From Haloactinospora alba (GTDB lineage Bacteria; Actinomycetota; Actinomycetes; Streptosporangiales; Streptosporangiaceae): a stretch of 64,000 nucleotides of DNA. The position numbers were made by a program, and so were the translations under genes. The stretch is taken from assembly GCF_006717075.1 (NCBI RefSeq), contig NZ_VFQC01000002.1:1-64000 (forward strand), written 5' to 3'. The notes under the pieces were generated by a model, which worked only from the letters and a program-made list of their open reading frames with translations, ran no database searches and was not told the origin of the DNA. Positions 1 through 64,000 of this stretch are shown piece after piece (the first letter of the stretch is position 1; the number at the start of each line of letters is the position of its first letter).

Positions 1-1
1 C

Positions 2-574
2 GGAACCGTCCGCGCGGCCTTCGGCCGGGCGGTGGACGCGGTGAGCTCGGGAATCTCCTCCGCCGTCGGTTTCGTCCGGGAACTGCCGGGACGCGCCGTC
101 AGCGCCCTCGGCAACCTGGGGCGCCTCCTGCTCAACAAGGGCAAGGACCTCATCTCCGGGTTCGTCCGCGGCATCAGGAACGCCGCGGGAAGCATCGTCA
201 CCACGATCAAGAACTTCATCACCGACAAGATCCCCGGCTTCGTGAAGGACGCGCTGGGCATCAGCTCGCCCTCCCGAGTCATGGCCCAGCTGGGCGAGGC
301 GATCGGCAGCGGGCTCGCCACGGGGATCCACGACAGTCAGCGAAACGTCGAGCGGGCCATGGACGACCTCGTCCCCGACCCCCGCCAGGCCGCGGCCCGG
401 ATCGCGGCGGCCCCCGCGGCGGCCGGCGGCGGAACGCTCCAACCAGGGGCCGGCCGGCGCGCGGACAACCCCGCCGCCGGTGTGACGGTGAACGTCCACC
501 CCCGGGAGGGACAGTCCGAGTACGAGATCGGCCGCATGGTGGAACGCGAGTTGGCCTGGGCGGGAAAACGATGA
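2..574 (+). CDS. Phage tail tape measure protein, C-terminal part (cut by window edge)
   Basis: The reading frame is open from base 2, so the gene begins outside the window and 190 residues are visible. The visible part has repeated short amphipathic Ala/Gly/Ile stretches and a segment reading GISSPSRVMAQLG. That segment is typical of the C-terminal region of siphovirus tape measure proteins, which set tail length and are threaded through the tail tube. The GTG at 32 could be read as a start but has no ribosome site, and the frame continues upstream. The stop overlaps the next gene by ATGA, as in tail operons. Assignment to the family is by recognition of this motif and of the gene order that follows. 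Confidence 0.75.
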   Translation, partial: GTVRAAFGRAVDAVSSGISSAVGFVRELPGRAVSALGNLGRLLLNKGKDLISGFVRGIRNAAGSIVTTIKNFITDKIPGFVKDALGISSPSRVMAQLGEAIGSGLATGIHDSQRNVERAMDDLVPDPRQAAARIAAAPAAAGGGTLQPGAGRRADNPAAGVTVNVHPREGQSEYEIGRMVERELAWAGKR

Positions 575-1443
575 ACGAACAGTTGCAGCTACCCGTGTAC
601 ACGGTGGACGACTGGTCCGGGAACACCCGGGACAACCGGGGCGTCGAGTGGTGGGTGACCGGCGACGAGGGGTGGACCGGTTCCCCGCCGCCACGTGTCG
701 AACTCACCGACCGGCCCCAGCGGCACGGCGCCTTCGACGCCGCCTCCTACCGGTCGCCCCGCGTCATCACCCTGGAGGGGGTGGCCATCGCTCCCGACCG
801 GCGCACCAAGGAGGAGGCCAAGGACCGCTTCGCCGCGCTGCTGGCGGACGGCTCCGCGCTGCGGCCGCTCGTGGTGCGGGAGCACACCGCCACCCGCAGG
901 GTGGAGGTGCGGCTCACCGACGAGAGCCGGCTACGCGACACCACCCCGCACGCCTTCGAGTGGTCCCTCCAGGTCACCGCGCCCGACCCGAACCGCTACT
1001 CCGCCCGGCAGCACACCCGCTTCACCCCGGTACCCACCCGCGGGCCGGGGGTGGACTTCCCCCTCACCTTCCCGTTGGACTTCGGGCGGACCTCGGGAGG
1101 ACGGTTCACCCTCACCAACGCCGGCACCATCCCCACCGCCCCGGTGTGGCACATCGACGGCCCGTGCGAGAACCCCGCCATCCAGGAGCTCAACGGCGAC
1201 GGCCTGCTCGAGTTCGACATCTCCCTCACCGCGCGGCAGCGGCTCACCGTGGACGTGGACGCCCGCACGGTCGTGCTCGGCAGCGCGACCTCCCGGCGCG
1301 CGTCGCTGCGGGCGTACTCGCGCTGGTTCCCGCTGCGTCCCGGTGACAACACGATCCTGTTCCGCACCACGCGCGGCGGCCCCGACCCGCGGCCCGACGA
1401 CCGGCCCGGGCTGCACGCGCGCTGGCGGGACGCCTGGCTGTGA
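571..1443 (+). CDS. Phage distal tail (Dit-like) protein
   Basis: The 290-residue protein starts inside the stop of the tape measure gene (ATGA overlap), so the two are translationally coupled. The N-terminal half contains the pattern of the phage-tail/Dit family: a short beta-rich start, then RSPRVITLEG followed by KEEAKDRFAALL, and a C-terminal galectin-like beta domain (about residues 150-290, with FTLTNAGTIPTAPVWHI). Dit proteins form the hub joining tail tube and baseplate in siphoviruses. Position directly after the tape measure supports this. I see no truncation. Confidence 0.75.
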   Translation: MNEQLQLPVYTVDDWSGNTRDNRGVEWWVTGDEGWTGSPPPRVELTDRPQRHGAFDAASYRSPRVITLEGVAIAPDRRTKEEAKDRFAALLADGSALRPLVVREHTATRRVEVRLTDESRLRDTTPHAFEWSLQVTAPDPNRYSARQHTRFTPVPTRGPGVDFPLTFPLDFGRTSGGRFTLTNAGTIPTAPVWHIDGPCENPAIQELNGDGLLEFDISLTARQRLTVDVDARTVVLGSATSRRASLRAYSRWFPLRPGDNTILFRTTRGGPDPRPDDRPGLHARWRDAWL

Positions 1444-1478
1444 CGACAACCCCGACGTTCCCACGAAGGAGACACACG

Positions 1479-2609
1479 ATGGCCGAGAGCCGCCCCGGCT
1501 GGGTCAACGGGATGAACCAGGACGACGCCCGCCTCGCGACCGGGCTGCTCGTCACCTCCGCGACCGGGGAGGGGGACAGCGGCGCCGCACGGACGGGCAT
1601 GAGACCCGCCCCCGGCGAACCCGGCCGGGTCACTCCCTCCGACGGTGACGGCGGCTCCGGGCTCGTCACGGTGGCCCCGTTCCAGGCCGTCCTGGAGCTG
1701 CCCGACACGGGAGGGCCGTTCCTGGTGACGCTGGAGAACAACAAGGACCTCGACGTGTTCGGCGGTGCCCAACCCCCCGAGACCGACCCCCGGATCGACC
1801 TGGTCACGGCGCGCGTCACCGGGGTGGAGGACCGGCGGTTCGAGGTGACCGTCCGGCACGGCGACGCCGCGCCCGACCCGCGGCCGCCGGAGCCGGAACC
1901 CGGTGCTCTGCCGCTCGCCGAGATCACCATCGCTCCGGAGGCCACCGGGATCGGTCCCGACGACATCACCCCGCGTTGGCGGGAGCACCCGTTCACCTGC
2001 GCCGTCGGCGGGGTCCTCCCGGTGCGCGGCGCGGACGCCCGCCCCGGCAACGCCTACGAGGGCATGTACGTGCACCGGCTGGACACCGGAGACCTGGAGT
2101 GCCTGCACGACGGTACGTGGGTGACCTACCGCCGGCACCGCGACACCGGTTGGATCACGGTGGAGAACCTGGGTGAGGACTACGTGCACGGCGACGCCGG
2201 CGAGCTCGCCGTGCGCCGGATCGGCGAGACGGTCCACATGCGGGGTTCGGTGCAGAAGACCGTCGACGAGGGCCGCCCCGACATCACCGACCTGACCAGT
2301 ATCAACACCCTCCGGGTGGAGGACGGGCCCGGATTCCGTCCGGACGCCCAGTACCACGCCCTGCTGCACACCCCCCGCAGTCCGCGCCGCCTCTACATCC
2401 TCCCCAGCGGGGAGGTGCGGGGAGCGCGGTTGTCCGGCATCGACGTGGACGGCGAACGCCAGACCCCCCTACCAGCCGGACGCGACCAGTACGTCCACGT
2501 CTCCTGGCTCACCGACGACCCGTGGCCCGACGTGTCCCCCGGGCCGAAACCGCCGCCGCCTGGTGCCCCTGATTTTCCTGGGCCTTATGGCGGACCTGAC
2601 CACTGGTAA
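1479..2609 (+). CDS. Phage tail/baseplate structural protein
   Basis: The protein has 376 residues. I start it at the ATG at 1479, which has a good ribosome site (AAGGAG, 7-8 bases upstream); an upstream in-frame GTG at 1440 lacks one. The N-terminus (MAESRPGWVNGMNQDDAR) and central part are not a family I can name. The C-terminal 200 residues read like a receptor-binding or tail-tip beta domain (for example DTGWITVENLGEDYV and VHMRGSVQK), and the protein ends in a Pro/Gly-rich tail. Its place between the Dit-like protein and a Gp37-like protein makes a baseplate or tail-tip role likely. This is inference from order. Confidence 0.6.
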   Translation: MAESRPGWVNGMNQDDARLATGLLVTSATGEGDSGAARTGMRPAPGEPGRVTPSDGDGGSGLVTVAPFQAVLELPDTGGPFLVTLENNKDLDVFGGAQPPETDPRIDLVTARVTGVEDRRFEVTVRHGDAAPDPRPPEPEPGALPLAEITIAPEATGIGPDDITPRWREHPFTCAVGGVLPVRGADARPGNAYEGMYVHRLDTGDLECLHDGTWVTYRRHRDTGWITVENLGEDYVHGDAGELAVRRIGETVHMRGSVQKTVDEGRPDITDLTSINTLRVEDGPGFRPDAQYHALLHTPRSPRRLYILPSGEVRGARLSGIDVDGERQTPLPAGRDQYVHVSWLTDDPWPDVSPGPKPPPPGAPDFPGPYGGPDHW

Positions 2610-2654
2610 CCCGAACGCCCCGGCACGGACCGGAACCCAGAGAGTGAGGCACCC

Positions 2655-2699
2655 ATGCAGCCACCGCGGTGCTCCCCGGCCGGACGGCGGCTCCCATGA
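2655..2699 (+). CDS. Possible 14-codon leader peptide coupled to the next tail gene
   Basis: A small frame runs from ATG 2655 to a TGA that overlaps the ATG of the next gene (ATGA at 2696-2699). A GAGTGAGG stretch lies just upstream and can act as ribosome site, while the next gene has only a poor one of its own. The peptide (MQPPRCSPAGRRLP) has no recognisable function. The arrangement suggests translational coupling; it may equally be chance. Confidence 0.3.
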   Translation: MQPPRCSPAGRRLP

Positions 2700-3850
2700 G
2701 CACGCGCTACACCTACTACGTCGTGGACCTCGCCGACGGCCGCATCATCGGCGACCTCCCCCTGACCGGGGTCTCCTTCAGCCGGGTGCTGAACGGTACG
2801 GGAAAGCTGCGGGCGAACCTGCCCACCCGCGCTCCCGGTGTGCGGGCGCTGGAGCCCCGCAGGCTCACCGAACCGGGGCGGAGCGCCGTGTACGTGGACC
2901 GGGACGACCGGCTGGTGTGGGGCGGCATCATCTGGACCACCCGCTACGCCGCCGCCGACGGAACCCTGGAGATCAGCGCAGCCGACTTCCTCTCCTACCT
3001 GGAGCACCGCTACGTCCTCCCGGCTCAGCCGCCCCGGGCGACGCCGGTGGCGCAGTGGCCCCCGGTGCGCATCCCCGAAGGGGGCGGCAGGGCCGACCAA
3101 CTCGACATCGCCGCCGAACTCGTCCGCCTCGGGCAGCGCGGCGGCGGGATCACCCCCGGTATGGGGTTCCGGCGCGCCGGAAGGGACGACTCCCCCTCCG
3201 GGGTCGCGCGGTCGGTGGAGTACCGGCCCTACGAGTTCAAACCCGTCGCGGAGGCCCTCGACGACCTCGCCGCGGCGGAGGACGGGTTCGACTACACCTG
3301 CACCGTCAGCTGGAGTCGCGGGGTTCCGGAACCGGCCCTCCTCGTCGGTTCCCCCCGGCTCGGCCAGGAGGGGCAACCGCACCTGTGGGAGTACGGAGCC
3401 GGACTGGTGGACTTCACCTGGCCGGTGGACGGTGCCGACATGGCGACCCGGGTCTTCGCCCAGGGGGCCGGAAGCGAGTCCGAACAGCTCATCGCGGTGT
3501 CGCCGGAGGACGGGGAGGTCCCCCCGAAGCGCCCGCTGCTGGAGGACACCCTGTCGGTCCTGGACATCGGGGACCCCGCTCTGCTCCAGGCGCACGCCGA
3601 CCGGCACCGGCGCGGCGCCGAACGGCCGATCGTCCTTCCCGAACTGACGGTCCGCGCCGACCGGCACCCCCGCCTCGGTTCCTACGAGGTCGGCGACCGC
3701 GCGCGGATTCTCATCGACGACCCGTTCCTCGGTCAGAGACGGGACGTCAGCACACGGATCACGGAGTTCGAGGTCGCTCCCGGAGCGGACGCGGGCGAGG
3801 AGCTCGTCCGGCTCACCGTACGCCCCGTTGGGGAGGTCGATGCCACGTGA
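2696..3850 (+). CDS. Siphovirus ReqiPepy6 Gp37-like tail protein
   Basis: The protein has 384 residues. It resembles the ReqiPepy6 Gp37-like minor tail protein family of actinophages: an N-terminal region with FSRVLNGTGKLRANL, then RSAVYVDRDDRLVWGGII and LEISAADFLSYLEHR, and a C-terminal half with YEVGDRARILIDD. Such proteins sit at the tail tip and are related to tail-associated lysin/baseplate hub proteins. I take the ATG at 2696 rather than the GTG at 2669, because MSTRYTYYVVDLADG looks like the conserved beginning. It is coupled to the following small gene by a GTGA overlap. Confidence 0.7.
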   Translation: MSTRYTYYVVDLADGRIIGDLPLTGVSFSRVLNGTGKLRANLPTRAPGVRALEPRRLTEPGRSAVYVDRDDRLVWGGIIWTTRYAAADGTLEISAADFLSYLEHRYVLPAQPPRATPVAQWPPVRIPEGGGRADQLDIAAELVRLGQRGGGITPGMGFRRAGRDDSPSGVARSVEYRPYEFKPVAEALDDLAAAEDGFDYTCTVSWSRGVPEPALLVGSPRLGQEGQPHLWEYGAGLVDFTWPVDGADMATRVFAQGAGSESEQLIAVSPEDGEVPPKRPLLEDTLSVLDIGDPALLQAHADRHRRGAERPIVLPELTVRADRHPRLGSYEVGDRARILIDDPFLGQRRDVSTRITEFEVAPGADAGEELVRLTVRPVGEVDAT

Positions 3851-4308
3851 CCAGGAACGACCGCAGACCCAGCCTGCTGGACGAGCTGCGCGACCTCCGG
3901 CGCAGGATCAGCAGGCTGGAGGCGTCCTCGCACCGCACACCCCCGGCGGGAGCAGCGGAGTCCGCGGCGGTGGCCGCACCCGCGCCGGCACCGGGCGGAC
4001 TGATACCGGCGCGGGTAGGCGACTGGTGGCGCTGCGACGCGCCCGAGTGGGAGGCCGTGGGCCTCACCTGGTGGGAACGCGGTACCGGGCGGGTCGGGCT
4101 CCTGCTGTCCGCCGTGGCCGACAGCGGCACCAGCGGCGAGGTGCGGCTGACCCTGGACGGACACCGGGTGGGGCCGGTGGTTCCCGTGACCGCGTCCACC
4201 GTCCGGGAGACGCGGATGGTGGACGTCAGCGGAGCCGCCGAACTGCGCGTCGAGGCGCGGCGCGACAGCGGCAGCGGCTACGTGCGGGTGGCCTGCGGCA
4301 CGCGGTGA
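3847..4308 (+). CDS. Small tail-block protein with N-terminal coiled coil
   Basis: This 153-residue protein starts at GTG 3847, overlapping the stop of the Gp37-like gene. Residues 8-25 (SLLDELRDLRRRISRLEA) form a short charged helix fit for a coiled coil. A Pro/Ala linker follows, then a beta-rich C-terminal domain (about residues 57-153). The arrangement is common in small tail-tip or fibre proteins encoded after the Gp37-like gene, but I do not recognise the family. It is the last phage-like gene: a minus-strand bacterial gene faces it 67 bases on, and no holin or lysin is present. Confidence 0.65.
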   Translation: MTRNDRRPSLLDELRDLRRRISRLEASSHRTPPAGAAESAAVAAPAPAPGGLIPARVGDWWRCDAPEWEAVGLTWWERGTGRVGLLLSAVADSGTSGEVRLTLDGHRVGPVVPVTASTVRETRMVDVSGAAELRVEARRDSGSGYVRVACGTR

Positions 4309-4375
4309 CCCCACTCACCGGCGGGATCCGCCCCGTTCGCGGACGGAGGGGCGCCGCCCCTACCGCACCCGGCAC

Positions 4376-5017
4376 CTACAGGGCACGCGCCGGCGGGGTC
4401 GCCCGGTCGGCGGTCACCAGCGTGTCGATGGCGATCCACGGGCCGCTCTCGCCCATCGCCTCCCGGGTCACCCTGCCGGCGCGGCGCATCCACACGGGGT
4501 AGCCGGCCTTGACGGCGGCGTCGGTGATGGTGTCGGAGATCTCGCTCGCCCGGTGCAGGATGTCGGGGTCGGAGGGTCCGCCCGTCCCGTGGACGAGGTT
4601 GTCCCGGTCGTGGCCGACGCTGATCAGCCTCCCGTCCGGTGCCAACGCGCGCACGGCGCCGCGCAGGACCCGGTCCCACTCCTCGGGTGGGAGGTGGAGG
4701 TAGGCCAGCAGCACGAGGTCGAAAGCTCCGGGTTCCGGTGCGTACTCGCGCGCGTCGGCGTACACCCAGTCGACGTCCACCTCCCGGGCGGCGGCGAGCC
4801 GCTTCCCCCGGTCGATGGCCACGGACGAGAACTCGGTGGCGGTCACCCGCCAGCCTCTCTCGGCCAGCCACGCCGCGTTGCGCCCCTCCCCGGCGGCCAG
4901 GTCCAATGCCCGCCCCGGGGAGAGTTCGGTGGCCATCTCCACCACGAACTGGTTAGGTTCCGCGCCCCACACCAGCTCGGACGAGCGGTACCGCTCGTCC
5001 CAGTCTTCCTGCTCCAT
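4376..5017 (-). CDS. Class I SAM-dependent methyltransferase
   Basis: The 213-residue protein has the Rossmann methyltransferase core. Motif I is LDLAAGEGRNAAWLAERG, followed by the acidic end of strand beta-2 (VTATEFSS), an Asp-containing loop (VYADARE) and motif IV (FDLVLLAYLHLP). The N-terminal WDERYRSSELVWGAEPN is typical of the TehB/UbiG-like small-molecule branch, so the substrate may be a small metabolite or metalloid; I cannot decide which. The start at 5017 is chosen for its GGAGG six bases upstream; a longer in-frame extension to 5134 is Arg-rich and unlikely to be real. It converges on the phage-tail block. Confidence 0.8.
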   Translation of the reverse strand: MEQEDWDERYRSSELVWGAEPNQFVVEMATELSPGRALDLAAGEGRNAAWLAERGWRVTATEFSSVAIDRGKRLAAAREVDVDWVYADAREYAPEPGAFDLVLLAYLHLPPEEWDRVLRGAVRALAPDGRLISVGHDRDNLVHGTGGPSDPDILHRASEISDTITDAAVKAGYPVWMRRAGRVTREAMGESGPWIAIDTLVTADRATPPARAL

Positions 5018-5565
5018 GCCGTTCCTCCGTTCACCGACGCGCACCGTAGCCGCGCGCCGCACCGTTCTCCCCGCGGAAAGCCTGCCACGTGCCCGGGGGC
5101 CAGCGCTCGCAACGCGCCTCCCGACGGTCCGCACCGCCTCGGGTAAGGGCAGCGGCCGGACGAGCGTCGCCGGGTTCCCGCCCCACCGGCCGGACCGTTC
5201 CGGCCGCGGCCCGCCCGGTTCCGGGGGTGCGGCTCGCGTTTCCCGGCGCGGGGGACTCCGGTTTCACCCGGCTGGCGACGATATCCGAACCAACCGCCGA
5301 AAGTACCGCACACGCGGGGATGTGGGGACCTTTCCCGCACCGCGGGCACCCGCCGGCGGCGCCCGAACCGTGCCGTCGCACCCCGGGAGGGTCGCCCCCT
5401 CCCGGGCGGACAGGTCCGGGTCCCGCGCGGCACCGGTTGGCCGGATGCGGCCACGGGACGTCCCCGCGCGTGGCTCCGCGAACCGGCGGGAGGATGGTGC
5501 CCTCTCGGCTACGGTGGGAGGCCGTATGCCGCCGGTCACCCGCCCCTGGTGTGGAAGGAGCGCCC
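5018..5565. other. Intergenic stretch without a recognisable gene
   Basis: These 548 bases lie between two divergent genes and should hold both promoters. Frames read through it are Arg/Pro-rich and lack ribosome sites, so I see no gene. The last 40 bases carry the AAGGAG of the DedA gene. Confidence 0.5.
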
Positions 5566-6237
5566 GTGCCGAACATCGCCGAGGCCCTGGCCGCGCTGAC
5601 CGACCTTCCCTTCCCACTGGTCCTCGTGGTCGCCGGGGCTTTCGCTCTCGCGGAGTGCACGTTCGGCCTGGGGTTCCTGGTTCCGGGTGAGACCGCGCTG
5701 CTCGTCACCGCGGCCAGTGTCGACAGCGTCGGCGCCTACGCCGTGATGACGCTGCTCGTCGCGGTGTGTGCCCTGACCGGCGACACCATCGGCTACGTGG
5801 TGGGACGGCGCTGGGGGTACCGGTTGCGCGACAGCCGGGTCGTGGCCCGGGTGGGACGGAGCCACTGGGACCGGGCCGCGCGGCTGCTCTACCGGTACGG
5901 CGCGTGGGCGGTCGTCGCCGCGCGGTTCCTCCCGATCGTGCGCACCCTGACACCGGCGGCGGCCGGCGCCAGCCAGCTCGAGTTCCTGCGGTTCCTTCCG
6001 GCCGCGGCCGTGGGCGCGCTGGGGTGGTCCGGTCTGCACGTCGGGGTGGGGGCCGCCGCCGGGGCCGCGGCCCGCACGATCGAGGAGGTCCTCGGCAAGG
6101 CGAGCTGGGTCGTCCTGGCAGCGGCCGTGCTGGTCGTGCTCGTCACGGTCCTCGTCCGGCGGCGCCGCGCGGCCGCGAAACAGCCGGACCCGCCCGAGGA
6201 GTCAGGTAAGGAGCCCGCGGAACCGGTCCCGCAGTAA
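5566..6237 (+). CDS. DedA family integral membrane protein
   Basis: The 223-residue protein starts at GTG 5566, with AAGGAG five bases upstream. It shows the DedA (SNARE-associated/VTT) layout: membrane helices around 15-40 and 50-70, the re-entrant motif FGLGFLVPGETALL, GDTIGYVVGRRWG, and FLPIVRTLTPAAAG before further helices (about 140-200). The tail is charged and rich in Pro and Glu. DedA proteins are proton-dependent inner-membrane proteins, some of which move lipid carriers such as undecaprenyl phosphate. The exact substrate is unknown. It is single-gene and ends in a strong terminator. Confidence 0.88.
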   Translation: MPNIAEALAALTDLPFPLVLVVAGAFALAECTFGLGFLVPGETALLVTAASVDSVGAYAVMTLLVAVCALTGDTIGYVVGRRWGYRLRDSRVVARVGRSHWDRAARLLYRYGAWAVVAARFLPIVRTLTPAAAGASQLEFLRFLPAAAVGALGWSGLHVGVGAAAGAAARTIEEVLGKASWVVLAAAVLVVLVTVLVRRRRAAAKQPDPPEESGKEPAEPVPQ

Positions 6238-6258
6238 CGACCGGCGGCAGCGGCTCCG

Positions 6259-6313
6259 CCCCCTCCCCCTGTCCCTCCCGGCGCTCGGCGCCGGGAGGGA
6301 CAGGGGGAGGGGG
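6259..6313 (+). terminator. Strong hairpin terminator after the DedA gene
   Basis: A perfect 26-bp inverted repeat (6259-6284 and 6288-6313) encloses a three-base loop TCG. It starts 22 bases after the DedA stop. There is no clear U-tract, as is usual in GC-rich actinomycetes. Confidence 0.85.
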
Positions 6314-6817
6314 TGCGGGTCCCGGCCCGCCGGATCGTGCCGGAGTGCCGCTGGCGCGGTAAGCCCGTCCGGGGAGACCCCGCCGCGCACCGGTAATCCC
6401 ACCCGCCGCACGGTTCACTGACGAACGGACGAACACAGCGGGCCGCGTACGGCCCCGGGCCCGCCTCTCGGAACCGCGCCCCGACGCTCCGGCGCGCGAG
6501 GGCCCCTCCCCCGAACGACACCCCGGCCGGGAACACGCGTATATGCGATATTCCCGGCCGGCCGGGAACCGCGTTCCGGCCCGCGGAGGGAATCCCGCGA
6601 ACACGGGAAGCATCGCGCCTCTCCCGCGAACGACACTTGTTCCCGTGCGCGCACCGACCAGCGAACGGTTCCCCGGGAAAACGGGACGCTCCGATCCCCG
6701 CGATCGTCCGTCCGGATCCCCGCTTCCTATCTCCGGGCGGGAGGTGGCTCCCGTCCCCGTTCCCGAACGACTCCCGAGTCCGAACTCGACGCACACGCTC
6801 ACCACAACAAGGCGATC
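6314..6817. promoter_or_regulatory. Long leader/promoter region of the 3,4-AHBA operon with repeated GTTCCCG sites
   Basis: No gene is seen in these roughly 500 bases. The heptamer GTTCCCG occurs at 6639-6645 and 6759-6765 and its complement CGGGAAC at 6528-6534 and 6563-6569. A perfect 18-bp palindrome lies at 6551-6568 (half TTCCCGGCC). Such clustering ahead of a biosynthetic operon fits binding sites for a cluster regulator; which regulator is not shown. Confidence 0.45.
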
Positions 6818-6967
6818 ATGATGCACAACGACGCTCCGGTCCCGGTCGCGAAGGAAAACCGCCCAGCACCGCACCCCCTCCCGGACGGGCGGGGGACCCG
6901 CGGGCACCACCCCCGCCGGTTCCCGCGCGGGGACGTGCTCCGGCGGAAGAACAGGACACCCCGGTGA
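6818..6967 (+). CDS. Possible 49-residue leader protein coupled to aspartokinase
   Basis: Two adjacent ATG codons at 6818 and 6821 follow an AAGG. The frame runs 49 codons to a TGA whose last base is the first base of the aspartokinase ATG (TGATG at 6965-6969). The product is basic and Pro-rich (MMHNDAPVPVAKENRPAP at the start, RRKNRTP near the end) and has no recognisable domain. Aspartokinase itself has only a weak ribosome site, so its translation may depend on reading this frame. Without protein evidence this remains a candidate. Confidence 0.35.
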   Translation: MMHNDAPVPVAKENRPAPHPLPDGRGTRGHHPRRFPRGDVLRRKNRTPR

Positions 6968-8232
6968 TGGGCACCGTCGTCCAGAAGTTCGGCGGCAGCT
7001 CCCTCAGCGGCCACGAACACGTCATGCGCACCGCGGAGACCATACGCCGCACCCGGGAGAAGGGGGTCGTGCCAGTGGTCTGCGTCTCCGCGCGGGGAGA
7101 CACCACCGACGACCTCATCGCGGAGTCGGCCCGGTTCCACGCGGGCAACAAGCGGGAACTGGACCAGCTGCTCTCCACGGGGGAGATCGCCTCGGCCGCC
7201 TACACGGCGATGGCCCTGGCCGCCCGAGGGGTGCCCGCCGTGTCCCTGACGGGGCAGCAGGCCGGCGTGTCCGCCACCGGCTCCCGGGACGAGATCCGGA
7301 TATCCGACATCGAACCGCAGCGGATCCTCGCCCACGTGCGCGAGGGAACCGTGGTCGTCGTCGCCGGGTTCCAGGGCATGGACACGATCGGTGACATCCG
7401 CACGCTCGGACGGGGCGGTTCGGACACCACCGCGGTCGCGCTCGCCGCCAAGCTCGGCGCCGACGCCTGCGAGATACACACCGACGTGGACGGGATCCAC
7501 ACCGCGGACCCGCGCATCGTTCCCAACGCCCGTCTCATCCCCGCCATCCCGCCCGGGGTGATGCACGAGATGGCGATATCCGGGGCGCGGGTGATCCACG
7601 CCCGCGCGGCCGAGCTGGCCGCCGCGAACGGGGTCGACATTTCCGTCCACAACTCTGCCACCCGCACACACGGAACCACGATCCCCGGACGGGGTGAGGA
7701 GATGCTCGAAAACACCGGATTCACCGTCGCCGTCACACACGACACGAACATCGCACGCGTTCTCGTCCACCGCGAGGGCCCGGCGCACGATCTCGGGCAG
7801 ATCGTCCTGGAACTGCTGTCCGAACGCCTCCTGCCGATCGACCTGCTCGGGTGGGTCGGGAACGGCCCCCGCGGCGCGAACACCGGGTTCACGGTCCGCA
7901 CCGAGCGGCTGCGTGACACCGAGGACGCGCTGAGCGAGGCCGCGCGGAAGTTCGACCTCTCCTACTCCGTGAGCACCGGCCTCGGCCAGGTCTCACTGGT
8001 GGGGATCGGGCTGCTCAACCGCCCCGACTACACGGCCCGGATACTGCGTTGCCTGCACGGCCTCGGCATCACCGCGGACTGGGTGAGCACCACCCAGTCG
8101 CGCACCACCGTGCTCGTCCCGGCCGAACGCACGGGTGAGGCCACCGCGGCGGTCCACGACGAGTTCGGCCTGGGGGAACCGGACACCGCCGGATCCATGG
8201 CAGTGCCCACGAGAGAAGGGATACAGCAATGA
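6967..8232 (+). CDS. ask: Aspartokinase dedicated to aminobenzoate biosynthesis
   Basis: This 421-residue enzyme phosphorylates L-aspartate to beta-aspartyl phosphate, the first step toward aspartate semialdehyde. Catalytic motifs are complete: KFGGSS (residues 7-12), LSTGE, GRGGSDTTAVALAA and TDVDGIHTADPR. Two ACT domains follow (about 250-325 and 330-400). The second ACT domain has STTQSRTT at about 374-381, where most aspartokinases read STSEIRIS. That stretch helps bind the Lys/Thr effector, so feedback inhibition may be lost (inference). The stop overlaps the aldolase start (ATGA). A second aspartokinase tied to GriI/GriH genes is a known feature of 3,4-AHBA clusters, where it raises semialdehyde supply. 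Confidence 0.9.
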   Translation: MGTVVQKFGGSSLSGHEHVMRTAETIRRTREKGVVPVVCVSARGDTTDDLIAESARFHAGNKRELDQLLSTGEIASAAYTAMALAARGVPAVSLTGQQAGVSATGSRDEIRISDIEPQRILAHVREGTVVVVAGFQGMDTIGDIRTLGRGGSDTTAVALAAKLGADACEIHTDVDGIHTADPRIVPNARLIPAIPPGVMHEMAISGARVIHARAAELAAANGVDISVHNSATRTHGTTIPGRGEEMLENTGFTVAVTHDTNIARVLVHREGPAHDLGQIVLELLSERLLPIDLLGWVGNGPRGANTGFTVRTERLRDTEDALSEAARKFDLSYSVSTGLGQVSLVGIGLLNRPDYTARILRCLHGLGITADWVSTTQSRTTVLVPAERTGEATAAVHDEFGLGEPDTAGSMAVPTREGIQQ

Positions 8233-9053
8233 CTCCGTACCAATCGCCGGCGGCCCGGCTGCGCATGCTGCGGCTGCACCGCCACGGAGACGACCGGCTC
8301 TTCGTGGTTCCGCTCGACCACTCCGTCGCCGACGGCCCGATCACCGCCGGGAACCGCCTGGACCCGCTGGTCAGCACCCTGGCGGACAACGGCGCCGACG
8401 CCGTCGTCCTGCACAAGGGGCGGGTTCCCTATGTCGACCCCCGCCGGTTCACCGGGATCGGTCTCATCGTGCACCTGAGCGCCAGCACCATGCACGCGCC
8501 CGACCCCGACGCGAAGTACCTCGTCGCCAGTGTGCGGACGGCCATCCGGTTGGCGGCCGACGCCGTGAGCGTGCACGTCAACATGGGCTCGGAGGAGGAG
8601 CGCCAGCAGATCGCCGACCTGGGAACGGTGGCCGACGCCTGCTCCGAGTGGAACATCCCGCTCCTGGCGATGATGTACCCCCGGGGGCCGCGGGTCGAGA
8701 ACCCGCGCGACCCCGCTCTCCTCGCCCACGCGGCCTCGCTGGCCACGGACCTCGGCGCGGACATTGTGAAGATCCCCTGGGCGGAGACGCAGCAGGAGAT
8801 GGCCGACGTGGTACGCGGGAGCGCCCTCCCGGTCATCACCGCCGGCGGCTCCCCCGACCCCGACCCCGCCAACGTGCTGGCGCACGTCTCCCGGCTGCTG
8901 GACGCGGGCACCGCCGGCGTGGCGATGGGGCGCAACATCTTCGAGGCCCCCGACCCCGGAGGGATCACCCGCCGGGTGGCGGACGTGGTCCACCCCTCCC
9001 CCGCCGCTCCCGTTCCCGCACCCGACACCCCCGCCCTGAGCCTCAACCGCTGA
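8229..9053 (+). CDS. griI: GriI-type class I aldolase (2-amino-3,7-dideoxy-hept-6-ulosonate synthase family)
   Basis: The 274-residue TIM-barrel enzyme belongs to the DeoC/LacD-like family that includes archaeal MJ0400 and actinomycete GriI. GriI condenses aspartate semialdehyde with dihydroxyacetone phosphate to a C7 amino sugar phosphate. Visible marks are the N-terminal PLDH (28-31), HKGRVPYVD (62-70), and the Schiff-base lysine K181 in DIVKIPW. The C-terminal AGGSPDPD and GVAMGRNIFE form the phosphate-binding loops. Overlap with aspartokinase and linkage to the GriH gene point to the 3,4-AHBA route rather than the archaeal shikimate bypass. Aspartate-semialdehyde dehydrogenase is not in the window and must come from elsewhere. 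Confidence 0.88.
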   Translation: MTPYQSPAARLRMLRLHRHGDDRLFVVPLDHSVADGPITAGNRLDPLVSTLADNGADAVVLHKGRVPYVDPRRFTGIGLIVHLSASTMHAPDPDAKYLVASVRTAIRLAADAVSVHVNMGSEEERQQIADLGTVADACSEWNIPLLAMMYPRGPRVENPRDPALLAHAASLATDLGADIVKIPWAETQQEMADVVRGSALPVITAGGSPDPDPANVLAHVSRLLDAGTAGVAMGRNIFEAPDPGGITRRVADVVHPSPAAPVPAPDTPALSLNR

Positions 9054-9125
9054 GTGCCCGCCCCCGGCGGGCGCCCCGTCCCGGCACGTCCCGGAGACAC
9101 ACCCCTGGAGAGAAGAGGAGAGACA

Positions 9126-10229
9126 GTGAAACTGACCTGGCTGGACCTACGCGAACGCGGAGAGGCCACCTCGGCCATCCTGGAGGAGGCGATCCACCAG
9201 CGCGTCGACAGCGTGGTCGCCTCCGACCCGGCCCTGCTGGCGGACCTGCCCCCGACCGTGACCGGTGTCCTGTTCCCCGACGGACCGGAGCTGCCCGGCG
9301 ACTTCGGCGCGGCGCGGGTCGTCATCGTCGACCCCGCACTGCACGGGGACACCACCGTGCTGAGCAAGGAGCACCCCGAGGTGGAGTTCGGGCGGTTCGT
9401 GGACGTCTCCGACGCCCAGACCCTGGAGGAGGCCTGCGAGGCCGCCCGGACGGAGCGGTGGAGCGTGCTGCGGTTCCGCGACCCCACCAAGATCCCCCTG
9501 GAGATCGTGATCGCGGCCGCCGCCGAGGCGGACGGCGGGATCATCACCGAGGTCGCCGACGTCGAGGAGGCCGAGATCGTCTTCGGGGTCCTGGAACACG
9601 GCTCCGACGGGGTGCTGCTGGCACCGCGCGCGGTCGGCGACGCGACGGCGCTGCGGGCCGCCTCTGCCCAGGCCCCCGGGAAGCTCGAACTGGTCGAGCT
9701 GGAGGTGCGCTCGACCGAGCACATCGGCATGGGTGAGCGCGCCTGCGTGGACACCTGCTCCCACTTCCGCGAGGACGAGGGAATCCTGGTGGGGTCGCAC
9801 TCCAAGGGCATGATCCTGTGCGTGAGCGAGACCCACCCGCTGCCGTACATGCCGACGCGGCCCTTCCGGGTGAACGCGGGGGCGATCCACTCCTACACCC
9901 TGGCCGAGGGGAGGCGCACCCGGTACCTGAGCGAGCTCCGGACGAACAGCACGGTGCTCGCCGTGGACGTGGAGGGACGCAGCAGGCACGTGCCCGTGGG
10001 CCGGGTGAAGATCGAGTCGCGTCCGCTGATCTCGATCGACGCCGCCGCCTCCGACGGGCGCAGCGTCAACCTGATCCTGCAGGACGACTGGCACGTGCGG
10101 GTGCTCGGTCCCGGCGGCGCCGTGCTGAACAGTACGGAACTGCGCCCCGGCGACCGGGTTCTGGGTTACCTCCCCGCGGAGGACCGCCACGTCGGCTACC
10201 CGATCCACGAGTTCTGCCTGGAGAAGTGA
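9126..10229 (+). CDS. griH: GriH-type 3-dehydroquinate synthase II homologue (3,4-AHBA-forming cyclase)
   Basis: The protein of 367 residues starts at GTG 9126 after GAGGAGAGACA. It matches the 3-dehydroquinate synthase II family: EHIGMGERACVDTCSHF, GILVGSHSKGMILCVSE, RPFRVNAGAIHSYTL and RTRYLSEL. In grixazone-type pathways GriH converts the aldol product of GriI into 3-amino-4-hydroxybenzoic acid, while in archaea the homologue makes dehydroquinate. It is the last gene of the operon, 72 bases after the aldolase. A near-perfect 16-bp-stem hairpin ends transcription and also serves the convergent methyltransferase gene. Confidence 0.88.
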   Translation: MKLTWLDLRERGEATSAILEEAIHQRVDSVVASDPALLADLPPTVTGVLFPDGPELPGDFGAARVVIVDPALHGDTTVLSKEHPEVEFGRFVDVSDAQTLEEACEAARTERWSVLRFRDPTKIPLEIVIAAAAEADGGIITEVADVEEAEIVFGVLEHGSDGVLLAPRAVGDATALRAASAQAPGKLELVELEVRSTEHIGMGERACVDTCSHFREDEGILVGSHSKGMILCVSETHPLPYMPTRPFRVNAGAIHSYTLAEGRRTRYLSELRTNSTVLAVDVEGRSRHVPVGRVKIESRPLISIDAAASDGRSVNLILQDDWHVRVLGPGGAVLNSTELRPGDRVLGYLPAEDRHVGYPIHEFCLEK

Positions 10230-10238
10230 GCGCGACGG

Positions 10239-10276
10239 CGGGGCGGGCCCGGGGTTCCCTCCCCGGACCCGCCCCG
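10239..10276. terminator. Bidirectional terminator between griH and a methyltransferase gene
   Basis: The arms 10239-10254 and 10261-10276 pair over 16 bases with one mismatch and a loop of six (TTCCCT). It lies between convergent genes. Confidence 0.75.
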
Positions 10277-10302
10277 TTCTGTCTGCCGGTCGGGTGCTGC
10301 GG

Positions 10303-11400
10303 CTACTCGGGCCGGGCGATGAGCACACTCGTCGGGGAGGGGGTGTCGCGGATCTCGTCGAGGCGCAGCCCCGCCGTGCGGAACAGGGGGTCGAGTTCCC
10401 GCTCGGTCCGGATCCGGCCGTGCAGCAGGGCCAGCATCACGATGTCCTCGAACTTGCCGAAGTGCGGGGAGTCCCCGGCCGGCGGCACCTCGTCGATGAC
10501 GACCAGCGCCCCGTCCGGGGCCATGGCGCGCCGGACGTTGGACAGCATCCGCGTGGCGTCCTCGTCGTTCCAGTCGTGCAGCGTCCAGGAGATGACGTAC
10601 AGGTCGCCCCCCTCGGGAACCGCCTCGAGGAAGTCCCCGCCGGCGCAACGCACCCGGTCCGCCACCCCGGCGCGGCGCACCACCTCCTCGGCCTCGGGAA
10701 CGACCCGGGGCAGGTCGAGGACCACCGCGGTCAGGTCCGGGTGGCGCTGGGCGATCTCGGCGGCGAGGTGGCCCTGCCCACCGCCGACGTCCACCAGGTG
10801 GCGCACCCCCGTGAAGTCGTAGGTGTCCAGCACCTCGGAGTTGACGCGCCGCGACATCGTGCCCATGGCCCGGTTGAACAGCGTCCCGAGCTCGGGGCGC
10901 TCGGCGAAGTACTCCCACCACGCCGCGCCGTTCGCGTGCTCGAACGACGGCTCTCCGGTCCGCACGCTGTGGGTCACCGCGGCGAAGGCCCGTTGACGCT
11001 CGGGCAGGCCCACGTAGCGCGCGACGTCGCGCATCGAACCGTTGACGTCGCTGCACAGCGTCTCCGACAGCGGTGTCTGGCCGAAGACCCCCGGTTCCAC
11101 CTCGGTGAAGACGCCGGTACTGGCCAGGGCCCGCATGGCCCGGTAGAGCGAGTCCCGGTGCGTCCCCGTGGCCGAGGCGAGCTCCCCGACGGGCCGGGGG
11201 CCGCCGGTGAGCTCGTCGGGCAGCCCCAGTTCGGCCGCGGTGATCAGCAGCTGGCTCACGATGGAGCTGTACAGCATCTGGTACATCCGGACGTCCGGCG
11301 GTGTCTCCGCCGTGCTGAGCGCCCCGCCGGGCATGTCCGGGGTGCCTGCGGCGCTTCCCGCGCCGTTCGTGGCGGGCTGGTGGGCGGTGTCGGTCACCAT
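10303..11400 (-). CDS. O-methyltransferase, plant-type family 2
   Basis: This 365-residue protein has an N-terminal winged-helix dimerisation domain (about 40-130) and a C-terminal SAM-binding domain. The SAM motif is LVDVGGGQGHLAAEIAQRHP, and the catalytic His lies in SWTLHDWNDEDA. The family methylates aromatic hydroxyls in actinomycete pathways. A hydroxyl of the 3,4-AHBA-derived core is the plausible target, but the substrate is not proven. The GAGGAG ribosome site is three bases from the ATG at 11400 and six from the GTG at 11397, so the GTG may be the true start. A 166-bp repeat separates it from the upstream ANL gene. Confidence 0.87.
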   Translation of the reverse strand: MVTDTAHQPATNGAGSAAGTPDMPGGALSTAETPPDVRMYQMLYSSIVSQLLITAAELGLPDELTGGPRPVGELASATGTHRDSLYRAMRALASTGVFTEVEPGVFGQTPLSETLCSDVNGSMRDVARYVGLPERQRAFAAVTHSVRTGEPSFEHANGAAWWEYFAERPELGTLFNRAMGTMSRRVNSEVLDTYDFTGVRHLVDVGGGQGHLAAEIAQRHPDLTAVVLDLPRVVPEAEEVVRRAGVADRVRCAGGDFLEAVPEGGDLYVISWTLHDWNDEDATRMLSNVRRAMAPDGALVVIDEVPPAGDSPHFGKFEDIVMLALLHGRIRTERELDPLFRTAGLRLDEIRDTPSPTSVLIARPE

Positions 11401-11465
11401 GCTCTCCTCGTGTCTCGTTGTTTCGGGTCGCCCGTCTGCGCGGGCAGCGCGTGGAGTACGGCGCT

Positions 11466-11631
11466 TAGGTCCTGTTTTTGGGCGCTGTTCGTCGCGGGCG
11501 GCGTCTCCGGTACCGCCCCGGCACGGCCGGTCAGGGAGGCGGAGCGGACCCTCCGCCAACCGGCGGGAACACCGCCGGGCGGTGTCCCGGGGCGACGCGC
11601 GGCAGGACAAGCGTCCGAAAAACAGGCCCTA
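11466..11631. repeat. MITE-like 166-bp repeat, copy A
   Basis: The element is bounded by TAGGTCCTGTTTTTGGGCGC at the left and the inverted CGTCCGAAAAACAGGCCCTA at the right, with TA at each end. The right end supplies the TAG stop of the minus-strand ANL gene (11629-11631). An internal short hairpin (CGGAG, six bases, CTCCG type) is conserved in every copy. See copies at 22907, 32704, 39023 and 40591. Confidence 0.8.
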
Positions 11632-13350
11632 GACGGCGGCTGTCTCCGAGGACACGCGTCCGCCGGCGGTGAGCGCCGTCGCGAACCGCTCCCGCAGCCG
11701 GCGTTTGAGCACCTTGCCGGTGGGGCCGGTCGGGAAGTCCTCCGGGCTGCTGGCGACGGTCACACCACGCAGCCGTGCCATCCCCTGGCGGGACAGCGCC
11801 CGGTTGCACGCCGCCAGGAGGTCGCGTGGGGCGTCCACGGGGTCGGCGAGCCGCACAACCGCGAACGGGACGGAGGCCTCCGACTCGGGGTCGTCCACCG
11901 CGAACACCGCGCAGTCGGCGATCCCGGCGCACCCCAGCACCACCTCCTCCATCGGGAGGCTGTAGACCGGGCCGCCGGTGGTGTGGATGACGTCGGGAAC
12001 CCGGTCCACGTGGTACAGCCGCCCCTCGTCGGACCGGTACACGATGTCGCCGGTCAGCCAGTAGCCGGAGAACGACGACTGGACGGTACGCGCGGAGTCG
12101 TTCCAGTAGCCGGGGGTGACGGTGGGGGTACGCACACCGAGGCGGCCGACGTACCCGTCCGGTAGGGTGCGCCCCTCCTCGTCGAGTACGGCCACCTCGT
12201 CGACGACGTCGATGGGGACTCCGACGCAGCGGCCGTAGTCGCCGGTCTCCGGAGCGCTGACCTTGCGGAACAGGGCCATTCCCATCTCGGAGGAGCCGAG
12301 CCCGTCCACGAACCGGGAGCCGGGCAGTTCTCCCCCCTCGCCGTCCGGGCGGCGCCCGTGCCGGACCAGCTCCCGGATGTGCGCCTCGTGGGCGGAGTCG
12401 CCGGTGTTGATCCACGTGTGCACCGCGTCCGCGCCCGCGCCGTCCAGGTCGAGCCCGGCCAGTTCCACGTAGGTCTGGGGGAAGGCGACGACCAGGGTGG
12501 GGTGGAACACGCGCATGGCCTCCCGTACCGCCTCCCCGCCGGTGTCGGCCATCACCCGGGTGGGCAGCCCCAGCAGGGTGGCGGTCATCAGGTAGCTGAT
12601 GCCGGCGGAGTGCGCCTGGGGAAGAGCGGTGAGCAGGCGGTCGCCGTCGGCGGCCTGCGGGAACTCGAGCAGGCGTTCACGCTTGCCGAGGAAGAACTGC
12701 CGGTGCCCGAACATCGCGGCTTTGGGAGCTCCGGTGGTGCCGGAGGTGTGGCAGAGCATCACGGGGTCCTGGTCCGCGTGCGGGTAGGGGAAGAGCGCGG
12801 GCAGCCGGTGTTCGGGGGAGGGAGAGTGCGGCAGCCGGTCCGCCTCGGCCCGGAAACGCGTCGCGCGGGGGAGCGCTCCGCTCTCCTGCAGCGCGGCCAG
12901 GTGGCGGGCAGAGGCGACGGTTCCGACGACGCCGATCCGCGCCATGTAGTCAGCCGCCACACCGGCGGCCATGTTGCCGTTGACCAGGGCCGGTACCGCG
13001 CCCAGCGAGCTGAGGGCGAGGTAGTGCAGGAAGTACCCGATCCCCTCGTCAAGGTAAACCCCCACGGGGTCGCCCTTGCGCACCCCGTTCTCGTGGTACC
13101 AGGCGGCGTAGGCGTCCCGTATCCCGGCGATCCGGTTCAGGCTGAACGGTTCGGGGGCATCGGCGGTGTCACCGCCCGGGGGCGCTGCCCACAGGAAGGG
13201 GGTGTCGGGTGCGGGGTGGAGTTCGAGGACCCGGTCGAGGAACGTGCCCATCCCCAGGCTCTCGTCGTCGAACAGCCGCCTGCGGACCTCCAGCGGGGTT
13301 CCCGCTGACGGCGGGGACGCGTGTACGTGTTGGTGCTGATCGGTGCTCAT
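11629..13350 (-). CDS. ANL superfamily adenylating enzyme (acyl/aryl-CoA ligase-like)
   Basis: At 573 residues this has all ANL core motifs: the P-loop CHTSGTTGAPKAAMFG, A5-like DGLGSSEMG, YWLTGDIVY, YHVDRVPDVIHTTGG, and the C-terminal lysine motif PTGPTGKVLKRRL. ANL enzymes form an acyl-AMP and pass the acyl group to CoA or another nucleophile. Here the likely substrate is 3,4-AHBA or a derivative. A second possibility comes from cremeomycin biosynthesis, where a CoA-ligase homologue (CreL) performs ATP-dependent diazotisation of an aminobenzoate. Sequence alone cannot separate the two. No carrier protein is encoded nearby. The start at 13350 has GGAGGAGGGCTCC in front. The stop codon lies within a repeat end. 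Confidence 0.85.
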   Translation of the reverse strand: MSTDQHQHVHASPPSAGTPLEVRRRLFDDESLGMGTFLDRVLELHPAPDTPFLWAAPPGGDTADAPEPFSLNRIAGIRDAYAAWYHENGVRKGDPVGVYLDEGIGYFLHYLALSSLGAVPALVNGNMAAGVAADYMARIGVVGTVASARHLAALQESGALPRATRFRAEADRLPHSPSPEHRLPALFPYPHADQDPVMLCHTSGTTGAPKAAMFGHRQFFLGKRERLLEFPQAADGDRLLTALPQAHSAGISYLMTATLLGLPTRVMADTGGEAVREAMRVFHPTLVVAFPQTYVELAGLDLDGAGADAVHTWINTGDSAHEAHIRELVRHGRRPDGEGGELPGSRFVDGLGSSEMGMALFRKVSAPETGDYGRCVGVPIDVVDEVAVLDEEGRTLPDGYVGRLGVRTPTVTPGYWNDSARTVQSSFSGYWLTGDIVYRSDEGRLYHVDRVPDVIHTTGGPVYSLPMEEVVLGCAGIADCAVFAVDDPESEASVPFAVVRLADPVDAPRDLLAACNRALSRQGMARLRGVTVASSPEDFPTGPTGKVLKRRLRERFATALTAGGRVSSETAAV

Positions 13351-13488
13351 GGAGCCCTCCTCCGCGAGATTCGGCGATGCCGCGGTACCGCCGCCGGCGC
13401 GGGACCCGGGGGTGGTGCCCGACGGGCGCGCCGGCGGCGGTCTCGGTCACGCACCACCGAGAATGGCGGGGGCGGCCGCGGTGGATCA

Positions 13489-16335
13489 TCACGTGTTCGC
13501 GCTATCGGAGCCCCGGGAGGAGTCGCCGTCCGGAAGCCCGGACACGGGATGACCGCCGTTGGAGAGCACCCAGCGGGTCAGTTCGACCCTGCTGTTCATC
13601 CCGAGCTTGGTGAAGCTGTGCCGCAGGTGGCTGTCCACGGTGTGGGGAGAGAGGTTGAGCTTGTTCGCGACGTCCCGGTTGGTGAGCCCCTCGGCCACCA
13701 GCCGCGCCACACGCAGCTCCGAATCAGTCAGACCGGTGGCGTCGGCGCGTTCCCACTCGGGTTCGGCCGCGCTCTCCGGCTGCGGCACCACCAGCCGCCC
13801 GAGCCGTTCCTCCACCCGGCGCACCCCGCGCCCGGCGTCGCACGACCGGTAACTGGCCAGCGCCGAGCGCAGGTGCTCGGCCGCCGCGGCGCCGTGCCCC
13901 TCCCGCTCCTCGGCCAGGGCCAGGTCCTCCACGGCCACGGCCGTGGCCAGTACCCGCGGACCGCTCCGGTACACCTCCGCGGCGGAGCGGAGCCGCTCCG
14001 TGTCGGTGTACAGCACTCCCTCGGCGTGCAGCGCCGCGGCCACGACCGTCGGCACCTCCGGGTTGCGTTCCCGCAGCTCCCGGGCCGAGCCGGTGACCGC
14101 CTCCGCGAGCCGCTCCTCCCCGGCGGCCAGTGCCATGCCCGCGATGTGCGGCGCGGCCTGCGGGGTCCGGGCCAGCAGGCGGACGCGTGCGTGCCCCGAG
14201 CTCAGGTGCCGGGCCAGCACGGCGGCCCCGTGGTCCGGGTACCCCTCCGCCTCCGCGACCATCGCGGCCGTCCAGGCGAGCTCGGCGCTCGGACGCTGGC
14301 CGGCCTCCACCGCCGTGGACCACGCCTCCTCGGTGTAGGAGCGGCTCGCCGCGACCTCGTCCCGGTGCAGAGCCACCCGCGCCAGGAGTGTCAGCAGCCG
14401 GACCGTCTGCGGTGTGGTGCTCAGCCGTTCCGCGATCCGCGCGCCCATCTCGGCCTCGATCCGGGCCTCCGCGAGCCGTCCCGCGGCCACCCGCAGCTCG
14501 GCCAGGTGGGAGTACCACACCGGCTGCGACCACGCGGTGTCGAACTGTTCGAGGTCGGCCTGGTCGGTGACCAGTGCCTCCTCGGCGTCCTCCAGCCGGT
14601 CGGTGGCGGCCAGCGCCGCGGCCAGCCAGAGCCGGGGGTGCCGGTGGCGGTCCTGGTCGCCCGCCTCGTCGGCGGAGCGCGCCGCCACCGACCCGAACAG
14701 CACGGCGGAGCCCAGCTCGCCCCGCTCCAGGGCCTCCCGGCTCCGCGCCGCGTACCCGCCGACCAGGGACCGGGTGTCCCCGGTACGACGCGCGGAGTCG
14801 ACGGCCTGGCCTGCGGCGACCGCGGCCTCGCCGAGGCCGTCGGGACCGCTCGACTCGTCCAACAGGCCGTGTGCCCGGATCCCCTGCAGCTGCCCCCGTG
14901 TCGTCTCGGAGATGCCCGGGCTGGCGAGCGCCCTGCCCGTGGTCGCGATCATCTCCCGGACGCGGCCGTTCAGGTAGGAGACGTCGGCCAGGGCGAGCAG
15001 GATCTCTCCCCCCTCCTCCGGCGATGCGCCGTCCCGCATGGCCTCCTCTGCGAGCTGCTGGGCCTCCTCCCACCGGCCCGCCGTCGCCAGCAGCCGGATC
15101 GCGTCGGAGACGACCAGGGGCCGGTGCCCGTCCCCGGCGCCCATCCTCCGCAGCATGTACAGGATCAGGTCGGCGGCGGCTCCCGGGGTGGTCGGCCTGT
15201 TCCGTTCCCCTTCCCGGAACAGGGCCACCGCCGTCTCCCCGGTGGCGGCCTTCGCCCCCGGGGACCGGGTCTCACCCGGTTCCGCACCGCGCTGCTGGGA
15301 CAGTGCCTCCGCGGCCTCCTGCAGGGTCGTCCGGACGCCGCGCGCCAACGAGTTGTGCAGGGCCGTCCTGATCAGGTCGTGCCGGAAGGAGAACTCCCGC
15401 CCCTTCTCCACCAGGGCACCCGCCTCCACCGCCTCGTTGAGGGCGGGCAGGATGTCGATGGGCGGTTGGCCGACCAGACCGGCGGCCTCGGCCACGGTGA
15501 AGGGGCGGTCCAGCACGGAGCCGGCCTGGAGCAGCCACCGGGTGTTCTCCGACAGGCCGGACAGCAGCTGTTCGGCCTCCGGAAGCAGCTCCGGGGAGAG
15601 TTCCGCGTCCCCGAGGACCGCCACACCGTTGTCGATCCCCACGAGGCCGTTGTCGCGCAGCGACCGCACCAGTTCCTTCACCAGGAACGGGTTCCCGCCG
15701 CTGCGTGCGGTGAGTTCCCGCAGCCTGCGGTCGGGTTCCGAGCCGACCAGTGTGGTGAGCAGCCCGACCGTCTCGGTGTCGGACAGCGGGTCGAGGGAGA
15801 CGAGTCGGGCCTCCTCGCGGACCAGCCAGTCGAGGGTCCGTTGCGCGTATCCCGGTGACTTGCCGGGGCGTCGGGCGAAAACCCACAGAACGGGCGCCGG
15901 CCTCAGCTCCGAGACGAGAACGCGCATGGCGAGTGCGGTGATCTTGTCCGCCCACTGCGCGTCGTCGAGCAGAATGACCACGGGGTTGTCACGGGCGAGC
16001 GTGGAGATCCGCTCCCTGAGACTCTCGACGACGCGCAGCCCGTCCTCCTCCGCGCCCCTCCGTCCGAACCGGTGCGCGGCGCACGGGAACCCGCGCAGGG
16101 TGGCCATCGGCATGAGGTGGTCGAGCTCAGTGGCGGCCGCGGAGAGCACGGGGACGTCCTGCCGCACGGCGTGCTCCCGCACCTCCCCGAGCAGCCAGGT
16201 CTTGCCGAGACCGGTGTCGCCCTCGACGACGACGCATCCCCCCGTCCCGTCCCGCAGCGCGTCAACCTCCCGGAACAGGTCGTCCAGAATCTCCCTTCTC
16301 CCGTTCAGCGTCCTCCGAGGCGCGTGCTCCATCAT
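13489..16335 (-). CDS. LAL-type (large ATP-binding LuxR) transcriptional regulator 1
   Basis: The 948-residue regulator carries Walker A GDTGLGKT at 39-46, Walker B with LLDDAQWAD at 122-130, a long TPR-like middle region, and a C-terminal LuxR helix-turn-helix (about 869-925, LTDSELRVARLVAEGLTN and LSPHTVDSHLRHSF). LAL proteins usually activate the gene cluster they sit in. It is colinear with the regulator at 33365-36175: Walker A and B fall at the same residue numbers, so the two are paralogues. ATG codons at 16335 and 16332 are adjacent, after GGGGGACACGC. The upstream AT-rich region holds a perfect 22-bp palindrome. Confidence 0.92.
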   Translation of the reverse strand: MMEHAPRRTLNGRREILDDLFREVDALRDGTGGCVVVEGDTGLGKTWLLGEVREHAVRQDVPVLSAAATELDHLMPMATLRGFPCAAHRFGRRGAEEDGLRVVESLRERISTLARDNPVVILLDDAQWADKITALAMRVLVSELRPAPVLWVFARRPGKSPGYAQRTLDWLVREEARLVSLDPLSDTETVGLLTTLVGSEPDRRLRELTARSGGNPFLVKELVRSLRDNGLVGIDNGVAVLGDAELSPELLPEAEQLLSGLSENTRWLLQAGSVLDRPFTVAEAAGLVGQPPIDILPALNEAVEAGALVEKGREFSFRHDLIRTALHNSLARGVRTTLQEAAEALSQQRGAEPGETRSPGAKAATGETAVALFREGERNRPTTPGAAADLILYMLRRMGAGDGHRPLVVSDAIRLLATAGRWEEAQQLAEEAMRDGASPEEGGEILLALADVSYLNGRVREMIATTGRALASPGISETTRGQLQGIRAHGLLDESSGPDGLGEAAVAAGQAVDSARRTGDTRSLVGGYAARSREALERGELGSAVLFGSVAARSADEAGDQDRHRHPRLWLAAALAATDRLEDAEEALVTDQADLEQFDTAWSQPVWYSHLAELRVAAGRLAEARIEAEMGARIAERLSTTPQTVRLLTLLARVALHRDEVAASRSYTEEAWSTAVEAGQRPSAELAWTAAMVAEAEGYPDHGAAVLARHLSSGHARVRLLARTPQAAPHIAGMALAAGEERLAEAVTGSARELRERNPEVPTVVAAALHAEGVLYTDTERLRSAAEVYRSGPRVLATAVAVEDLALAEEREGHGAAAAEHLRSALASYRSCDAGRGVRRVEERLGRLVVPQPESAAEPEWERADATGLTDSELRVARLVAEGLTNRDVANKLNLSPHTVDSHLRHSFTKLGMNSRVELTRWVLSNGGHPVSGLPDGDSSRGSDSANT

Positions 16336-16563
16336 GCGTGTCCCCCTGATATAGCACTGCGGTCGGCGCGGACGCCCGGACCGGCCCACCCGGGTTTCCC
16401 CGGCTCCGCGGGGTCACGTTCCACGGTGCGGCCGAATTCGAGCAGAGCGCGCCGGAACGGAGGAAAACAGCTTCGACCCTGTCGAACAATTCACGGTTCG
16501 GTGTTCCCCCGTCTCACATCAGAAACGAAAACATCATATATATGATCTTTCTTTGTGATAAGA

Positions 16564-16585
16564 ACCTGTCCGATATCGGACAGGT
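16564..16585. promoter_or_regulatory. Perfect 22-bp palindrome, likely operator
   Basis: The half site is ACCTGTCCGAT and the second half is its exact reverse complement, centred on GATATC. It lies about 230 bases upstream of LAL regulator 1 in AT-rich DNA. The form fits a TetR-like dimer site. No regulator gene is adjacent, so the protein that binds it is unknown. Confidence 0.6.
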
Positions 16586-16631
16586 GATACTTTTCTACAG
16601 CGCGGCGGAACAAAGTATGTTATGCACAAAA

Positions 16632-16661
16632 ATGCCGCTCTGTTCGGGTACAGAGCGGCAT
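16632..16661 (-). terminator. Rho-independent terminator of the SMR pair
   Basis: A 12-bp perfect stem (ATGCCGCTCTGT and its complement) with a six-base loop is followed, on the minus strand, by TTTTTGTGC. This is a classical terminator placed 37 bases after the last SMR stop. Confidence 0.9.
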
Positions 16662-16698
16662 CTCGGTCGGTCGGTGAGCCCCCGCGGGGGAACGGCGG

Positions 16699-17016
16699 TC
16701 AGCCCCCCACGAGGTTGAGTCCCATGACCCCCGCGACGATCAGGCCGAGGCAGGCCAACCGCCCGCGGGACGCGGACTCCCCCAGGGCGACCATGCCGGT
16801 GACGGCGACGCCCACGGTGCCGATACCCACCCACACCGCGTACGCGGTGCCCACCGGAAGACTCTTCAACGCATACGACAGCATCCCGAGACTGACCATG
16901 GCCACCCCCACACCGAGAACCGACCACCCCAACCGGGTAAGCCCGTCCGCCTTCTTCAGCGCGAGTGACCACACGATCTCCAGAAGCCCCGCAACGACAA
17001 GAATGACCCAGGCCAC
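16699..17016 (-). CDS. SMR family multidrug efflux protein, second of a pair
   Basis: This 105-residue protein has four membrane helices and the essential glutamate of the SMR family (E13 in AGLLEIVWS). It ends MGLNLVGG. The start is GTG 17016, 11 bases after the stop of its partner. SMR proteins exchange protons for cationic or aromatic amines, and paired SMR genes often work as heterodimers with opposed topology. The first 68 residues or so are nearly identical to the partner, because a 205-base DNA block is shared (16811-17015). The C-terminal part differs. Export of the cluster product is a plausible role. Confidence 0.88.
   Translation of the reverse strand: MAWVILVVAGLLEIVWSLALKKADGLTRLGWSVLGVGVAMVSLGMLSYALKSLPVGTAYAVWVGIGTVGVAVTGMVALGESASRGRLACLGLIVAGVMGLNLVGG
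16811..17015. repeat. 205-bp direct repeat within SMR gene 2 (partner at 17182-17386)
   Basis: This block matches 17182-17386 at all but one position (a Lys codon here, a Glu codon there). The flanking parts of the two genes are clearly diverged. The sharp limits point to recent gene conversion or a partial duplication. Confidence 0.85.
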
Positions 17017-17027
17017 AGGAACCGTCC

Positions 17028-17393
17028 TCAGCTACGCGGTACGGCCGGCGTATCGTCGGCCTGTTGTTGCGGACTCGATTCGAGGTTGAGCCCCATCACC
17101 CCGGCGACGATCAGACCGAGGAAGACCATCCGGGGCCAGGTGACGGGCTCCCCCAGGGCGACCATGCCGACACCTGCGACACCCACGGTGCCGATACCCA
17201 CCCACACCGCGTACGCGGTGCCCACCGGAAGACTCTTCAACGCATACGACAGCATCCCGAGACTGACCATGGCCACCCCCACACCGAGAACCGACCACCC
17301 CAACCGGGTAAGCCCGTCCGCCTCCTTCAGCGCGAGTGACCACACGATCTCCAGAAGCCCCGCAACGACAAGAATGACCCAGGCCAGAACCAT
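17028..17393 (-). CDS. SMR family multidrug efflux protein, first of a pair
   Basis: The protein of 121 residues has the SMR four-helix layout with E15 in AGLLEIVWS, plus a polar C-terminal extension (about 107-121, Gln- and Asp-containing) not found in its partner. I start at the ATG at 17393, preceded by GGGGGACAGCCA; a longer start at 17420 is possible. It is the first gene of a two-gene SMR operon, with the SDR gene 70 bases upstream on the same strand. The SDR gene and its divergent TetR may be linked to it in regulation. Confidence 0.88.
   Translation of the reverse strand: MVLAWVILVVAGLLEIVWSLALKEADGLTRLGWSVLGVGVAMVSLGMLSYALKSLPVGTAYAVWVGIGTVGVAGVGMVALGEPVTWPRMVFLGLIVAGVMGLNLESSPQQQADDTPAVPRS
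17182..17386. repeat. 205-bp direct repeat within SMR gene 1
   Basis: Partner of 16811-17015, identical apart from one base. It spans the codons for the first three helices. Confidence 0.85.
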
Positions 17394-17463
17394 TGGCTGT
17401 CCCCCGTTGTGTGCTGTCACCGGTGCTCCCCCACCCGAGGGAGCGCGTGCTGGCGCGGTCCGG

Positions 17464-18204
17464 TCACGCGGTGACGCCGCCGTCCACGGTGACCGACGTC
17501 CCCGTGATGTAGCTCCCCGACGGACCCGCGAGGTGGGCCACCGTGGCCGCGATGTCCTCGGTGCTGCCGTACCGGCCGAGCGAGGTCAGGGCGCGCTCCT
17601 CGTCCGCCCCCTCGCCGTCCGCCGGGTTCATCTCGGTGTCGACCGAACCGGGGTGCACGACGTTGGCGGTGATGCCCCGCGGGCCCAGGTCGCGTGACAG
17701 TCCCTTGGTGAAGCCGACCAGGGCGGACTTGCTCATCGAGTAGAGGCTGATCCCCGGTGCCGGCACCCGCTCCACCAGGCTGCTGCCGACACTGACCACC
17801 CGTCCCCCGTCGCGCATGTGCGGCACGGCGGCCTGGACCGCGACGAAGACGGCGCGGACGTGGATCGCCATGGTGTTCTCGTAGTCGTCGAGGGTGAACT
17901 CGCTGATGTCCCCGTAGGGGAAGATGCCGGCGTTGTTCACCAGGATGTCGATGCGTCCGAACTCCGACACGACCTGCTCCACCGCGGCGGTGACCGCGGC
18001 GGGCTCCGCGATGTCGGCGTGGATGGCCGCGCCCCGGCGGCCGGCCTGCTCGACCTTGGCGACGACGCCCTTGGCCCGCTCCGCCGAGGCGTTGTACGTC
18101 AGCGCGACGTCCGCGCCGTCCTGGGCGAGCCGCTGCGCGACCGCCGCGCCGATCCCCCTGCTTCCTCCGGTGACCAGGGCCACCTTCCCGTGCAGTGCGC
18201 TCAT
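17464..18204 (-). CDS. SDR family NAD(P)-dependent oxidoreductase
   Basis: The 246-residue classical short-chain dehydrogenase shows the cofactor motif TGGSRGIG (13-20), NNAG, a Ser in VSVGSS, and the catalytic YSMSK. The C-terminal end (SGSYITGTSVTVDGG) is that of 3-oxoacyl-ACP-reductase-like SDRs. The substrate is unknown. GGAGACGAGA precedes the ATG at 18204. It is divergent from a TetR gene, and a CACC-N4-GGTG dyad sits 31 bases upstream, so repression by that TetR is likely. This pair (SDR with TetR) is a common stand-alone module, so membership in the biosynthetic cluster is uncertain. Confidence 0.88.
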   Translation of the reverse strand: MSALHGKVALVTGGSRGIGAAVAQRLAQDGADVALTYNASAERAKGVVAKVEQAGRRGAAIHADIAEPAAVTAAVEQVVSEFGRIDILVNNAGIFPYGDISEFTLDDYENTMAIHVRAVFVAVQAAVPHMRDGGRVVSVGSSLVERVPAPGISLYSMSKSALVGFTKGLSRDLGPRGITANVVHPGSVDTEMNPADGEGADEERALTSLGRYGSTEDIAATVAHLAGPSGSYITGTSVTVDGGVTA

Positions 18205-18234
18205 TCTCGTCTCCTTGTGCCACTGTTATTTATT

Positions 18235-18246
18235 CACCAATCGGTG
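18235..18246. promoter_or_regulatory. Operator candidate between SDR and TetR genes
   Basis: CACCAATCGGTG is an inverted repeat with four-base arms, set in a locally AT-rich intergenic region (TTATTTATT before it, GCTTAATTGATA after it). It is placed to control both divergent genes. Confidence 0.5.
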
Positions 18247-18302
18247 CTTAATTGATAGCATCGGCCCCAGAGGGTGTCAAGGGAGAGCGAACGAGGAGCG
18301 CC

Positions 18303-18971
18303 ATGCCAGCACGGGGACGGCCACGCGAGTTCGACAGGGGCGCAGCCCTGCGCGCGGCGATGGAACTCTTCTGGAAACGCGGGTACGAGGGAACGTCGCT
18401 CAGCGCGCTCACCGACGCCATGGGCATCACGCGCAAGAGCCTCTACGCCGCGTTCGACTCCAAGGAGGCGCTCTTCCGCGAGGCGGTCGAGCTGTACAAC
18501 TCCGCAGACGGCGGCACCGCGAACGGTCCCCTCGACACCACCGCCACCGCCCGGGACGCGGTCGAGGGCATGCTGCGGGAGAACGCCGACGCCTACGTCG
18601 ACCCGCACACCCCGCGGGGGTGCATGGTGGTGCTGGCCGGCCTCAACCTGACGGAAGCGCACGAGACCGTCGGCGAGCACCTCGCCGAGCTGCGGCGCCG
18701 GGACCACGAGGCGGTCCTCGCGCGGCTGGAGCGCGGCGTCGCCGAGGGCGACCTCCCCCAGGAAACGGACACGACGGCCCTCGCCTCCTACTACCTGACC
18801 GTGCTGCAGGGACTGTCGATCCAGGCTCGGGACGGGTGCACCCGCGCGACGGCGCACGCCGTCATCGACTGCGCGATGGCGGCGTGGGACGCGCTGGTCT
18901 CCCCCGAGCACCGGCCCTCGTCCACAACCACCCGGCCCGGTCCGCCACAACCTCCACCGAACAGGCCCTAA
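18303..18971 (+). CDS. TetR family transcriptional regulator
   Basis: This 222-residue regulator has the N-terminal helix-turn-helix (about 10-55, GYEGTSLSALTDAMGIT, KSLYAAFDSKEALF) and a C-terminal TetR_C domain with RGCMVVLAGLN. It belongs to the branch often next to SDR or oxidoreductase genes. The ATG at 18303 follows GAGGAGCGCC. It is divergent from the SDR gene and probably represses it and itself. Its last codons overlap the cupin stop on the other strand, and the DNA there (GAACAGGCCCTA) looks like the end of the 166-bp repeat family. Confidence 0.88.
   Translation: MPARGRPREFDRGAALRAAMELFWKRGYEGTSLSALTDAMGITRKSLYAAFDSKEALFREAVELYNSADGGTANGPLDTTATARDAVEGMLRENADAYVDPHTPRGCMVVLAGLNLTEAHETVGEHLAELRRRDHEAVLARLERGVAEGDLPQETDTTALASYYLTVLQGLSIQARDGCTRATAHAVIDCAMAAWDALVSPEHRPSSTTTRPGPPQPPPNRP
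18954..18970. repeat. Half-end of the 166-bp repeat family
   Basis: Read on the minus strand this is TAGGGCCTGTTCGGTGG, close to the ends of copy A (TAGGGCCTGTTTTTCGG) and copy B (TAGGACCTGCTCGGTGG). As in those copies, the TAG is the stop codon of a minus-strand gene, here the cupin. No second end is visible nearby. Confidence 0.45.
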
Positions 18972-19462
18972 ACCGACTCGATGCCGTACCGCTCCTCCGC
19001 CACGCGCATGGAGCGCGCGATCTCGGCCGGGGACTGCTCCGCCGCGGGCGCCTGCCCCCGCACCGCCTCCGTTCCCACCTCCAGGAAGAACTCCTCGAAC
19101 CCGCTCGGCGAGAACAGCATCAGGATGCGCGCCGGCCGGTCGGAGACGTTGGTGAACCGGTGCGCGGAACCGCGGGGCAGCAGCAGGAAGCACCCCGCCT
19201 CCGCGGTGAACGCCCGGTCGGCGTCCACGATCTCCAGCGTCCCGTCGAGGAGGTAGAACATCTCGTCCTCGTTGTGGTGGATGTGCAGCGGCGGACCGTT
19301 CCCCGGCGGGATCTCGGCCTCCATCACCCCGAGAGCGCCCCGGGTGTCCCCGGTCCCGGCCTTCAGGGTGTAGCGGTCCCCGCCGAAAGCCCACACGCTC
19401 GGCCCCGCGCCCGGCGCGACGTACATCGCCCGGTCGCGACCGTCTCGGTCGGACGTTCCCAA
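18968..19462 (-). CDS. Cupin-domain protein
   Basis: The 164-residue single-domain cupin carries the two conserved motifs: PPLHIHHNEDEMFYLLDG (metal-binding His, His and Glu) and LPRGSAHRFTNVSD. It could be a dioxygenase, isomerase or binding protein; such small cupins are common in aromatic pathways. I choose the TTG at 19462, because AGGAGG lies six bases upstream, whereas the ATG at 19426 has no ribosome site. Its stop overlaps the convergent TetR gene by three bases. Confidence 0.8.
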   Translation of the reverse strand: MGTSDRDGRDRAMYVAPGAGPSVWAFGGDRYTLKAGTGDTRGALGVMEAEIPPGNGPPLHIHHNEDEMFYLLDGTLEIVDADRAFTAEAGCFLLLPRGSAHRFTNVSDRPARILMLFSPSGFEEFFLEVGTEAVRGQAPAAEQSPAEIARSMRVAEERYGIESV

Positions 19463-19867
19463 CTCGTTCCTCCTCCGCCTCGGCCGCCCCTGCGGCGGCT
19501 GCCCGCGGCCATGCTCCCCGCCGGCCCCCCGCCCGACCATCCCGAGAACCAGCGATCCAAAGCACGGATCCGGGGGCGGTACGGAACGGGAGGACTCCCG
19601 TACCGCCCCCGGCCGCGTTCCCGCAGCGCGCGGCGGGACGCCGCGCCCCGCGGCACGGAGCGGCTCCCGGGGTTACCGCACGCACCGGAACCCAAACGTG
19701 CGGTCCGAATCTGGCGTGAACACGCCATACCTCCCCGCTCTCCCCAGCCGCCACGATGAGCAGCACGCCCCGGAGGCGCCACGCCCCGTCCCCCCGGCGC
19801 CCCGCGGGGCCAGTGACACGTGAGACACCCCTGCCCCGGCGGGCAGGGCACACCCGGAAGGTTGCCG
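19463..19867. promoter_or_regulatory. Divergent control region with a long hairpin and two dyads
   Basis: The gap of 405 bases separates the divergent cupin and oxidase genes. A perfect 15-bp stem (19570-19584 with 19598-19612, 13-base loop) could act as attenuator in the oxidase leader or insulate the two promoters. Further on are CCGCACG/CGTGCGG (19676-19682, 19697-19703) and TGGCGTGAACACGCCA at 19712-19727, a good operator candidate. No gene is seen. Confidence 0.5.
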
Positions 19868-21397
19868 ATGACCACACCCTCGCCGCGACCGGAGCACGAC
19901 GCGCCGGCGGTCCCCACCGTCCGCCGGGGGGACCTGCGCTACCCGGGACTGACCCGCGGGCAGAACCAGCGTTGGGTCAGCCGCCCCGACCACGTCCACC
20001 TCCCCACCACCACCGGGGAGGTGGTGGCCGCGGTCGGCCACGCGGTCCGCAACGGCTCCCGGCTCACCGTGCGAAGCGGCGGCCACTGTTACGAGGAGTT
20101 CGTCGACCGGCCCGACGTCGACGTCATCGTCGACATGACGCAGATGAACGCCGTCACCTACGACGAGGACCGCGAGGCGTTCATGGTCGAGGCCGGCGCG
20201 TCCCTCGGGGACGTCTACGACACCCTGCTGAAACGCTGGGGGGTGACCCTTCCCGGCGGCTCCTGCTACCCGGTCTGCGCCGGCGGCCACGTGCCCGGCG
20301 GCGGGTACGGTGCGCTCAGCAGGGAGCACGGCCTGATCAGTGACCACCTCCACGGCGTGGAGGTGGTGGTCGTCGACGGGGACGGAACCGCCCGGCCCGT
20401 GGTGGCCACTCGGGAGGAGGACGACCCCAACCGCGAACTGTGGTGGGCCCATACCGGCGGCGGGGGCGGCAACTTCGGCGTCGTCACCCGGTACTGGTTC
20501 CGCTCGCCGCGGGCCGAGTCCGGGTGTACGCCGGACGCCGCCCTCCCGGCCCCGCCCGCCAGCGTGTGGATCCACCGCTCCGAGTGGTCCTGGGACGACA
20601 TGACCCGGGAGCGCTTCGGCGCGCTGCTGCGTAACTACGGCTCCTGGCTGGAGGAGAACAGCTTCCCGGAGAGCCCCTACACCGGCCTGTTCGCCCGGCT
20701 GGAACTCGCCCCCCAACCCGTGGGTTCCTTCCACCTGGTGGTGCAGATGGACGCGGACAGGCCCGACGCGGAGCGGCTGCTGGACGACTTCCGCGCCGCC
20801 GTCAACGAGGGGGTCGGGGTCGAGCCGACCGTCACCGAGCACCGGAAGCTCCCCTGGCTGCACGCCGCGGGGTGGCGCGGCATGTGGTTCAGCAGCCCCA
20901 CGGAGCGCTACAAGTACAAGTCCAGCTACCACCGGCGCGGTTTCACGGAGTCGCAGATCGACGCGTTCTACACCCGACTCACCGACACGGAGTACGACCA
21001 GCCGCCCTTCGCGGTGTCGATCGCCTCCTTCGGAGGTCGGGTGAACGCGCTGGAACCCGCGGACACCGCCAACCCGCACCGCGACTCGGTGATGCTGCTG
21101 CTGTGGGGGACCACCTGGAACGACCCCGCCGAGGACGACACCCACCTGCGGTGGCACCAGGAGTTCTACCGCGCCGTGTACGCCGACACCGGAGGCGTTC
21201 CGGTACCCAACCGGGACACCGACGGCTGCTTCGTCAACTACTGCGACATCGACCTCAACGACCCGGAGCTGAACACCTCCGGCGTTCCCTGGTACCGGCT
21301 GTACTACAAGGAGAACTACCGGCGGTTGCAGGAGGCGAAAGGCACCTGGGACCCCGGGGACGTATTCCACCACGGCCAGTCCGTCGCGCTCCCGTGA
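19868..21397 (+). CDS. Berberine-bridge-type FAD oxidase with a bicovalent flavin site
   Basis: This 509-residue protein has a PCMH FAD-binding domain and a C-terminal BBE domain (NYCDIDLNDPELN, WYRLYYKENYRRLQEAK). H73 in RSGGHCYE and C133 in GGSCYPV, 60 residues apart, match the His/Cys pair that bonds FAD twice in aclacinomycin oxidoreductase and related enzymes. Such enzymes oxidise bulky alcohols or form C-C and C-O bonds, and they often tailor antibiotics. No signal peptide is seen. The ATG at 19868 follows GGAAGG. It stands alone, converging on the flavoprotein gene with a hairpin between. Confidence 0.87.
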   Translation: MTTPSPRPEHDAPAVPTVRRGDLRYPGLTRGQNQRWVSRPDHVHLPTTTGEVVAAVGHAVRNGSRLTVRSGGHCYEEFVDRPDVDVIVDMTQMNAVTYDEDREAFMVEAGASLGDVYDTLLKRWGVTLPGGSCYPVCAGGHVPGGGYGALSREHGLISDHLHGVEVVVVDGDGTARPVVATREEDDPNRELWWAHTGGGGGNFGVVTRYWFRSPRAESGCTPDAALPAPPASVWIHRSEWSWDDMTRERFGALLRNYGSWLEENSFPESPYTGLFARLELAPQPVGSFHLVVQMDADRPDAERLLDDFRAAVNEGVGVEPTVTEHRKLPWLHAAGWRGMWFSSPTERYKYKSSYHRRGFTESQIDAFYTRLTDTEYDQPPFAVSIASFGGRVNALEPADTANPHRDSVMLLLWGTTWNDPAEDDTHLRWHQEFYRAVYADTGGVPVPNRDTDGCFVNYCDIDLNDPELNTSGVPWYRLYYKENYRRLQEAKGTWDPGDVFHHGQSVALP

Positions 21398-21406
21398 GAC
21401 CGGCAC

Positions 21407-21440
21407 GGGTGTTCTCCCCACCCCGGCGGGGCGAACACCC
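21407..21440. terminator. Bidirectional terminator
   Basis: GGGTGTTC (21407-21414) pairs with GAACACCC (21433-21440), with an inner CCCC/GGGG pair extending the stem. It lies between convergent genes. Confidence 0.7.
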
Positions 21441-21463
21441 GCCCGACGGTTCCCGGACGGTTC

Positions 21464-22891
21464 CTAGCGGGACGGTTCGAGACGCCACCCGGACAGCAGG
21501 GCGTCGACGTCGCGGATGCAGGAGCCGCAACCGGTGGTGGCCCGCGTCCGCTCGGCGACGGCCTCCCGGGTGCGGGCACCGTCCAACCAGGCCGCCTCGA
21601 TCCGCTCCCGGGTGACGGCGTTGCACCGGCACACCAGCGGCGCGGCGCCCTCCTCCGGCTCCTCCCGCCCGGCGGGCCGCCCGTCGCGCAGCAGGGTGAG
21701 CCGGTCCTCGGGCACCGGCTCACCGGTGTCGTACAGGCGGGACACCTCCGGCACCGCCTCCGGGAACCCGAGGAGCACCGCTCCGGCCACCCGGCCCGCG
21801 CGCACCGCCAGCCTGGCGTACCTGCCCCCGTACGGATCGGAGACCGTCACCGTGTCAGTGGTGCCGGGGTCGGCGTTGGCCTCTCCCAGCGACGTCAGCT
21901 CGACCCCCTCGGCCTTGAGGCGCGTCACCGGGCGTGTGCCCGTGTAGCGGGAGCCGGGGGCGACCCCGGTGATCAGGTCCGCGAGTACCGCGGCCTGCTC
22001 CCACCCCGGCTGCACCAGGCCCGCCCCGCCGCCGGGGTGCTGGGCGCAGTCACCGACAGCATGCACGCGGGGCGCTGAGGTGGTCAGGGTGTCGTCGACG
22101 AGGACGCCGTGGTCGGTGGCGATCCCGGCGTCGGCGGCGAGTCCGGTGTTACCGCGCGTGCCGGCGGTCACGACGAGGAGGTCGCCCGCCAGCGTGCGGC
22201 CGTCATCCAGCTCCAGTCCGGAGCCGGGCCACCAGCGCACGGCGCCGCGGCCGGCGTGTATCGCCACGCCGATACGCGCGTAGGACGCGGTGAGGATACC
22301 GGCCGCCTCCGCGTCGACCTGCCGGGACATGATCCACGGCGCGGACTCCACCACCGACACCCGCATCCCCCGTTCGGCCAGGGCGCGCGCGGTTTCCAGC
22401 CCCAGCACTCCCCCGCCCAGTACCACCGCGGGCGCCCCGGGCCGGACCAGCGCCGCCACCCGGCGGCAGTCGGCCATGTCGCGCAGGGGGCTCACCCCCG
22501 CGGCGGGGGCGCCGTCCTCGCTGACGAGCCCGGCCACCGGCGGGAACGCGGCACGGGCGCCGGTGGCGAGCACCAGGTCGTCGTAGCCGACCCGGGTGCC
22601 GTCCTCCAACACGACGGCACGGTCCCCGAGGTCGAGGGAACGCACCGCCGCGCCGGTGCGCACGGTCGTCGCGGGGTGGCCGGGGCGCGGCAGCCGAACG
22701 TCGGCGGGGTCGTAGGTCCCGGCGACGATCCCCGGCAGCAGGACCCGGTTGTAGGCCGGCTCCTCCTCGGCCCCGAGCACGGTCAGGCGCACCCGCCTCC
22801 CCTCGGGATCACGGCGGGCGACCTCCTCGGCGAACCGCGCCCCGCTCATGCCGTTGCCGACGGTCACGACGTGACGCGCGGGTTGGTTCAC
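21464..22891 (-). CDS. NasB-like FAD/NAD(P)H electron-transfer protein with BFD-like [2Fe-2S] domain
   Basis: This 475-residue protein has two Rossmann motifs (VVTVGNGMSGARFAEEVA near the start; VVLGGGVLGLETARAL in the middle), the FAD closing motif VHAVGDCAQH, and a C-terminal bacterioferredoxin-like domain with four Cys (CRCNAV and TTGCGSCI). This is the N-terminal half of NirB, without the sulfite/nitrite-reductase siroheme domains. It therefore should pass electrons from NAD(P)H to the nitrate reductase encoded just upstream, as NasB does in Bacillus. I start at GTG 22891, after GGGAGGGACGCGATC. A longer start at 22939 would lie in a repeat element. Confidence 0.82.
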   Translation of the reverse strand: MNQPARHVVTVGNGMSGARFAEEVARRDPEGRRVRLTVLGAEEEPAYNRVLLPGIVAGTYDPADVRLPRPGHPATTVRTGAAVRSLDLGDRAVVLEDGTRVGYDDLVLATGARAAFPPVAGLVSEDGAPAAGVSPLRDMADCRRVAALVRPGAPAVVLGGGVLGLETARALAERGMRVSVVESAPWIMSRQVDAEAAGILTASYARIGVAIHAGRGAVRWWPGSGLELDDGRTLAGDLLVVTAGTRGNTGLAADAGIATDHGVLVDDTLTTSAPRVHAVGDCAQHPGGGAGLVQPGWEQAAVLADLITGVAPGSRYTGTRPVTRLKAEGVELTSLGEANADPGTTDTVTVSDPYGGRYARLAVRAGRVAGAVLLGFPEAVPEVSRLYDTGEPVPEDRLTLLRDGRPAGREEPEEGAAPLVCRCNAVTRERIEAAWLDGARTREAVAERTRATTGCGSCIRDVDALLSGWRLEPSR

Positions 22892-22906
22892 GATCGCGTC
22901 CCTCCC

Positions 22907-23074
22907 TGGGTCCTGTTCGACGGGCGCTTGTCCTGCCACCCGCCGTCGCTCCGGTGCCGCGGCGGCGGTGTTCTCGTCAGTCGGCGGAGGGTCCGCTCCG
23001 CCCCCTTCCTCGGCATCGCCGGCGCGGCTTGCCGCGCCGGTCGTGACGCACAGCGTTCCACCGAGCAGGTCCTA
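22907..23074. repeat. MITE-like repeat, diverged copy B
   Basis: This copy is less similar than the others but keeps the end GGTCCTGTTCGACGGGCGC, GCTTGTCCTGCC, the core GGCGGAGGGTCCGCTCCGCC, and the far end AGCAGGTCCTA. Its right end supplies the TAG stop of the nitrate reductase gene. The ribosome site of the flavoprotein gene sits at its left border. Confidence 0.6.
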
Positions 23075-25144
23075 GTCGTCGGGAACCGGGTCCAGCCGGA
23101 CCGCTGTAGCCTTGAACCCGGGCATACGGCTGGTCGGGTCGAGCGCGGCGGAGCCGGTGAGGTTGTTCGCCGCCGCCTCACCGCCGTAGTGGAACGGGAG
23201 GAACACGGTGTCGCGGCGCGCCCCGGGGCGCAGCCGGACCCTGGCCAGCGCGGTGCCGACGGGCGACGTGACGCGGGCCCACTGCCCCTCACCCAGCCCG
23301 TTGCGCGCAGCGGTGTCGGGGTGCACCTCCACCCGCGCCTCGGGTTCGGCCTCGGCCAGTTCGGCCACCCGGCGGGTCTGCGCCCCGGACTGGTAGTGGC
23401 CCATGAGCCGGCCGGTCGTGGCGATCAGCGGGTAGTCACCCCCGGTTTCCGCCACCGGGTCCCGGTACTCCACCGGGGAGAAACGCGCGCGGCCGTCGGG
23501 GTGGGCGAACCGGTCGAGGAACAGTCGCGGTGTAGGAGGGGCGCCGCTGGGCACGGGCCAGTGCAGTTCCTCCCCGTCGGACAGCCGCTCGGGGGTGGCA
23601 CCGGAGTAGTCGGCCGGCGCACCCGCCGTGGCGTCGCGCAGTTCGGCCAGGACCGTGTCCGGGTCGGAGGGGAAGCGGTGGGCGGGCTGCCCCAGGCGCT
23701 CGGCGATCCCCCGCAGGACCTCGAGGTCGCTGCGTACGCCCGCGGGTGGGAGGGTCGCGGCGCGGCGGCGCAGCACCCGGCCCTCGAGGCTGGTCATGGT
23801 GCCGTCCTCCTCCGCCCACTGGGTCACGGGAAGGACCACGTCGGCCAGGGCGGCGGTCTCCGACAGCACGAAGTCGGCCACGACCAGCAGGTCCAGCGCG
23901 GCGAGGCGTTCCCGGACGCGGGCGGAGTCCGGCGCGGACACGGCCGGGTTGGCGCCGAACAGCACCATCGCGCGCGAGCCGTGTTCCGTGCCCAGGGAGT
24001 TCAGCAGCTCGGTCGCGCTGGGTCCGGCTCCCGGAAGTGTCTGCGCGTCCACGCCCCACGCGTCGGCGACGCGCGCGCGGGCGTCGGGGTCGTCGATACG
24101 GCGGTAGCCGGGCAGCTGGTCGGCCTTCTGGCCGTGCTCCCGGCCGCCCTGGCCGTTGCCCTGCCCGGTGATGCAGCCGTAGCCCGAACCGGGCCGTCCC
24201 GGCAGGCCCAGCGCCAGCGCCAGGTTGATCCACGCCGAGGTGGAGTCGGTGCCGGTGACGTGCTGTTCTGTGCCGCGGCCGGTGAGGACGTAGGCGCGGG
24301 AGGCGGTGCCGAGCTGGTGCGCGACGGCGCGGATCTGACGGGCGGGAACCCCGGTGACGCGTTCGGTGCGTTCCGGCCACCACACGGTCGCCTGTTCCCA
24401 TGCCCCGTCGAAGCCCGTGGTGCGGTCGGCGATGTAGTCCGTGTCCAGCATCCCCTGGCCGCGGGCCGTGTGCAGCAGTCCCAGCGCCAGCGCGAGGTCG
24501 GTCCCGGGGCGGGGGGCCACGTGGGTCCCGCCGTGTTCCAGGGCGTGCTCGGCGGTGGCGGTGCGGCGCGGGTCGACGACGACCAGCCGCGGTGCGGTGA
24601 GGTGGCCCATCATCGGCGGCATCGTCTCGGCCGGGTTCGCCCCGGCCAGCAGCACCGTGTCCGCCCCGCCGAGGTCGCTCAGTGGGAACGGCAAACCCCG
24701 GTCCAGACCGAACGCCCGCGTTCCGGCGGCGGCGGCCGAGGACATGCAGAACCGGCCGTTGTAGTCGATCCGGGAGGTGCCCAGCGCCAGCCGGGCGAAC
24801 TTCCCCAACAGGTAGGCCTTCTCGTTGGTGAGCCCGCCGCCGCCGAACACCGCCACGGTGTCGTTCCCGTGCCGCTCCCGCAGCCGCAGGAGGCGACCGG
24901 CCACGTGGTCCAGGGCGGTGTCCCAGTCCACCTCGCGGAATCCGCCGCCGCGGCCCGTACGCAGCAGCGGCGCGGTGATCCGGTCCGGGGTGGACAGCAG
25001 TTCCGCGGACGTCCACCCCTTGCGGCACAGCCCGCCCCGGTTGGTGGGGAAGTCCGCGGGCCGCACGGTGAGCTTCCCGTCCGCCCCCGGTTCCAGGTGC
25101 ATGGCGCACTGCAGCGCGCAGTAGGGGCAGTGCGTGGCGGTCAT
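23072..25144 (-). CDS. nasA: Assimilatory-type molybdopterin nitrate reductase
   Basis: The protein has 690 residues. The N-terminal [4Fe-4S] ligands are C6, C9, C13 and C40 (CPYCALQC and RGGLC). C133 in NGRFCMSSA is the expected molybdenum ligand of the NasA/NarB group. Further marks are WINLALALGLPG, TGQGNGQGGREHGQK (typical of nitrate reductases), and a C-terminal molybdopterin dinucleotide-binding domain (TTGRLMGHYQSGAQTRR). The enzyme reduces nitrate to nitrite in the cytoplasm. Neither a siroheme nitrite reductase nor a nitrate transporter is encoded in the window. There is no Tat signal. The start at 25144 has only a distant GGGAAG. Confidence 0.87.
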   Translation of the reverse strand: MTATHCPYCALQCAMHLEPGADGKLTVRPADFPTNRGGLCRKGWTSAELLSTPDRITAPLLRTGRGGGFREVDWDTALDHVAGRLLRLRERHGNDTVAVFGGGGLTNEKAYLLGKFARLALGTSRIDYNGRFCMSSAAAAGTRAFGLDRGLPFPLSDLGGADTVLLAGANPAETMPPMMGHLTAPRLVVVDPRRTATAEHALEHGGTHVAPRPGTDLALALGLLHTARGQGMLDTDYIADRTTGFDGAWEQATVWWPERTERVTGVPARQIRAVAHQLGTASRAYVLTGRGTEQHVTGTDSTSAWINLALALGLPGRPGSGYGCITGQGNGQGGREHGQKADQLPGYRRIDDPDARARVADAWGVDAQTLPGAGPSATELLNSLGTEHGSRAMVLFGANPAVSAPDSARVRERLAALDLLVVADFVLSETAALADVVLPVTQWAEEDGTMTSLEGRVLRRRAATLPPAGVRSDLEVLRGIAERLGQPAHRFPSDPDTVLAELRDATAGAPADYSGATPERLSDGEELHWPVPSGAPPTPRLFLDRFAHPDGRARFSPVEYRDPVAETGGDYPLIATTGRLMGHYQSGAQTRRVAELAEAEPEARVEVHPDTAARNGLGEGQWARVTSPVGTALARVRLRPGARRDTVFLPFHYGGEAAANNLTGSAALDPTSRMPGFKATAVRLDPVPDD

Positions 25145-25328
25145 GGCGACACCGGCTTCCCGCGGCGGGCCGCCGGCGGCACGGCGCCCGCCGGCGGCGG
25201 TGTCGCGGGGGGCGGGCCGGGCGGGTACGCCGCCCCCGGCCCCACGCGCAACGACATTGCGGACCACCTCCAGACGGGTTCCGCGCCGGGTGCCGGGCGC
25301 CGGTGTCCGCCGTCCGGCGCCCGTGTTC

Positions 25329-26204
25329 CTACCATCCGTCCCGACCGTCGGCCGGGGGCCATATCCCGTGGCGCGGGCGCCATCCCAACTCCCGCAGCAC
25401 CGCGCCGCTGTCGACACGCTGCGACGGCAGGTCCGGTGCCGCGTCCCGGTCGTGTTCCGGCGGCGGGCACCCTGTGCGCCGGGCCAGTTCGGTGAGGTAC
25501 TCACCCGTGGTCACGGGCGTGTCGGAGACGTTGAGGACGCGGCCCGCCGCATCCCCTTCCAGCGCCGCGAGCACGGCCCTGGCGTAGTCGGCGACATGGA
25601 CCATCGAGACGTAGGATCCCCCGTCCCCGGGAATGCGCATCTCCCCCCGCGCCAGCAGCTCCCGCTGGGTATCCTGCACGGTCCCCGAACCGGCGAACCG
25701 GGAGCCGCGCAGCACGGTCCACGCCAGCTCGGAGGGGGAGACAGCGCCCAGGGTGGACTCCAGCTCGGCGACGGGCCCCACCACGGCCCGCCGGGCGGGG
25801 TCCGGGTCGAGGGGGGTGTCCTCGGTCAGCCACGTGTCGCCCCCGTCGGGATAGGCCATCGTGATGCTCATCTGCACCAGGCGACGGACTCCCGCCGCCC
25901 GCGCCGCCGTGACGAGGCGGGACGTGCCCTCGCCGCGGATGCGGGAGGTCTCCCGCCACGCCCCGGGAGCCGCGGGGTTCCGGGGCATGCTCGTCGCGAG
26001 GTTGACCACGGCGTCGTCGCCCGCGATCAGCTCCTCCAGCCGGATGTGGTCGTCCAGCAGGCCACCGCGTACCCGTGCCACCTCCGGCGGCAGTGCCTCC
26101 AGCCGGTCGGGGGCCAGCACCGTGACCCGGTGCCCGCGCTCCACCAGCATCGGCACCAGCGCGCCTCCCAGTACTCCGGTCGCTCCCACCGCGAATACCC
26201 GCAT
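25329..26204 (-). CDS. NAD(P)-dependent epimerase/dehydratase-like protein
   Basis: The 291-residue extended SDR begins with the cofactor motif VGATGVLGGALV. It goes on with VVNLATSMPRN and SITMAYPDGG, where the Tyr of the usual YxxxK is not followed by a clear Lys, so it may be an atypical SDR. The C-terminal part (VLNVSDTPVTTGEYLTELARRTG) is that of NAD-dependent epimerases. It is the third gene of a minus-strand run behind the amine oxidase and NmrA genes, 44 bases after the latter. GAGGAAGGCGGGT precedes the ATG at 26204. The substrate is unknown. Confidence 0.8.
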   Translation of the reverse strand: MRVFAVGATGVLGGALVPMLVERGHRVTVLAPDRLEALPPEVARVRGGLLDDHIRLEELIAGDDAVVNLATSMPRNPAAPGAWRETSRIRGEGTSRLVTAARAAGVRRLVQMSITMAYPDGGDTWLTEDTPLDPDPARRAVVGPVAELESTLGAVSPSELAWTVLRGSRFAGSGTVQDTQRELLARGEMRIPGDGGSYVSMVHVADYARAVLAALEGDAAGRVLNVSDTPVTTGEYLTELARRTGCPPPEHDRDAAPDLPSQRVDSGAVLRELGWRPRHGIWPPADGRDGW

Positions 26205-26248
26205 ACCCGCCTTCCTCGCTCGTCGTGTTCCGTCCGTCCGGAACCCGG

Positions 26249-27154
26249 TCACGTCCCGGAACGCAGCGCCGCCCCCGCGCGCGCCACGAACTCCGGGAAC
26301 CGGCACGGTTCGCGACCGGTGATCCGGCGCACCTCGGAGCTGACCCGCTCCGCCTCGCCGGCGCGGATGGTGCCGTACAGGCCCAGCCGGGCCTCGATCG
26401 CCCACTCCGGCACCCCGGCGGCGCGCATGTTGGCCGCGCTCACCTGGGGGTCGACGTCGACGTAGCGGACCTCCCCGCCCGTCCCGTCCGACAGGTGCGC
26501 GGCGATCTCCGCGTAGCTCAACGCCTCCGGACCGGTGAGTTCCACCTCCCCGTCCACACGCTCCGGTTCGAGCAGCGCGTGAACGGCCACCGCGGCGATG
26601 TCGCGGGCGTCGATCATGCTGACCCTCGCCCCGCCCATGGGCAGTTCGATCGTCCCCCGACGCGCGATCGAGGCCCGCCACTGCAGGGCGTTCTGCATGA
26701 AGGCGTTGGGGCGCAGGCTCGCGTGGGACAGGCCGGAGGCGCGCAGCGCCCGCTCCGCGCGTCCGTGCTCACGGTGCACGGACACGGTGGAGGAGGGGTC
26801 GGCACCGAGCGCGGAGATCTTCACGACCCGTTCGACGCCCGCCGCCTTCGCCGCGCCGACCAGTTCGGCCTGCCAGTGGCCCTGGCCGGGCGCCAGCGGG
26901 GTCAGCAGGAGGAGCGCCCGCGACCCGCGCAGCGCGTGTCGCACCGCCCCGGTGTCGCCGAGGTCCGCGGGGACCCGCTGGGCTCCGGCCGGTACGGCGG
27001 CCTCGGAGGAGGGGCGGGTCACGAGGCGGGGCCGGTGCCCCAGCGAGGCCAGCTCCGCGGCGACGGCGGCGCCGACCGTTCCCGTGGCGCCGGTCACCGT
27101 GATCTCTCCCGGCCCCCACGGGCCGGTTCCGGGTGCCAGTGTCGTGTCGCTCAT
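26249..27154 (-). CDS. NmrA-like NAD(P)-binding protein
   Basis: The protein of 301 residues has the NmrA/isoflavone-reductase layout: VTGATGTVGAAVAAELASLG (cofactor loop), LLLLTPLAP, ALGADPSSTVSVHREHGRAE, and LRPNAFMQNAL. Members are reductases of aromatic compounds or redox sensors. Start ATG 27154 overlaps the stop of the upstream amine oxidase (ATGA), so the two are co-translated. In this context a reductase acting on an aromatic or quinone intermediate is plausible; nothing in the sequence fixes the substrate. Confidence 0.85.
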   Translation of the reverse strand: MSDTTLAPGTGPWGPGEITVTGATGTVGAAVAAELASLGHRPRLVTRPSSEAAVPAGAQRVPADLGDTGAVRHALRGSRALLLLTPLAPGQGHWQAELVGAAKAAGVERVVKISALGADPSSTVSVHREHGRAERALRASGLSHASLRPNAFMQNALQWRASIARRGTIELPMGGARVSMIDARDIAAVAVHALLEPERVDGEVELTGPEALSYAEIAAHLSDGTGGEVRYVDVDPQVSAANMRAAGVPEWAIEARLGLYGTIRAGEAERVSSEVRRITGREPCRFPEFVARAGAALRSGT

Positions 27155-28263
27155 GCCGGCTCCAGCGCCCGTTCGGTGACACGCGCGAGTTCGTCGGGGA
27201 GCCGGTCCTCCTGGGCGGAGTCGGCGAGCAGCTCTCCCAGGACCGGGGCCAGCTTGAACAGGTTGTGGCCGGTGACCGCCGTGACACCGGGAGTGTGCCA
27301 GGCTCCCAGCGCGTCGCTCCCGCCGGGGAGTTTGCTCATCACGCACACCCGGATGCCGACGGGTTCGGGGACGAGTCCCGGAAGGGCGCGCTCGACATAG
27401 GCGGAGAGGCGGCGCACGTGGGCCTCCATCTCGGTTCCGGTGGGAAGCCCGTTGTTGATGTCGACGTCGACGCCGTTGCCGATGAGGCCCACCACGTAAC
27501 GCCCCGTCGTGCCGATCGGGGAACCGTAGACGGTCTCCCCGAAGGCTCCGGAGCGGTCCACCCAGCAGGGCAGGGGAGTCCGTTGGAACTGGTCCCGCAC
27601 CGGGTAGTGGGGGCGGGCGTGCAACGCGCAGTCCAGCGGTATCCCGATACCGGCCCCCGCCGCCAGCCTCGGGGTGTGCGTCCCGGCGCAGATCAGGACG
27701 TGCCGGGCACGGTAGATGCCGTCCGCGGTCTGCAGCTCCACACCGTCGCCGTCCTCGGGTACCGAGACCCCGTGCACGTCCTGGGGGGTGATCCGGTCGC
27801 CCACCCACTCGCTCAGCGCGTCGATGGTGTTGCGGGCCCGGATCGCGCCGGAGCCCGGATCCACCAGCAGCGGCCCCGACACGGGGGCGAGCGGCCCGAA
27901 GACGTCCCCGGCCCTCTCCCCGTCCGTCCATTCGTGCCGGACCCCCTGCAGCCGCATCCCCTCGGCGTCGCTGTCGTCCATGCCCGCGTACACCGTGCCC
28001 TCCGGGCCGATGAGGACGCGGCCGGAGCGTTTCTCCCACGTGCGCCAGTGCTCCAGTGACTCCGCCGCGAGCCGGACCACGTCCGGGTCGTCGTGCCGGT
28101 GCCGGAACGTGCGGGTCAGTCCGCCGGACTGCCCCTGGCCCGGCTGGCGCCCGTCGAAGCACACCACGTCCGCGCCGCGACGCGCCAACGCGTCGGCCGC
28201 GGCCAGGCCGAGCACTCCGGCTCCGATCACGGCGATGTCGAGGCGGTGTCGGAATCCCGTCAT
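27151..28263 (-). CDS. FAD-dependent amine oxidase of the DAO/sarcosine-oxidase family
   Basis: At 370 residues this has the N-terminal FAD motif IAVIGAGVLGLAAADALARRG, an Arg-rich loop GGLTRTFRHRHDD as in monomeric sarcosine oxidase/MTOX relatives, VLICAGTHTPRLA, and the C-terminal VTGHNLFKLAPVLG. The family oxidises secondary amines or amino acids with O2. The cysteine that anchors FAD covalently in sarcosine oxidase is usually near the C-terminus. Here the only candidate is the Cys in GIRVCVMSKLPGG, which may or may not serve. It leads a minus-strand operon with the NmrA and epimerase genes. GGGGGACGACAT precedes the ATG. Confidence 0.85.
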   Translation of the reverse strand: MTGFRHRLDIAVIGAGVLGLAAADALARRGADVVCFDGRQPGQGQSGGLTRTFRHRHDDPDVVRLAAESLEHWRTWEKRSGRVLIGPEGTVYAGMDDSDAEGMRLQGVRHEWTDGERAGDVFGPLAPVSGPLLVDPGSGAIRARNTIDALSEWVGDRITPQDVHGVSVPEDGDGVELQTADGIYRARHVLICAGTHTPRLAAGAGIGIPLDCALHARPHYPVRDQFQRTPLPCWVDRSGAFGETVYGSPIGTTGRYVVGLIGNGVDVDINNGLPTGTEMEAHVRRLSAYVERALPGLVPEPVGIRVCVMSKLPGGSDALGAWHTPGVTAVTGHNLFKLAPVLGELLADSAQEDRLPDELARVTERALEPA

Positions 28264-28560
28264 ATGTCGTCCCCCATTCCGGTCCCCGGCCCTCCATGAG
28301 CCGGGGACACCTCATGGCTCCATCCCACGCCCGCGCGGTTGCGGCAGCGGATCCCGGACCGGGTCCGGGGCGTGCCGTGTCACCACAGCCGGCCGTTGAC
28401 GGGTCCAAGTGTGCGCCGCGCGGTCCGCGGCGCACGTCCCGTGTTCGCGCGATGTTGTGCCGTAGCGGACCGGCGGCCCGCTGCGGGGGGACGACGGGGA
28501 GCGGGGGAACGGCGCATCCCGCGATTCCGGGGTCCGGGGGTTCCGGCCGCCGGGTGGGCC

Positions 28561-29208
28561 CTAGGTACGGGGTGCGGGAGCGGTGGCCTCGAGGGAGTCC
28601 ACGAGCGTGTCCAGTCCGGCCTCGATCCGTTCGACGCTCATCGAGCAGGCGTCGAGCTGGTGCGTGATGAGCGTCGCCGTGAGCGGGGCGAGCAGGGCGT
28701 CGGCCATGTAGTGGCTGTCCAGGTCCGGGCGGGCCTCCCGGAGCAGGCCGGCCACGTGGGCGTGGTGCACGCCGTAGGCGCCCGCGGTGAAACGCGCCCG
28801 GGCGCTGTTGCTCTCCGCGCTCACCAGCAGGGCGCGTTGGCGCACGACCCGCCAAAGCAGCTCCCGCAGGAAACTGCGCAACCGGGGCATCGGTTCGGCC
28901 CCCGGTCCGAGCGGGGGCGGGCCGTGCAGGATCGACTCCTGCAGCGTCCGCTCCTCCGCGTCCAGGAGTGCGTACGTCAGTCCGGCCCGGTCACCGAAGC
29001 GCCGGTAGAGCGTACCCACGCCGACGCCGGCGGCGGCGGCGACCTCCTCCATCAGCAGACCGTCCGGACCGGCGGTGTCCAGGATGCGCGAGGCCGCGTC
29101 CAGGATCTTGCGCCGGTTGCGCGCGGCGTCCGCCCGTTCCGTTCCTCCGTGGCCGAGCACGGGCAGTTCGTTTCGGATCTCGGGTCCGTCCCCTCCGGTC
29201 TTTCCCAC
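28561..29208 (-). CDS. TetR family regulator of the monooxygenase operon
   Basis: The 215-residue protein has an N-terminal HTH (RRKILDAASRILDT, LLMEEVAAAAGVGVGTLYRRFG) and a C-terminal ligand domain of the kind with LLRELLWRVVRQRALLV. I start at GTG 29208, eight bases after AAGGAG; an ATG at 29319 would add a basic tail of doubtful value. It is divergent from the StyA-like gene. The palindrome AAACGGAAGAGCTTCCGTTT (29382-29401) lies between them and is the likely operator. A related half-matching site precedes the DsbA-like gene at 38816, so its regulon may reach there. Confidence 0.86.
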   Translation of the reverse strand: MGKTGGDGPEIRNELPVLGHGGTERADAARNRRKILDAASRILDTAGPDGLLMEEVAAAAGVGVGTLYRRFGDRAGLTYALLDAEERTLQESILHGPPPLGPGAEPMPRLRSFLRELLWRVVRQRALLVSAESNSARARFTAGAYGVHHAHVAGLLREARPDLDSHYMADALLAPLTATLITHQLDACSMSVERIEAGLDTLVDSLEATAPAPRT

Positions 29209-29532
29209 CGCGGGATCTCCTTTCGCGCGTCGGTGATCGCTACGGCCACCCCCGTTCTGACGGAAGCACCCCGGTGCGGCTCGGGTGGTCGCACGCTGTG
29301 CTGGCATTCCTCCCCTCATCAGAGATTAATCGGAAGTTCGTCCGCCTCGGCCTTGCCTCGGTTCCTCCGTGACGCTACTGTAAACGGAAGAGCTTCCGTT
29401 TGTAACCGTCCAACGCGCCGCGGGGTGCCCACCCCACAGCGGGCCAGGCCCGAACAGCGGATCCGCCCGGCCCTCGACCGTCACCAGAGGTCACAGGGCG
29501 TCCCCGGCCCACCACGAAAAGGAGCACCCCAC
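29209..29532. promoter_or_regulatory. Divergent promoter region, TetR gene and monooxygenase operon
   Basis: No gene is seen in these 324 bases. They contain the TetR-type palindrome (listed next) and AAAAGGAG ahead of the StyA-like ATG. Confidence 0.6.
29382..29401. promoter_or_regulatory. TetR-type operator, site 1
   Basis: AAACGGAAGAGCTTCCGTTT has perfect nine-base arms around a central AG and sits between the divergent TetR and StyA-like genes. The same left arm with the same AG centre recurs at 38881-38900. Confidence 0.75.
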
Positions 29533-30762
29533 ATGCCCGACATCGGGATCATCGGAAGCGGAATCGCCGGACTCCACCTCGGCCTCTTCCTCCGACAGCA
29601 CGACATCCCCGTCACGATCTACAGCGACCGGACTCCCGAGGACATCGGCGCCTCCCGGCTGCCGAACAGCGTCGCCCACCACCGTTCGACCCTCGAACGG
29701 GAACGGGCTCTGGGAGTCGAGCACTGGGACCCGCAGGAGTACGGGTACTTCGCCAACCACCACCACGTGAACGGACCGACCCCGCTGGAGTTCCGCGGCG
29801 ACCTCCGCGGTCCCGCCCGTGCCCTCGACTACCGGATCTACCTCCCCCGGCTGATCGCGGACTTCCAGGAACGCGGCGGCACGTTCGACATCCGGGCGGT
29901 GAAACCGGAGACCATCGTCTCGCTCTCCGAACAGCACGACCTCATCGTCGTAGCGGCGGGCAAGGGCGAGATCGCCGGCATGTTCCCCAGGCGGGCCGAC
30001 AGGAGCCCCTACGAGACGCCGCAGCGCCGCCTGTGCGTGGGGCTGTACCACGGGGTCTCCTACCCGGACCCGAAGGGCATGTCGTTGAGCGTCTCCCCCG
30101 GCCACGGGGAGCTGCTCGAACTTCCGTTGCACTCCTTCGAGGGCCCCGTGACCGCCCTGCTGTTCGAGGGGATACCCGGGGGCGACCTGGAACAGGTGTC
30201 CGGGATGGATCAGGCCTCGGACCCGACCGGGTTCGAGAAGACCGTCCTGGAGAAACTGGAGTCCCACTTCCCCCAGGTCCGGGAACGGGCCGACGCGGCG
30301 CGGTTCCACCTCACCCGGCCGGAGGACCTCCTGCAGGGGGGACTCACCCCCGTCGTGCGCGAGGACTACACCCGCCTGCCCAACGGCCGCTTCGCCCTGG
30401 CCCTGGGCGACATGCACACGGTCCTCGACCCGCTGGTCGGCCAGGGCGCCAACTCGGCGTCCTACTCGGCCTGGGTGACGGGCGAGACGATCCTCGAGGA
30501 ACTCACGCTCGACGAGCGGTTCTGCCAGAAGGTCGCGCGCCGCCGCGCCGACCGCACCCTCTCCGCCGCGGCGTTCAGCAACTTCATGCTCCGGCGCGAG
30601 GCCGCACCGCACCTGATCGAGCTGTTCTCGGCCATGGACGGGGACCCCGAGCTGGCGGAGGAGTTCGTCGACCACTTCAACCGGCCGGAACGGATCTGGG
30701 ACATCCTGTCCACCCCCCAGCGGACCCGGGCCTACCTCGCCGGCCAGGAGTGGAGGCAGTGA
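29533..30762 (+). CDS. StyA-like flavoprotein monooxygenase (FADH2-dependent, two-component)
   Basis: This 409-residue protein looks like the styrene/indole monooxygenase oxygenase component. It starts with DIGIIGSGIAGLHLGLFLR and has the group's RLPNSVAHH and DYRIYLPRLIADF, a central VVAAGKGEIAGMFPR, and LGDMHTVLDPLVGQGANSAS near the FAD. This family has no NAD(P)H site and takes reduced FAD from a partner, matching the flavin reductase gene that follows with a one-base overlap. Known members epoxidise styrene or oxidise indole; relatives may hydroxylate ring or nitrogen. The cluster context suggests an aminohydroxybenzoate-derived substrate (inference). Confidence 0.87.
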   Translation: MPDIGIIGSGIAGLHLGLFLRQHDIPVTIYSDRTPEDIGASRLPNSVAHHRSTLERERALGVEHWDPQEYGYFANHHHVNGPTPLEFRGDLRGPARALDYRIYLPRLIADFQERGGTFDIRAVKPETIVSLSEQHDLIVVAAGKGEIAGMFPRRADRSPYETPQRRLCVGLYHGVSYPDPKGMSLSVSPGHGELLELPLHSFEGPVTALLFEGIPGGDLEQVSGMDQASDPTGFEKTVLEKLESHFPQVRERADAARFHLTRPEDLLQGGLTPVVREDYTRLPNGRFALALGDMHTVLDPLVGQGANSASYSAWVTGETILEELTLDERFCQKVARRRADRTLSAAAFSNFMLRREAAPHLIELFSAMDGDPELAEEFVDHFNRPERIWDILSTPQRTRAYLAGQEWRQ

Positions 30763-31286
30763 TGGCACCCGCCACCGGGCACACGGCGAGCCCCGACATC
30801 GACACGCGGCTCTTCCGGCGGACGATGGGGCGCTTCGCCAGCGGCGTCACCGTCGTGGCCACCCACGGCGCGGAGGGGGTGCACGCGATGACGGCGAACG
30901 GTTTCCTGTCCGTGTCGCTGGATCCGCCGCTCGTCCTGGTCTCGCTGGGGCGCCGCACCCGCATGGCCGCCACGCTGGACGAGTCGGGCCACTACGGGGT
31001 CAGCGTCCTCGCGGAACACCAGGAGGCCTACTCCCGCCTCTTCGCGGGACAGCCCACCGTCGACGTGCGGCCGGAGTTCACCGAGGCCGACGGCATCCCC
31101 CTGCTCGGCGGGGCTCTCGCGCACGTCGGATGCCGCATCGCGGAACGGGTGGAGGCCGGTGACCACGTCCTGTACCTCGGCCGGGTCGAGTACCTCGACT
31201 CCGGGGAGGGCGACCCCCTCGTCTTCTACACGGGGGGCTACCGGGTCCTGCACGCGACCGCCAGCGACGAGATATTCACCCACTGA
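30762..31286 (+). CDS. StyB-like flavin reductase
   Basis: The protein of 174 residues is a flavin:NAD(P)H reductase-domain protein: FASGVTVVATHGAEGVHAMTANGFLSVSLDPPLVLVSL, with GRRTRMA and a late FYTGGYRVL. It should supply FADH2 to the monooxygenase whose TGA it overlaps (TGATG). The tight coupling supports a 1:1 two-component system. It lies 28 bases before the second BBE oxidase gene, so all three genes are probably one transcript under the TetR operator. Confidence 0.9.
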   Translation: MAPATGHTASPDIDTRLFRRTMGRFASGVTVVATHGAEGVHAMTANGFLSVSLDPPLVLVSLGRRTRMAATLDESGHYGVSVLAEHQEAYSRLFAGQPTVDVRPEFTEADGIPLLGGALAHVGCRIAERVEAGDHVLYLGRVEYLDSGEGDPLVFYTGGYRVLHATASDEIFTH

Positions 31287-31314
31287 GACACGGACACGAA
31301 GGGAACACGACCCT

Positions 31315-32706
31315 GTGGCTACGTCACCTGCGGAACTCGGCAACACGATGGAACGGCTACTCACCCATGTCCGCGGAAACGTACTCCTGCCCGAGGACGA
31401 CGGTTACGCGGCGGCGTGCTCGGGCCACAACACCACGGTGGAGCACCGGCCCAAGGTCGCGGTCGTCGCCGACAACCCCGGGGACGTGCGGGAGGCCGTG
31501 CGTTTCGCGCGGCACAACGGGCTTCCCGTGGCCGTGCGGGCGACCGGACACGGCCCCGCCGCACCCGCGGACGGGGCCGTCCTGGTCAACACCAGCCGCC
31601 TGAACGAGGTTCGGATCGACCCGCACGCCCGCACCGCGCGGGTCGAGGCGGGCGCGCGGTGGGAGCAGGTCATCACCGCCGCCGCCGAGTTCGGACTGGC
31701 TCCGCCGAGCGGATCGTCGGCGACCGTCGGCGCGGTCGGCTACACCCTGGGCGGCGGAATCGGCCCGCTGGGACGCTCCTACGGGTACGCCGCCGACCAC
31801 GTCCACTCGCTGGAGCTCGTCACCGCGGACGGCGCCGCCCGCACCGCCTCCGCCGCGCAGAACCCCGACCTGTTCTGGGCCCTGCGGGGCGGCAAGGGCA
31901 ACTTCGGGGTGGTGACGTCGATGACCATCAACCTGTTCCCCGTGTCCCGCCTCTACGGCGGCGGCCTGTTCTTCCCGGGGGAGGAGGCGGAGACGCTGCT
32001 GCGCACCTACCGGGAGTGGACGGCGACCCTGCCCGTCGAGATGGCCTCCGCCCTCGCTCTCGTCCGGTTCCCCGACGCCGAGGGGGTTCCCGACGAGATC
32101 CGGGGGAGGTTCGCGGTACACGCCCGCATCGCCTACCTCGGCACCGAGGAGGAGGGGAGGAAGCTGCTGGAGCCGATACGCCGGGCCGCCCCCCTCCTCA
32201 TGGACACGGTGGCCGACATGCCGTTCACCTCGGTCGCCACGATCAACAACGACCCGACCACTCCGGGCCCCTACATCGAACGTTCCACGGTGCTGGACGA
32301 CCTGACCCCGCCGGCGATCGAACGGGTGCTGTCCTGGGCCGGACCCGGCACCGACTGCCCCCTGGTCGCGGTGGAGCTGCGCCACCTCGGCGGCGCGCTG
32401 TCCCACGCGCCGGCCGGGGGCAACGCGGTCTCCAACCGGGACAGGGCGTTCACCGTCTTCGCCGTGGCCGTGCCCGAGCCGGACGGGGAGACCGTGCGGA
32501 ACTACCAGGACGGGATGATCACCGACCTGGCTCCCTACGGTTCGGGCGGCCCCTTCCTGAGCTTCCTGTCCAGCAGCGAGACCGACACCGAACTGGTGCG
32601 CTCGGCCTACGACCCCTCGGTCTACCAACGGCTGGCGGAGGTCAAACGCACCCACGATCCGGACAACACGTTCCGGAAAACGCACAACATCCCGCCCGCC
32701 CGCTAG
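31315..32706 (+). CDS. Berberine-bridge-type FAD oxidase, monocovalent
   Basis: The 463-residue protein has the PCMH FAD domain with H79 in RATGHGPAAP for histidyl-FAD. The place of the second, cysteine link is taken by Ser (S135 in PPSGSSATVGAVGYTLGGGIG), unlike the oxidase at 19868. The C-terminus (LAEVKRTHDPDNTFRKTHNI) is the BBE end. The start is GTG 31315 after GAAGGGA; an ATG at 31348 has no ribosome site. It probably is co-transcribed with the two-component monooxygenase. The TAG stop is the first three bases of repeat copy C. Confidence 0.87.
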   Translation: MATSPAELGNTMERLLTHVRGNVLLPEDDGYAAACSGHNTTVEHRPKVAVVADNPGDVREAVRFARHNGLPVAVRATGHGPAAPADGAVLVNTSRLNEVRIDPHARTARVEAGARWEQVITAAAEFGLAPPSGSSATVGAVGYTLGGGIGPLGRSYGYAADHVHSLELVTADGAARTASAAQNPDLFWALRGGKGNFGVVTSMTINLFPVSRLYGGGLFFPGEEAETLLRTYREWTATLPVEMASALALVRFPDAEGVPDEIRGRFAVHARIAYLGTEEEGRKLLEPIRRAAPLLMDTVADMPFTSVATINNDPTTPGPYIERSTVLDDLTPPAIERVLSWAGPGTDCPLVAVELRHLGGALSHAPAGGNAVSNRDRAFTVFAVAVPEPDGETVRNYQDGMITDLAPYGSGGPFLSFLSSSETDTELVRSAYDPSVYQRLAEVKRTHDPDNTFRKTHNIPPAR

Positions 32707-32867
32707 GTCCTGTTTTCGGACGCTGTTCGTCGCGAGCGGCGTCTCCGGTGCCGCCCGGCACGGCCGGCCAGGGAGGCGGAGCGGACCCTCCGCCGACCGG
32801 CGGGAACGCCGCCGGTCGGTGCGCCGGGGCGGCGCGCAGCAGGACAAGCGTCCGAAAACAGGACCCA
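32704..32867. repeat. MITE-like repeat, copy C (164 bp)
   Basis: It begins TAGGTCCTGTTTTCGGACGC, giving the stop codon of the plus-strand oxidase, and ends GTCCGAAAACAGGACCCA, so the right-hand TA has decayed to CA. Orientation is as copy A. Confidence 0.8.
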
Positions 32868-33364
32868 GGCCCGACGGAACGACGCCACTCGGGGCGGGGC
32901 GCCGCTCCCCCCATGGCCTCCGGCCCCGTCCGGCGGCGAAGCCGGACCGCCCCGCCCCTTCCCCGACCACCACACGGCCCGACCACGGTCCACCACCGTT
33001 CCCTCGACCGCACCCCGCGAATTCCGAACGCTCCCGGTGTCGTCGCACTTCAGGAACGAAATTGCTCGTCAGTAGCCGTTCACATTCCCATTCCCGAGGG
33101 GACAGAACCCGGCACGTCCCTATCCAGCAAAAACGAAAATGTGATCCACATCATTCTCGCAGAGCTCGTTACGAACAGGTGTCTTGCCTAGTATCTGTAA
33201 CGAATAGCGCGCGATTCCGGATGTTCCTCCCGCGCGAAAAATCTCCGCAAAGGCGCGAAACTCCAGCTTCCGGCCACACACGAGCGGAAGAAACCACGTC
33301 ACACGACAATACCCCGTCCTCGCCTGAAATTAATTGAAATAAATATTTCACCAGAGGAACATAT
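32868..33364. promoter_or_regulatory. AT-rich control region of LAL regulator 2
   Basis: About 500 bases without a gene. From 33040 on it is unusually AT-rich. TCGTTAC (33166-33172) and its inverse GTAACGA (33197-33203) flank a possible -10 box TAGTAT (33189-33194). GAAATAAATATTTC (33334-33347) is a further dyad just before the ribosome site. It resembles the region ahead of LAL regulator 1 in base composition. Confidence 0.5.
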
Positions 33365-36175
33365 ATGAGCGGAAATGCTCCCCCTATACCGTTGATCGGC
33401 AGGAACGGTGTCGCGGACGACCTGTTCGGGGCCGTGGCATCCCTGCGGGACGGAAAGGGGGGCTGCCTCGTCCTCGAGGGCCCACCCGGAATAGGGAAAA
33501 CCCGCCTCCTCCAAGAGACCGAGTCCTACGCGCACCGGTGGTGCGTACCCGCCGTCTCGGGACGCGCCACCGAACTCGACCGCGTCATCCCGATGGCGAC
33601 CCTGGGAAGTTTCCCCCTCGGCCGGAAGGCCTCACGCGGGCGGTCCACCGGAACGGACGGCCTGCAGATCGTGGAGAACATCAAGAAACGCCTGGCGACC
33701 TTCTCCCGCAACCGGCCGCTGCTGGTCACACTCGACGACGCCCAGTGGGCCGACGAGCTGACCTCCCTGGCGATACGCCTGTTGGTACCGGAACTGGCCG
33801 ACCTCCCCGTGCTGTGGGTGTTCACGCGGCGGCCGGGCCGCGCCCAGGGCTACGCCCAGGAGTCCATCGACTGGCTGCTGGGCAACGGCGCACGCGCGAT
33901 CCCCGTAACGCCGATGTCCGACCCGGACGTGACCCGACTGTGCACCCTACTCCTGGGAGCGGAACCGGACCGGAAACTGCTCGAACTGGCGCGCCGCAGC
34001 GGCGGGAACCCCTACCTCGCCGAACGCACCATGCGCTACCTGCGCGACAGCGACCTCATCCGGTTCACCGGAACCACGGCGACACTGAGCCGCGAGGAGC
34101 TCCCTCCCGAGTTCCTGCGCGGGGAGGACCACCTGCTGTACAACATCTCGGACGCCACCCGCTGGCTGCTCCAGGCCGGATCGGTCCTCGCCCGCCCCTT
34201 CAGCTCACACGAGATCGCCGGTCTCCTGGGCCAGTCCCCGGTGAGCGTACTCCCCGTGCTGGAGGAGGCGGTCGCCGCCGGGGCCCTCGTCGAACACGAG
34301 GGGGAATTCTCGTTCCGGCACGACCTGGTGCGCACCGCCATGTACAACGCCCTGGCCAGGCCCGTACGCGAGACCCTGCACCGGGAGGCGTTCGCGCTCA
34401 CCCAACAGGCGGGGCGGCCGGTGGAGGAGAGCACGGTACACCTCCTGCACGGCGGTTTCGACGACACCGAACAGGCCCTCGTCGTGCTGTGGCACGCGGC
34501 CGCCCAGGCCGGACCGACCGCGCCGAACACCGCCGCCAACCTGATCCTGCACGCCCTGGAGTCCCTCGCCCCGCGCGACGCGCGGCGCCCCAGCCTGGCC
34601 GCGGAGGCCGTGCGGCTACTGGCGCTGGTGGGGCGGGTCGGCCAAGCCCAGTTCCTGGCGGAAAGCGCGCTGCGCAGCACGTGCACACCCGGTGAGGAGG
34701 GAAGCCTCCTCCTCGGCCTCGCCGAGGCCGCCTACATCCGGGGCAACCACACGGGGGTGGTCGAGTACACCGACCGGGCGCTGGCCATCGCCGACGTTCC
34801 GGTCACCACGCGCTCCCAGCTGGAGGCGATCCGCGCGTTCGGCCTGCTCGACCGGTGGGGAGGGACACGGCCGGTGCGGGACGCCGACCTGTCCGCCTCC
34901 CGAGCGATCGAGAGCGCCCGCGGCACCACCGAGTCCTCAGCCATGACGTGCGGCTACGCGGGACGCTGCATCGCCGCCCGGGAGACGGGAGACCTGGACA
35001 CCGCCACGGACTTCGGGAGGCGGGCCGTACGCATCGCCGACGAGGACGGCGGGGAAGCGCGCCAGCGCCACCCCCGGATCTGGCTGGCCTCGGCACTGAT
35101 CGCGGCGGACGAACTCGACGAGGCGGAACAGACCCTGCTCGTCGACCAGAAGGAAGCCAACCAGCTGGGGACCGCCTGGTCCCAGCCCCTCTGGCACTAC
35201 CAGCGGGCGGCGTTGCGTCTCGCGCTCGGCCAGCTCGACGGCGCCGACGCCGAGGCCACCGTCGGCCTGCGGAAAGCGGAGCAGCTCACCGCGCCCGCCC
35301 AGAACATCAAGCTCCGGGGCGTCCTCGCCCGGGTCGCCCTGCACCGTGGGGATTTCCACGCCTGCCGCACGCACATCGAGGAGGCGCAACGGCTCGTCAT
35401 CGAACGCAACGAACAGTCCCCCAGCGTCCTGGCCTGGACGAGCGCGCTCCTCGCCGACACCGAGAGCGACCCGCACGGGGCCCTTGCCGCGCTCTCGGGC
35501 TTCCTGCACGGTAACCAGCGGACGCGCCTCATCATCCAGGAACCGCAAGCCGTTCCCTACATCGTGGACCTCGCCGTGCGCGCCGGCGCGACGGACGAGT
35601 CCCGGGAGCTGGTGGCGGCGTCCCGCGCCCTCGCGGAGAAGAACCCCCGAACGGCGTTGCTCAACGCCACCTCCCGCCACGCGGAGGGAGTCCTGCGCGG
35701 CGACCTGGCGACGCTGCGGGCCGCGGTGCGGGAGTACGGGTCGAGCCCGCGGAGGCTGGCCGGCGCGCTGGCCATGGAGCACGTGGCCGCGGCCGAGGAC
35801 GAGGCCGGCCAGCGCGAGGAGGCGGTCACGCTGACGGAGAGGGCCCTGGAGGGCTACACCGCCTGCGGCGCGCCCCGGGAGGCACAACGCGCCCGGCAGA
35901 GGCTCCGCGAGCTGGGTGCCGACCGACAGCCGCCGGAGGGCTCGTCCGGGACCGGTATCGGCTGGGCGGACCTCACGGCCGCGGAGCTCCGGGTCGCCCG
36001 GCTGGTCGCCCAGGGGTTCACCAACCGGGAGGTCGCCAAGGAGCTGTTCGTGTCACCGCACACCGTGGACAGCCACCTGCGGAAGAGTTTCAGCAAGCTG
36101 GGCGTGATCAGCCGGGTGGAGCTCACCCGCCACGTCCTCGCCAACGACACCCCCTCCGCGTCCGGCCCGCGGTGA
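33365..36175 (+). CDS. LAL-type LuxR transcriptional regulator 2
   Basis: This 936-residue paralogue of the regulator at 13489-16335 has Walker A GPPGIGKT at 39-46, Walker B ending LDDAQWAD at 123-130, a TPR-like central part, and a C-terminal LuxR HTH from about 870 (LTAAELRVARLVAQGFTN, FVSPHTVDSHLRKSF). It is the likely pathway activator for the right half of the cluster and may work together with, or in place of, its paralogue. AGAGGAACATAT precedes the ATG. A methyltransferase gene follows at 106 bases on the same strand. Confidence 0.92.
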   Translation: MSGNAPPIPLIGRNGVADDLFGAVASLRDGKGGCLVLEGPPGIGKTRLLQETESYAHRWCVPAVSGRATELDRVIPMATLGSFPLGRKASRGRSTGTDGLQIVENIKKRLATFSRNRPLLVTLDDAQWADELTSLAIRLLVPELADLPVLWVFTRRPGRAQGYAQESIDWLLGNGARAIPVTPMSDPDVTRLCTLLLGAEPDRKLLELARRSGGNPYLAERTMRYLRDSDLIRFTGTTATLSREELPPEFLRGEDHLLYNISDATRWLLQAGSVLARPFSSHEIAGLLGQSPVSVLPVLEEAVAAGALVEHEGEFSFRHDLVRTAMYNALARPVRETLHREAFALTQQAGRPVEESTVHLLHGGFDDTEQALVVLWHAAAQAGPTAPNTAANLILHALESLAPRDARRPSLAAEAVRLLALVGRVGQAQFLAESALRSTCTPGEEGSLLLGLAEAAYIRGNHTGVVEYTDRALAIADVPVTTRSQLEAIRAFGLLDRWGGTRPVRDADLSASRAIESARGTTESSAMTCGYAGRCIAARETGDLDTATDFGRRAVRIADEDGGEARQRHPRIWLASALIAADELDEAEQTLLVDQKEANQLGTAWSQPLWHYQRAALRLALGQLDGADAEATVGLRKAEQLTAPAQNIKLRGVLARVALHRGDFHACRTHIEEAQRLVIERNEQSPSVLAWTSALLADTESDPHGALAALSGFLHGNQRTRLIIQEPQAVPYIVDLAVRAGATDESRELVAASRALAEKNPRTALLNATSRHAEGVLRGDLATLRAAVREYGSSPRRLAGALAMEHVAAAEDEAGQREEAVTLTERALEGYTACGAPREAQRARQRLRELGADRQPPEGSSGTGIGWADLTAAELRVARLVAQGFTNREVAKELFVSPHTVDSHLRKSFSKLGVISRVELTRHVLANDTPSASGPR

Positions 36176-36281
36176 CTCCCGTCCCGCCGCTCCCGGGGTG
36201 CCGCGACGCCCCGGGACCACGGACGCGCCCGAACAACCCACCGCCTGCCCCACGAAACGAAACGACACGACAGGAGTGCCC

Positions 36282-37319
36282 ATGACCGCGAACGACTCGT
36301 CCGCCGCCCCGTCGCCGATGCCGCTCATGCAGCTCGCCACGAGCTTCTGGTCGTTCAAGACGCTGGCGGCCGCCCACGAACTCGGACTGTTCTCCCACCT
36401 CTCGGGAACCGACGGCGTCACCAGCGAGGAACTGTCCCGACAGTGGCGGCTCCACCCCCGGCCCGTGGAGATGCTGCTCACCGGCTGCGCCTCCCTGGGG
36501 CTTCTGGAGAAGGTCGACGGCCGCTACCGCAACAGCGCCATGAGCGAGCACTACCTCGTCCCCGGCGGGGAACGCCACTTCGGCGGTCTCGTCTCGATGT
36601 TCGACCAGCGCCTGTACGCGGGGTGGGACCAGCTCACCCGGGCCGTACGGACGAACCGCCCCACCACCTGGGACCCGGACAAGGAACGTTCCCTGTTCGA
36701 GAGCGCCGACCCGCAACTGCTCGACATGTTCTGGGAGGCCATGCACGCCATGTCGAGCCTGACGGCCCGCACCCTGGGCGAGTCCGTCGACCTCGGCCGG
36801 TTCCGGAAACTGCTGGATGTCGGCGGTGGTTCCGGGGCCTTCGACATCGAACTGTGCCGTCAGTACCCCCAGCTGCGGGCGAGCGTCTACGACCTGGACT
36901 TCGTCACCGACATGGCGAAGAGGTACGTGGCCGAGACGGATGTCGCGGACCGGGTCGCGGCGGCCCCGGGCGACTTCTTCGCGGACGGGGAGTTCCCCGG
37001 CGGGCACGACCTGCACCTGTTCTCCATGGTGATGCACGACTGGACCGAGGAACGCAACCGTGAGCTGCTGCGCAAGTCCTTCGCGTCGCTGGAGAGCGGC
37101 GGTGCGGTCCTGCTGTGCGAACTCCTCGTCAACGACGAGAAGACGGGTCCGGCCCCCGCGGCTCTGATGAGCCTGAACAAGCTGGTCGAGACCGAGGGGC
37201 GCAACTACACCAGCGCCGAGTACTTCGACTGGCTCACCGACGCCGGCTTCCGCGATCCCCGCGTGGAGTACTTCGACGCCGTCGGCGCGAACGGGGTGGT
37301 CATCGCCCGCAAACCGTGA
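36282..37319 (+). CDS. O-methyltransferase, plant-type family 2
   Basis: This 345-residue enzyme has the dimerisation winged helix (about 15-100) and SAM domain with LLDVGGGSGAFDIELCRQYP and the catalytic His in SMVMHDWTEERN. It differs clearly from the methyltransferase at 10303-11400, so the cluster has two O-methylation activities. AGGAG lies five to six bases ahead of the ATG at 36282. It follows the LAL regulator 2 gene and ends at a 14-bp-stem terminator. Confidence 0.88.
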   Translation: MTANDSSAAPSPMPLMQLATSFWSFKTLAAAHELGLFSHLSGTDGVTSEELSRQWRLHPRPVEMLLTGCASLGLLEKVDGRYRNSAMSEHYLVPGGERHFGGLVSMFDQRLYAGWDQLTRAVRTNRPTTWDPDKERSLFESADPQLLDMFWEAMHAMSSLTARTLGESVDLGRFRKLLDVGGGSGAFDIELCRQYPQLRASVYDLDFVTDMAKRYVAETDVADRVAAAPGDFFADGEFPGGHDLHLFSMVMHDWTEERNRELLRKSFASLESGGAVLLCELLVNDEKTGPAPAALMSLNKLVETEGRNYTSAEYFDWLTDAGFRDPRVEYFDAVGANGVVIARKP

Positions 37320-37340
37320 CCCCGGCCGGGGAGGACACAC

Positions 37341-37371
37341 GCCGGGGGCCGGGCAACGCCCGGCCCCCGGC
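37341..37371. terminator. Bidirectional terminator
   Basis: Perfect 14-bp stem (37341-37354 with 37358-37371) and an AAC loop, between convergent methyltransferase and wrbA genes. Confidence 0.85.
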
Positions 37372-37424
37372 TGCTGTGCTGCTCCGTCCCTAACCGCGCC
37401 CGGGACGCGGGGTGCGGGAACGTG

Positions 37425-38030
37425 TCACTGCGCGCCCCGGAGGAACCGCGCGGCGACCTCTGCCACCCGGGTCCCCTGGTAGTTGGCCACGGCCAGCTCC
37501 TCCTTGCTGGGGTTCTTCTCCCGGTGGGTGCTGCTCGCCCCGTAGGGGTTGCCGCCGGCCGCCGAGACCGCCTCGTTCGTGTAGCCGAGGGGGACGATGA
37601 TGGACCCCCAGTGCATGAACACGTGGTACATGCTCGTGATCGTGGTCTCCTGCCCGCCGTGGGCCTCGTCGGAGCTGGTGAAACCGCTGACGATCTTGTC
37701 CGCGAGCTTGCCCTCGAACCAGAGGCCGCCGGTTGTGTCCAGGAACTGCTTCAGCTGGGACGAGATGTTGCCGTAGCGGGTGGGCGAGCCGAACACGTAG
37801 GCGTCGGCCCACAGCAGGTCGTCCAGCTCGGCCTCGGGGATGTGCGTGGTGGCCTGCTGGTGTTCGTACCAGTCCGGCTCGTTCTCGATCACGCTCTGGG
37901 GGGCCAACTCCTGCGCGCGGCGCAGCCGCACCTCGGCCCCGGCCTGCCGCGCACCGTCCTCGACCTCGCGCGCGAGCTGGTGGACGTGCCCGGTCGAGCT
38001 GTAGTAGATGACCGCGACTTTCACTGACAT
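37425..38030 (-). CDS. wrbA: WrbA-type NAD(P)H:quinone oxidoreductase
   Basis: The 201-residue flavodoxin-like protein has the FMN phosphate loop YYSSTGHVHQLA (9-20), FGSPTRYGNISSQLKQFLD, and TGGLWFEGKLADKIVSGFTSS, all WrbA marks. WrbA reduces quinones by two electrons and avoids semiquinones. In this setting it may protect the producer against, or reduce, a quinone-type intermediate derived from the aminophenol (inference). It is on the minus strand downstream of the DsbA-like gene, 102 bases away, and could be co-transcribed with it. Confidence 0.9.
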   Translation of the reverse strand: MSVKVAVIYYSSTGHVHQLAREVEDGARQAGAEVRLRRAQELAPQSVIENEPDWYEHQQATTHIPEAELDDLLWADAYVFGSPTRYGNISSQLKQFLDTTGGLWFEGKLADKIVSGFTSSDEAHGGQETTITSMYHVFMHWGSIIVPLGYTNEAVSAAGGNPYGASSTHREKNPSKEELAVANYQGTRVAEVAARFLRGAQ

Positions 38031-38132
38031 GGGAACTCCTCGCCGTAACCGGCTCGAATCCGAGCCGTCGTTTCGCAGGGGTGGACGGGTTGTCCGGAGG
38101 GTCTCCGACCTCCGGCGGGTGCGCGCCGGCGG

Positions 38133-38816
38133 CTAACCGAGCGCGCGGGGAAGGAGGGAGTCGTAGATCTCCGGGGTGTCCCGGTCGATCACCGGGAACC
38201 CGACACCGACGCCGCCCTCCCAGTGCAGTTCGATCCCGGGGTTGTGCACCGGGGGGCCACCGTCCGGGAAGAAGAGGGTGGGGCTTCCCTGCACGGCCTC
38301 GCCCCGGCACAGCGGGACCTGTTCCTCGATGTAGGGCCGGGCCGTCCCGTGGACGAGCCCGTACCGGACCGCGTCCACGTCCAGCTCGCAGGAGCCGGCG
38401 ACAGCGAGGACCTCGTGCCGCATCGCTATGTTCCGGCTCTCCCCGAAGAACGCGCGGCGGAGGGCGCGGTCGAAGCCCGAGCTCGCTTCGAGCCCCTGAG
38501 CCTTGGCGACCTCGACCGCTTCCATCGCCGGAACGGTGGTGACCGGATAGTCGTGCGCCGGCCCCTGCCACATCTGCCATCCCGCTTCCGGCTCCGTTCC
38601 GCCGGCGACCGGGGTCTCCGCGTCCAGGATCAGCTTGGGTGTGGCCATGTCGTTGATCAGTTCCAGGGGGAAGGGACGGATGTCGAACCGCACCGTCTCC
38701 TGCATGCCCAAGCGGTGACGCGCCGCGTACAGCCGGTGGAGCGCGACGTGCGCCCACGGACAGCCGAGGTCGCCGTACATGACGATGGTTCCCGGAGCCA
38801 CGTCGACGGGTGCCAT
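38133..38816 (-). CDS. DsbA-superfamily protein (FrnE/HCCA-isomerase-like)
   Basis: The 227-residue thioredoxin-fold protein has an inserted helical domain. The active-site region is GDLGCPWAHVALHRL, that is CPWA: the first cysteine (C19) is present but the second is missing. It is therefore probably not a disulfide oxidase; it may be a glutathione/mycothiol-dependent isomerase or transferase of the HCCA-isomerase kind. QGSPTLFFPDGG contains the expected cis-Pro region. GGAGG stands five bases before ATG 38816. A site resembling the TetR operator lies at 38881-38900, tying it to the monooxygenase operon. Confidence 0.78.
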   Translation of the reverse strand: MAPVDVAPGTIVMYGDLGCPWAHVALHRLYAARHRLGMQETVRFDIRPFPLELINDMATPKLILDAETPVAGGTEPEAGWQMWQGPAHDYPVTTVPAMEAVEVAKAQGLEASSGFDRALRRAFFGESRNIAMRHEVLAVAGSCELDVDAVRYGLVHGTARPYIEEQVPLCRGEAVQGSPTLFFPDGGPPVHNPGIELHWEGGVGVGFPVIDRDTPEIYDSLLPRALG

Positions 38817-38880
38817 GGAAGCCTCCAACCTCACGTTCAACTCCACCGAGGGCACGCGCCCCCGCTCACCTCCAGAGCAT

Positions 38881-38900
38881 AAACGGAAGAGATTCCGGAT
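38881..38900. promoter_or_regulatory. TetR-type operator, site 2 (degenerate)
   Basis: AAACGGAAGAGATTCCGGAT keeps the whole left arm and central AG of the palindrome at 29382-29401; six of nine right-arm bases agree. It lies 65-84 bases upstream of the DsbA-like start. Confidence 0.55.
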
Positions 38901-39022
38901 GCAATGCCCAGAGCTCCGCCCCTCGGACACGTCCCCCGTCACACAAACGTCGGGTGGCGGGAAGGGAGCTGGTTCCGCTCCCCTACCCGCCACCCGAACG
39001 CCGCGGTAGCCGAGCTACGGCT

Positions 39023-39188
39023 GAGGTCCTGCTTTTCGGACGCTTGCCCTGCTGCGCGTCGCCCCGGCACACCGCCCGGCGGCGTTCCCGCCGGTCGACG
39101 GAGGGTCCGCTCCGCCTCCCTGGCCGGCCGTGCCGGGCGGCACCGGAGACGCCGCTCGCGACGAACAGCGCCCAAAAAACAGGACCTA
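39023..39188. repeat. MITE-like repeat, copy D (166 bp)
   Basis: Inverted relative to copies A and C. It begins GAGGTCCTGCTTTTCGGACGC and ends GCGCCCAAAAAACAGGACCTA. The final CTA is, on the minus strand, the TAG stop of the VOC gene. Confidence 0.85.
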
Positions 39189-39566
39189 AGAGGGCTGCCC
39201 CTCGTAGATCGTGATCCGGTACCCGTCGGGGTCCTCGAAGATGAACTCGCGCCCGCAGGAGCCGTCACACAACGGCTTGACGATGGGCACGTCGTGCTCC
39301 GCGAGCTTCGCGGCGACCTTGTCCGGGTCCTCCGCCTTGATCCAGATCACCACGCCCCACGCGACCTTCGACACGGCGTCGAGATCGTCCGTAGCCTGGC
39401 GCAGAGCCACCTTGATCGGCTCGCTCCCCAGGACAGCGGCGTTGGGCACCTTCGTCGGGACCGTGTGGAAACCGACGATGTCCGTGTAGAACCGGCGGGA
39501 CCGTTCGAGGTCCCGCACCTGCAGGGTGAGGAAGTCCGGACCGACCACGTTCACGTTCTCCGACAT
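39186..39566 (-). CDS. VOC (glyoxalase/dioxygenase superfamily) protein
   Basis: This 126-residue single-domain VOC protein begins with VNVVGPDFLTLQVRDLERSRRFYTDIVGF and ends with REFIFEDPDGYRITIYEG, the paired beta-alpha-beta modules of the superfamily. Such proteins bind or modify small molecules: drug-binding resistance proteins, isomerases, dioxygenases. Here it may be a self-resistance protein, but that is a guess. AAGGAGACGCTCGC precedes the ATG at 39566. The stop codon is formed by repeat copy D. Confidence 0.85.
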   Translation of the reverse strand: MSENVNVVGPDFLTLQVRDLERSRRFYTDIVGFHTVPTKVPNAAVLGSEPIKVALRQATDDLDAVSKVAWGVVIWIKAEDPDKVAAKLAEHDVPIVKPLCDGSCGREFIFEDPDGYRITIYEGQPS

Positions 39567-39727
39567 GCGAGCGTCTCCTTCGTGGTGTTGTGACAACAAC
39601 GCGCGAACCGCTGGTCTCCACGCCACCGGCGGGAACCAGCTTCCTCCACCATGGCCGCCGTGACATCACGTCTTCGCGCGATTCCCGCACGAGCGGCCTC
39701 CGCGCCGGTCGGGGAACGCCGCAGAGG

Positions 39728-40543
39728 TCAGGGTTTGACCGCCACGCCGGCGTACTCGTCCACTGGCCAGACGGCGTCCGCCGAGGCCGGTTCGGGACGC
39801 CACAGCGGGCAGGACACGAGCCCCGGCTCCACCAGCTCCCAGCCGGCGAACAAGGCGGTGATCTCCTCGGGGGTGCGCACCGTGATGGCGGGGGTTCCCC
39901 GCTCGTTCCACACGCGCGCCACCTCGTGAGCGCGCTCCGGAGCGACCACGTCCGTGGGGTGCGAGATCACCAGGTAGCTCCCGGAGACGAGCTCTCCGGA
40001 CAGGTGGTCGAGCACCCGGCGCGCCTCGTGGTCGTCGTCCAGGAAGTTGACCACCCCCAGCAGCATCAGCGCCACCGGTCGCGAAAGGTCCAGGGTGCGC
40101 GCGGCCTGTCGCAGCACCCGCCGCGGGTCGCGCAGGTCCGCGTCGACGTAGTCGGTGGCGCCCTCCCCACTGCTGGTGAGCAACGCCCGCGCGTGGGTGA
40201 GGACCAGCGGGTCGTTGTCCACGTAGACCACCCGGGACTCGGGGGCGAGCGCCTGGGCGACCTCGTGCGTATTGTCCGCGGTGGGCAGCCCGGTACCGAT
40301 GTCCAGGAACCGGCGCACACCGGCCTCCGCCACGAGGTAGCGCACCGCGCGGCCCAGGAACGCCCGGTCCGCCCGGGCGTTGTCCACGATCTCGGGGTAG
40401 AGGTGCCGGATGCTGTCTCCCAGCTCCCGGTCGGCGGGATAATTCTCCTTCCCGCCGAGCCAGTGGTTCCACACGCGGGCGTTGTGCGCCACCTCCGGAT
40501 CAACTCGGCCGGCGGCTCCGGTGTCGGGGGTGGGATCCTCCAT
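39728..40543 (-). CDS. SAM-dependent methyltransferase of the DUF574 type
   Basis: At 271 residues this matches the actinomycete DUF574/Methyltransf_19 family: NHWLGGKENYPADRELGD, RAFLGRAVRYLVAEAGVRRFLDIGTGLPTADNTHEVAQ, VVYVDNDPLVLTHARALL, and a late PLWRPE. The biochemical role of this family is not settled; several members sit in antibiotic clusters or near signalling genes. AAGGA lies seven bases before the ATG at 40543. Repeat copy E starts 48 bases upstream. Confidence 0.88.
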   Translation of the reverse strand: MEDPTPDTGAAGRVDPEVAHNARVWNHWLGGKENYPADRELGDSIRHLYPEIVDNARADRAFLGRAVRYLVAEAGVRRFLDIGTGLPTADNTHEVAQALAPESRVVYVDNDPLVLTHARALLTSSGEGATDYVDADLRDPRRVLRQAARTLDLSRPVALMLLGVVNFLDDDHEARRVLDHLSGELVSGSYLVISHPTDVVAPERAHEVARVWNERGTPAITVRTPEEITALFAGWELVEPGLVSCPLWRPEPASADAVWPVDEYAGVAVKP

Positions 40544-40590
40544 CACAGCGTCCTTCCCGGTTCGAACGGCCTCCACGATGGCGCTGAGCC

Positions 40591-40756
40591 TAGGTCCTGT
40601 TTTTCGGACGCTTGTCCTGTTGCGCGCCGCCCCAGGACACCGCCCGGCGGCGTTCCCGCCGGTCGACGGAGGGTCCGCTCCGCCTCCCTGGCCGGCCGTG
40701 CCGGACGGCACCGGAGACGCCGCTCGCGACGAACAGCGCCCAAAAAACAGGACCTA
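40591..40756. repeat. MITE-like repeat, copy E (166 bp)
   Basis: The best-preserved copy: TAGGTCCTGTTTTTCGGACG at the left, GCGCCCAAAAAACAGGACCTA-type end at the right, TA on both sides, flanked by C and G. Same orientation as D. Unlike the other copies it does not touch a stop codon. Confidence 0.88.
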
Positions 40757-40901
40757 GCGGCGGCGGGCGGGACACGTGCTACGGCCACGCGGACGTACGG
40801 AACGGGGCGCAACAGTGCGCCCCGCGGAGCGGGGCCTCCCCGGATTCGGCCCGGTGCGGCCGGCGGGCGCGAACACGCCGGACGGTTCCCTCCCGACCGC
40901 G

Positions 40902-41438
40902 CTACCCGCGCGGTGCCGCCTGGGAGTACAGGTAGAGCAACGCGTTCACCGAGGTCCCCGACACGAGTTCCCGCCGCGCCACCAGGTCGGGGACGCACGC
41001 GAGCGGCAGCCACACAATCCGCTCGGCTTCCCAGTCCTCCGTGGGAGCGCCGACGTACTCGGCGGAGTCGGCGCGGAAGACGTGGTGTTCGGAGTCGCTG
41101 ATCCCGGGGGACGGCTGGACGTAGAGCAGGGGGCGCAGCGGCCCCGGACGCCACCCCGTCTCCTCCTCGACCTCCCGGGCCGCCGCCTCCACCGGCTCCT
41201 CGCCCTCGTGCACCCCGCCGATCGGGATCTCGTAGGCCCAGGTGTCGGTGATGAAGCGGTGCCGCCACTCCAACAGCACCCGGCATTGGTCGTCCATGAC
41301 GACCGCACCCGCGCCGGGGGCCGACCGGATCAGCCGGTGCTGCAGGCGCCGGCCGCCGGTGATCTCCACGTCGGCGACGCGCAGGTCCAGCCACGGGTCG
41401 GTGTACAGCGGCTTCTCGGAGTAGACGGTCCAGCGCAT
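40902..41438 (-). CDS. NUDIX hydrolase
   Basis: The 178-residue protein contains a full NUDIX box: GGVHEGEEP, then AAREVEEETGW, fitting G-x5-E-x7-RE-x2-EE-x-G. The N-terminal beta sheet (WLDLRVADVEI) resembles ADP-ribose pyrophosphatase-like members that hydrolyse nucleoside diphosphate derivatives. The exact substrate is unknown. I start at ATG 41438 (MRWTVYSEK) on family length; the GTG at 41510 or ATG at 41498 are possible longer starts, and none has an ideal ribosome site. Confidence 0.85.
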   Translation of the reverse strand: MRWTVYSEKPLYTDPWLDLRVADVEITGGRRLQHRLIRSAPGAGAVVMDDQCRVLLEWRHRFITDTWAYEIPIGGVHEGEEPVEAAAREVEEETGWRPGPLRPLLYVQPSPGISDSEHHVFRADSAEYVGAPTEDWEAERIVWLPLACVPDLVARRELVSGTSVNALLYLYSQAAPRG

Positions 41439-41689
41439 ACGGCGGCTGCTCCCAGCGACGGTGTCGGTGCCGCCTTCCAGGAGACCACGCCCGGCCATCG
41501 GCTTCGGCACCGACGCGGTCGGTGAGGCCGAGGGCCGGCGGGCCGGGCCGAAGGCACCGGAACCACCGGGAAGCCCGGTCCCACCAGCACGCCGCGCGCG
41601 GTCGCCTCCCGTCTTCCACCGCTCTCCCCGCCCGTCGGGGTGTGAGCGAACCCACCGCCCCCGTCGCCGCCCGTTACGGGTAGAATTTG

Positions 41690-41703
41690 TGTACTGATGT
41701 ACA
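41690..41703. promoter_or_regulatory. Operator candidate of the SMR-TetR operon
   Basis: TGTACTGATGTACA has five-base arms. It follows a possible -10 box TAGAAT (41681-41686) and lies 17 bases before the SMR start codon, a position suited to repression by the TetR encoded in the same operon. Confidence 0.55.
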
Positions 41704-41719
41704 TAAAAGTGGAGGTTCG

Positions 41720-42040
41720 ATGAGCTGGCTGCTGTTGATCGGCGCGATCATCACCGAAGTGCTGGCGACGACCAGCATGAAGATGTCCGAGGGGTTCACC
41801 CGTCTGTGGCCCAGCATCGGCATGGTGGTCGGCTACGTCGTCGCCCTGGGGCTACTCACCCTGACCCTGCGCACCCTGGAGGTCAGTACCGCCTACGCCA
41901 TGTGGTCGGGCCTGGGAACCGCGCTCGTGGCGGTCATCGGTGTGTTCGCCTTCGGTGAGACCATGGACTGGACGAAACTCGTCGGACTCGCACTGATCAT
42001 CGCCGGAGTCATGCTGCTGAACCTCGCCGGGGCGCACTGA
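41720..42040 (+). CDS. SMR family efflux protein
   Basis: The 106-residue protein has four membrane helices and the SMR glutamate E13 in IITEVLATTSMKMS. It resembles QacC/EmrE-type proteins and ends GVMLLNLAGAH. GGAGG is five bases ahead of the ATG at 41720. Its stop overlaps the ATG of a TetR gene (TGATG), so exporter and regulator form a self-controlled unit. It is not closely similar to the SMR pair at 16699-17393. Confidence 0.9.
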   Translation: MSWLLLIGAIITEVLATTSMKMSEGFTRLWPSIGMVVGYVVALGLLTLTLRTLEVSTAYAMWSGLGTALVAVIGVFAFGETMDWTKLVGLALIIAGVMLLNLAGAH

Positions 42041-42600
42041 TGGGAACACGCCGGGGACCCAACGACCCGCACCGGCGGGACCGCATCATCGCCGCCACGC
42101 AGACGGTGGTCGCCGAACGCGGCGTCGCCGGGCTGACCCACCGCGCGGTCGCGAAGCGGGCGGGGGTCCCGCTCGGCTCGACCACTTACTACTTCGCCAC
42201 CCTGGAGGAACTACTCCACGCCGCGCTGGAGCGGGCGGCCCAGCGCTACACGACGCTGTTACGGGAGTGGGCCGCCCGGTTCGACACCACCCCCGGGCCG
42301 GCGGAGCTGGCCGACGCGCTCACCGACCTCATCGCCGACTTCCTCGGCCCGGACCGGGAGCAGAACATCGTGGAGTGCGAGCTGTACGTGGCGGCGCTGC
42401 GGCGCCCCGCGCTACGGGAGGTGGCGAACAGGTACACCACCGCCACCATCGAGGTGCTGTCCGGGTTCACCACACCGGCCCGGGCGGCCGCGCTCAGCGC
42501 CGCGCTGGACGGGCTGGTCCTGCACGGCCTCACCGCGCCGGAGTCGCTGAGCCGTGCGGACATCGCCACCGTGGTGGAGGCGATCCTCCTCCCCGGGTGA
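42040..42600 (+). CDS. TetR family regulator of the SMR exporter
   Basis: This 186-residue protein has an N-terminal HTH (RDRIIAATQTVVAERGVAGLTHRAVAKRAGVPLGSTTYYF) and a C-terminal TetR domain (LDGLVLHGLTAPE). It is translated from an ATG overlapping the exporter's stop. It most likely represses the operon through the dyad at 41690-41703 and is released by the exporter's substrates. Confidence 0.88.
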   Translation: MGTRRGPNDPHRRDRIIAATQTVVAERGVAGLTHRAVAKRAGVPLGSTTYYFATLEELLHAALERAAQRYTTLLREWAARFDTTPGPAELADALTDLIADFLGPDREQNIVECELYVAALRRPALREVANRYTTATIEVLSGFTTPARAAALSAALDGLVLHGLTAPESLSRADIATVVEAILLPG

Positions 42601-42634
42601 ACAAAACAGCCGGCGGCACGGTCACGTGAGTACG

Positions 42635-42955
42635 CTACTCGCAGGGGCGGCGAGTCACCTCCGCCGTCTCGGCCGCCTCGGCCAGGCCGGTGAGGACACT
42701 CGCGAGCTCCCGCAGCGCTGAGGCGCGCAGCCGGTAGTAGGTGAAGCGCCCGTGCGGTTCCGCAGCGACGAACCCCGCCTCGCGCAGCACACGCAGGTGG
42801 TGGCTGACGGTGGGTTGGCGCGCGCCCGTCTCCTCGATCAGGTGGCAGGTGCACATCCGCTCGGTGGCCAGCAGCCGCACGATGCGAACGCGCAGCGGAT
42901 CACCCAGCAGCTTCACCACGGCGCCGTCGAGCGACGCGTCCAGCACCGACCCCAT
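42635..42955 (-). CDS. arsR: ArsR-type arsenite-responsive repressor
   Basis: The 106-residue winged-helix protein has the metalloid-binding pair C35/C37 in ERMCTCHLIEETG at the recognition-helix entrance and the HTH QPTVSHHLRVLREAGFV. It should repress the ars operon and release on As(III)/Sb(III). It is the last gene of the operon, 54 bases after arsC. A likely operator lies upstream of acr3. Confidence 0.9.
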   Translation of the reverse strand: MGSVLDASLDGAVVKLLGDPLRVRIVRLLATERMCTCHLIEETGARQPTVSHHLRVLREAGFVAAEPHGRFTYYRLRASALRELASVLTGLAEAAETAEVTRRPCE

Positions 42956-43009
42956 AACCGGATGCCACCACCTTCCCGTACAGCCGTCAAACCTCGCGGT
43001 GCGTGGGGG

Positions 43010-43423
43010 TTACGCCCGCGCGGCAGCTCCCAGCTCGTCCAACAGTCCGCGCACGCGCTCCTCGATCTCGGCCCGGATCGGACGCACGTCGGCGAGGGAA
43101 AGCCCGGCGGGGTCGGGTACCGCCCAGTCGAGGTAGCGCTTCCCGGGAAACACCGGGCAGGCGTCGCCGCACCCCATGGTGATGACGACGTCGCTGGCCT
43201 CGACCGCCTCCGCCGACAGCGGGCTCGGCGCGTTGCCGGAGATGTCGACGCCGACCTCGCGCATCGCCGCGACGGCGACCGGGTTGACCGCCGCGCCCGG
43301 ATCGGAACCCGCGGAGCGGATCTCGACGGCGTCCCCGGCGAGGTGGGCGAGGAACCCCGCGGCCATCTGGGAACGTCCGGCGTTGTGCACGCAGACGAAC
43401 AGCACACTGGGTCTGTCGGACAT
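43010..43423 (-). CDS. arsC: Arsenate reductase, low-molecular-weight phosphatase type
   Basis: This protein of 137 residues has the CX5R phosphate loop at C11-R17 (CVHNAGRS), with the further motifs SAGSDPG and DVVITMGCGDACPVFPG, and the DWAVPDPAG stretch. It reduces arsenate to arsenite for export. The extra cysteines near residue 85-90 fit a thioredoxin- or mycothiol-linked mechanism. AAGGGGACCATC precedes the ATG at 43423; it lies 11 bases after acr3. Confidence 0.92.
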   Translation of the reverse strand: MSDRPSVLFVCVHNAGRSQMAAGFLAHLAGDAVEIRSAGSDPGAAVNPVAVAAMREVGVDISGNAPSPLSAEAVEASDVVITMGCGDACPVFPGKRYLDWAVPDPAGLSLADVRPIRAEIEERVRGLLDELGAAARA

Positions 43424-43434
43424 GATGGTCCCCT

Positions 43435-44505
43435 TCACGTTGCGAAGAACCGGCGTGCCCACAGGGACACGTACACCAGCCCCACCAGCACCGGCACCTC
43501 GATGAGCGGGCCGACGACGCCGGCCAGTGCCTGGCCGGAGGTGGCGCCGAACACGCCGATCGCCACCGCGATCGCGAGTTCGAAGTTGTTGCCCGCGGCG
43601 GTGAAGGACAGGGTGGCCGCGCGGGCGTACGGCAGGCGGATGGCCCGCCCCAGCAGCAGGGACAGCCCCCACATCAGGGCGAAGTAGACCAGCAGCGGGA
43701 GGGCGATGCGCGCCACGTCCAGCGGCTGCTCGGTGACCGACTCGCCCTGCAGGGCGAACAGCAGCACGATGGTGAACAGCAGACCGTAGAGGGTGACGGG
43801 GCCGATCCTGGGGAGGAAGCGCCCCTCGTAGGCCTCCCGGCCGCTGGTGCGTTCGCCGAGGACACGGGTCACGTAGCCCGCGGCGAGCGGTATCCCCAGA
43901 AAGATCAGGACGTTCTTGGCGATGTCGAGGGCGGAGACGTCGATACCGGACTGGGGAAGCCCCAACCACCCGGGCAGGACCTCGAGGTAGAACCAGCCCA
44001 GGACGCTGAACAGCAGCACCTGGAAGACGGAGTTCAACGCGACGAGCACCGCGGCCGCCTCCCGGTCGCCGCAGGCCAGGTCGTTCCAGATCACCACCAT
44101 CGCGATACAGCGCGCCAGCCCCACGATGATCAGGCCGGTGCGGTACTCCGGCAGGTCGGGCAGCAGCGCCCAGGCCAGCAGGAACATCAGCGCCGGACCG
44201 ACGATCCAGTTCAGCGCGAGGGAGGGGATCAGCATCCGGTAGTCGCGGGTCACGGTGTCCAGCCGGTCGTAGCGCACCTTGGCCAGCACCGGGTACATCA
44301 TCAGCAGCAGCCCCAGGGCGATGGGCAGGGACACCCCGTCGACCTCGACCACCGCGAGCAGGTCGTGCAGTCCGGGAAAGACACGCCCCAGGACCAGCCC
44401 GGCGGCCATGGCCAGACCGATCCACACGGGGAGGAACCGGTCCACGGCCGACAGCCGCCCGGGCCGTTCGCGCGCAGCCGGCTGCGCCTCAGCCTGTCGC
44501 ACCAC
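43435..44505 (-). CDS. acr3: Arsenite efflux transporter of the ACR3 family
   Basis: The 356-residue protein has about ten membrane helices and the family signature LARCIAMVVIWNDLACGD, in which C133 is the conserved cysteine needed for arsenite transport. FTAAGNNFELAIAVAIGVFG is the second conserved membrane segment. It exports arsenite driven by proton motive force. GTG 44505 is preceded by AAGGAG at seven bases. First gene of acr3-arsC-arsR. Confidence 0.93.
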   Translation of the reverse strand: MVRQAEAQPAARERPGRLSAVDRFLPVWIGLAMAAGLVLGRVFPGLHDLLAVVEVDGVSLPIALGLLLMMYPVLAKVRYDRLDTVTRDYRMLIPSLALNWIVGPALMFLLAWALLPDLPEYRTGLIIVGLARCIAMVVIWNDLACGDREAAAVLVALNSVFQVLLFSVLGWFYLEVLPGWLGLPQSGIDVSALDIAKNVLIFLGIPLAAGYVTRVLGERTSGREAYEGRFLPRIGPVTLYGLLFTIVLLFALQGESVTEQPLDVARIALPLLVYFALMWGLSLLLGRAIRLPYARAATLSFTAAGNNFELAIAVAIGVFGATSGQALAGVVGPLIEVPVLVGLVYVSLWARRFFAT

Positions 44506-44551
44506 TCGGCGTCTCCTTCACGGACCACTCGCGGGAACACATCCACGCACT

Positions 44552-44579
44552 TTGATATCAGCGACGATTGATATGTCAA
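44552..44579. promoter_or_regulatory. ArsR operator region
   Basis: Two TTGATAT repeats (44552-44558 and 44568-44574) are present, the second part of TTGATATGTCAA, an imperfect dyad. The site lies about 50-75 bases upstream of acr3 in locally AT-rich DNA. Confidence 0.6.
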
Positions 44580-44714
44580 TCCGGGAAAGGGCCGGACAGG
44601 GGCGGTGAGCCGGATCACCCGCGCTTGACAATCCGCCCATCTCTCGCGAATCCTCGCGGGTCATGCGCGGGGCTCCCCCGCGCTCCCCCGCATCCCCGCA
44701 CCCCGGAGGCCCAT

Positions 44715-45389
44715 GTGAACGAATTCCTCCTCGTACTGACAGGAGCCGGTGTCAGCCTCGTCAGCAGCGTCACCGTCACGTGGCTGCAGGCCAGACACAC
44801 CCGCAAGACGGAGGCGCGCGCCGCCGCCCGGGGCTCGACGCGCCAGCTCACCAGCCTGTTCATCACCGAACGGGACACCCCCGAGAACGGGACGTCCCTG
44901 ACCGAGGCGGAGGTGACCTCGGTCGCGATCGCCGACCGCCGCACCCGGGAACGCGTGCAGACCCTGGTCCGGCTGCTGCGCGAGCTGGACCTGCCCGAGC
45001 TCCGGGAGCTCAGCGGGACGGAGCCGCAACGCGCGCGGCGCACGCTGTGCGACCACGCGCTGGAGGTGCTGGGCGCCCACTTCCGCGGCGAACGGCTCCC
45101 GGCCGTGCCGCAGGACGTCCAGCGGATGCTCGACGTCGAGGACGAGGCGCTGAGCATCCACGCCGGCGGCGCACCGGACAGCACGGCCGCGGCCTCCTCC
45201 GGTTCCGCCACCGGGACCGAGCGCGCGGAGACCTCCCCGACCGGCGGCGGCGAACAACGCGGCGGTTCCGGTAAGGGGAACCGCGGCTCGAGCGGGCGGA
45301 AAACCGCGGGCAAGGAGAGCGGCAAGAAGGAAACCGCCGGTGCGGACACCGGCGGCCAACGCGACGACGCCGAACCCGGGGACGGCTAG
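44715..45389 (+). CDS. Membrane-anchored protein with a disordered basic/acidic tail
   Basis: This 224-residue protein starts at GTG 44715, five bases after GGAGG. Residues 3-24 (EFLLVLTGAGVSLVSSVTVTW) form one membrane helix. A charged, mostly helical domain follows (about 25-145, with RVQTLVRLLRELDLPELREL), then a Gly/Ser/Lys-rich disordered tail. I do not recognise a family. It may be a single-pass cytoplasm-facing protein. It stands alone and ends in a strong hairpin. Confidence 0.7.
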   Translation: MNEFLLVLTGAGVSLVSSVTVTWLQARHTRKTEARAAARGSTRQLTSLFITERDTPENGTSLTEAEVTSVAIADRRTRERVQTLVRLLRELDLPELRELSGTEPQRARRTLCDHALEVLGAHFRGERLPAVPQDVQRMLDVEDEALSIHAGGAPDSTAAASSGSATGTERAETSPTGGGEQRGGSGKGNRGSSGRKTAGKESGKKETAGADTGGQRDDAEPGDG

Positions 45390-45393
45390 CCAC

Positions 45394-45428
45394 TGTGTGG
45401 GGGGCTCCCCGGGGGAGCCCCCCACACA
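45394..45428. terminator. Strong hairpin between convergent genes
   Basis: A 17-bp perfect inverted repeat (45394-45410 and 45412-45428) starts five bases after the stop of the membrane-anchored protein. Confidence 0.85.
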
Positions 45429-45432
45429 CGAC

Positions 45433-45467
45433 GGGCGCCCCCGGCTGGGGGATGGCCGGGGGCGCCC
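45433..45467 (-). terminator. Terminator of the protease gene
   Basis: A perfect 13-bp stem (45433-45445 with 45455-45467) and nine-base loop, 46 bases beyond the protease stop. Confidence 0.75.
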
Positions 45468-45513
45468 GGATCAGGGCCCGTTGCCCGCGGGCGGGCAACG
45501 CCTCACACCTGGG

Positions 45514-46644
45514 TTAGTTCGTCACCAGGGTCAGGTTCCAGCGGTCGAGGATCGGGTTCACCGGCTGGAAGTACGTGGTACCTCCCCAGGTGCAGTCGCC
45601 CGAACCGCCCGAGGTCACACCCTGGGCCTGGTCGCCGCTGATGAAGGAGCCGCCGGAGTCACCGGGCTCGGCGCACACCGTGGTGCGGGTCAGGCCGTGG
45701 ACGGTGCCCGAGGGGTAGGACACGGTCTGGTTCTTGGCCTCGACGGTGCCGCAGTGCCAGCCGGTGGTGGAGCCGGACCGGCAGATGGAGGCGCCGACGC
45801 TGGCCTCGGTGGAGCCGGCGACCGGTTGCGAGCTGCCGCTCACCCGCGAGGTGGGGTTCCAGTTGGTGGTGTTGCCGACGTAGGCCATGTCGCTGCCCGG
45901 GAAGTCCGAGCCCTGGAAGGTGCCGCTGCCGTTCGAGCTGCCGCTGGCGCTCTCACCGACCGAGCCGCAGTGGCCGGCGGTGACGAACCCTTCGGTCACG
46001 GCGAAGCCGATCGAGCAACGTCCGCCGCTCCCCATGTAGTAGGGGTCGCCGCCCACGATGTCCTCGAGCTTGCGGGGGGATTCCTTGCTCTCCTGGACGG
46101 AGACGGCGTCCGCGTCCACACCGGCCTCGGAGACGAACTCCTCCGCCTCTCCGGTCGCGCCCGGTTTCACCGTCATCACGACGGTGTCCTCGTCGGCGTC
46201 CGGGTACCAGCCGGTGATGCTCTTGTCGTGGTCGGACGCGTGCTCGTTCAGGGTGTCGACCACGCTGTTGAGGGCGTCCTCGCCGTAGGTGACGACCTCG
46301 GCCTCGGCACCGGCGTCCCGGACGGTCTTCGCCGCGTCCTTGTCGGTGACGGAGACGGTGAGCTCCCCGGACTCGGTGTCGAAGACCGCACCGCCGAAGT
46401 CCGAGCCCAGAGCCTCGCGGAGTTTCTGCTCCTTCTTCTGGGCCTGGTTCTGCTGCTGTAGCAGCTCGTCGGCCTCGCCCTCGGAAATGTCGAGGTCGCG
46501 TTCCATCGCCTCGAGCTGGGCGGGGTCACTGACGTCGGCGGCGGTGTCGGCGGAAGCGGCGGCGGCACCGGTGGTTACCAGGCCGGCCGCGAGTCCGACG
46601 CTACCGAGGATATGAATAACGGGGGATTTGGGGGATTTTCGCAC
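45514..46644 (-). CDS. Secreted S1-family serine protease with alpha-lytic-type prodomain
   Basis: The preproprotein has 376 residues. A signal peptide (1-33, ending AAAASA) is followed by a prodomain (about 34-195) that folds the protease. The mature domain starts near DIVGGDPYYMG and carries H225 (TAGHC), D252 (SDMAYVG) and S330 (GDSGG), with disulfide pairs. The end (VNPILDRWNLTLVTN) and CRSGSTTGWHCGT are close to the Nocardiopsis acid-stable protease and streptogrisins. The enzyme is exported and frees itself from the prodomain. The GTG at 46644 has AAGGAG at eight bases. A TTTACC-N5-GGTAAA dyad lies about 112 bases upstream. Confidence 0.93.
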   Translation of the reverse strand: MRKSPKSPVIHILGSVGLAAGLVTTGAAAASADTAADVSDPAQLEAMERDLDISEGEADELLQQQNQAQKKEQKLREALGSDFGGAVFDTESGELTVSVTDKDAAKTVRDAGAEAEVVTYGEDALNSVVDTLNEHASDHDKSITGWYPDADEDTVVMTVKPGATGEAEEFVSEAGVDADAVSVQESKESPRKLEDIVGGDPYYMGSGGRCSIGFAVTEGFVTAGHCGSVGESASGSSNGSGTFQGSDFPGSDMAYVGNTTNWNPTSRVSGSSQPVAGSTEASVGASICRSGSTTGWHCGTVEAKNQTVSYPSGTVHGLTRTTVCAEPGDSGGSFISGDQAQGVTSGGSGDCTWGGTTYFQPVNPILDRWNLTLVTN

Positions 46645-47096
46645 GTGTCTTTCTCCTTGATCGGGGGTGGAACAAGGCACTGTGCTGGTGAGACGGGCGC
46701 CTCACCCCTTGATCCGTCAGCGGAACCGGGCCTTGTGGGACCGGCCCCGCCGTTATTTACCTAAGCGGTAAACGCCAGGAACCATAAACGAGCGCGACGC
46801 TGAGCGACAGCCCCTGTACGTGGGGGCCTCCCCCGCCGACTCCGCAGCGTGAGAACCACCGGGGTACCTATTTCCTAGTGCTCCGGTCGGTTCCTTCCGG
46901 TCTGCAGTGCGGAGTTACAAAAGCGAAAAGTCAAAAAAAGTATTCATAATGTATTTAAACATCACGAGCGTGGCCGGATTCGGCCACATCGGATGGAATA
47001 CAGTTCGGCTCTGCTGTCACCGCACGTTCCGCGCGTCACACGGGCCCCGACAGGGCATAATCCCCCCACACGATCCGCGAGATTAGGGGGACAACC
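46645..47096. promoter_or_regulatory. Divergent control region of protease and GlsB-type gene
   Basis: There is no gene in these 452 bases. The dyad TTTACC-TAAGC-GGTAAA at 46756-46772 is a good operator candidate for the protease. GTGGCCG/CGGCCAC (46970-46987) forms a small hairpin. An A-rich stretch at 46917-46960 is unusual for this genome and probably part of a promoter. Confidence 0.5.
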
Positions 47097-47357
47097 GTGG
47101 AGATCACCGGCATCATCAGCGCCATCGTCATCGGCCTGGTCCTGGGGGCGGTGGCCCGGCTCATCGTGCCGGGCAAGCAGCACCTGCCCATCTGGTTGAC
47201 GATCGTGATCGGGATCGTCGCGGCACTCCTCGGTACCTGGATCGCCGGTGCCATCGCGGTCGGCATGATCCTGACGATCATCATCCAGCTCATCATCGCG
47301 GCGCTGGGGGTGTACCTCATCGACGGCGCGTGGAGCGCCGGGCACCGTTCCCGGTGA
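47097..47357 (+). CDS. GlsB/YeaQ/YmgE family membrane protein
   Basis: The 86-residue protein consists of three short membrane helices with the family motif GLVLGAVARLIVPGKQ and IVGIVAALLGTWIAGA-like glycine spacing (GIVAALLGTWIAGAI). The family is induced by stress and has no settled biochemical function. It starts at GTG 47097 after GGGGGACAACC. It is single, followed by a 13-bp hairpin terminator. Confidence 0.88.
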   Translation: MEITGIISAIVIGLVLGAVARLIVPGKQHLPIWLTIVIGIVAALLGTWIAGAIAVGMILTIIIQLIIAALGVYLIDGAWSAGHRSR

Positions 47358-47393
47358 CGACCACCGCGCACGGGGGCGGCACCGGCACGGAAA

Positions 47394-47425
47394 GGTGGCC
47401 CGGACACCACCATGTCCGGGCCACC
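47394..47425 (+). terminator. Terminator of the GlsB-type gene
   Basis: Perfect 13-bp stem (47394-47406 and 47413-47425) with a six-base loop CCACCA. Confidence 0.85.
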
Positions 47426-47537
47426 ACGCCCCCGGGCGGGGCAATCCGGCTCCGGACTCTTCGCCCCGGGAACCCCCACAGATCCCAGGACGCCCCGCTG
47501 TCCGAAACCGGCCCGTGCCGCGCCACCCGGGGGCCGA

Positions 47538-47574
47538 CGTGCGTTCCGTCGCAGGCGGTGGAACGGAACGCACG
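47538..47574 (-). terminator. Terminator of the acidic secreted protein gene
   Basis: A 12-bp perfect stem (47538-47549 with 47563-47574), 15 bases past the stop at 47589. Confidence 0.75.
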
Positions 47575-47588
47575 GTTCCACAAGGGTC

Positions 47589-48518
47589 TTACAGAACCGA
47601 GGCGTCGTCCTCGACGTCGGCGAGGTCGTTGTCATTGACCGTGTCCTCGACCTCGTCCTTCACCTCGGAGGCGGAGTCCTCCACCTCGTCAGCGGAGTCC
47701 GGGACGTCCGCCGGGGCGGGGGCGTCCTGCGGGAGCTTGTCGGTGGGAACCTCGTCCTTGACCTCGTCCACCCGGTCGGTGACGTCCTCGGCCTTCTCGG
47801 TCACCTCGGAGGCCTGGTCCCGGGTCTCGCCGGTGGGCTCCGGCAGGTTGTCCGTGCCGGTGGCGGGCAGCGCGTTCCCGACGTCCTCCGTGGTCACGGG
47901 GGACTGGGGCAGGTTCTTCACCACCGGGGAGGCGTCGGGCAGCTCGTTGGCGAGCTCGCCGGCCGCCTCGGTGGTGCGCGGCAGCACCGCGCTGGCCTTG
48001 TCCGCCACTCCGGTCTCGGGGAGTTCGGCGTTCTGCGGCAGCGTCCGGGCTCCGTCACCGTGCAGCACCTTGTTCACGGTGCTGTGCACGGTCCCGTTCG
48101 CCCCCGGGGCGACGTGCTGGACCGGGAGCGTGTTGACCGCCTTGTGCACGGTGCCGTTGGGCGCCGGGGCGGCGGTGTGCTGGACCGGGTTCTCCACGTC
48201 GGCCGCCTCGCCGACCGTGGTGAGCGCGTCGTCCACCTCGTTGGTCAGAGGCGAGACATCCCCGCTGGGGGTGGTGAGGTTGCTCGCGGCCGGGGCAGGC
48301 AGCGTCTGCGCGGGCTCCGGGGACTCGAGGTTCTCCTGCAGCATGTGCGCGGCACCCGCCGTCGCTTCCGGCAGACCGGTCACGGTCGGAGCGACGTCCT
48401 GCGGCCCGGCGGGGCCGACGGCGTCCGCTCCGGCGATCCCGGCGCCGAAGGCGACGAACCCGGCGGCGCCGGCCGCGACGATGGCGGTCTTGGCGGAAGT
48501 GCGAGCGAACTGGAACAT
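47589..48518 (-). CDS. Secreted acidic low-complexity protein
   Basis: At 309 residues this has a signal peptide (about 1-32, AAGAAGFVAFGAGIAGADA). The middle contains two copies of a NGTVHxxVN motif (NGTVHKAVN and NGTVHSTVN). The C-terminal 90 residues are very acidic, with repeated EVxDEVxD units such as TDRVDEVKDEV and SASEVKDEVEDTV. No enzyme domain is visible. It is probably extracellular, or bound to the wall without a sorting signal. GGAAGGAATTCCC precedes the ATG. It resembles its neighbour at 48879-49883 in style, though not clearly in sequence. Confidence 0.75.
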   Translation of the reverse strand: MFQFARTSAKTAIVAAGAAGFVAFGAGIAGADAVGPAGPQDVAPTVTGLPEATAGAAHMLQENLESPEPAQTLPAPAASNLTTPSGDVSPLTNEVDDALTTVGEAADVENPVQHTAAPAPNGTVHKAVNTLPVQHVAPGANGTVHSTVNKVLHGDGARTLPQNAELPETGVADKASAVLPRTTEAAGELANELPDASPVVKNLPQSPVTTEDVGNALPATGTDNLPEPTGETRDQASEVTEKAEDVTDRVDEVKDEVPTDKLPQDAPAPADVPDSADEVEDSASEVKDEVEDTVNDNDLADVEDDASVL

Positions 48519-48878
48519 GGGAATTCCTTCCGGATCTGTGTCTCGATTGCTGCTGTCAGGGAACAGGCGAATCTCTCCGCCCTGACCGTGAGTGCCCTGG
48601 CCGGGGGCATCGGTGCACGGTCGTGGTGGTTATGGAAGGGTTCCTCCGGCGTTCCACCGCCACGCTTGGTGAGCGCGGCCAGCGAGTGCCGGTCAGTCGG
48701 AGCGGGTCTGGCGGACCCCGCCGGCTGACGTGAACCGCGTGACGCTGGGCGGCACGGGGCTCACGTCAGCCCCCAGAATTCGGGTGGCGGCTGGGAAGGG
48801 GCGTCAACGCCAGAGGGGAACCGGCCCGTACGGGAGCGTCACTGAGCGCTGCGGCACGGTTCCCGGTGGTGGCGGACG
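48519..48878. other. Intergenic stretch with one hairpin
   Basis: 360 bases between two minus-strand genes. GGCTGACGTGA (48723-48733) pairs with TCACGTCAGCC (48761-48771) and may terminate the upstream gene. The rest should hold the promoter of the acidic protein gene; no gene seen. Confidence 0.5.
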
Positions 48879-49883
48879 CTAGTCCGGAGAGACGGTCGGC
48901 TCGTCGGCCGGACCGTTCGGGAGAGTGTCGAGTGCGTTGCGGGCCTGCTGCACACTGCCGACACCGGGCGACACGGTGACAACGTCGCCGAGGTAGCCGG
49001 CAGCGCCCGCGGCCGGGGAGGAACCGGAGGACGCCGAGTTCAGCACGGCGGAGGTTCCGCTCCGGTCACTGCTGCCGTGCTCCACCGGGGTGTCGGCGGG
49101 CGCCGGCTCGGCCGTGGGAACTTCCTCGCTGTCCGCCTGGGCGGGCTCGCGGGGCGTGTCCACCGCGAAGCGGACACTGTCGTCCCGCTCGCCGCTGGTG
49201 TCGGGGGCGGGAGTCCGTGCGGAGTCCTCGCCCTTCCCGCTGGCGTCGTCCTCAGCGCCAGTGTCGTCGCGGCTCTCGGAGTCGTCCCCGGTGCCGGTCC
49301 CACCACCGGGCTCCGTGGACGCGGGAGGCTCCGCAGAGACCACCTCGTCCACAGTTCCGGGAAGGTCGCTGACCGCGCGGTCGGCGTGCTCCAGCGCGTC
49401 CCGGGCATCGGGAACGTCGGTGCCCAGGGCCGCGGAAACGGGTGCGGCCTCCGGCGAGGAGGCGGGCAGGGACCGCTGCGTGTGCTGCTGAGCCTCGGCG
49501 GACCGCTCGGCCGCCTCGGACGCTTGCTGATCCGTTCCCGTCTCCTGGGCGGCGTTCTGCCGGGCAGCGCTGTCGGAGGTCGCCTCCTCGGCTGCCCTGT
49601 CGGCCTCCGCGCTGGCGGAGGCGGGATCCTCCACCGGCTCGCCCGCGTCCTCCGACAGTTCGCCGGGGGACTGCTCAGCTGAGGCCGGTGCCGCGTGGGC
49701 GGCCTCGTCAGCGGTCTCGTTGGCCGTACCGACCGTGTCGGCGCTGGCCGCTGCGGTACCGAGAAGCCAGCCGGCGACGAGGATTCCGGCGACGACGGCC
49801 ACCCGGCCCAGCAGGTTCCGTCCGTGCAGGCGCGCGGCGGCGACGGCGTGGCGCACACGCCCCGCTTCGCCGGTACGCAGCAC
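48879..49883 (-). CDS. Secreted or membrane-anchored low-complexity protein
   Basis: This 334-residue protein starts at GTG 49883, after GGGAGGTAGTTCC. A basic N-terminus is followed by a hydrophobic segment (about 24-48, VAVVAGILVAGWLLGTAAASA) that can be a signal peptide or anchor. The remainder is Ala-, Glu-, Ser- and Asp-rich without a fold I recognise (for example GTGTGDDSESRDDTGAEDD). The C-terminal part has a possible short helical repeat (SVQQARNALDTLPNG). It may be a cell-envelope spacer protein. It is the second of two adjacent low-complexity exported proteins. Confidence 0.7.
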   Translation of the reverse strand: MLRTGEAGRVRHAVAAARLHGRNLLGRVAVVAGILVAGWLLGTAAASADTVGTANETADEAAHAAPASAEQSPGELSEDAGEPVEDPASASAEADRAAEEATSDSAARQNAAQETGTDQQASEAAERSAEAQQHTQRSLPASSPEAAPVSAALGTDVPDARDALEHADRAVSDLPGTVDEVVSAEPPASTEPGGGTGTGDDSESRDDTGAEDDASGKGEDSARTPAPDTSGERDDSVRFAVDTPREPAQADSEEVPTAEPAPADTPVEHGSSDRSGTSAVLNSASSGSSPAAGAAGYLGDVVTVSPGVGSVQQARNALDTLPNGPADEPTVSPD

Positions 49884-50110
49884 GGAACTACCTCCCTGGA
49901 CCGCTGACACGAGAAATCGAACCGACAGGACCGTCACACCCGCCGCAGGGGCGAACACGCGGAGAGAAGGCCGCTGATGTGCGGTTCCCGTCTGGGTGGG
50001 ACCGTAGCACGATCGCTTCTCAGCGCAACCGGGAACGGCGGAATCTTCCCCGCGCCCGTACCCGACCGGCCCGGGGTGCGGCCGGTGGTGAGCGGCCCGG
50101 ACCGCCTGCC

Positions 50111-51577
50111 TCACAGCGGATCGCGGCGGGCCAGGAGATCCTCGGCCCGCTGGCTTGCCGCCAGCACGAGCGGATCCGCGTGACGGGGCCCGACGATCTG
50201 CAGACCGACGGGGAGTCCGCCGCTGGTGAGGCCGCAGGGGATGCTGGCGGCCGGTTGCTGGGTCATGTTGAAGGGGTAGCTGAACCCGGCCCACCCGGTC
50301 CACCGCCGCTCGGTGCGGCCGGGAGGAGTCTCCCGCCCGGCGGTGAACGCGGGAACAGGGGTGGTGGGGGTGACGAGGAGGTCGTGGGCGCGGTGGAAAC
50401 GCCCCATCCGTTCGCCGAGGGCGGCCCGGACGGCGACGGCGGCGAGGTAGTCCTGCGCGGAGTGTCCGCGGCCCTCGTCGGCGACGGCGCGCAACCCGGG
50501 ATCCAACAGCTCGCGCTGCTCACCGGTGAGGTGCTGGGTGGCCTTGGCGGCCCCGCTGTACCACAGGGTCTGGAACGCCTCCCGGCAGTCGCCGACCGGC
50601 GGGTCGACCTCCTCCACCCGCGCCCCCAGCCGCTCGAACAGGGCGACGGCCGCGGCGACGGCGCCGGACACCTCGGGATCGACCTCCACCCCGCCGAGGG
50701 TGGCGCTGTAGGCGATGCGCACCCCGTCCAGCGACCGGTCCAGCACGGTCGTGTAGTCGACCCCCGGAGGCGCCAGGGCGGACCAGTCACGGTCGTCGGG
50801 CCCGGCGAGCACCGTGAGTATCAGCGCGGTGTCGGCGACGGTGCGGGTGATCGGGCCGGTGTGGGCGAGGCTCCCGAAGGGACTCGCGGGATAGTGCGGC
50901 ACCAGCCCCCGGGTGGGTTTGATGGTGGCCGTCCCGGTGAAGCTGGCCGGGATACGCACCGACCCTCCCCCGTCGGTGCCGGTGGCCAGCGGCGCCATAC
51001 CGGCGGCCACAGCGGCCGCCGCGCCGCCGCTGGACCCGCCCGGTGTCACGGACGCGTCCCAGGGGTTGCGGGTGACCCCGGTGAGCGGGCTGTCGGTAAC
51101 CCCCTTCCAGGCCAGCTCGGGGGTGGTGGTCTTGCCGACGAGGACGGCGCCGTGCTCGCGCAGGCGGGCGACGGCCGGGGAGTCCTCCCGCCAGTCCTGG
51201 TCCCGGCTGGTCGTGCGCGAACCGCGCAGGGTGGGCCAGCCGCGGGTGAGCATGACGTCCTTGACCGAGGTGGGGACGCCGTCGAGGCGGCCGCACGGTT
51301 CGCCGCGGTGCCAGCGCTCCTCGGAGGCGCGGGCGGCGTCACGGGCACGGTCCGCGTCGACGAGGCAGTAGGCGTTCAGCTCGGTGTCGCGCCGCGCGAT
51401 CCGCTCGAGCACGGCCTCGGTGGCCTCCCGCGGGGAGAGCTCCCCGCGGGAGAAGCCCGCCACGAGCCGGGTCGCGGTCATGTCCGCCGGGGAGGTCGCC
51501 GTGTCGCCGTCCGGGGCTCCCGGGAAGGTGCTCGCCCCGGCGGCGGTCCGGTTCGTCTGCTGGGGTTCGGTGCTCAC
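50111..51577 (-). CDS. Amidase signature family protein
   Basis: The 488-residue protein shows the amidase signature: catalytic Lys in VPTSVKDVM, cis-Ser in TPGGSSGGAAAAVAAG and the nucleophilic Ser in TDGGGSVRIPAS. The last third (TPTTPVPAF, FNMTQQPAASIPCG, GLQIVGPRHAD) is typical of bacterial amidases and GatA-like hydrolases. It hydrolyses amides; the substrate is unknown. There is no GatB/GatC nearby, so it is not the tRNA amidotransferase. The GTG at 51577 has a rather distant GAGAGG. It lies 94 bases after the dehydrogenase gene, probably in one operon. Confidence 0.88.
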   Translation of the reverse strand: MSTEPQQTNRTAAGASTFPGAPDGDTATSPADMTATRLVAGFSRGELSPREATEAVLERIARRDTELNAYCLVDADRARDAARASEERWHRGEPCGRLDGVPTSVKDVMLTRGWPTLRGSRTTSRDQDWREDSPAVARLREHGAVLVGKTTTPELAWKGVTDSPLTGVTRNPWDASVTPGGSSGGAAAAVAAGMAPLATGTDGGGSVRIPASFTGTATIKPTRGLVPHYPASPFGSLAHTGPITRTVADTALILTVLAGPDDRDWSALAPPGVDYTTVLDRSLDGVRIAYSATLGGVEVDPEVSGAVAAAVALFERLGARVEEVDPPVGDCREAFQTLWYSGAAKATQHLTGEQRELLDPGLRAVADEGRGHSAQDYLAAVAVRAALGERMGRFHRAHDLLVTPTTPVPAFTAGRETPPGRTERRWTGWAGFSYPFNMTQQPAASIPCGLTSGGLPVGLQIVGPRHADPLVLAASQRAEDLLARRDPL

Positions 51578-51671
51578 GGTGGCGGGCCTCTCTTCCGGTG
51601 GCGGACGGGACGGCGGAGCGCGGACCGGGTGAGCCTCGTTGCCGGGGGTTCGCTGGAACTCCCGGCAACGT

Positions 51672-52679
51672 CTAGGTGCCGGGGACGTAGCCGCGCCGCT
51701 TGTCGACGACGTTGCGCAGCTCCGCCCCGCTCAGGAACCGGTCGAGGTTGTCGCGGAACAGGGTGGTGAGCTCCGTGCGCCACCCGGTGACGTCCCCGGA
51801 CATGTGCGGGGAGACGATCACGCCGGGTGTGTCCCACAGCGGGGAGGAGTCCGGCAGGGGTTCGGTCTCGGTGACGTCCAGCGCGGCTCCGGCGATCTCC
51901 CCCGCGGCGAGGGCCCGGGCCAGGTCGTCCTCGACGACGAGCGGCCCGCGGGCGACGTTGATCAGCCGGGCGGTGGGTTTCATCCGCTCCAGCGCCCTGG
52001 CGTCGACCAGACCGCGGGTGGCCGGGGTGAGGGGAGCCGCGACGACGACGTAGTCGGCGCGCTCCAGCGCCGGGGCGAGGCTGGGCTCGGGGGCGTCGAG
52101 GGAGGCGGCGGCCACGGTGGTGAAGTCGGGGTCGGAGCTGCGGGGGGTGCGTCCCGCGCCCTCCACCGTCATACCGACGGCCGCGAGCTGGCGGGCGGTC
52201 GCCCGGCCGATCGGGCCGGTTCCGACGACGAGAGCGTGCTTCCCGCCGGCGCGTTCGGTCTCGCGGTGCCGCCAGGTCCGCTCGCGCTGCGACGCGAGGG
52301 TGGCGGGGATGTCCTTGGCGAAGGCCAGCACGAGTCCGAGGACGTACTCGGCTATCGGCTGGTCGAACACTCCCCGGGAGTTGGTGACGGTGACGTCGCT
52401 GTCGGCGAGGTCACCGAACACGAGCGTGTCCACCCCGGCCGTGGCGGCGTGCACCCAGCGTAGTGAGTCGGCCTTGGGCCAGGCGTCGGCGAGGGCGCCG
52501 GAGAACAGGTCCCAGACGAGCAGGGCGTGCGTCCCCGGGAGGGCGGCGGGCAGCTGGTCGGCGGTGGCGTAGGTGACAGAGGCGAGCCGGGGGTCGTTGT
52601 CGATCTCCTCCCGACCGGGAGGCAGGTCACCGCCGTGCAGGACGGTCAGGTGGACGGGGCTGCGGGACTGGTCGGACAC
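51672..52679 (-). CDS. D-2-hydroxyacid dehydrogenase (NAD-dependent)
   Basis: This 335-residue protein has the family's split fold with cofactor loop LVVGTGPIGRATARQLAAVG, the catalytic Arg in NVARGPLV, Glu in TETEPLP and His in VSPHMSGD. It belongs to the group of GhrA/phosphoglycerate-dehydrogenase-like enzymes that reduce 2-oxoacids such as glyoxylate or hydroxypyruvate. GTG 52679 follows GGGGAGCAGCGCAC. It is the first gene of a likely pair with the amidase. Confidence 0.88.
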   Translation of the reverse strand: MSDQSRSPVHLTVLHGGDLPPGREEIDNDPRLASVTYATADQLPAALPGTHALLVWDLFSGALADAWPKADSLRWVHAATAGVDTLVFGDLADSDVTVTNSRGVFDQPIAEYVLGLVLAFAKDIPATLASQRERTWRHRETERAGGKHALVVGTGPIGRATARQLAAVGMTVEGAGRTPRSSDPDFTTVAAASLDAPEPSLAPALERADYVVVAAPLTPATRGLVDARALERMKPTARLINVARGPLVVEDDLARALAAGEIAGAALDVTETEPLPDSSPLWDTPGVIVSPHMSGDVTGWRTELTTLFRDNLDRFLSGAELRNVVDKRRGYVPGT

Positions 52680-53121
52680 GTGCGCTGCTCCCCGGATCGC
52701 GGCCTCGCCGGCCGGTTCTGGCCGTCCGGCACCTCCCCTACCCGGCCTCGGTTGCGCTGACCCGCCCGGGTGTCACGAAACGTGGCCAAACGCTAGGGAC
52801 ATCCCACACGGTTGTCAACAGTCCCCAACCCCACACGTGGAGGGCGGCAGCACCGCCCGTCCGCGGCGCCGCGGACGGCGCCGACCGGGCCTTGCGCGCG
52901 GAACCGGGACTCGCGGGTCCCCACCCCCGAGTCCCCCGGAGGACACACCCGCCTGACCCGGGCGCCACACGCGTTTCCTTCCCCCGCCACACTGGCCCAC
53001 TCATTTCGGCGTGGCCCTTGCGCCGGACCCACGCGACTGCGGAGAATCCGATTACGGGGTCAAAACACCGCGTTCACCTGGGATCTTTACACTGTGCAGT
53101 GTCGCGGAAACAGGAGAGGCC
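52680..53121. promoter_or_regulatory. Divergent control region before the formate-THF ligase gene
   Basis: No gene is visible in these 442 bases. A perfect 22-bp palindrome stands at 52857-52878 (half CCGTCCGCGGC) and can form a hairpin. The dyad ACACTG-TG-CAGTGT at 53089-53102, 20 bases before the start codon of the ligase gene, looks like an operator or overlaps the transcription start. GTTGTCAACA near 52811 is another possible site. Confidence 0.45.
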
Positions 53122-54819
53122 ATGGGGGCACTCAGCGATCTGGATATCGCACGGGCAGCGGAACTCGAACCGCTCACCCGCATCGCGGAACGGATGGGAA
53201 TCCGCTCCGACCTACTCGAACCATACGGCGAAAGCGTGCTCAAGGTCCGGCTCAGCGCCCGGGACGAACTCGCCGAACGCCCCCGAGCGCGCTACGTCGT
53301 CGTGACAGCGGTAACACCCACCCCGCTCGGTGAGGGGAAGACCACCGTCACGGTCGGCCTCGGCGACGCTCTCAACCACATCGGCAAACGGGCCACCATC
53401 TCGGTGCGTGAACCCTCGATGGGGCCGGTGTTCGGCATCAAGGGCGGAGCCTCCGGCGGGGGGTACAGCCAGGTGGTGCCGATGGAGACCCTCAACCTGC
53501 ACCTCACCGGCGATCTCCACGCCGTGACCTCGGCGCACAACCTGCTGTCGGCGATGCTGGACAACCACCTGTACCAGGGCAACGCCCTGGACGTGGACCA
53601 GCACGCCATCTCCTGGCGCCGGACCATGGACGTCAACGACCGCGCGCTACGCAACATCATCGTCGGTCTCGGCTCGCGCACCGACGGTGTCCCGCGCCAG
53701 ACCGGCTTCGACATCACCGCCGCCTCCGAGGTGATGGCGCTGCTGGCGCTCACCACCGGCACGCGGGACATGCGCGAACGGCTGGGGCGGATCATCGTCG
53801 GCTCCGACCGTTCCGGCAAGCCGGTGACCGCCGAACAGCTCGACGCCGCCGGCTCGATGTCCGTACTGCTGCGGGACGCGATCAAACCCAACCTGCTGCA
53901 GACGCTGGAGCACACCCCCGTCCTCGTCCACGCCGGCCCGTTCGGCAACATCGCCACCGGCAACTCCTCCATCGTCGCCGACCAGATCGGCCTGCGCACC
54001 GGGGACTTCCTCGTCACCGAGGCCGGGTTCGGCGCCGACATGGGAGCGGAACGGTTCTTCAACATCAAGTGCCGCACCTCGGGGGAGTCCCCGGACGCGG
54101 CCGTGGTGGTGGCGACCGTGCGGGCGCTGAAGACGCACTCGGGCAAGTACACGGTCACGGCGGGCAAACCCTTGCCGGACGAGATGCTCGCCGAGAGCCC
54201 CGAGGACGTCCACGCCGGCGCGGCGAACCTGCGCAAGCAGATCGAGAACTGCCGGCTGCACGGGGTCACGCCGGTGGTGGCGATCAACGCGTTCCCCACC
54301 GACCACGCGTCCGAGCTGGAGGCGATCCGCCAGGTCGCCGACGAGGCGGGGGTGCGCAGCGCGGTGTGCACCAACGTCGTCGACGGGGGTCAGGGAGCCG
54401 CCGAACTGGCCCGGGCGGTGGACGAGGCGTCGGCCGAGTCCACGAACTACGCCCCGCTGTACCCGGACGCAGCGCCGCTGCGCGAGAAGGTGGAGACCAT
54501 CGCCGGCAAGGTCTACGGGGCGAGCGGTGTGGACTACAGCCAGCAGGCGGAGCGGCAGTTGGACTCGTGCGAACGCAACGGGCTGGGCAACCTGCCCGTG
54601 TGCATCGCCAAGACCCACCGGTCGATCTCCGCCGACGCGTCCCTGCTCGGTGCGCCCACCGGGTGGCGCCTGCCGGTACGGGAGGTCCGGGCCTCCGCCG
54701 GAGCGGGCTTCGTCTACCTGCTCTGCGGCCCGATCCAGACCATGCCCGGTCTGAGCCGCAACCCCGCCGCGGCGGTGATCGACATGGACGAGAACGGCGA
54801 GATCACCGGTCTTTCCTGA
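53122..54819 (+). CDS. fhs: Formate-tetrahydrofolate ligase
   Basis: The enzyme of 565 residues makes 10-formyl-tetrahydrofolate from formate, THF and ATP. Motifs are the P-loop TPTPLGEGKTT (65-75), GPVFGIKGGASGGGYSQVVPME, NLHLTGDLHAVTSAHNLL, and VTEAGFGADMGAERFFNIKCR. The length matches the family. Catalytic residues look complete. AGGAG lies five to six bases ahead of the ATG at 53122; a longer frame to 53011 has no start site of quality. It stands alone with a hairpin terminator. Confidence 0.96.
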   Translation: MGALSDLDIARAAELEPLTRIAERMGIRSDLLEPYGESVLKVRLSARDELAERPRARYVVVTAVTPTPLGEGKTTVTVGLGDALNHIGKRATISVREPSMGPVFGIKGGASGGGYSQVVPMETLNLHLTGDLHAVTSAHNLLSAMLDNHLYQGNALDVDQHAISWRRTMDVNDRALRNIIVGLGSRTDGVPRQTGFDITAASEVMALLALTTGTRDMRERLGRIIVGSDRSGKPVTAEQLDAAGSMSVLLRDAIKPNLLQTLEHTPVLVHAGPFGNIATGNSSIVADQIGLRTGDFLVTEAGFGADMGAERFFNIKCRTSGESPDAAVVVATVRALKTHSGKYTVTAGKPLPDEMLAESPEDVHAGAANLRKQIENCRLHGVTPVVAINAFPTDHASELEAIRQVADEAGVRSAVCTNVVDGGQGAAELARAVDEASAESTNYAPLYPDAAPLREKVETIAGKVYGASGVDYSQQAERQLDSCERNGLGNLPVCIAKTHRSISADASLLGAPTGWRLPVREVRASAGAGFVYLLCGPIQTMPGLSRNPAAAVIDMDENGEITGLS

Positions 54820-54837
54820 CCCTGGTCCCGACCGCTA

Positions 54838-54881
54838 CGTGGGGGCTGTGAACCGGCTGGCGCCGGGTCACAGCCCCCACG
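54838..54881 (+). terminator. Terminator of the fhs gene
   Basis: A 14-bp perfect stem (54838-54851 with 54868-54881) and a 16-base loop, 18 bases after the stop. Confidence 0.8.
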
Positions 54882-54968
54882 CGTGTCACCGCCCCTGTTC
54901 GCCTTTCCCCAGGCCCGGCGCGCAGGGGGTTTCGGGACGGGATGTGACACATCTTTCCCGAACGCATA

Positions 54969-54993
54969 TTGTACGTACCATCAGTACGTACAA
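54969..54993. promoter_or_regulatory. Operator of the sugar-acid operon
   Basis: TTGTACGTAC and its exact inverse GTACGTACAA flank a five-base spacer CATCA. The site lies 58-82 bases ahead of the permease start. It is likely bound by the GntR regulator encoded at 58307-59191. Confidence 0.7.
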
Positions 54994-55050
54994 GATTCCG
55001 CTCGCGGGTGAGCTGCCACAGAACGAGCGCCCCGCACGGAAGGAGCGACC

Positions 55051-56049
55051 ATGCCCAACGGCGATACCGCCGTCGTGCCGCTGTTCCGGACGATGAAGCG
55101 CCTCCCCGGAGGACTCATGCTGATCCCGCTCGTGCTGGGATCCCTCATCGGCACCCTCGCGCCCGGCGCCCTCGACATCGGCAGCTTCACCACCGCCCTG
55201 TTCAAGGACAGCGCGCTCCCCCTCATCGCGCTGCTCATCTTCGCCACCGGAACCCAGGTGACACTGCGCACCGGCGGTCCGGTGCTCGCCACCACCGGCG
55301 TCGTCCTGCTGTGCAAAAGCATCGTCCCCGGCGCCGCGATCGTGGCTCTCGGCGCCGTCGTCGGACCCGACGGAATCCTGGGCGTGTCCATACTGGCCCT
55401 GCTCACCGCCGCCACCAACGCCAACGGCGGGTTGTGGCTGGCCGTCACCGGCCAGTACGGGGACGAACGCGACCGGGGCGCCTACATCGCCGGAGCCGTC
55501 AACGACGGCCCCTTCTTCGCGCTGCTGTTCCTGGGCGCCTCCGGCCTGGGCGAGATCCCGCTGCTGGCACTGCTGGCCGCGATCGTCCCGTTCCTCCTCG
55601 GAGTCCTCGTCGGCAACCTCGACGGGCAGTGGCGCGCCACCCTGCGCCCCGTGCCCGACATCGTCATCCCCTTCTTCGCGTTCGCCCTCGGCACCGGCAT
55701 CGACCTCGGCGACGTCGCCTCCGGCGGACTGACCGGCATCGTCCTGGGAGTGCTCATCACCCCCGTCACCGGCGGCCTGGTCTACCTCGGCTACCGGCTG
55801 CTGCTGCGGCGCGGCGCGGAGAGCGGCCTCGGATTCGCGGCCGGCACCACCTCCGGGAACTCGATCGCCACACCCGCCATCGTCGCCTCCGCCGACCCCG
55901 CCTTCGGCCCCTACGTCGGCGCGGCCACCTCCCAGGCCGCCGCCTGCGTCCTGGTGACCGCGGTCCTCGCCCCCACGCTGGCCTCCTGGGCGCTGAAACG
56001 CGGCGGAGCCCTCACCCCACGCCAGGACACGAGCGAGGCGCCCGCATGA
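55051..56049 (+). CDS. kdgT: KdgT-family sugar-acid permease
   Basis: The 332-residue membrane protein has about ten helices and motifs of the 2-keto-3-deoxygluconate permease family: KRLPGGLMLIPLVLGSLIGTLAP, LTAATNANGGLWLAV, AGAVNDGPFFALL and a C-terminal TTSGNSIATPAIVA. The neighbouring kinase and dehydrogenase indicate that in this operon it imports a four-carbon acid such as threonate or erythronate rather than ketodeoxygluconate. The stop overlaps the kinase start (ATGA). Confidence 0.88.
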   Translation: MPNGDTAVVPLFRTMKRLPGGLMLIPLVLGSLIGTLAPGALDIGSFTTALFKDSALPLIALLIFATGTQVTLRTGGPVLATTGVVLLCKSIVPGAAIVALGAVVGPDGILGVSILALLTAATNANGGLWLAVTGQYGDERDRGAYIAGAVNDGPFFALLFLGASGLGEIPLLALLAAIVPFLLGVLVGNLDGQWRATLRPVPDIVIPFFAFALGTGIDLGDVASGGLTGIVLGVLITPVTGGLVYLGYRLLLRRGAESGLGFAAGTTSGNSIATPAIVASADPAFGPYVGAATSQAAACVLVTAVLAPTLASWALKRGGALTPRQDTSEAPA

Positions 56050-57236
56050 CACCCACCGTCTCCCTCATCGCCGACGACCTCACCGGTGCCAACGACGCCG
56101 CCGTCCGGTTCCTGCGCTCCGGCTGGCCCACCCGGCTCCAGCTGGACACCACCGCCGACGCCACCGGCGCCGAGGTCGTCGCCGTCAGCACCGACTCCCG
56201 CTCCCTCAGCCCCGCCGACGCCGGCCGGACCGTGGCCCGGCACGTCCGGCACGCCCGCGACAACGGCGCCCGCCACCTGTACAAGAAGATCGACTCGACG
56301 CTACGCGGACCCCTCGCCGCCGAGACCGAGGCGGCCCGGGCCGCCTGGGCTCCCACCGCCACCGCCGTCGTCTGTCCCGCCTTCCCCGCGGCGGGACGCA
56401 CGGTGGAGGGCGGGACGCTCCTCGTCGACGGCCGACCCGCGCACGAGACCGCCCTGGCCTCGGACCCGGTCACTCCCGTGCGGGAGAGCCACATCCCCAC
56501 CCTGCTCGGCGCCCCGCACGTACGACTGGAGAGTGCCGCCCCCGCCGCCAACGCCCGCGCCCTGGCCGCGGCCGGCCCCACCGTCGTGGTCGACGCCGCC
56601 AGCACCGAGGATCTGGACCGGCTGGCCGCGGCCGTCGCCCGCCTGGGACCGGACGCCATCCCCGTCGGCTCGGCGGGACTGGCCGGCGCCATGGCCGGCG
56701 CCTGGGCCGACAGCGGGACCTGCGCGCCGGCGCTCGTCGTGGTGACCTCGCTGCACGCCACCACCCGCGCCCAGGTGGAACACATCGCGCGAGAGAGCCC
56801 GGAGGCCGTCGCCGCCCCCACGGCCGGAACCCTCACCGACGACACCGCCTGGCGGGCGTGGAGCGCCGAGGTCGACGCCCGGCTCGCCCGCACCAGCGAC
56901 GTGCTGGTGCTCCTGGCTCCCGATGACCGCGCCCGCGGTCTCGACCCGGACACCCTCGCCCGACGGTTCGGCGCGCTCGCCGCCCACCTGGCCCAGCGCC
57001 ACCACCTGGCGGGGTTCGTCGCCACCGGCGGGGACGGGGCCCGCACCCTCATCGACGAACTCGGCGCCACCGGGATCGAGCTGAACTCCGAGGTCGCGGC
57101 GGGCATCCCGATCGGCACCCTGTCCGGCGGCCCGCTGGCCGGCCACCCCATCGTCACCAAAGCCGGCGGGTTCGGGGACCCCGCCGCCCTACGCACGGCC
57201 GCCTCCGCGGTCCGACACAGGAGGAAACACACATGA
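56046..57236 (+). CDS. Four-carbon acid sugar kinase (DUF1537 family)
   Basis: The 396-residue kinase begins IADDLTGANDAAVRFL, the substrate motif of the family, followed by STDSR and YKKIDSTLRGPL. The C-terminal nucleotide-binding half has GFVATGGDGARTLIDELG and IVTKAGGFGD. DUF1537 kinases phosphorylate D-threonate, D-erythronate or related acids at C4. With PdxA2 downstream this gives dihydroxyacetone phosphate and CO2. Coupled at both ends by ATGA overlaps. Confidence 0.9.
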   Translation: MTPTVSLIADDLTGANDAAVRFLRSGWPTRLQLDTTADATGAEVVAVSTDSRSLSPADAGRTVARHVRHARDNGARHLYKKIDSTLRGPLAAETEAARAAWAPTATAVVCPAFPAAGRTVEGGTLLVDGRPAHETALASDPVTPVRESHIPTLLGAPHVRLESAAPAANARALAAAGPTVVVDAASTEDLDRLAAAVARLGPDAIPVGSAGLAGAMAGAWADSGTCAPALVVVTSLHATTRAQVEHIARESPEAVAAPTAGTLTDDTAWRAWSAEVDARLARTSDVLVLLAPDDRARGLDPDTLARRFGALAAHLAQRHHLAGFVATGGDGARTLIDELGATGIELNSEVAAGIPIGTLSGGPLAGHPIVTKAGGFGDPAALRTAASAVRHRRKHT

Positions 57237-58258
57237 GCCTTCCCACCCTTGCCGTCACCCTCGGCGACGTCGCCGGAATCGGCCCGGAGATCACCGCGAG
57301 AGCCCTGACGCAACACCCCGAGCTGCGCGACGTCTGCCGCCCCGTCGTCGTCGGCGACGCCGACGCGCTACGCGCCGGCCTGAGCGCCAGCGGCGGCGAC
57401 CCCGCGCGGGTCCGCACTGTCAGCTCCCCCGACGAGGCGAGCAACGACCCCGCGACCGTCGACATCGTCCAAACCGGCCCCTCCCTCGGCCACATCCCGC
57501 CCGGCGAGCTCAGCCCCGAGGCGGGCGACGGCGCAGCCCGGTTCGTCAAGGCCGCCTGCGAACTCGCCCGGAACGGCAGCGTGGACGGCATCGTCACACC
57601 ACCGCTGAACAAGGCCGCCATGCACCAGGGCGGCCACATGTGGCCCGGCCACACCGAACTGCTCGCCCACGAGTTCGGGGTGGAGGACTTCAGCCTCGTC
57701 CTCTCCGCCGGGGACCTCTACTTCTTCCACCTCACCACGCACGTCTCGCTCTCCGAGGCGATCCAGCTCGTCACCCCGCACCGCACCGACGCCGTACTGC
57801 GCCTGGCGGGCGCCGTCGCCACCGCGCTGGGCACCCCCGGGGAAGCGGTCGGTGTGGCCGGGCTCAACCCGCACGCCGGGGAGAACCGGCTCTTCGGCGA
57901 CGAGGACGCCGACGTGCTGGAACCCGCCGTCCAACGCGCCCGCGCCGCCGGCATCAACGCCCAGGGGCCGCTGCCCGCCGACGCCCTGGTTCCGGCCGCC
58001 GTCCGCGGCGACTGGAAACTCATCACCCTGTGCTACCATGACCAGGGCCACGCCCCGTTCAAGGCCGTCTACGGCGACGACGGGGTGAACATCACGGTGG
58101 GCCTGCCCGTCGTACGGGTCTCCGTCGACCACGGCACCGCCTTCGACATCGCCGGTAAGGGCGTCGCCCGCGAGTCCAGCCTGGTACTGGCCATGCGGAG
58201 AGCGGCCGAGCTGGCACCCGGGTGGCACCACGTGTGGGAGGCCACCCGGGCCGCGTGA
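57233..58258 (+). CDS. pdxA2: PdxA2-type 4-phospho-threonate/erythronate dehydrogenase
   Basis: At 341 residues it matches PdxA-family NAD-dependent decarboxylating dehydrogenases: LGDVAGIGPEI, IVTPPLNKAAMHQGG, metal ligands in GHTELLAH and CYHDQGHAPFK, and the end VDHGTAFDIAGKG. True PdxA acts on 4-phosphohydroxythreonine for vitamin B6. Linkage to a DUF1537 kinase and KdgT permease marks this copy as the PdxA2 branch, which oxidises 4-phospho-D-threonate or -erythronate. Actinomycetes make B6 by the PdxST route, which also argues against a B6 role. Confidence 0.9.
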   Translation: MSLPTLAVTLGDVAGIGPEITARALTQHPELRDVCRPVVVGDADALRAGLSASGGDPARVRTVSSPDEASNDPATVDIVQTGPSLGHIPPGELSPEAGDGAARFVKAACELARNGSVDGIVTPPLNKAAMHQGGHMWPGHTELLAHEFGVEDFSLVLSAGDLYFFHLTTHVSLSEAIQLVTPHRTDAVLRLAGAVATALGTPGEAVGVAGLNPHAGENRLFGDEDADVLEPAVQRARAAGINAQGPLPADALVPAAVRGDWKLITLCYHDQGHAPFKAVYGDDGVNITVGLPVVRVSVDHGTAFDIAGKGVARESSLVLAMRRAAELAPGWHHVWEATRAA

Positions 58259-58306
58259 ACCCCGAACACCGCGCCGGAAACGGCCGCACCGTCCTAGACT
58301 CGCGCC

Positions 58307-59191
58307 ATGTCCATCGACCGGTCCGCCTCCCGCCCGCTGCACGCCCAGATCGCCGACACCCTGCGCGCGGAGATCCGCGACCACGTCATAGCGCCAGGCG
58401 ACACCCTGCCCAGTGAGCAGGCGCTGCGGGAACGCTTCGGCATCTCCCGCAGCGTCGTCCGCCAGGCGCTGGCGACCCTGGACCAGGAAGGCACCGTCCA
58501 GCGCGTCCCCGGCAGGGCACCGGTCGCGGCCGCCAGCGTCGAGCACCGGCGGCTCGTGCAGCGGGTCACCGGCCTGTTCGACCAGTTCTCCCGCAGCGGC
58601 CTCAGACTGTCCACCCGTGTGGTGCGCCTCGAGGACACGAGCGCGCCCGCACGGGTGGCCCACCAGCTCGGCACCCGCGAGGTACTCCGGCTGGAACGCG
58701 TCCGCTCCGTGGAGAACGAGCCGCTGTCCTACGTACGCACCTGGCTGCCCGCCGACCGGACAGCCGGCCTGACCACCGGCGAACTCACCGACGCCTCCCT
58801 GCACCAGGTGCTGGTGTCGCGGTTCGGCATCCGGCTCGTCAGCGGCCGGCGCCAGATCCGCGCCGTACCCGCCGACACCGCTATCGCGCGCGAGCTGGAC
58901 ACCGCGCCCTCAGCGCCGCTGCTCCTGCTCGAGGGCAGCAGCCTCGACGCGCACGGCACTCCGGTGGAGTGGTTCGAGAGCTGGCACCGTTCGGACCGGG
59001 TCACCTTCGACGTGGAGGCCGACGAGGCCACCGAACAACTCCGGCTCCAACCGGACCAGAGCGTCCTCGGCGAGCCCCGGGACGGCAGCGGCGCCCCCGC
59101 CGACGAGCTCCGGCACGCCCGCGAGCTGGCCGAACAGCTGCGCGACGAACTGGACCGGCTCACCCACCGGGGGGAGGAACCCCCACGGTAG
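58307..59191 (+). CDS. GntR/HutC family regulator of the sugar-acid operon
   Basis: The 294-residue protein has a winged helix (about 8-75, PLHAQIADTLRAEIRDHV and RERFGISRSVVRQAL) and a C-terminal UTRA effector domain (about 90-235, VLRLERVRSVENEPLSYVRTWLP). The last 60 residues form a charged helix with a possible coiled coil (ELRHARELAEQLRDELDRL), longer than usual for HutC proteins. It follows the dehydrogenase gene by 48 bases and should sense a four-carbon acid, binding the palindrome at 54969-54993. Confidence 0.88.
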   Translation: MSIDRSASRPLHAQIADTLRAEIRDHVIAPGDTLPSEQALRERFGISRSVVRQALATLDQEGTVQRVPGRAPVAAASVEHRRLVQRVTGLFDQFSRSGLRLSTRVVRLEDTSAPARVAHQLGTREVLRLERVRSVENEPLSYVRTWLPADRTAGLTTGELTDASLHQVLVSRFGIRLVSGRRQIRAVPADTAIARELDTAPSAPLLLLEGSSLDAHGTPVEWFESWHRSDRVTFDVEADEATEQLRLQPDQSVLGEPRDGSGAPADELRHARELAEQLRDELDRLTHRGEEPPR

Positions 59192-59281
59192 GTGTTCCGC
59201 CTCGTGAGGCCGGTGACGCGGGTGGCCGCCAACACCGGTGCGGCCTGTACGGGCGGCACGGTCAGGCGCGACACTTGCGGC

Positions 59282-60124
59282 ATGACGCAGCTCTACCGCA
59301 GCCGCACCGGCCGGTCGGTCATCCGGTACTGGTGCACCAACCGGCTCGCCGCCTGGACCACCCCGCACACCCGGACGACGGTGTCCGCCGGCGGCACCGG
59401 TACCCACGCCGTCACAGCCGGGTCGGGCTCCCCGACCGTGGTGTTCCTCCCCGGGACGAACATGAACGCCGCCGCCTCGCTTCCCCTGCTGACCGCGCTC
59501 GCCCACCGCGGCCGGACCGTCGCCCTCGACCTCCCCGGCCAGCCCGGGCTGAGCAGTAGCGAACGCCCGCCATCCCCGGCGAGGCTGGCCTGGTACGGGA
59601 CGTGGCTCACCGATGCGCTGGAAGCGCTCGACATCCGCTCGGCCGTCGTCCTGGGGCACTCGCTGGGCGCCGCCGTCGCCCTGTCGAGCGGCTCCCCGCG
59701 CATCGGCCGGCGCGTCCTCCTCGCCCCGGCCGGGGTGACGCGGCTGCGGACCACCCCACGCGTGCTGGCGGCGTCGGCAGCGTGGTTCCTGGCGCCGGGC
59801 GACGCCAGCAGCACCCGACTGCTGCGGACCATGCTGGCACCGGCCAGCGGCCCGCCCCGCACCGAGTTGGCCCAGTGGATGACCCTCGCGGGGCGGCACG
59901 TCCACACCACCGCGGACCCGGGGTTGGCACCGCCGACGACGAGCCGCGTGCCCACCGCCGTGGCCGCGGGGGAGCATGACACGTTCCTCCCGCCGCACCG
60001 CCTCGCTCCGGCGGTCCGGCGGAGGCTGGGCACGCACCTGGAGATCCTGCCGGAAGCCGGCCACCTGGCGGGCGAGGAGTACCCCGCCCGGGTGGCCGCG
60101 CTGGCGCACGGCAGCGGGGTGTGA
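59282..60124 (+). CDS. Alpha/beta hydrolase
   Basis: The protein has 280 residues. It has VVFLPGTNMN for the oxyanion loop, the nucleophile elbow GHSLGA, an acid in AAGEHDTFLP, and the His in EAGHLAGE. The substrate is unknown. The ATG at 59282 lacks a good ribosome site, so the start is tentative. It lies 90 bases after the GntR gene and converges on the aldehyde dehydrogenase with a 15-base gap. Confidence 0.82.
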   Translation: MTQLYRSRTGRSVIRYWCTNRLAAWTTPHTRTTVSAGGTGTHAVTAGSGSPTVVFLPGTNMNAAASLPLLTALAHRGRTVALDLPGQPGLSSSERPPSPARLAWYGTWLTDALEALDIRSAVVLGHSLGAAVALSSGSPRIGRRVLLAPAGVTRLRTTPRVLAASAAWFLAPGDASSTRLLRTMLAPASGPPRTELAQWMTLAGRHVHTTADPGLAPPTTSRVPTAVAAGEHDTFLPPHRLAPAVRRRLGTHLEILPEAGHLAGEEYPARVAALAHGSGV

Positions 60125-60139
60125 CCCCGGCCGGTCCGG

Positions 60140-61609
60140 TCACACCCCGCCGATTCCCACGTATTTCGTCTCGAGGTACTCGTCGATACCGACCCGGCCG
60201 CCCTCGCGGCCGATCCCGGAGTGCTTCACCCCGCCGAAGGGGGCCGCCGGGTTGGACACCACCCCCTGGTTCAACCCGACCATGCCGGTCTCCAACGCCT
60301 CGCACACCCGGAACGCGCGGCTGAGGTCGGTGGTGTACACGTAGCTCACCAGCCCGTACTCGGTGTCGTTGGAGGCGGCCAGCGCCTCGCTCTCCGCGCC
60401 GAACGGGATGATCGGCGCCACCGGCCCGAAGATCTCCGTGCTGGACAGCTCGCTCTCCTGGGGGACGTCGGTGAGCACCGTCGGCTGGTAGAAGTATCCC
60501 GGCCCCCCGCTGGGGTTGCCGCCGACCAGCACCCGGGCTCCCCGCTGCACCGCGTCGTCCACCAGGTGCTGGACCTTCCGGCGCGCGTCGGCGTCGATCA
60601 GCGGCCCCACCTGGGAGGCTTCCTCCGTGCCGCGCGCCACGACCATCTCCCCCATGCGCTCGCCCAGCCGGCGGGCGAACTCCGCGGCGACGCCCGACTG
60701 CACGTAGAACCGGTTGGCCGCCGTGCACGCCTCCCCGATGTTGCGCATCTTGGCCTGCACCGCGCCCTCGACCGCCGCGTCCAGGTCCGCGTCGTCGAAC
60801 ACCAGGAAGGGGGCGTTGCCGCCCAGCTCCATCGAGGTCCGCAGCACCTGCGGGGCGCTCTGCTCCAGCAGTGCGCGGCCCACACCGGTCGAGCCGGTGA
60901 ACGACACCTTGCGGATACGCCCGTCCCGCAACAATGGTTCGGTCACCCCGCCCGCGTCCGAGGTCGGCAGCACGCTCAGCACCCCGTCCGGCAGCCCGGC
61001 CTCGCGCAGGATCCCGGCCAGCGCGAGTGCCGACAGCGGCGTCTGCTGGGCCGGTTTCAGGACCATCGTGCAGCCCGCCGCGATCGCGGGGCCGATCTTG
61101 CGCGTGCCCATCGCCATCGGGAAGTTCCACGGGGTGATGAGCATGGCCGGGCCCACCGGTTGGCGCATGATCAGAAACCGCGCCTGGCCCGAGGGGGCGA
61201 GGGAGAACCCGCCCTCGATCCGCACCGCCTCCTCGGAGAACCAGCGCAGGAAATCCGCCGCGTAGGCGACCTCCCCCTTCGCGTCCGGCACCGGTTTGCC
61301 CATCTCCAGGGTCATCAAAAGCGCGAGGTCGTCCCGGCGCTCCATGAGCAGCTCGTAGGCGCGCCGCAGGATCTCGGCGCGCTCGCGCGGCGCCGTGGAC
61401 GCCCACTCCCCCTGGGTCCGCGCCGCTACGTCCAACGCGGCGAACGCGTCCCCGGTGGCGGCGTCGGCGATCTCGCACAGCGTCTCCGTGGTGGAGGGGT
61501 CCTCCACGGCGAACGTCGCCCGGGAGGCGGCGTCGCGCCACTGCCCACCGACGAACAGTTGTTTGGCGACCCGCTCGACAACCCGCGTCTCGTCACCAGC
61601 CGTGATCAT
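60140..61609 (-). CDS. gabD: Succinate-semialdehyde dehydrogenase (NAD(P)-dependent aldehyde dehydrogenase)
   Basis: The 489-residue aldehyde dehydrogenase has N162 in ITPWNFPMAM, E261 in MELGGNAPF, and catalytic C295 in NIGEACTAANRF. VSFTGSTGVGRAL is the cofactor helix start. The GEACTAANR form around the catalytic Cys is characteristic of succinate-semialdehyde dehydrogenases of the GabD group. It oxidises succinate semialdehyde to succinate in GABA breakdown. No GABA transaminase is nearby. Length is normal. Confidence 0.9.
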   Translation of the reverse strand: MITAGDETRVVERVAKQLFVGGQWRDAASRATFAVEDPSTTETLCEIADAATGDAFAALDVAARTQGEWASTAPRERAEILRRAYELLMERRDDLALLMTLEMGKPVPDAKGEVAYAADFLRWFSEEAVRIEGGFSLAPSGQARFLIMRQPVGPAMLITPWNFPMAMGTRKIGPAIAAGCTMVLKPAQQTPLSALALAGILREAGLPDGVLSVLPTSDAGGVTEPLLRDGRIRKVSFTGSTGVGRALLEQSAPQVLRTSMELGGNAPFLVFDDADLDAAVEGAVQAKMRNIGEACTAANRFYVQSGVAAEFARRLGERMGEMVVARGTEEASQVGPLIDADARRKVQHLVDDAVQRGARVLVGGNPSGGPGYFYQPTVLTDVPQESELSSTEIFGPVAPIIPFGAESEALAASNDTEYGLVSYVYTTDLSRAFRVCEALETGMVGLNQGVVSNPAAPFGGVKHSGIGREGGRVGIDEYLETKYVGIGGV

Positions 61610-61826
61610 GGGGCCTCACGTTCCTTCCGCAGCGTCGCGTGCTGTGCCCGTTCCACGGTGGCCACTGCCCGGTTTCGGGCCCGGTACTCCCGCGGCCACT
61701 CCCAGCGGACACGTTCCCGGACGGTTTCCGCGGCACACCAGCGGACCACGCGGCCCGGTTCCCGGCGGCCGGGCGGGACGGCCGCGCGCACCACCGCCCC
61801 GCCCGGCACTCACCGGTTGCCACCGG

Positions 61827-63032
61827 TCATCCGGCCGCCGCCTCCAGGGCCCGCTCGATGTCGCCCCAGAGGTCGTCGAGCTGCTCGATACCGACGCTGA
61901 TCCGGATGAGTCCCGGCGTGATCCCCGCCTCGGCGAGCTCCTCGCTTCCGAGCTGGCGGTGCGACGTGCTGGCGGGGTGCATTACCAGGGTCTTCACGTC
62001 GCCCAGCGACGGAGCGAGAACGCACAACCGCAGCGCACCGGCGAACGCCTCCCCCGCCACCTTCCCGCCAGCCAGCTCGAAAGCGAGCACACCCCCGCAC
62101 CCTCCGGGCAGCACCCGCCGCGCGGTCTCCCGGCTGGGGTGGGTGTCCAGCCCCGGGTAGTGCACGGCGGCCACCTCCGGACGGGCCGACAGCCGTTCCG
62201 CCAGAGCCTGGGCGTTGGCGCACTGCGCGCGCACCCGCAACGCCAGCGTCTGCATCCCCCGGATGGTCAGCCACGCGGCGAACGGGTCGAGGGTGGCGCC
62301 GGACTCGACGCTGTGCTCGCGCACCGCCCCGTGCGTCCGGGAGTCGGCGAACACGGCCACCCCGCCCATCGCGTCGGAGTGGCCGCCCAGGTACTTGGTG
62401 GCCGAGTGGATCACGACATCCGCGCCGTGCTCCAGCGGGCGGCACAGCATCGGGGTGGCGAAGGTGTTGTCGACGACGCTGGTGACGCCGGCCTCGCGCG
62501 CGATGCCCAGCAGGGCTGACAGGTCCACGACCCGGACCGTGGGGTTGGTGATGGTCTCCAGGACCATCACGCGGGTGTTGGGACGCAGCGCGGCGCGGAC
62601 CTCGTCCGGGTCCTCACCGGAGACGCGGGTGACCTCCACACCCCACCGCCGTTCCAGGTCGGCGAGGAAGGCGAGCGTGCCGCCGTAGAGGCAGTTCTGG
62701 GCCACGACGTGGTCGCCGGTTCCCACCAGCGCCCCCACGGTCGAGGTGATCGCTCCCATGCCGGAGGCCGAGGCGAGCGCGGCCGCACCGCCCTCGAGGT
62801 CGGCGACGGCCGTCTCCAGCGCGCTGGTGGTGGGGTTGCCGAACCGGGCGTAGAGGTAGGCACCGTCCGGCCCGGTGAAGGCCGCCGCCATGTCCTCCGC
62901 GGAGTCGAAGGTGAACGTGTGGTTCTGGTGGATCGGCACGCCCACCGGGCGGCTGCCGTGCACCTCGGACGCCGGGGTGTGGACCGTGCGCGACTCGGGT
63001 TGGGGAGCGGGGTTCGCGGATGTCGTTGTCAT
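61827..63032 (-). CDS. Trans-sulfuration family PLP enzyme (cystathionine gamma-synthase/lyase-like)
   Basis: This 401-residue type I PLP enzyme has YARFGNPTTSALE, the stacking Tyr region NCLYGGT, DNTFATP, and the PLP lysine K213 in SATKYLGGHSD. The C-terminus (HPASTSHRQLG, ITPGLIRISVGIE) is typical of Cys/Met metabolism enzymes. It could be cystathionine gamma-synthase, cystathionine gamma-lyase or methionine gamma-lyase; the sequence does not let me choose. The start at 63032 has almost no ribosome site. It is divergent from a MocR regulator, which probably controls it. Confidence 0.88.
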   Translation of the reverse strand: MTTTSANPAPQPESRTVHTPASEVHGSRPVGVPIHQNHTFTFDSAEDMAAAFTGPDGAYLYARFGNPTTSALETAVADLEGGAAALASASGMGAITSTVGALVGTGDHVVAQNCLYGGTLAFLADLERRWGVEVTRVSGEDPDEVRAALRPNTRVMVLETITNPTVRVVDLSALLGIAREAGVTSVVDNTFATPMLCRPLEHGADVVIHSATKYLGGHSDAMGGVAVFADSRTHGAVREHSVESGATLDPFAAWLTIRGMQTLALRVRAQCANAQALAERLSARPEVAAVHYPGLDTHPSRETARRVLPGGCGGVLAFELAGGKVAGEAFAGALRLCVLAPSLGDVKTLVMHPASTSHRQLGSEELAEAGITPGLIRISVGIEQLDDLWGDIERALEAAAG

Positions 63033-63071
63033 ACCCGCAACGGTGCGTCCCCCGGCGACGACACGACAGAG

Positions 63072-63089
63072 CCAATCCGGCACGATTGG
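63072..63089. promoter_or_regulatory. MocR operator candidate
   Basis: CCAATC and GATTGG form perfect six-base arms around CGGCAC, in the 61-base gap between the divergent trans-sulfuration and MocR genes. A further CCAATT lies at 63102. Confidence 0.6.
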
Positions 63090-63093
63090 TCCG

Positions 63094-64000
63094 ATGTCGA
63101 AGCCAATTCCCGCGGCGGAGATCGTGACGCTGCTCGGACGCTGGGCGGCGGGCCGGGGTGCGCTGTACCGGCTGCTCGCCGCACGGCTGCGCGCCCTCGT
63201 CGACGAGGGCGCCATCGCGCCGGACAGTACTCTTCCCCCCGACCGCACGCTGGCCGGCCACCTCGCGGTCGGCCGGGGGACCGTGGTCGCCGCCTACGAC
63301 CTGTTGCGCGACGAGGGGGTTGTGGTCCGGCACCGGGGAAGCGGAACCCGCGTCGCCTCCCGGGGGCTGCCGGTGGCGCCCTCGGACCCCACCCAGCACA
63401 CCGGCGGCGCGTACTTCCTCAGCATGCTCGACGACGTTCCGGGCTCGCTCGTGCTGACGTGCGCGGCCCCGGACACCCCGCCTCCGGAGCTTCGACCGGC
63501 GTTCCACCGCGCGGCCGACGGCCTGGGAGAGCTGACCAACGACATCGGGTACCACCCGACGGGTCACCCTGAGCTGCGGAGGGCGGTCGCGGACAGGTTC
63601 ACCGCCCGCGGGCTGGCCACCGCCCCGGAACAGGTCCTGGTGACGACCGGGGCGCAGCAGGCACTCGCGCTCCTCGTGCGCCACTACGTCTCCCCCGGCG
63701 ACACGGTGCTCACGGAACGGCCCACCTACCCGGGGATCCTTCCCCTCCTCGCCGACGCCGCGGCCGACACCCGCACGGTTCCGGTGACCGCCCAGGGCAG
63801 GGACGTCGACACGTACGCGCACGGCATGGGGCGGTCGCGTCCCGCCCTCACCTACGTGGTCCCCTCGTTCCACAACCCCACAGGGGCGCTCATGCCGCCG
63901 CTGCAGCGGCGGCGTCTGGTCCGGATCACGGCGGAGCACGAGGTGCCCCTGGTCGAGGACGAGACCGTGTGCGAACTCGGTTTCGACGGTCCGCCGCCTC
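63094..64000 (+). CDS. MocR/PdxR-type regulator (GntR HTH plus aminotransferase domain), cut by window end
   Basis: From ATG 63094 the frame stays open to the end of the window (302 codons). Residues 1-80 hold a GntR winged helix (RLLAARLRALVDEG, LAGHLAVGRGTVVAAYDLL). The rest is a class I aminotransferase-like domain (ELTNDIGYHPTGHPELRRAV, VLVTTGAQQALALL, TYVVPSFHNPTGAL), ending just past the Asp region (LVEDETVCEL). The PLP lysine lies beyond the edge. MocR proteins sense PLP or an amino acid adduct. It is divergent from the trans-sulfuration gene, its likely target. Confidence 0.9.
   Translation, partial: MSKPIPAAEIVTLLGRWAAGRGALYRLLAARLRALVDEGAIAPDSTLPPDRTLAGHLAVGRGTVVAAYDLLRDEGVVVRHRGSGTRVASRGLPVAPSDPTQHTGGAYFLSMLDDVPGSLVLTCAAPDTPPPELRPAFHRAADGLGELTNDIGYHPTGHPELRRAVADRFTARGLATAPEQVLVTTGAQQALALLVRHYVSPGDTVLTERPTYPGILPLLADAAADTRTVPVTAQGRDVDTYAHGMGRSRPALTYVVPSFHNPTGALMPPLQRRRLVRITAEHEVPLVEDETVCELGFDGPPP

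Follow-up and report, generated by a model that had tools for sequence, protein, structure and literature searches.

The inverted repeat family and its copies in the genome

The window, a 64,000-nt stretch of the Haloactinospora alba genome, contains five full copies (A to E) of a repeat of 164-168 bp with inverted ends (Table 1). The family of near-constant length described in the original prediction is real, and its copies lie at the positions given there. Copies A and C are oriented one way, while B, D and E are oriented the other. As had been proposed, four of the copies provide the stop codon of a neighboring gene, which in each case is exactly the TAG at the edge of the element. A half-end had been reported to do the same for a cupin gene. 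Its TAG is indeed the cupin stop, but it belongs to a remnant of only ~20 bp, running from position 18970 on the minus strand, and two model searches found no element behind it. A profile built from the five copies revealed no further full copies in the window beyond second-strand matches at the same places. A later structured model returned the same five copies (E 9e-31 to 3e-16) together with three weak rows (E 0.5-0.9).

Table 1. Copies of the element and an end remnant in the window, with the stop codons they supply.
Feature	Coordinates	Strand	Stop contact
Copy A, full element	11466..11631	-	Right edge: TAG at 11629-11631 (minus) ends the gene for the ANL (AMP-binding) enzyme, 11629-13350
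Copy B, older, diverged	22907..23074	+	Right edge: TAG at 23072-23074 (minus) ends the gene for the molybdopterin oxidoreductase (nitrate-reductase-type), 23072-25504
Copy C	32704..32867	-	Left edge: TAG at 32704-32706 (plus) ends the gene for the BBE oxidase, 31159-32706
Copy D	39023..39188	+	Right edge: TAG at 39186-39188 (minus) ends the gene for the VOC/glyoxalase-fold protein, 39186-39626
Copy E, reference copy for the genome search	40591..40756	+	None
End remnant TAGGGCCTGTTCGGTGG...	18950..18970	-	TAG at 18968-18970 ends the gene for the cupin, 18968-19540

Searching the whole genome with copy E, as the original prediction had suggested, uncovered many more places, distributed over three of the four contigs. 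The statement that all copies lie in a specialized-metabolism region is therefore valid within the window but not for the genome. The search with copy E yielded 40 scored places that are, short second-strand rows excepted, 82-100% identical to E, and the full-length profile reached E-values down to 7e-45; together, these values exclude a chance origin. With the full-length profile, the family occupies ~109 places among 150 scored candidates, obtained from 129 rows by discounting 18 that lie on the second strand and joining the parts of two split matches. As only 150 of the 11,836 first-look candidates were scored, this copy number may be too low, while the weakest rows may be chance matches. 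Flanks were inspected at 91 loci, namely 30 from the copy-E search, 60 of the 78 further profile places, and copy B; the 18 places with E 6e-7 or worse were left out. The survey of stop contacts comprised 90 distinct copies, and the main counts refer to the 60 with a score of at least 60. Genes were called for this purpose by codon usage trained on 23 ORFs of the window, rather than taken from the annotation, and the same training was applied to G311, a genome from another family of the class.

Target sites, empty sites and stop codons

Both flanking TA dinucleotides are preserved in 20 of the 60 copies, from which we reconstructed the NTAN targets as CTAG (11), CTAA (4), CTAC (3) and GTAA (2). 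The outer bases of these targets are mixed, which fits a duplication of 2 bp. CTAG accounts for 60 of 3262 TA sites in the background, or for 55 of 1424 TA sites outside called coding frames, so that its excess among the targets corresponds to binomial tails of 1e-14 and 3e-11, respectively. CTAG is the preferred target of the element. In this genome of 72% GC, the tetranucleotide is rare, with 60 occurrences in 310 kb of non-element DNA, five of which fall inside coding frames.

Comparison with sister species revealed two sites where both the filled and the empty state are present. At the first one, filled in G079 and empty in G127, a single CTAG that is already the TAG stop of a gene becomes C-TA[G...C]TA-G upon insertion, and the proteins of both genomes end in GADSRVAQTRREPA followed by the stop. 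At the second one, seven of 12 congeners carry one CTAG in which two convergent genes both have their TAG stop. In G311 and G293 the element parts these two genes while the protein ends are kept, and the nearest empty genome, G367, has the same protein ends as G311. Outside the TA, this site has T and A in the filled species and C and G where the element is absent. Flanks and empty sites together bear out the proposal that TA is duplicated at insertion and that the element proper starts with G. A functional TAG is still in place after insertion at a stop, with unchanged proteins at both sites. Terminal inverted repeats, a direct TA duplication, multiple copies and the existence of filled and empty alleles (both empty sites being in relatives) confirm the MITE-like nature of the family. 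For copies of the window's own genome, which was the only genome of its genus in the comparison, no empty site was found. In Allosalinactinospora lopnorensis and Nocardiopsis halophila, the loci searched around the acyl-CoA dehydrogenase orthologues contained no element, and their 3' flanks could not be aligned. For L190 in the relative G060, there was no empty site either, with synteny lost in the three remaining genomes of that genus.

Stop contact, as anticipated, is common genome-wide. The exact TAG stop of a neighboring frame is supplied by 25 of the 60 well-preserved copies (29 if a 1-bp shift or TAA is counted), leaving 35 without exact contact, and in G311 by 15 of 30 copies. Across all 90 copies (88 loci), exact contact was found at 33 loci, or 39 with a 1-bp shift or TAA. 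When all stops called between 400 bp outside and 200 bp inside an edge were considered, 28 of 54 were located at distance 0, while the next commonest distance accounts for 3. We then took the 30 stop-contact frames of the 60 copies, given by the 31 edges with exact or 1-bp contact after leaving out copy B. A Pfam match was found in 28 of them, and in 10 a domain complete to the last 3 profile positions ends 10 or fewer residues from the TAG. In two genes with stop contact, the frame runs 2 and 4 codons past the end of the orthologues, indicating that the ancestral stop is not in every case the TAG in contact. TA survival, which is better at stop edges, was kept out of the evidence, since such edges are by definition TA.

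The original prediction held that the element is steered harmlessly to gene ends. This is borne out only in part: the CTAG preference explains most of the effect, and at unoccupied CTAG sites of the same genome, a stop is found at 11 of 60 (vs. 25 of 60 copies; about threefold odds, p 0.009). In G311, the corresponding excess was not significant (15/30 vs. 6/19, p 0.25). A strong general bias towards gene 3' ends was rejected for young copies, 28 of whose 62 edges face a gene 3' end, near the 415 of 1029 control edges (non-coding TA sites with a called neighbor); in a second orientation control, 11 of 28 edges at 14 non-coding CTAG sites do so. Convergent gene pairs surround 16 of 60 copies vs. 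43 of 538 controls. Stop contact follows mainly from the CTAG preference, the excess over unoccupied CTAG being modest. This excess is what would be expected if insertion were random at TA and selection left only harmless copies, with the stop-touching ones among them. We regard such a scenario as distinctly unlikely, since random insertion at TA cannot yield 11 CTAG among 20 targets against their background frequency outside coding frames. Rather, selection probably acts on top of the CTAG preference.

A covarying hairpin conserved across the class

Of the 296 genomes of the class surveyed, under stricter filters and with 9 candidates scored per genome, 66 contain an element whose length, core and full-length covarying hairpin are conserved. 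A smaller survey, also with stricter filters but with 19 candidates scored per genome, gave 25 of 150 genomes and 12 of 68 genera. While copy E had no match in the plasmid and phage collections, the L335 query matched one Streptomyces plasmid and no phage, and the L336 query matched eight Streptomyces plasmid records. In three of the four Streptomyces plasmid regions inspected, a CDS of the deposited annotation ends on the TAG of the element.

Three members, folded individually, each formed one end-to-end hairpin (z -5.1, -9.4 and -6.8). The paired positions co-vary across members in both arms and core, with double changes at 22 of 32 pairs. Covariation amounted to 0.438, compared with 0.190 in shuffled alignments (0 of 500 as high) and at most 0.108 when slid, for a stem structure predicted from that very alignment. 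Further pair types were only slightly more numerous than in shuffles (51 vs. 47.2; 28 of 500 as high). We infer that this pattern reflects either selection acting on a single strand in its folded form or a process in which one arm serves to correct the other.

The very stable full-length fold, the covariation of internal helices and the position of the TAG at the foot of the hairpin at contacted stops would suit a domesticated 3' regulatory RNA or bidirectional terminator that is selected at gene ends, its mobile origin being secondary. This interpretation is unlikely, given that 35 of 60 copies lack exact stop contact and that the neighbor orientation of young copies is near control. The proposal of a portable terminator, at least in its canonical form, was not sustained, as no intrinsic terminator (short GC hairpin plus T-run) was detected in 38900-40900, which holds copies D and E. 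A scan of ten loci against Rfam 15 gave no match of the element either. The sole Rfam match in those loci was a cobalamin riboswitch in L351, outside the element.

Candidate source of mobility and relation to known elements

Two resident insertion sequences, each present in several copies, have ends starting with TAGGTCCTGTTT or TAGGGCCTGTTT and are located at CTAG. One of them, IS-a, is 1037 bp long, with a left end TAGGTCCTGTTT...GCTTGTCCTGCT and a right end TAGGCCGTGTTT, and four examined copies are 99.5-100% identical. Its transposase matches NF033580 IS5 (E 1e-72), PF13340 and PF01609. A full-length IS sharing the ends of the element therefore exists in the same genome, but the likeness is partial: the left end of IS-a and the element have 12 identical terminal bases and one further block in common, by eye the similarity ends after ~30 bp, and the whole arms differ. 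The resident IS5-type elements have TA at both ends, seven of eight examined left edges lie at CTAG, and only one of eight examined copies clearly supplies a stop (L315). Among 30 PF13340 loci from this genome and related ones, paired TAGGnnnTGT ends occur at seven (L311, among the seven, looks doubtful), and the reversed pattern occurs at none. We infer that the matching resident elements belong to the IS427 group, for which 2-bp repeats are given in 10 of the 11 rows seen of a published table (PMC3281130, Table 2).

The original prediction assigned the family to IS630/Tc1-like elements, and a derivation from IS630/Tc1-mariner would have some appeal: IS630-type elements duplicate TA and are compatible with a TA/CTAG preference, and PF13358 (IS630-type) matches are present in the genome. 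The assignment was not upheld. The two longer PF13358 loci end in TACTGAGGTTTTCG and TAGTGTGTTGATTGG, and no ends were recognized at the third, while IS5-type elements of the same genome hold the matching terminal bases and PF13340 loci carry the paired ends described above. An IS630 origin is thus highly improbable, and an IS630-type element bearing GGTCCTGTTTTTCGG ends would be needed to revive it. Judging from the shared termini, mobilization by IS5-family elements is most likely.

Accordingly, our preferred interpretation, to which we assign a probability of roughly 0.86, is that of a non-autonomous MITE with IS5/IS427-like ends and a CTAG target, whose own G restores TAG and which would be moved by an IS5-type transposase. 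The transposase of resident IS5-type elements may mobilize the ~165-bp element, whose insertion at CTAG duplicates the TA. As the two empty sites show, a TA copy and the first G of the element re-create TAG, so that the host protein retains its end. Because CTAG is rare and seldom lies within coding frames, this target preference by itself directs most insertions away from genes, and selection probably removes the others. More tentatively, a single ancient non-autonomous lineage could have persisted class-wide, with a functional 165-nt hairpin, concerted arms that permit switching between IS5-type transposases, and a G after TA that makes stops cost-free. We consider this extension possible, though not the more probable case; under it, the hairpin might be required, in folded single-stranded form, for mobility, or might provide the host with a useful 3' end.

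These findings suggest how a small transposon may become common in compact GC-rich genomes: its palindromic target is rare and often a stop, which its first base restores. A convergent gene pair can be separated without change to either protein's end, and studies of gene-end annotation and 3' UTRs in actinomycetes should allow for the element. MITEs are usually regarded as short-lived, in contrast to the class-wide MITE-type lineage to which the conserved length, core and covarying hairpin point.

The element has the same terminal bases as the resident IS5-family insertion sequences, putatively of the IS427 group (TAGGTCCTGTTT, TAGGGCCTGTTT), TA at both ends and CTAG sites, but it differs from these insertion sequences in its lack of a transposase, its length of ~165 bp and its conserved hairpin core. 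The Correia/NEMIS, ERIC and RUP elements are likewise palindromic MITE-like repeats of 100-170 bp at TA, but occur in other phyla and have partners from other families. Nothing matching the element was found in the open-licence literature searched, and its core sequences, used as queries, returned no paper. MITEPsy1 of Pseudomonas syringae is also a small IS5-like MITE at CTAG or YTAA, but it measures 100 bp, has a reported 4-nt duplication and few copies, and the portions of the report available to us contain no link to host stops (PMC3189936). In ISLxc2 and ISLxx4 of the IS481 family, a stop codon lies within the duplicated NCTAGN target, but according to the sections seen it is the transposase's own stop and not that of a host gene (PMC2516522). 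New here are the conservation of length, core and full-length covarying hairpin across the class, and the relatives on Streptomyces plasmids.

The hairpin family in the genome and across the class

The five repeats of the original prediction are real, with lengths of 164-168 bp; the best of them have ends of the form TAGGTCCTGTTTTTCGG...CCGAAAAACAGGACCTA, and copies A and C lie in the opposite orientation to the remaining ones. The genome has a size of 4.94 Mb, with the window on contig 2. A search with copy E as query produced 252 candidates, of which 40 places were scored, and a profile built from 27 copies gave 129 rows, corresponding to 109 distinct places on three contigs (the best 150 of 11,836 candidates being scored). 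Most of the 40 places are 90-96% identical to copy E and the others have diverged, which suggests that amplification has been recent as well as long-running. For one neighbouring gene, the closest orthologues with a species name come from Allosalinactinospora lopnorensis (87%) and Nocardiopsis halophila (84%).

Features located in the analysis (copies A to E and the TGA edge in window coordinates)
Feature	Position	Length	Ends	Copies and identity
Copy A	11466-11631
Copy B	22907-23074
Copy C	32704-32867
Copy D	39023-39188
Copy E	40591-40756
Copy D, left TGA edge	39022-39025
Deleted copy, own genome	C3:233690-233737
Second-site member	G311:C1:5130358-5130522			same site in G293
Cobalamin riboswitch	L351:361-430
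IS-a		1037 bp	left TAGGTCCTGTTTAAGAAGTCCGGCTTGTCCTGCT, right TAGGCCGTGTTT	four seen, 99.5-100%
IS-b		1035 bp	both TAGGGCCTGTTTGG	four, 99.8-100%

Across other genera, members stay close to 165 bp long and retain the core (CTGCTGCGCG, GCGTTGTCGTCGGTCG, CTCCTCGGCCTTGCGA and variants), and their inner arms vary among genera, both arms changing together. Three single copies are predicted to fold end to end (z = -5.1, -9.4 and -6.8). Among 35 chosen members, double changes were found in 22 of 32 consensus pairs, and covariation, to which internal helices contribute, was 0.438 against 0.190 after shuffling (0/500 as high) and at most 0.108 after sliding, scores that come from a structure predicted from the same alignment and that relatedness can inflate. 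The same members showed 51 pair types, compared to 47.2 in shuffles (28/500 as high). Among 296 genomes of the class, belonging to 115 genera, the structured model matched 66 genomes and 22 genera, and relatives are present on Streptomyces plasmids. The lineage behind the element is unexpectedly widespread and structured.

A longer subfamily with an extra internal stretch occurs in one genus (L176, of 221 bp, L192, L194 and L171, in G079, G127 and G106). Internally deleted derivatives of 84-95 bp that retain both ends were found in another genome, G311 (L383, L385 and L386), the first two still providing stop codons. An apparently deleted copy in the H. alba genome adjoins a younger one, with a TA common to both. 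A cobalamin riboswitch lies ~1 kb from one class member.

Insertion at TA and empty sites in relatives

Targets and stops were counted on the 60 copies with a score of 60 or more. In 20 of them the TA is preserved on both sides, giving the reconstructed targets CTAG (11), CTAA (4), CTAC (3) and GTAA (2). The bases beyond the TA are not always the same on the two sides, consistent with a TA that is duplicated and an element starting with G and ending with C. Non-element DNA of the same genome (310 kb) contains 3262 TA sites, of which 60 are CTAG, located at called gene stops (11), within coding frames (5) or elsewhere (44). CTAG is ~13-fold depleted in this DNA, ~780 being expected by simple arithmetic from the base composition of the window (GC 0.72).

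Empty sites in relatives, proposed as a check on transposition, were found at two places, in the genera of G079/G127 and G311/G293. At the first, the 221-bp member in G079 sits at C-TA[GGGCG...CGCCC]TA-G, and G127 reads ...CGCG CTAG GCGGGC..., next to a 9-bp indel on its left side; the adjoining protein ends in GADSRVAQTRREPA with a TAG stop in both. The second site, flanked by convergent genes for a CorA and a YflT-domain protein, was searched in 12 genomes of the genus. It is filled by a 165-bp member in G311 and G293 and joined in nine congeners, all with CTAG, while the twelfth genome, G284, gave no joined match. Both genes take their TAG stops from a single CTAG in G367, G327, G275, G256, G221, G350 and G189. 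In G206 the stop of the left gene comes 8 bases sooner, and in G266 (L397) it is the TAG of a ~29-bp stretch, TAGGGAGTCTCCACGAGACACCCCTGG, which looks like a remnant of two fused element ends. The left protein ends in RLSLQTGTGTVS and the right one in YVNFKRRDWL, identically in both filled species and G367. The TA is bordered by T and A in the filled alleles and by C and G in the nine joined ones; if this change preceded insertion, the two genes originally stopped at TAA, converted to TAG by the element.

The two same-site copies differ at five positions, four of which form two compensated pairs, within stretches that are 95.7% identical over 3.2 kb. These changes could stem from correction of one arm by the other, from conversion by another copy, from selection or from two independent insertions; another G293 copy has the same structured-model score as the same-site copy.

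Stop-codon contact

In 25 of the 60 copies an edge coincides exactly with the TAG stop of a frame (29 when TAA or a shift of 1 bp is accepted; 27/120 counted by edges). The interval from 400 bp outside an edge to 200 bp inside it holds 54 called stops; 28 of these lie at distance zero (27 TAG, one TAA) and three at -1. Pfam matches were found in 28 of 30 stop-contact frames scanned, including an EngA-type GTPase, ectoine synthase, acyl-CoA dehydrogenase and a B12-binding protein. In 10 of the 30, the final domain is complete and ends at most 10 residues from the TAG, so at least these proteins are not truncated. The elements at L029 and L096 each stop two convergent genes simultaneously. In G311, a genome from another taxonomic family of the class, exact contact was found for 15/30 copies, and four of these make it at both edges. 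Of eight matching Streptomyces plasmid records, four were inspected at their deposited annotation. Three have a CDS whose stop is the TAG of the element, coding for a D-alanyl-D-alanine carboxypeptidase, a hypothetical protein and a CBS-domain protein; in the fourth the CDS does not end there. Five copies (L002, which is copy D, L026, L092, L363 and L370) have an edge tGAGG instead of TAGG, giving TGA; in the last three it is the called stop of the adjoining frame, as if one stop had been replaced by another.

Stop contact was more frequent for element copies than for unoccupied CTAG in the own genome (25/60 vs 11/60, p = 0.009; 13/31 for the youngest copies, p = 0.02) and after pooling with G311 (40/90 vs 17/79, p = 0.002), with 15/30 vs 6/19 in G311 itself (p = 0.25). 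Stop contact thus stems mainly from the CTAG preference, with a modest excess that could be explained by selection against harmful insertions. In other respects, the orientation of genes next to young copies is close to that of the control.

Origin of the ends and known systems

The original prediction recognized the element correctly and explained it largely correctly, but its assignment to the transposon family IS630/Tc1 is not supported: loci with the IS630-type domain PF13358 have other ends or none that were found. The element is of MITE type with IS5-family-like ends. The IS4/5-type domain PF13340 gave 11 matches in the genome, nine stretches of which were taken, including the resident insertion sequences IS-a and IS-b. 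Their eight copies have CTAG at seven left edges, TTAG at the other, and CTAG at all right edges. A 321-codon open frame of IS-a matches NF033580 (IS5 family transposase, 1e-72), PF13340 and PF01609. One of the eight copies, L315, clearly provides the TAG stop of a gene. Here IS-a and an end of a family member have one CTAG in common, and at L028 a young copy shares its TA with an apparent old deleted one, arrangements to be expected if the ends of the element themselves supply CTAG. Across PF13340 loci of own and related genomes, paired TAGGnnnTGT ends 800-1500 bp apart were found in 7/30, one doubtful, and the reversed pattern in 0/30. One locus, L289 (G024), starts with TAGGGCGTGTTTTATGGAT, its first 19 bases being identical to the G079 members L176 and L194.

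Neither the family nor stop-preserving insertion of its type was found described in the open-licence literature searched. We infer that the resident insertion sequences belong to the IS427 group, for which 10 of 11 rows in Table 2 of PMC3281130 have 2-bp repeats. The IS-b transposase at L318 is spread over more than one reading frame, like that of many IS427-group elements mentioned in that source. Among known systems, MITEPsy1 is described as inserting at CTAG/YTAA (PMC3189936), ISLxc2 as having its own stop within an NCTAGN target (PMC2516522), and QMITE2, in a further paper, as changing the end of a Coxiella gene.
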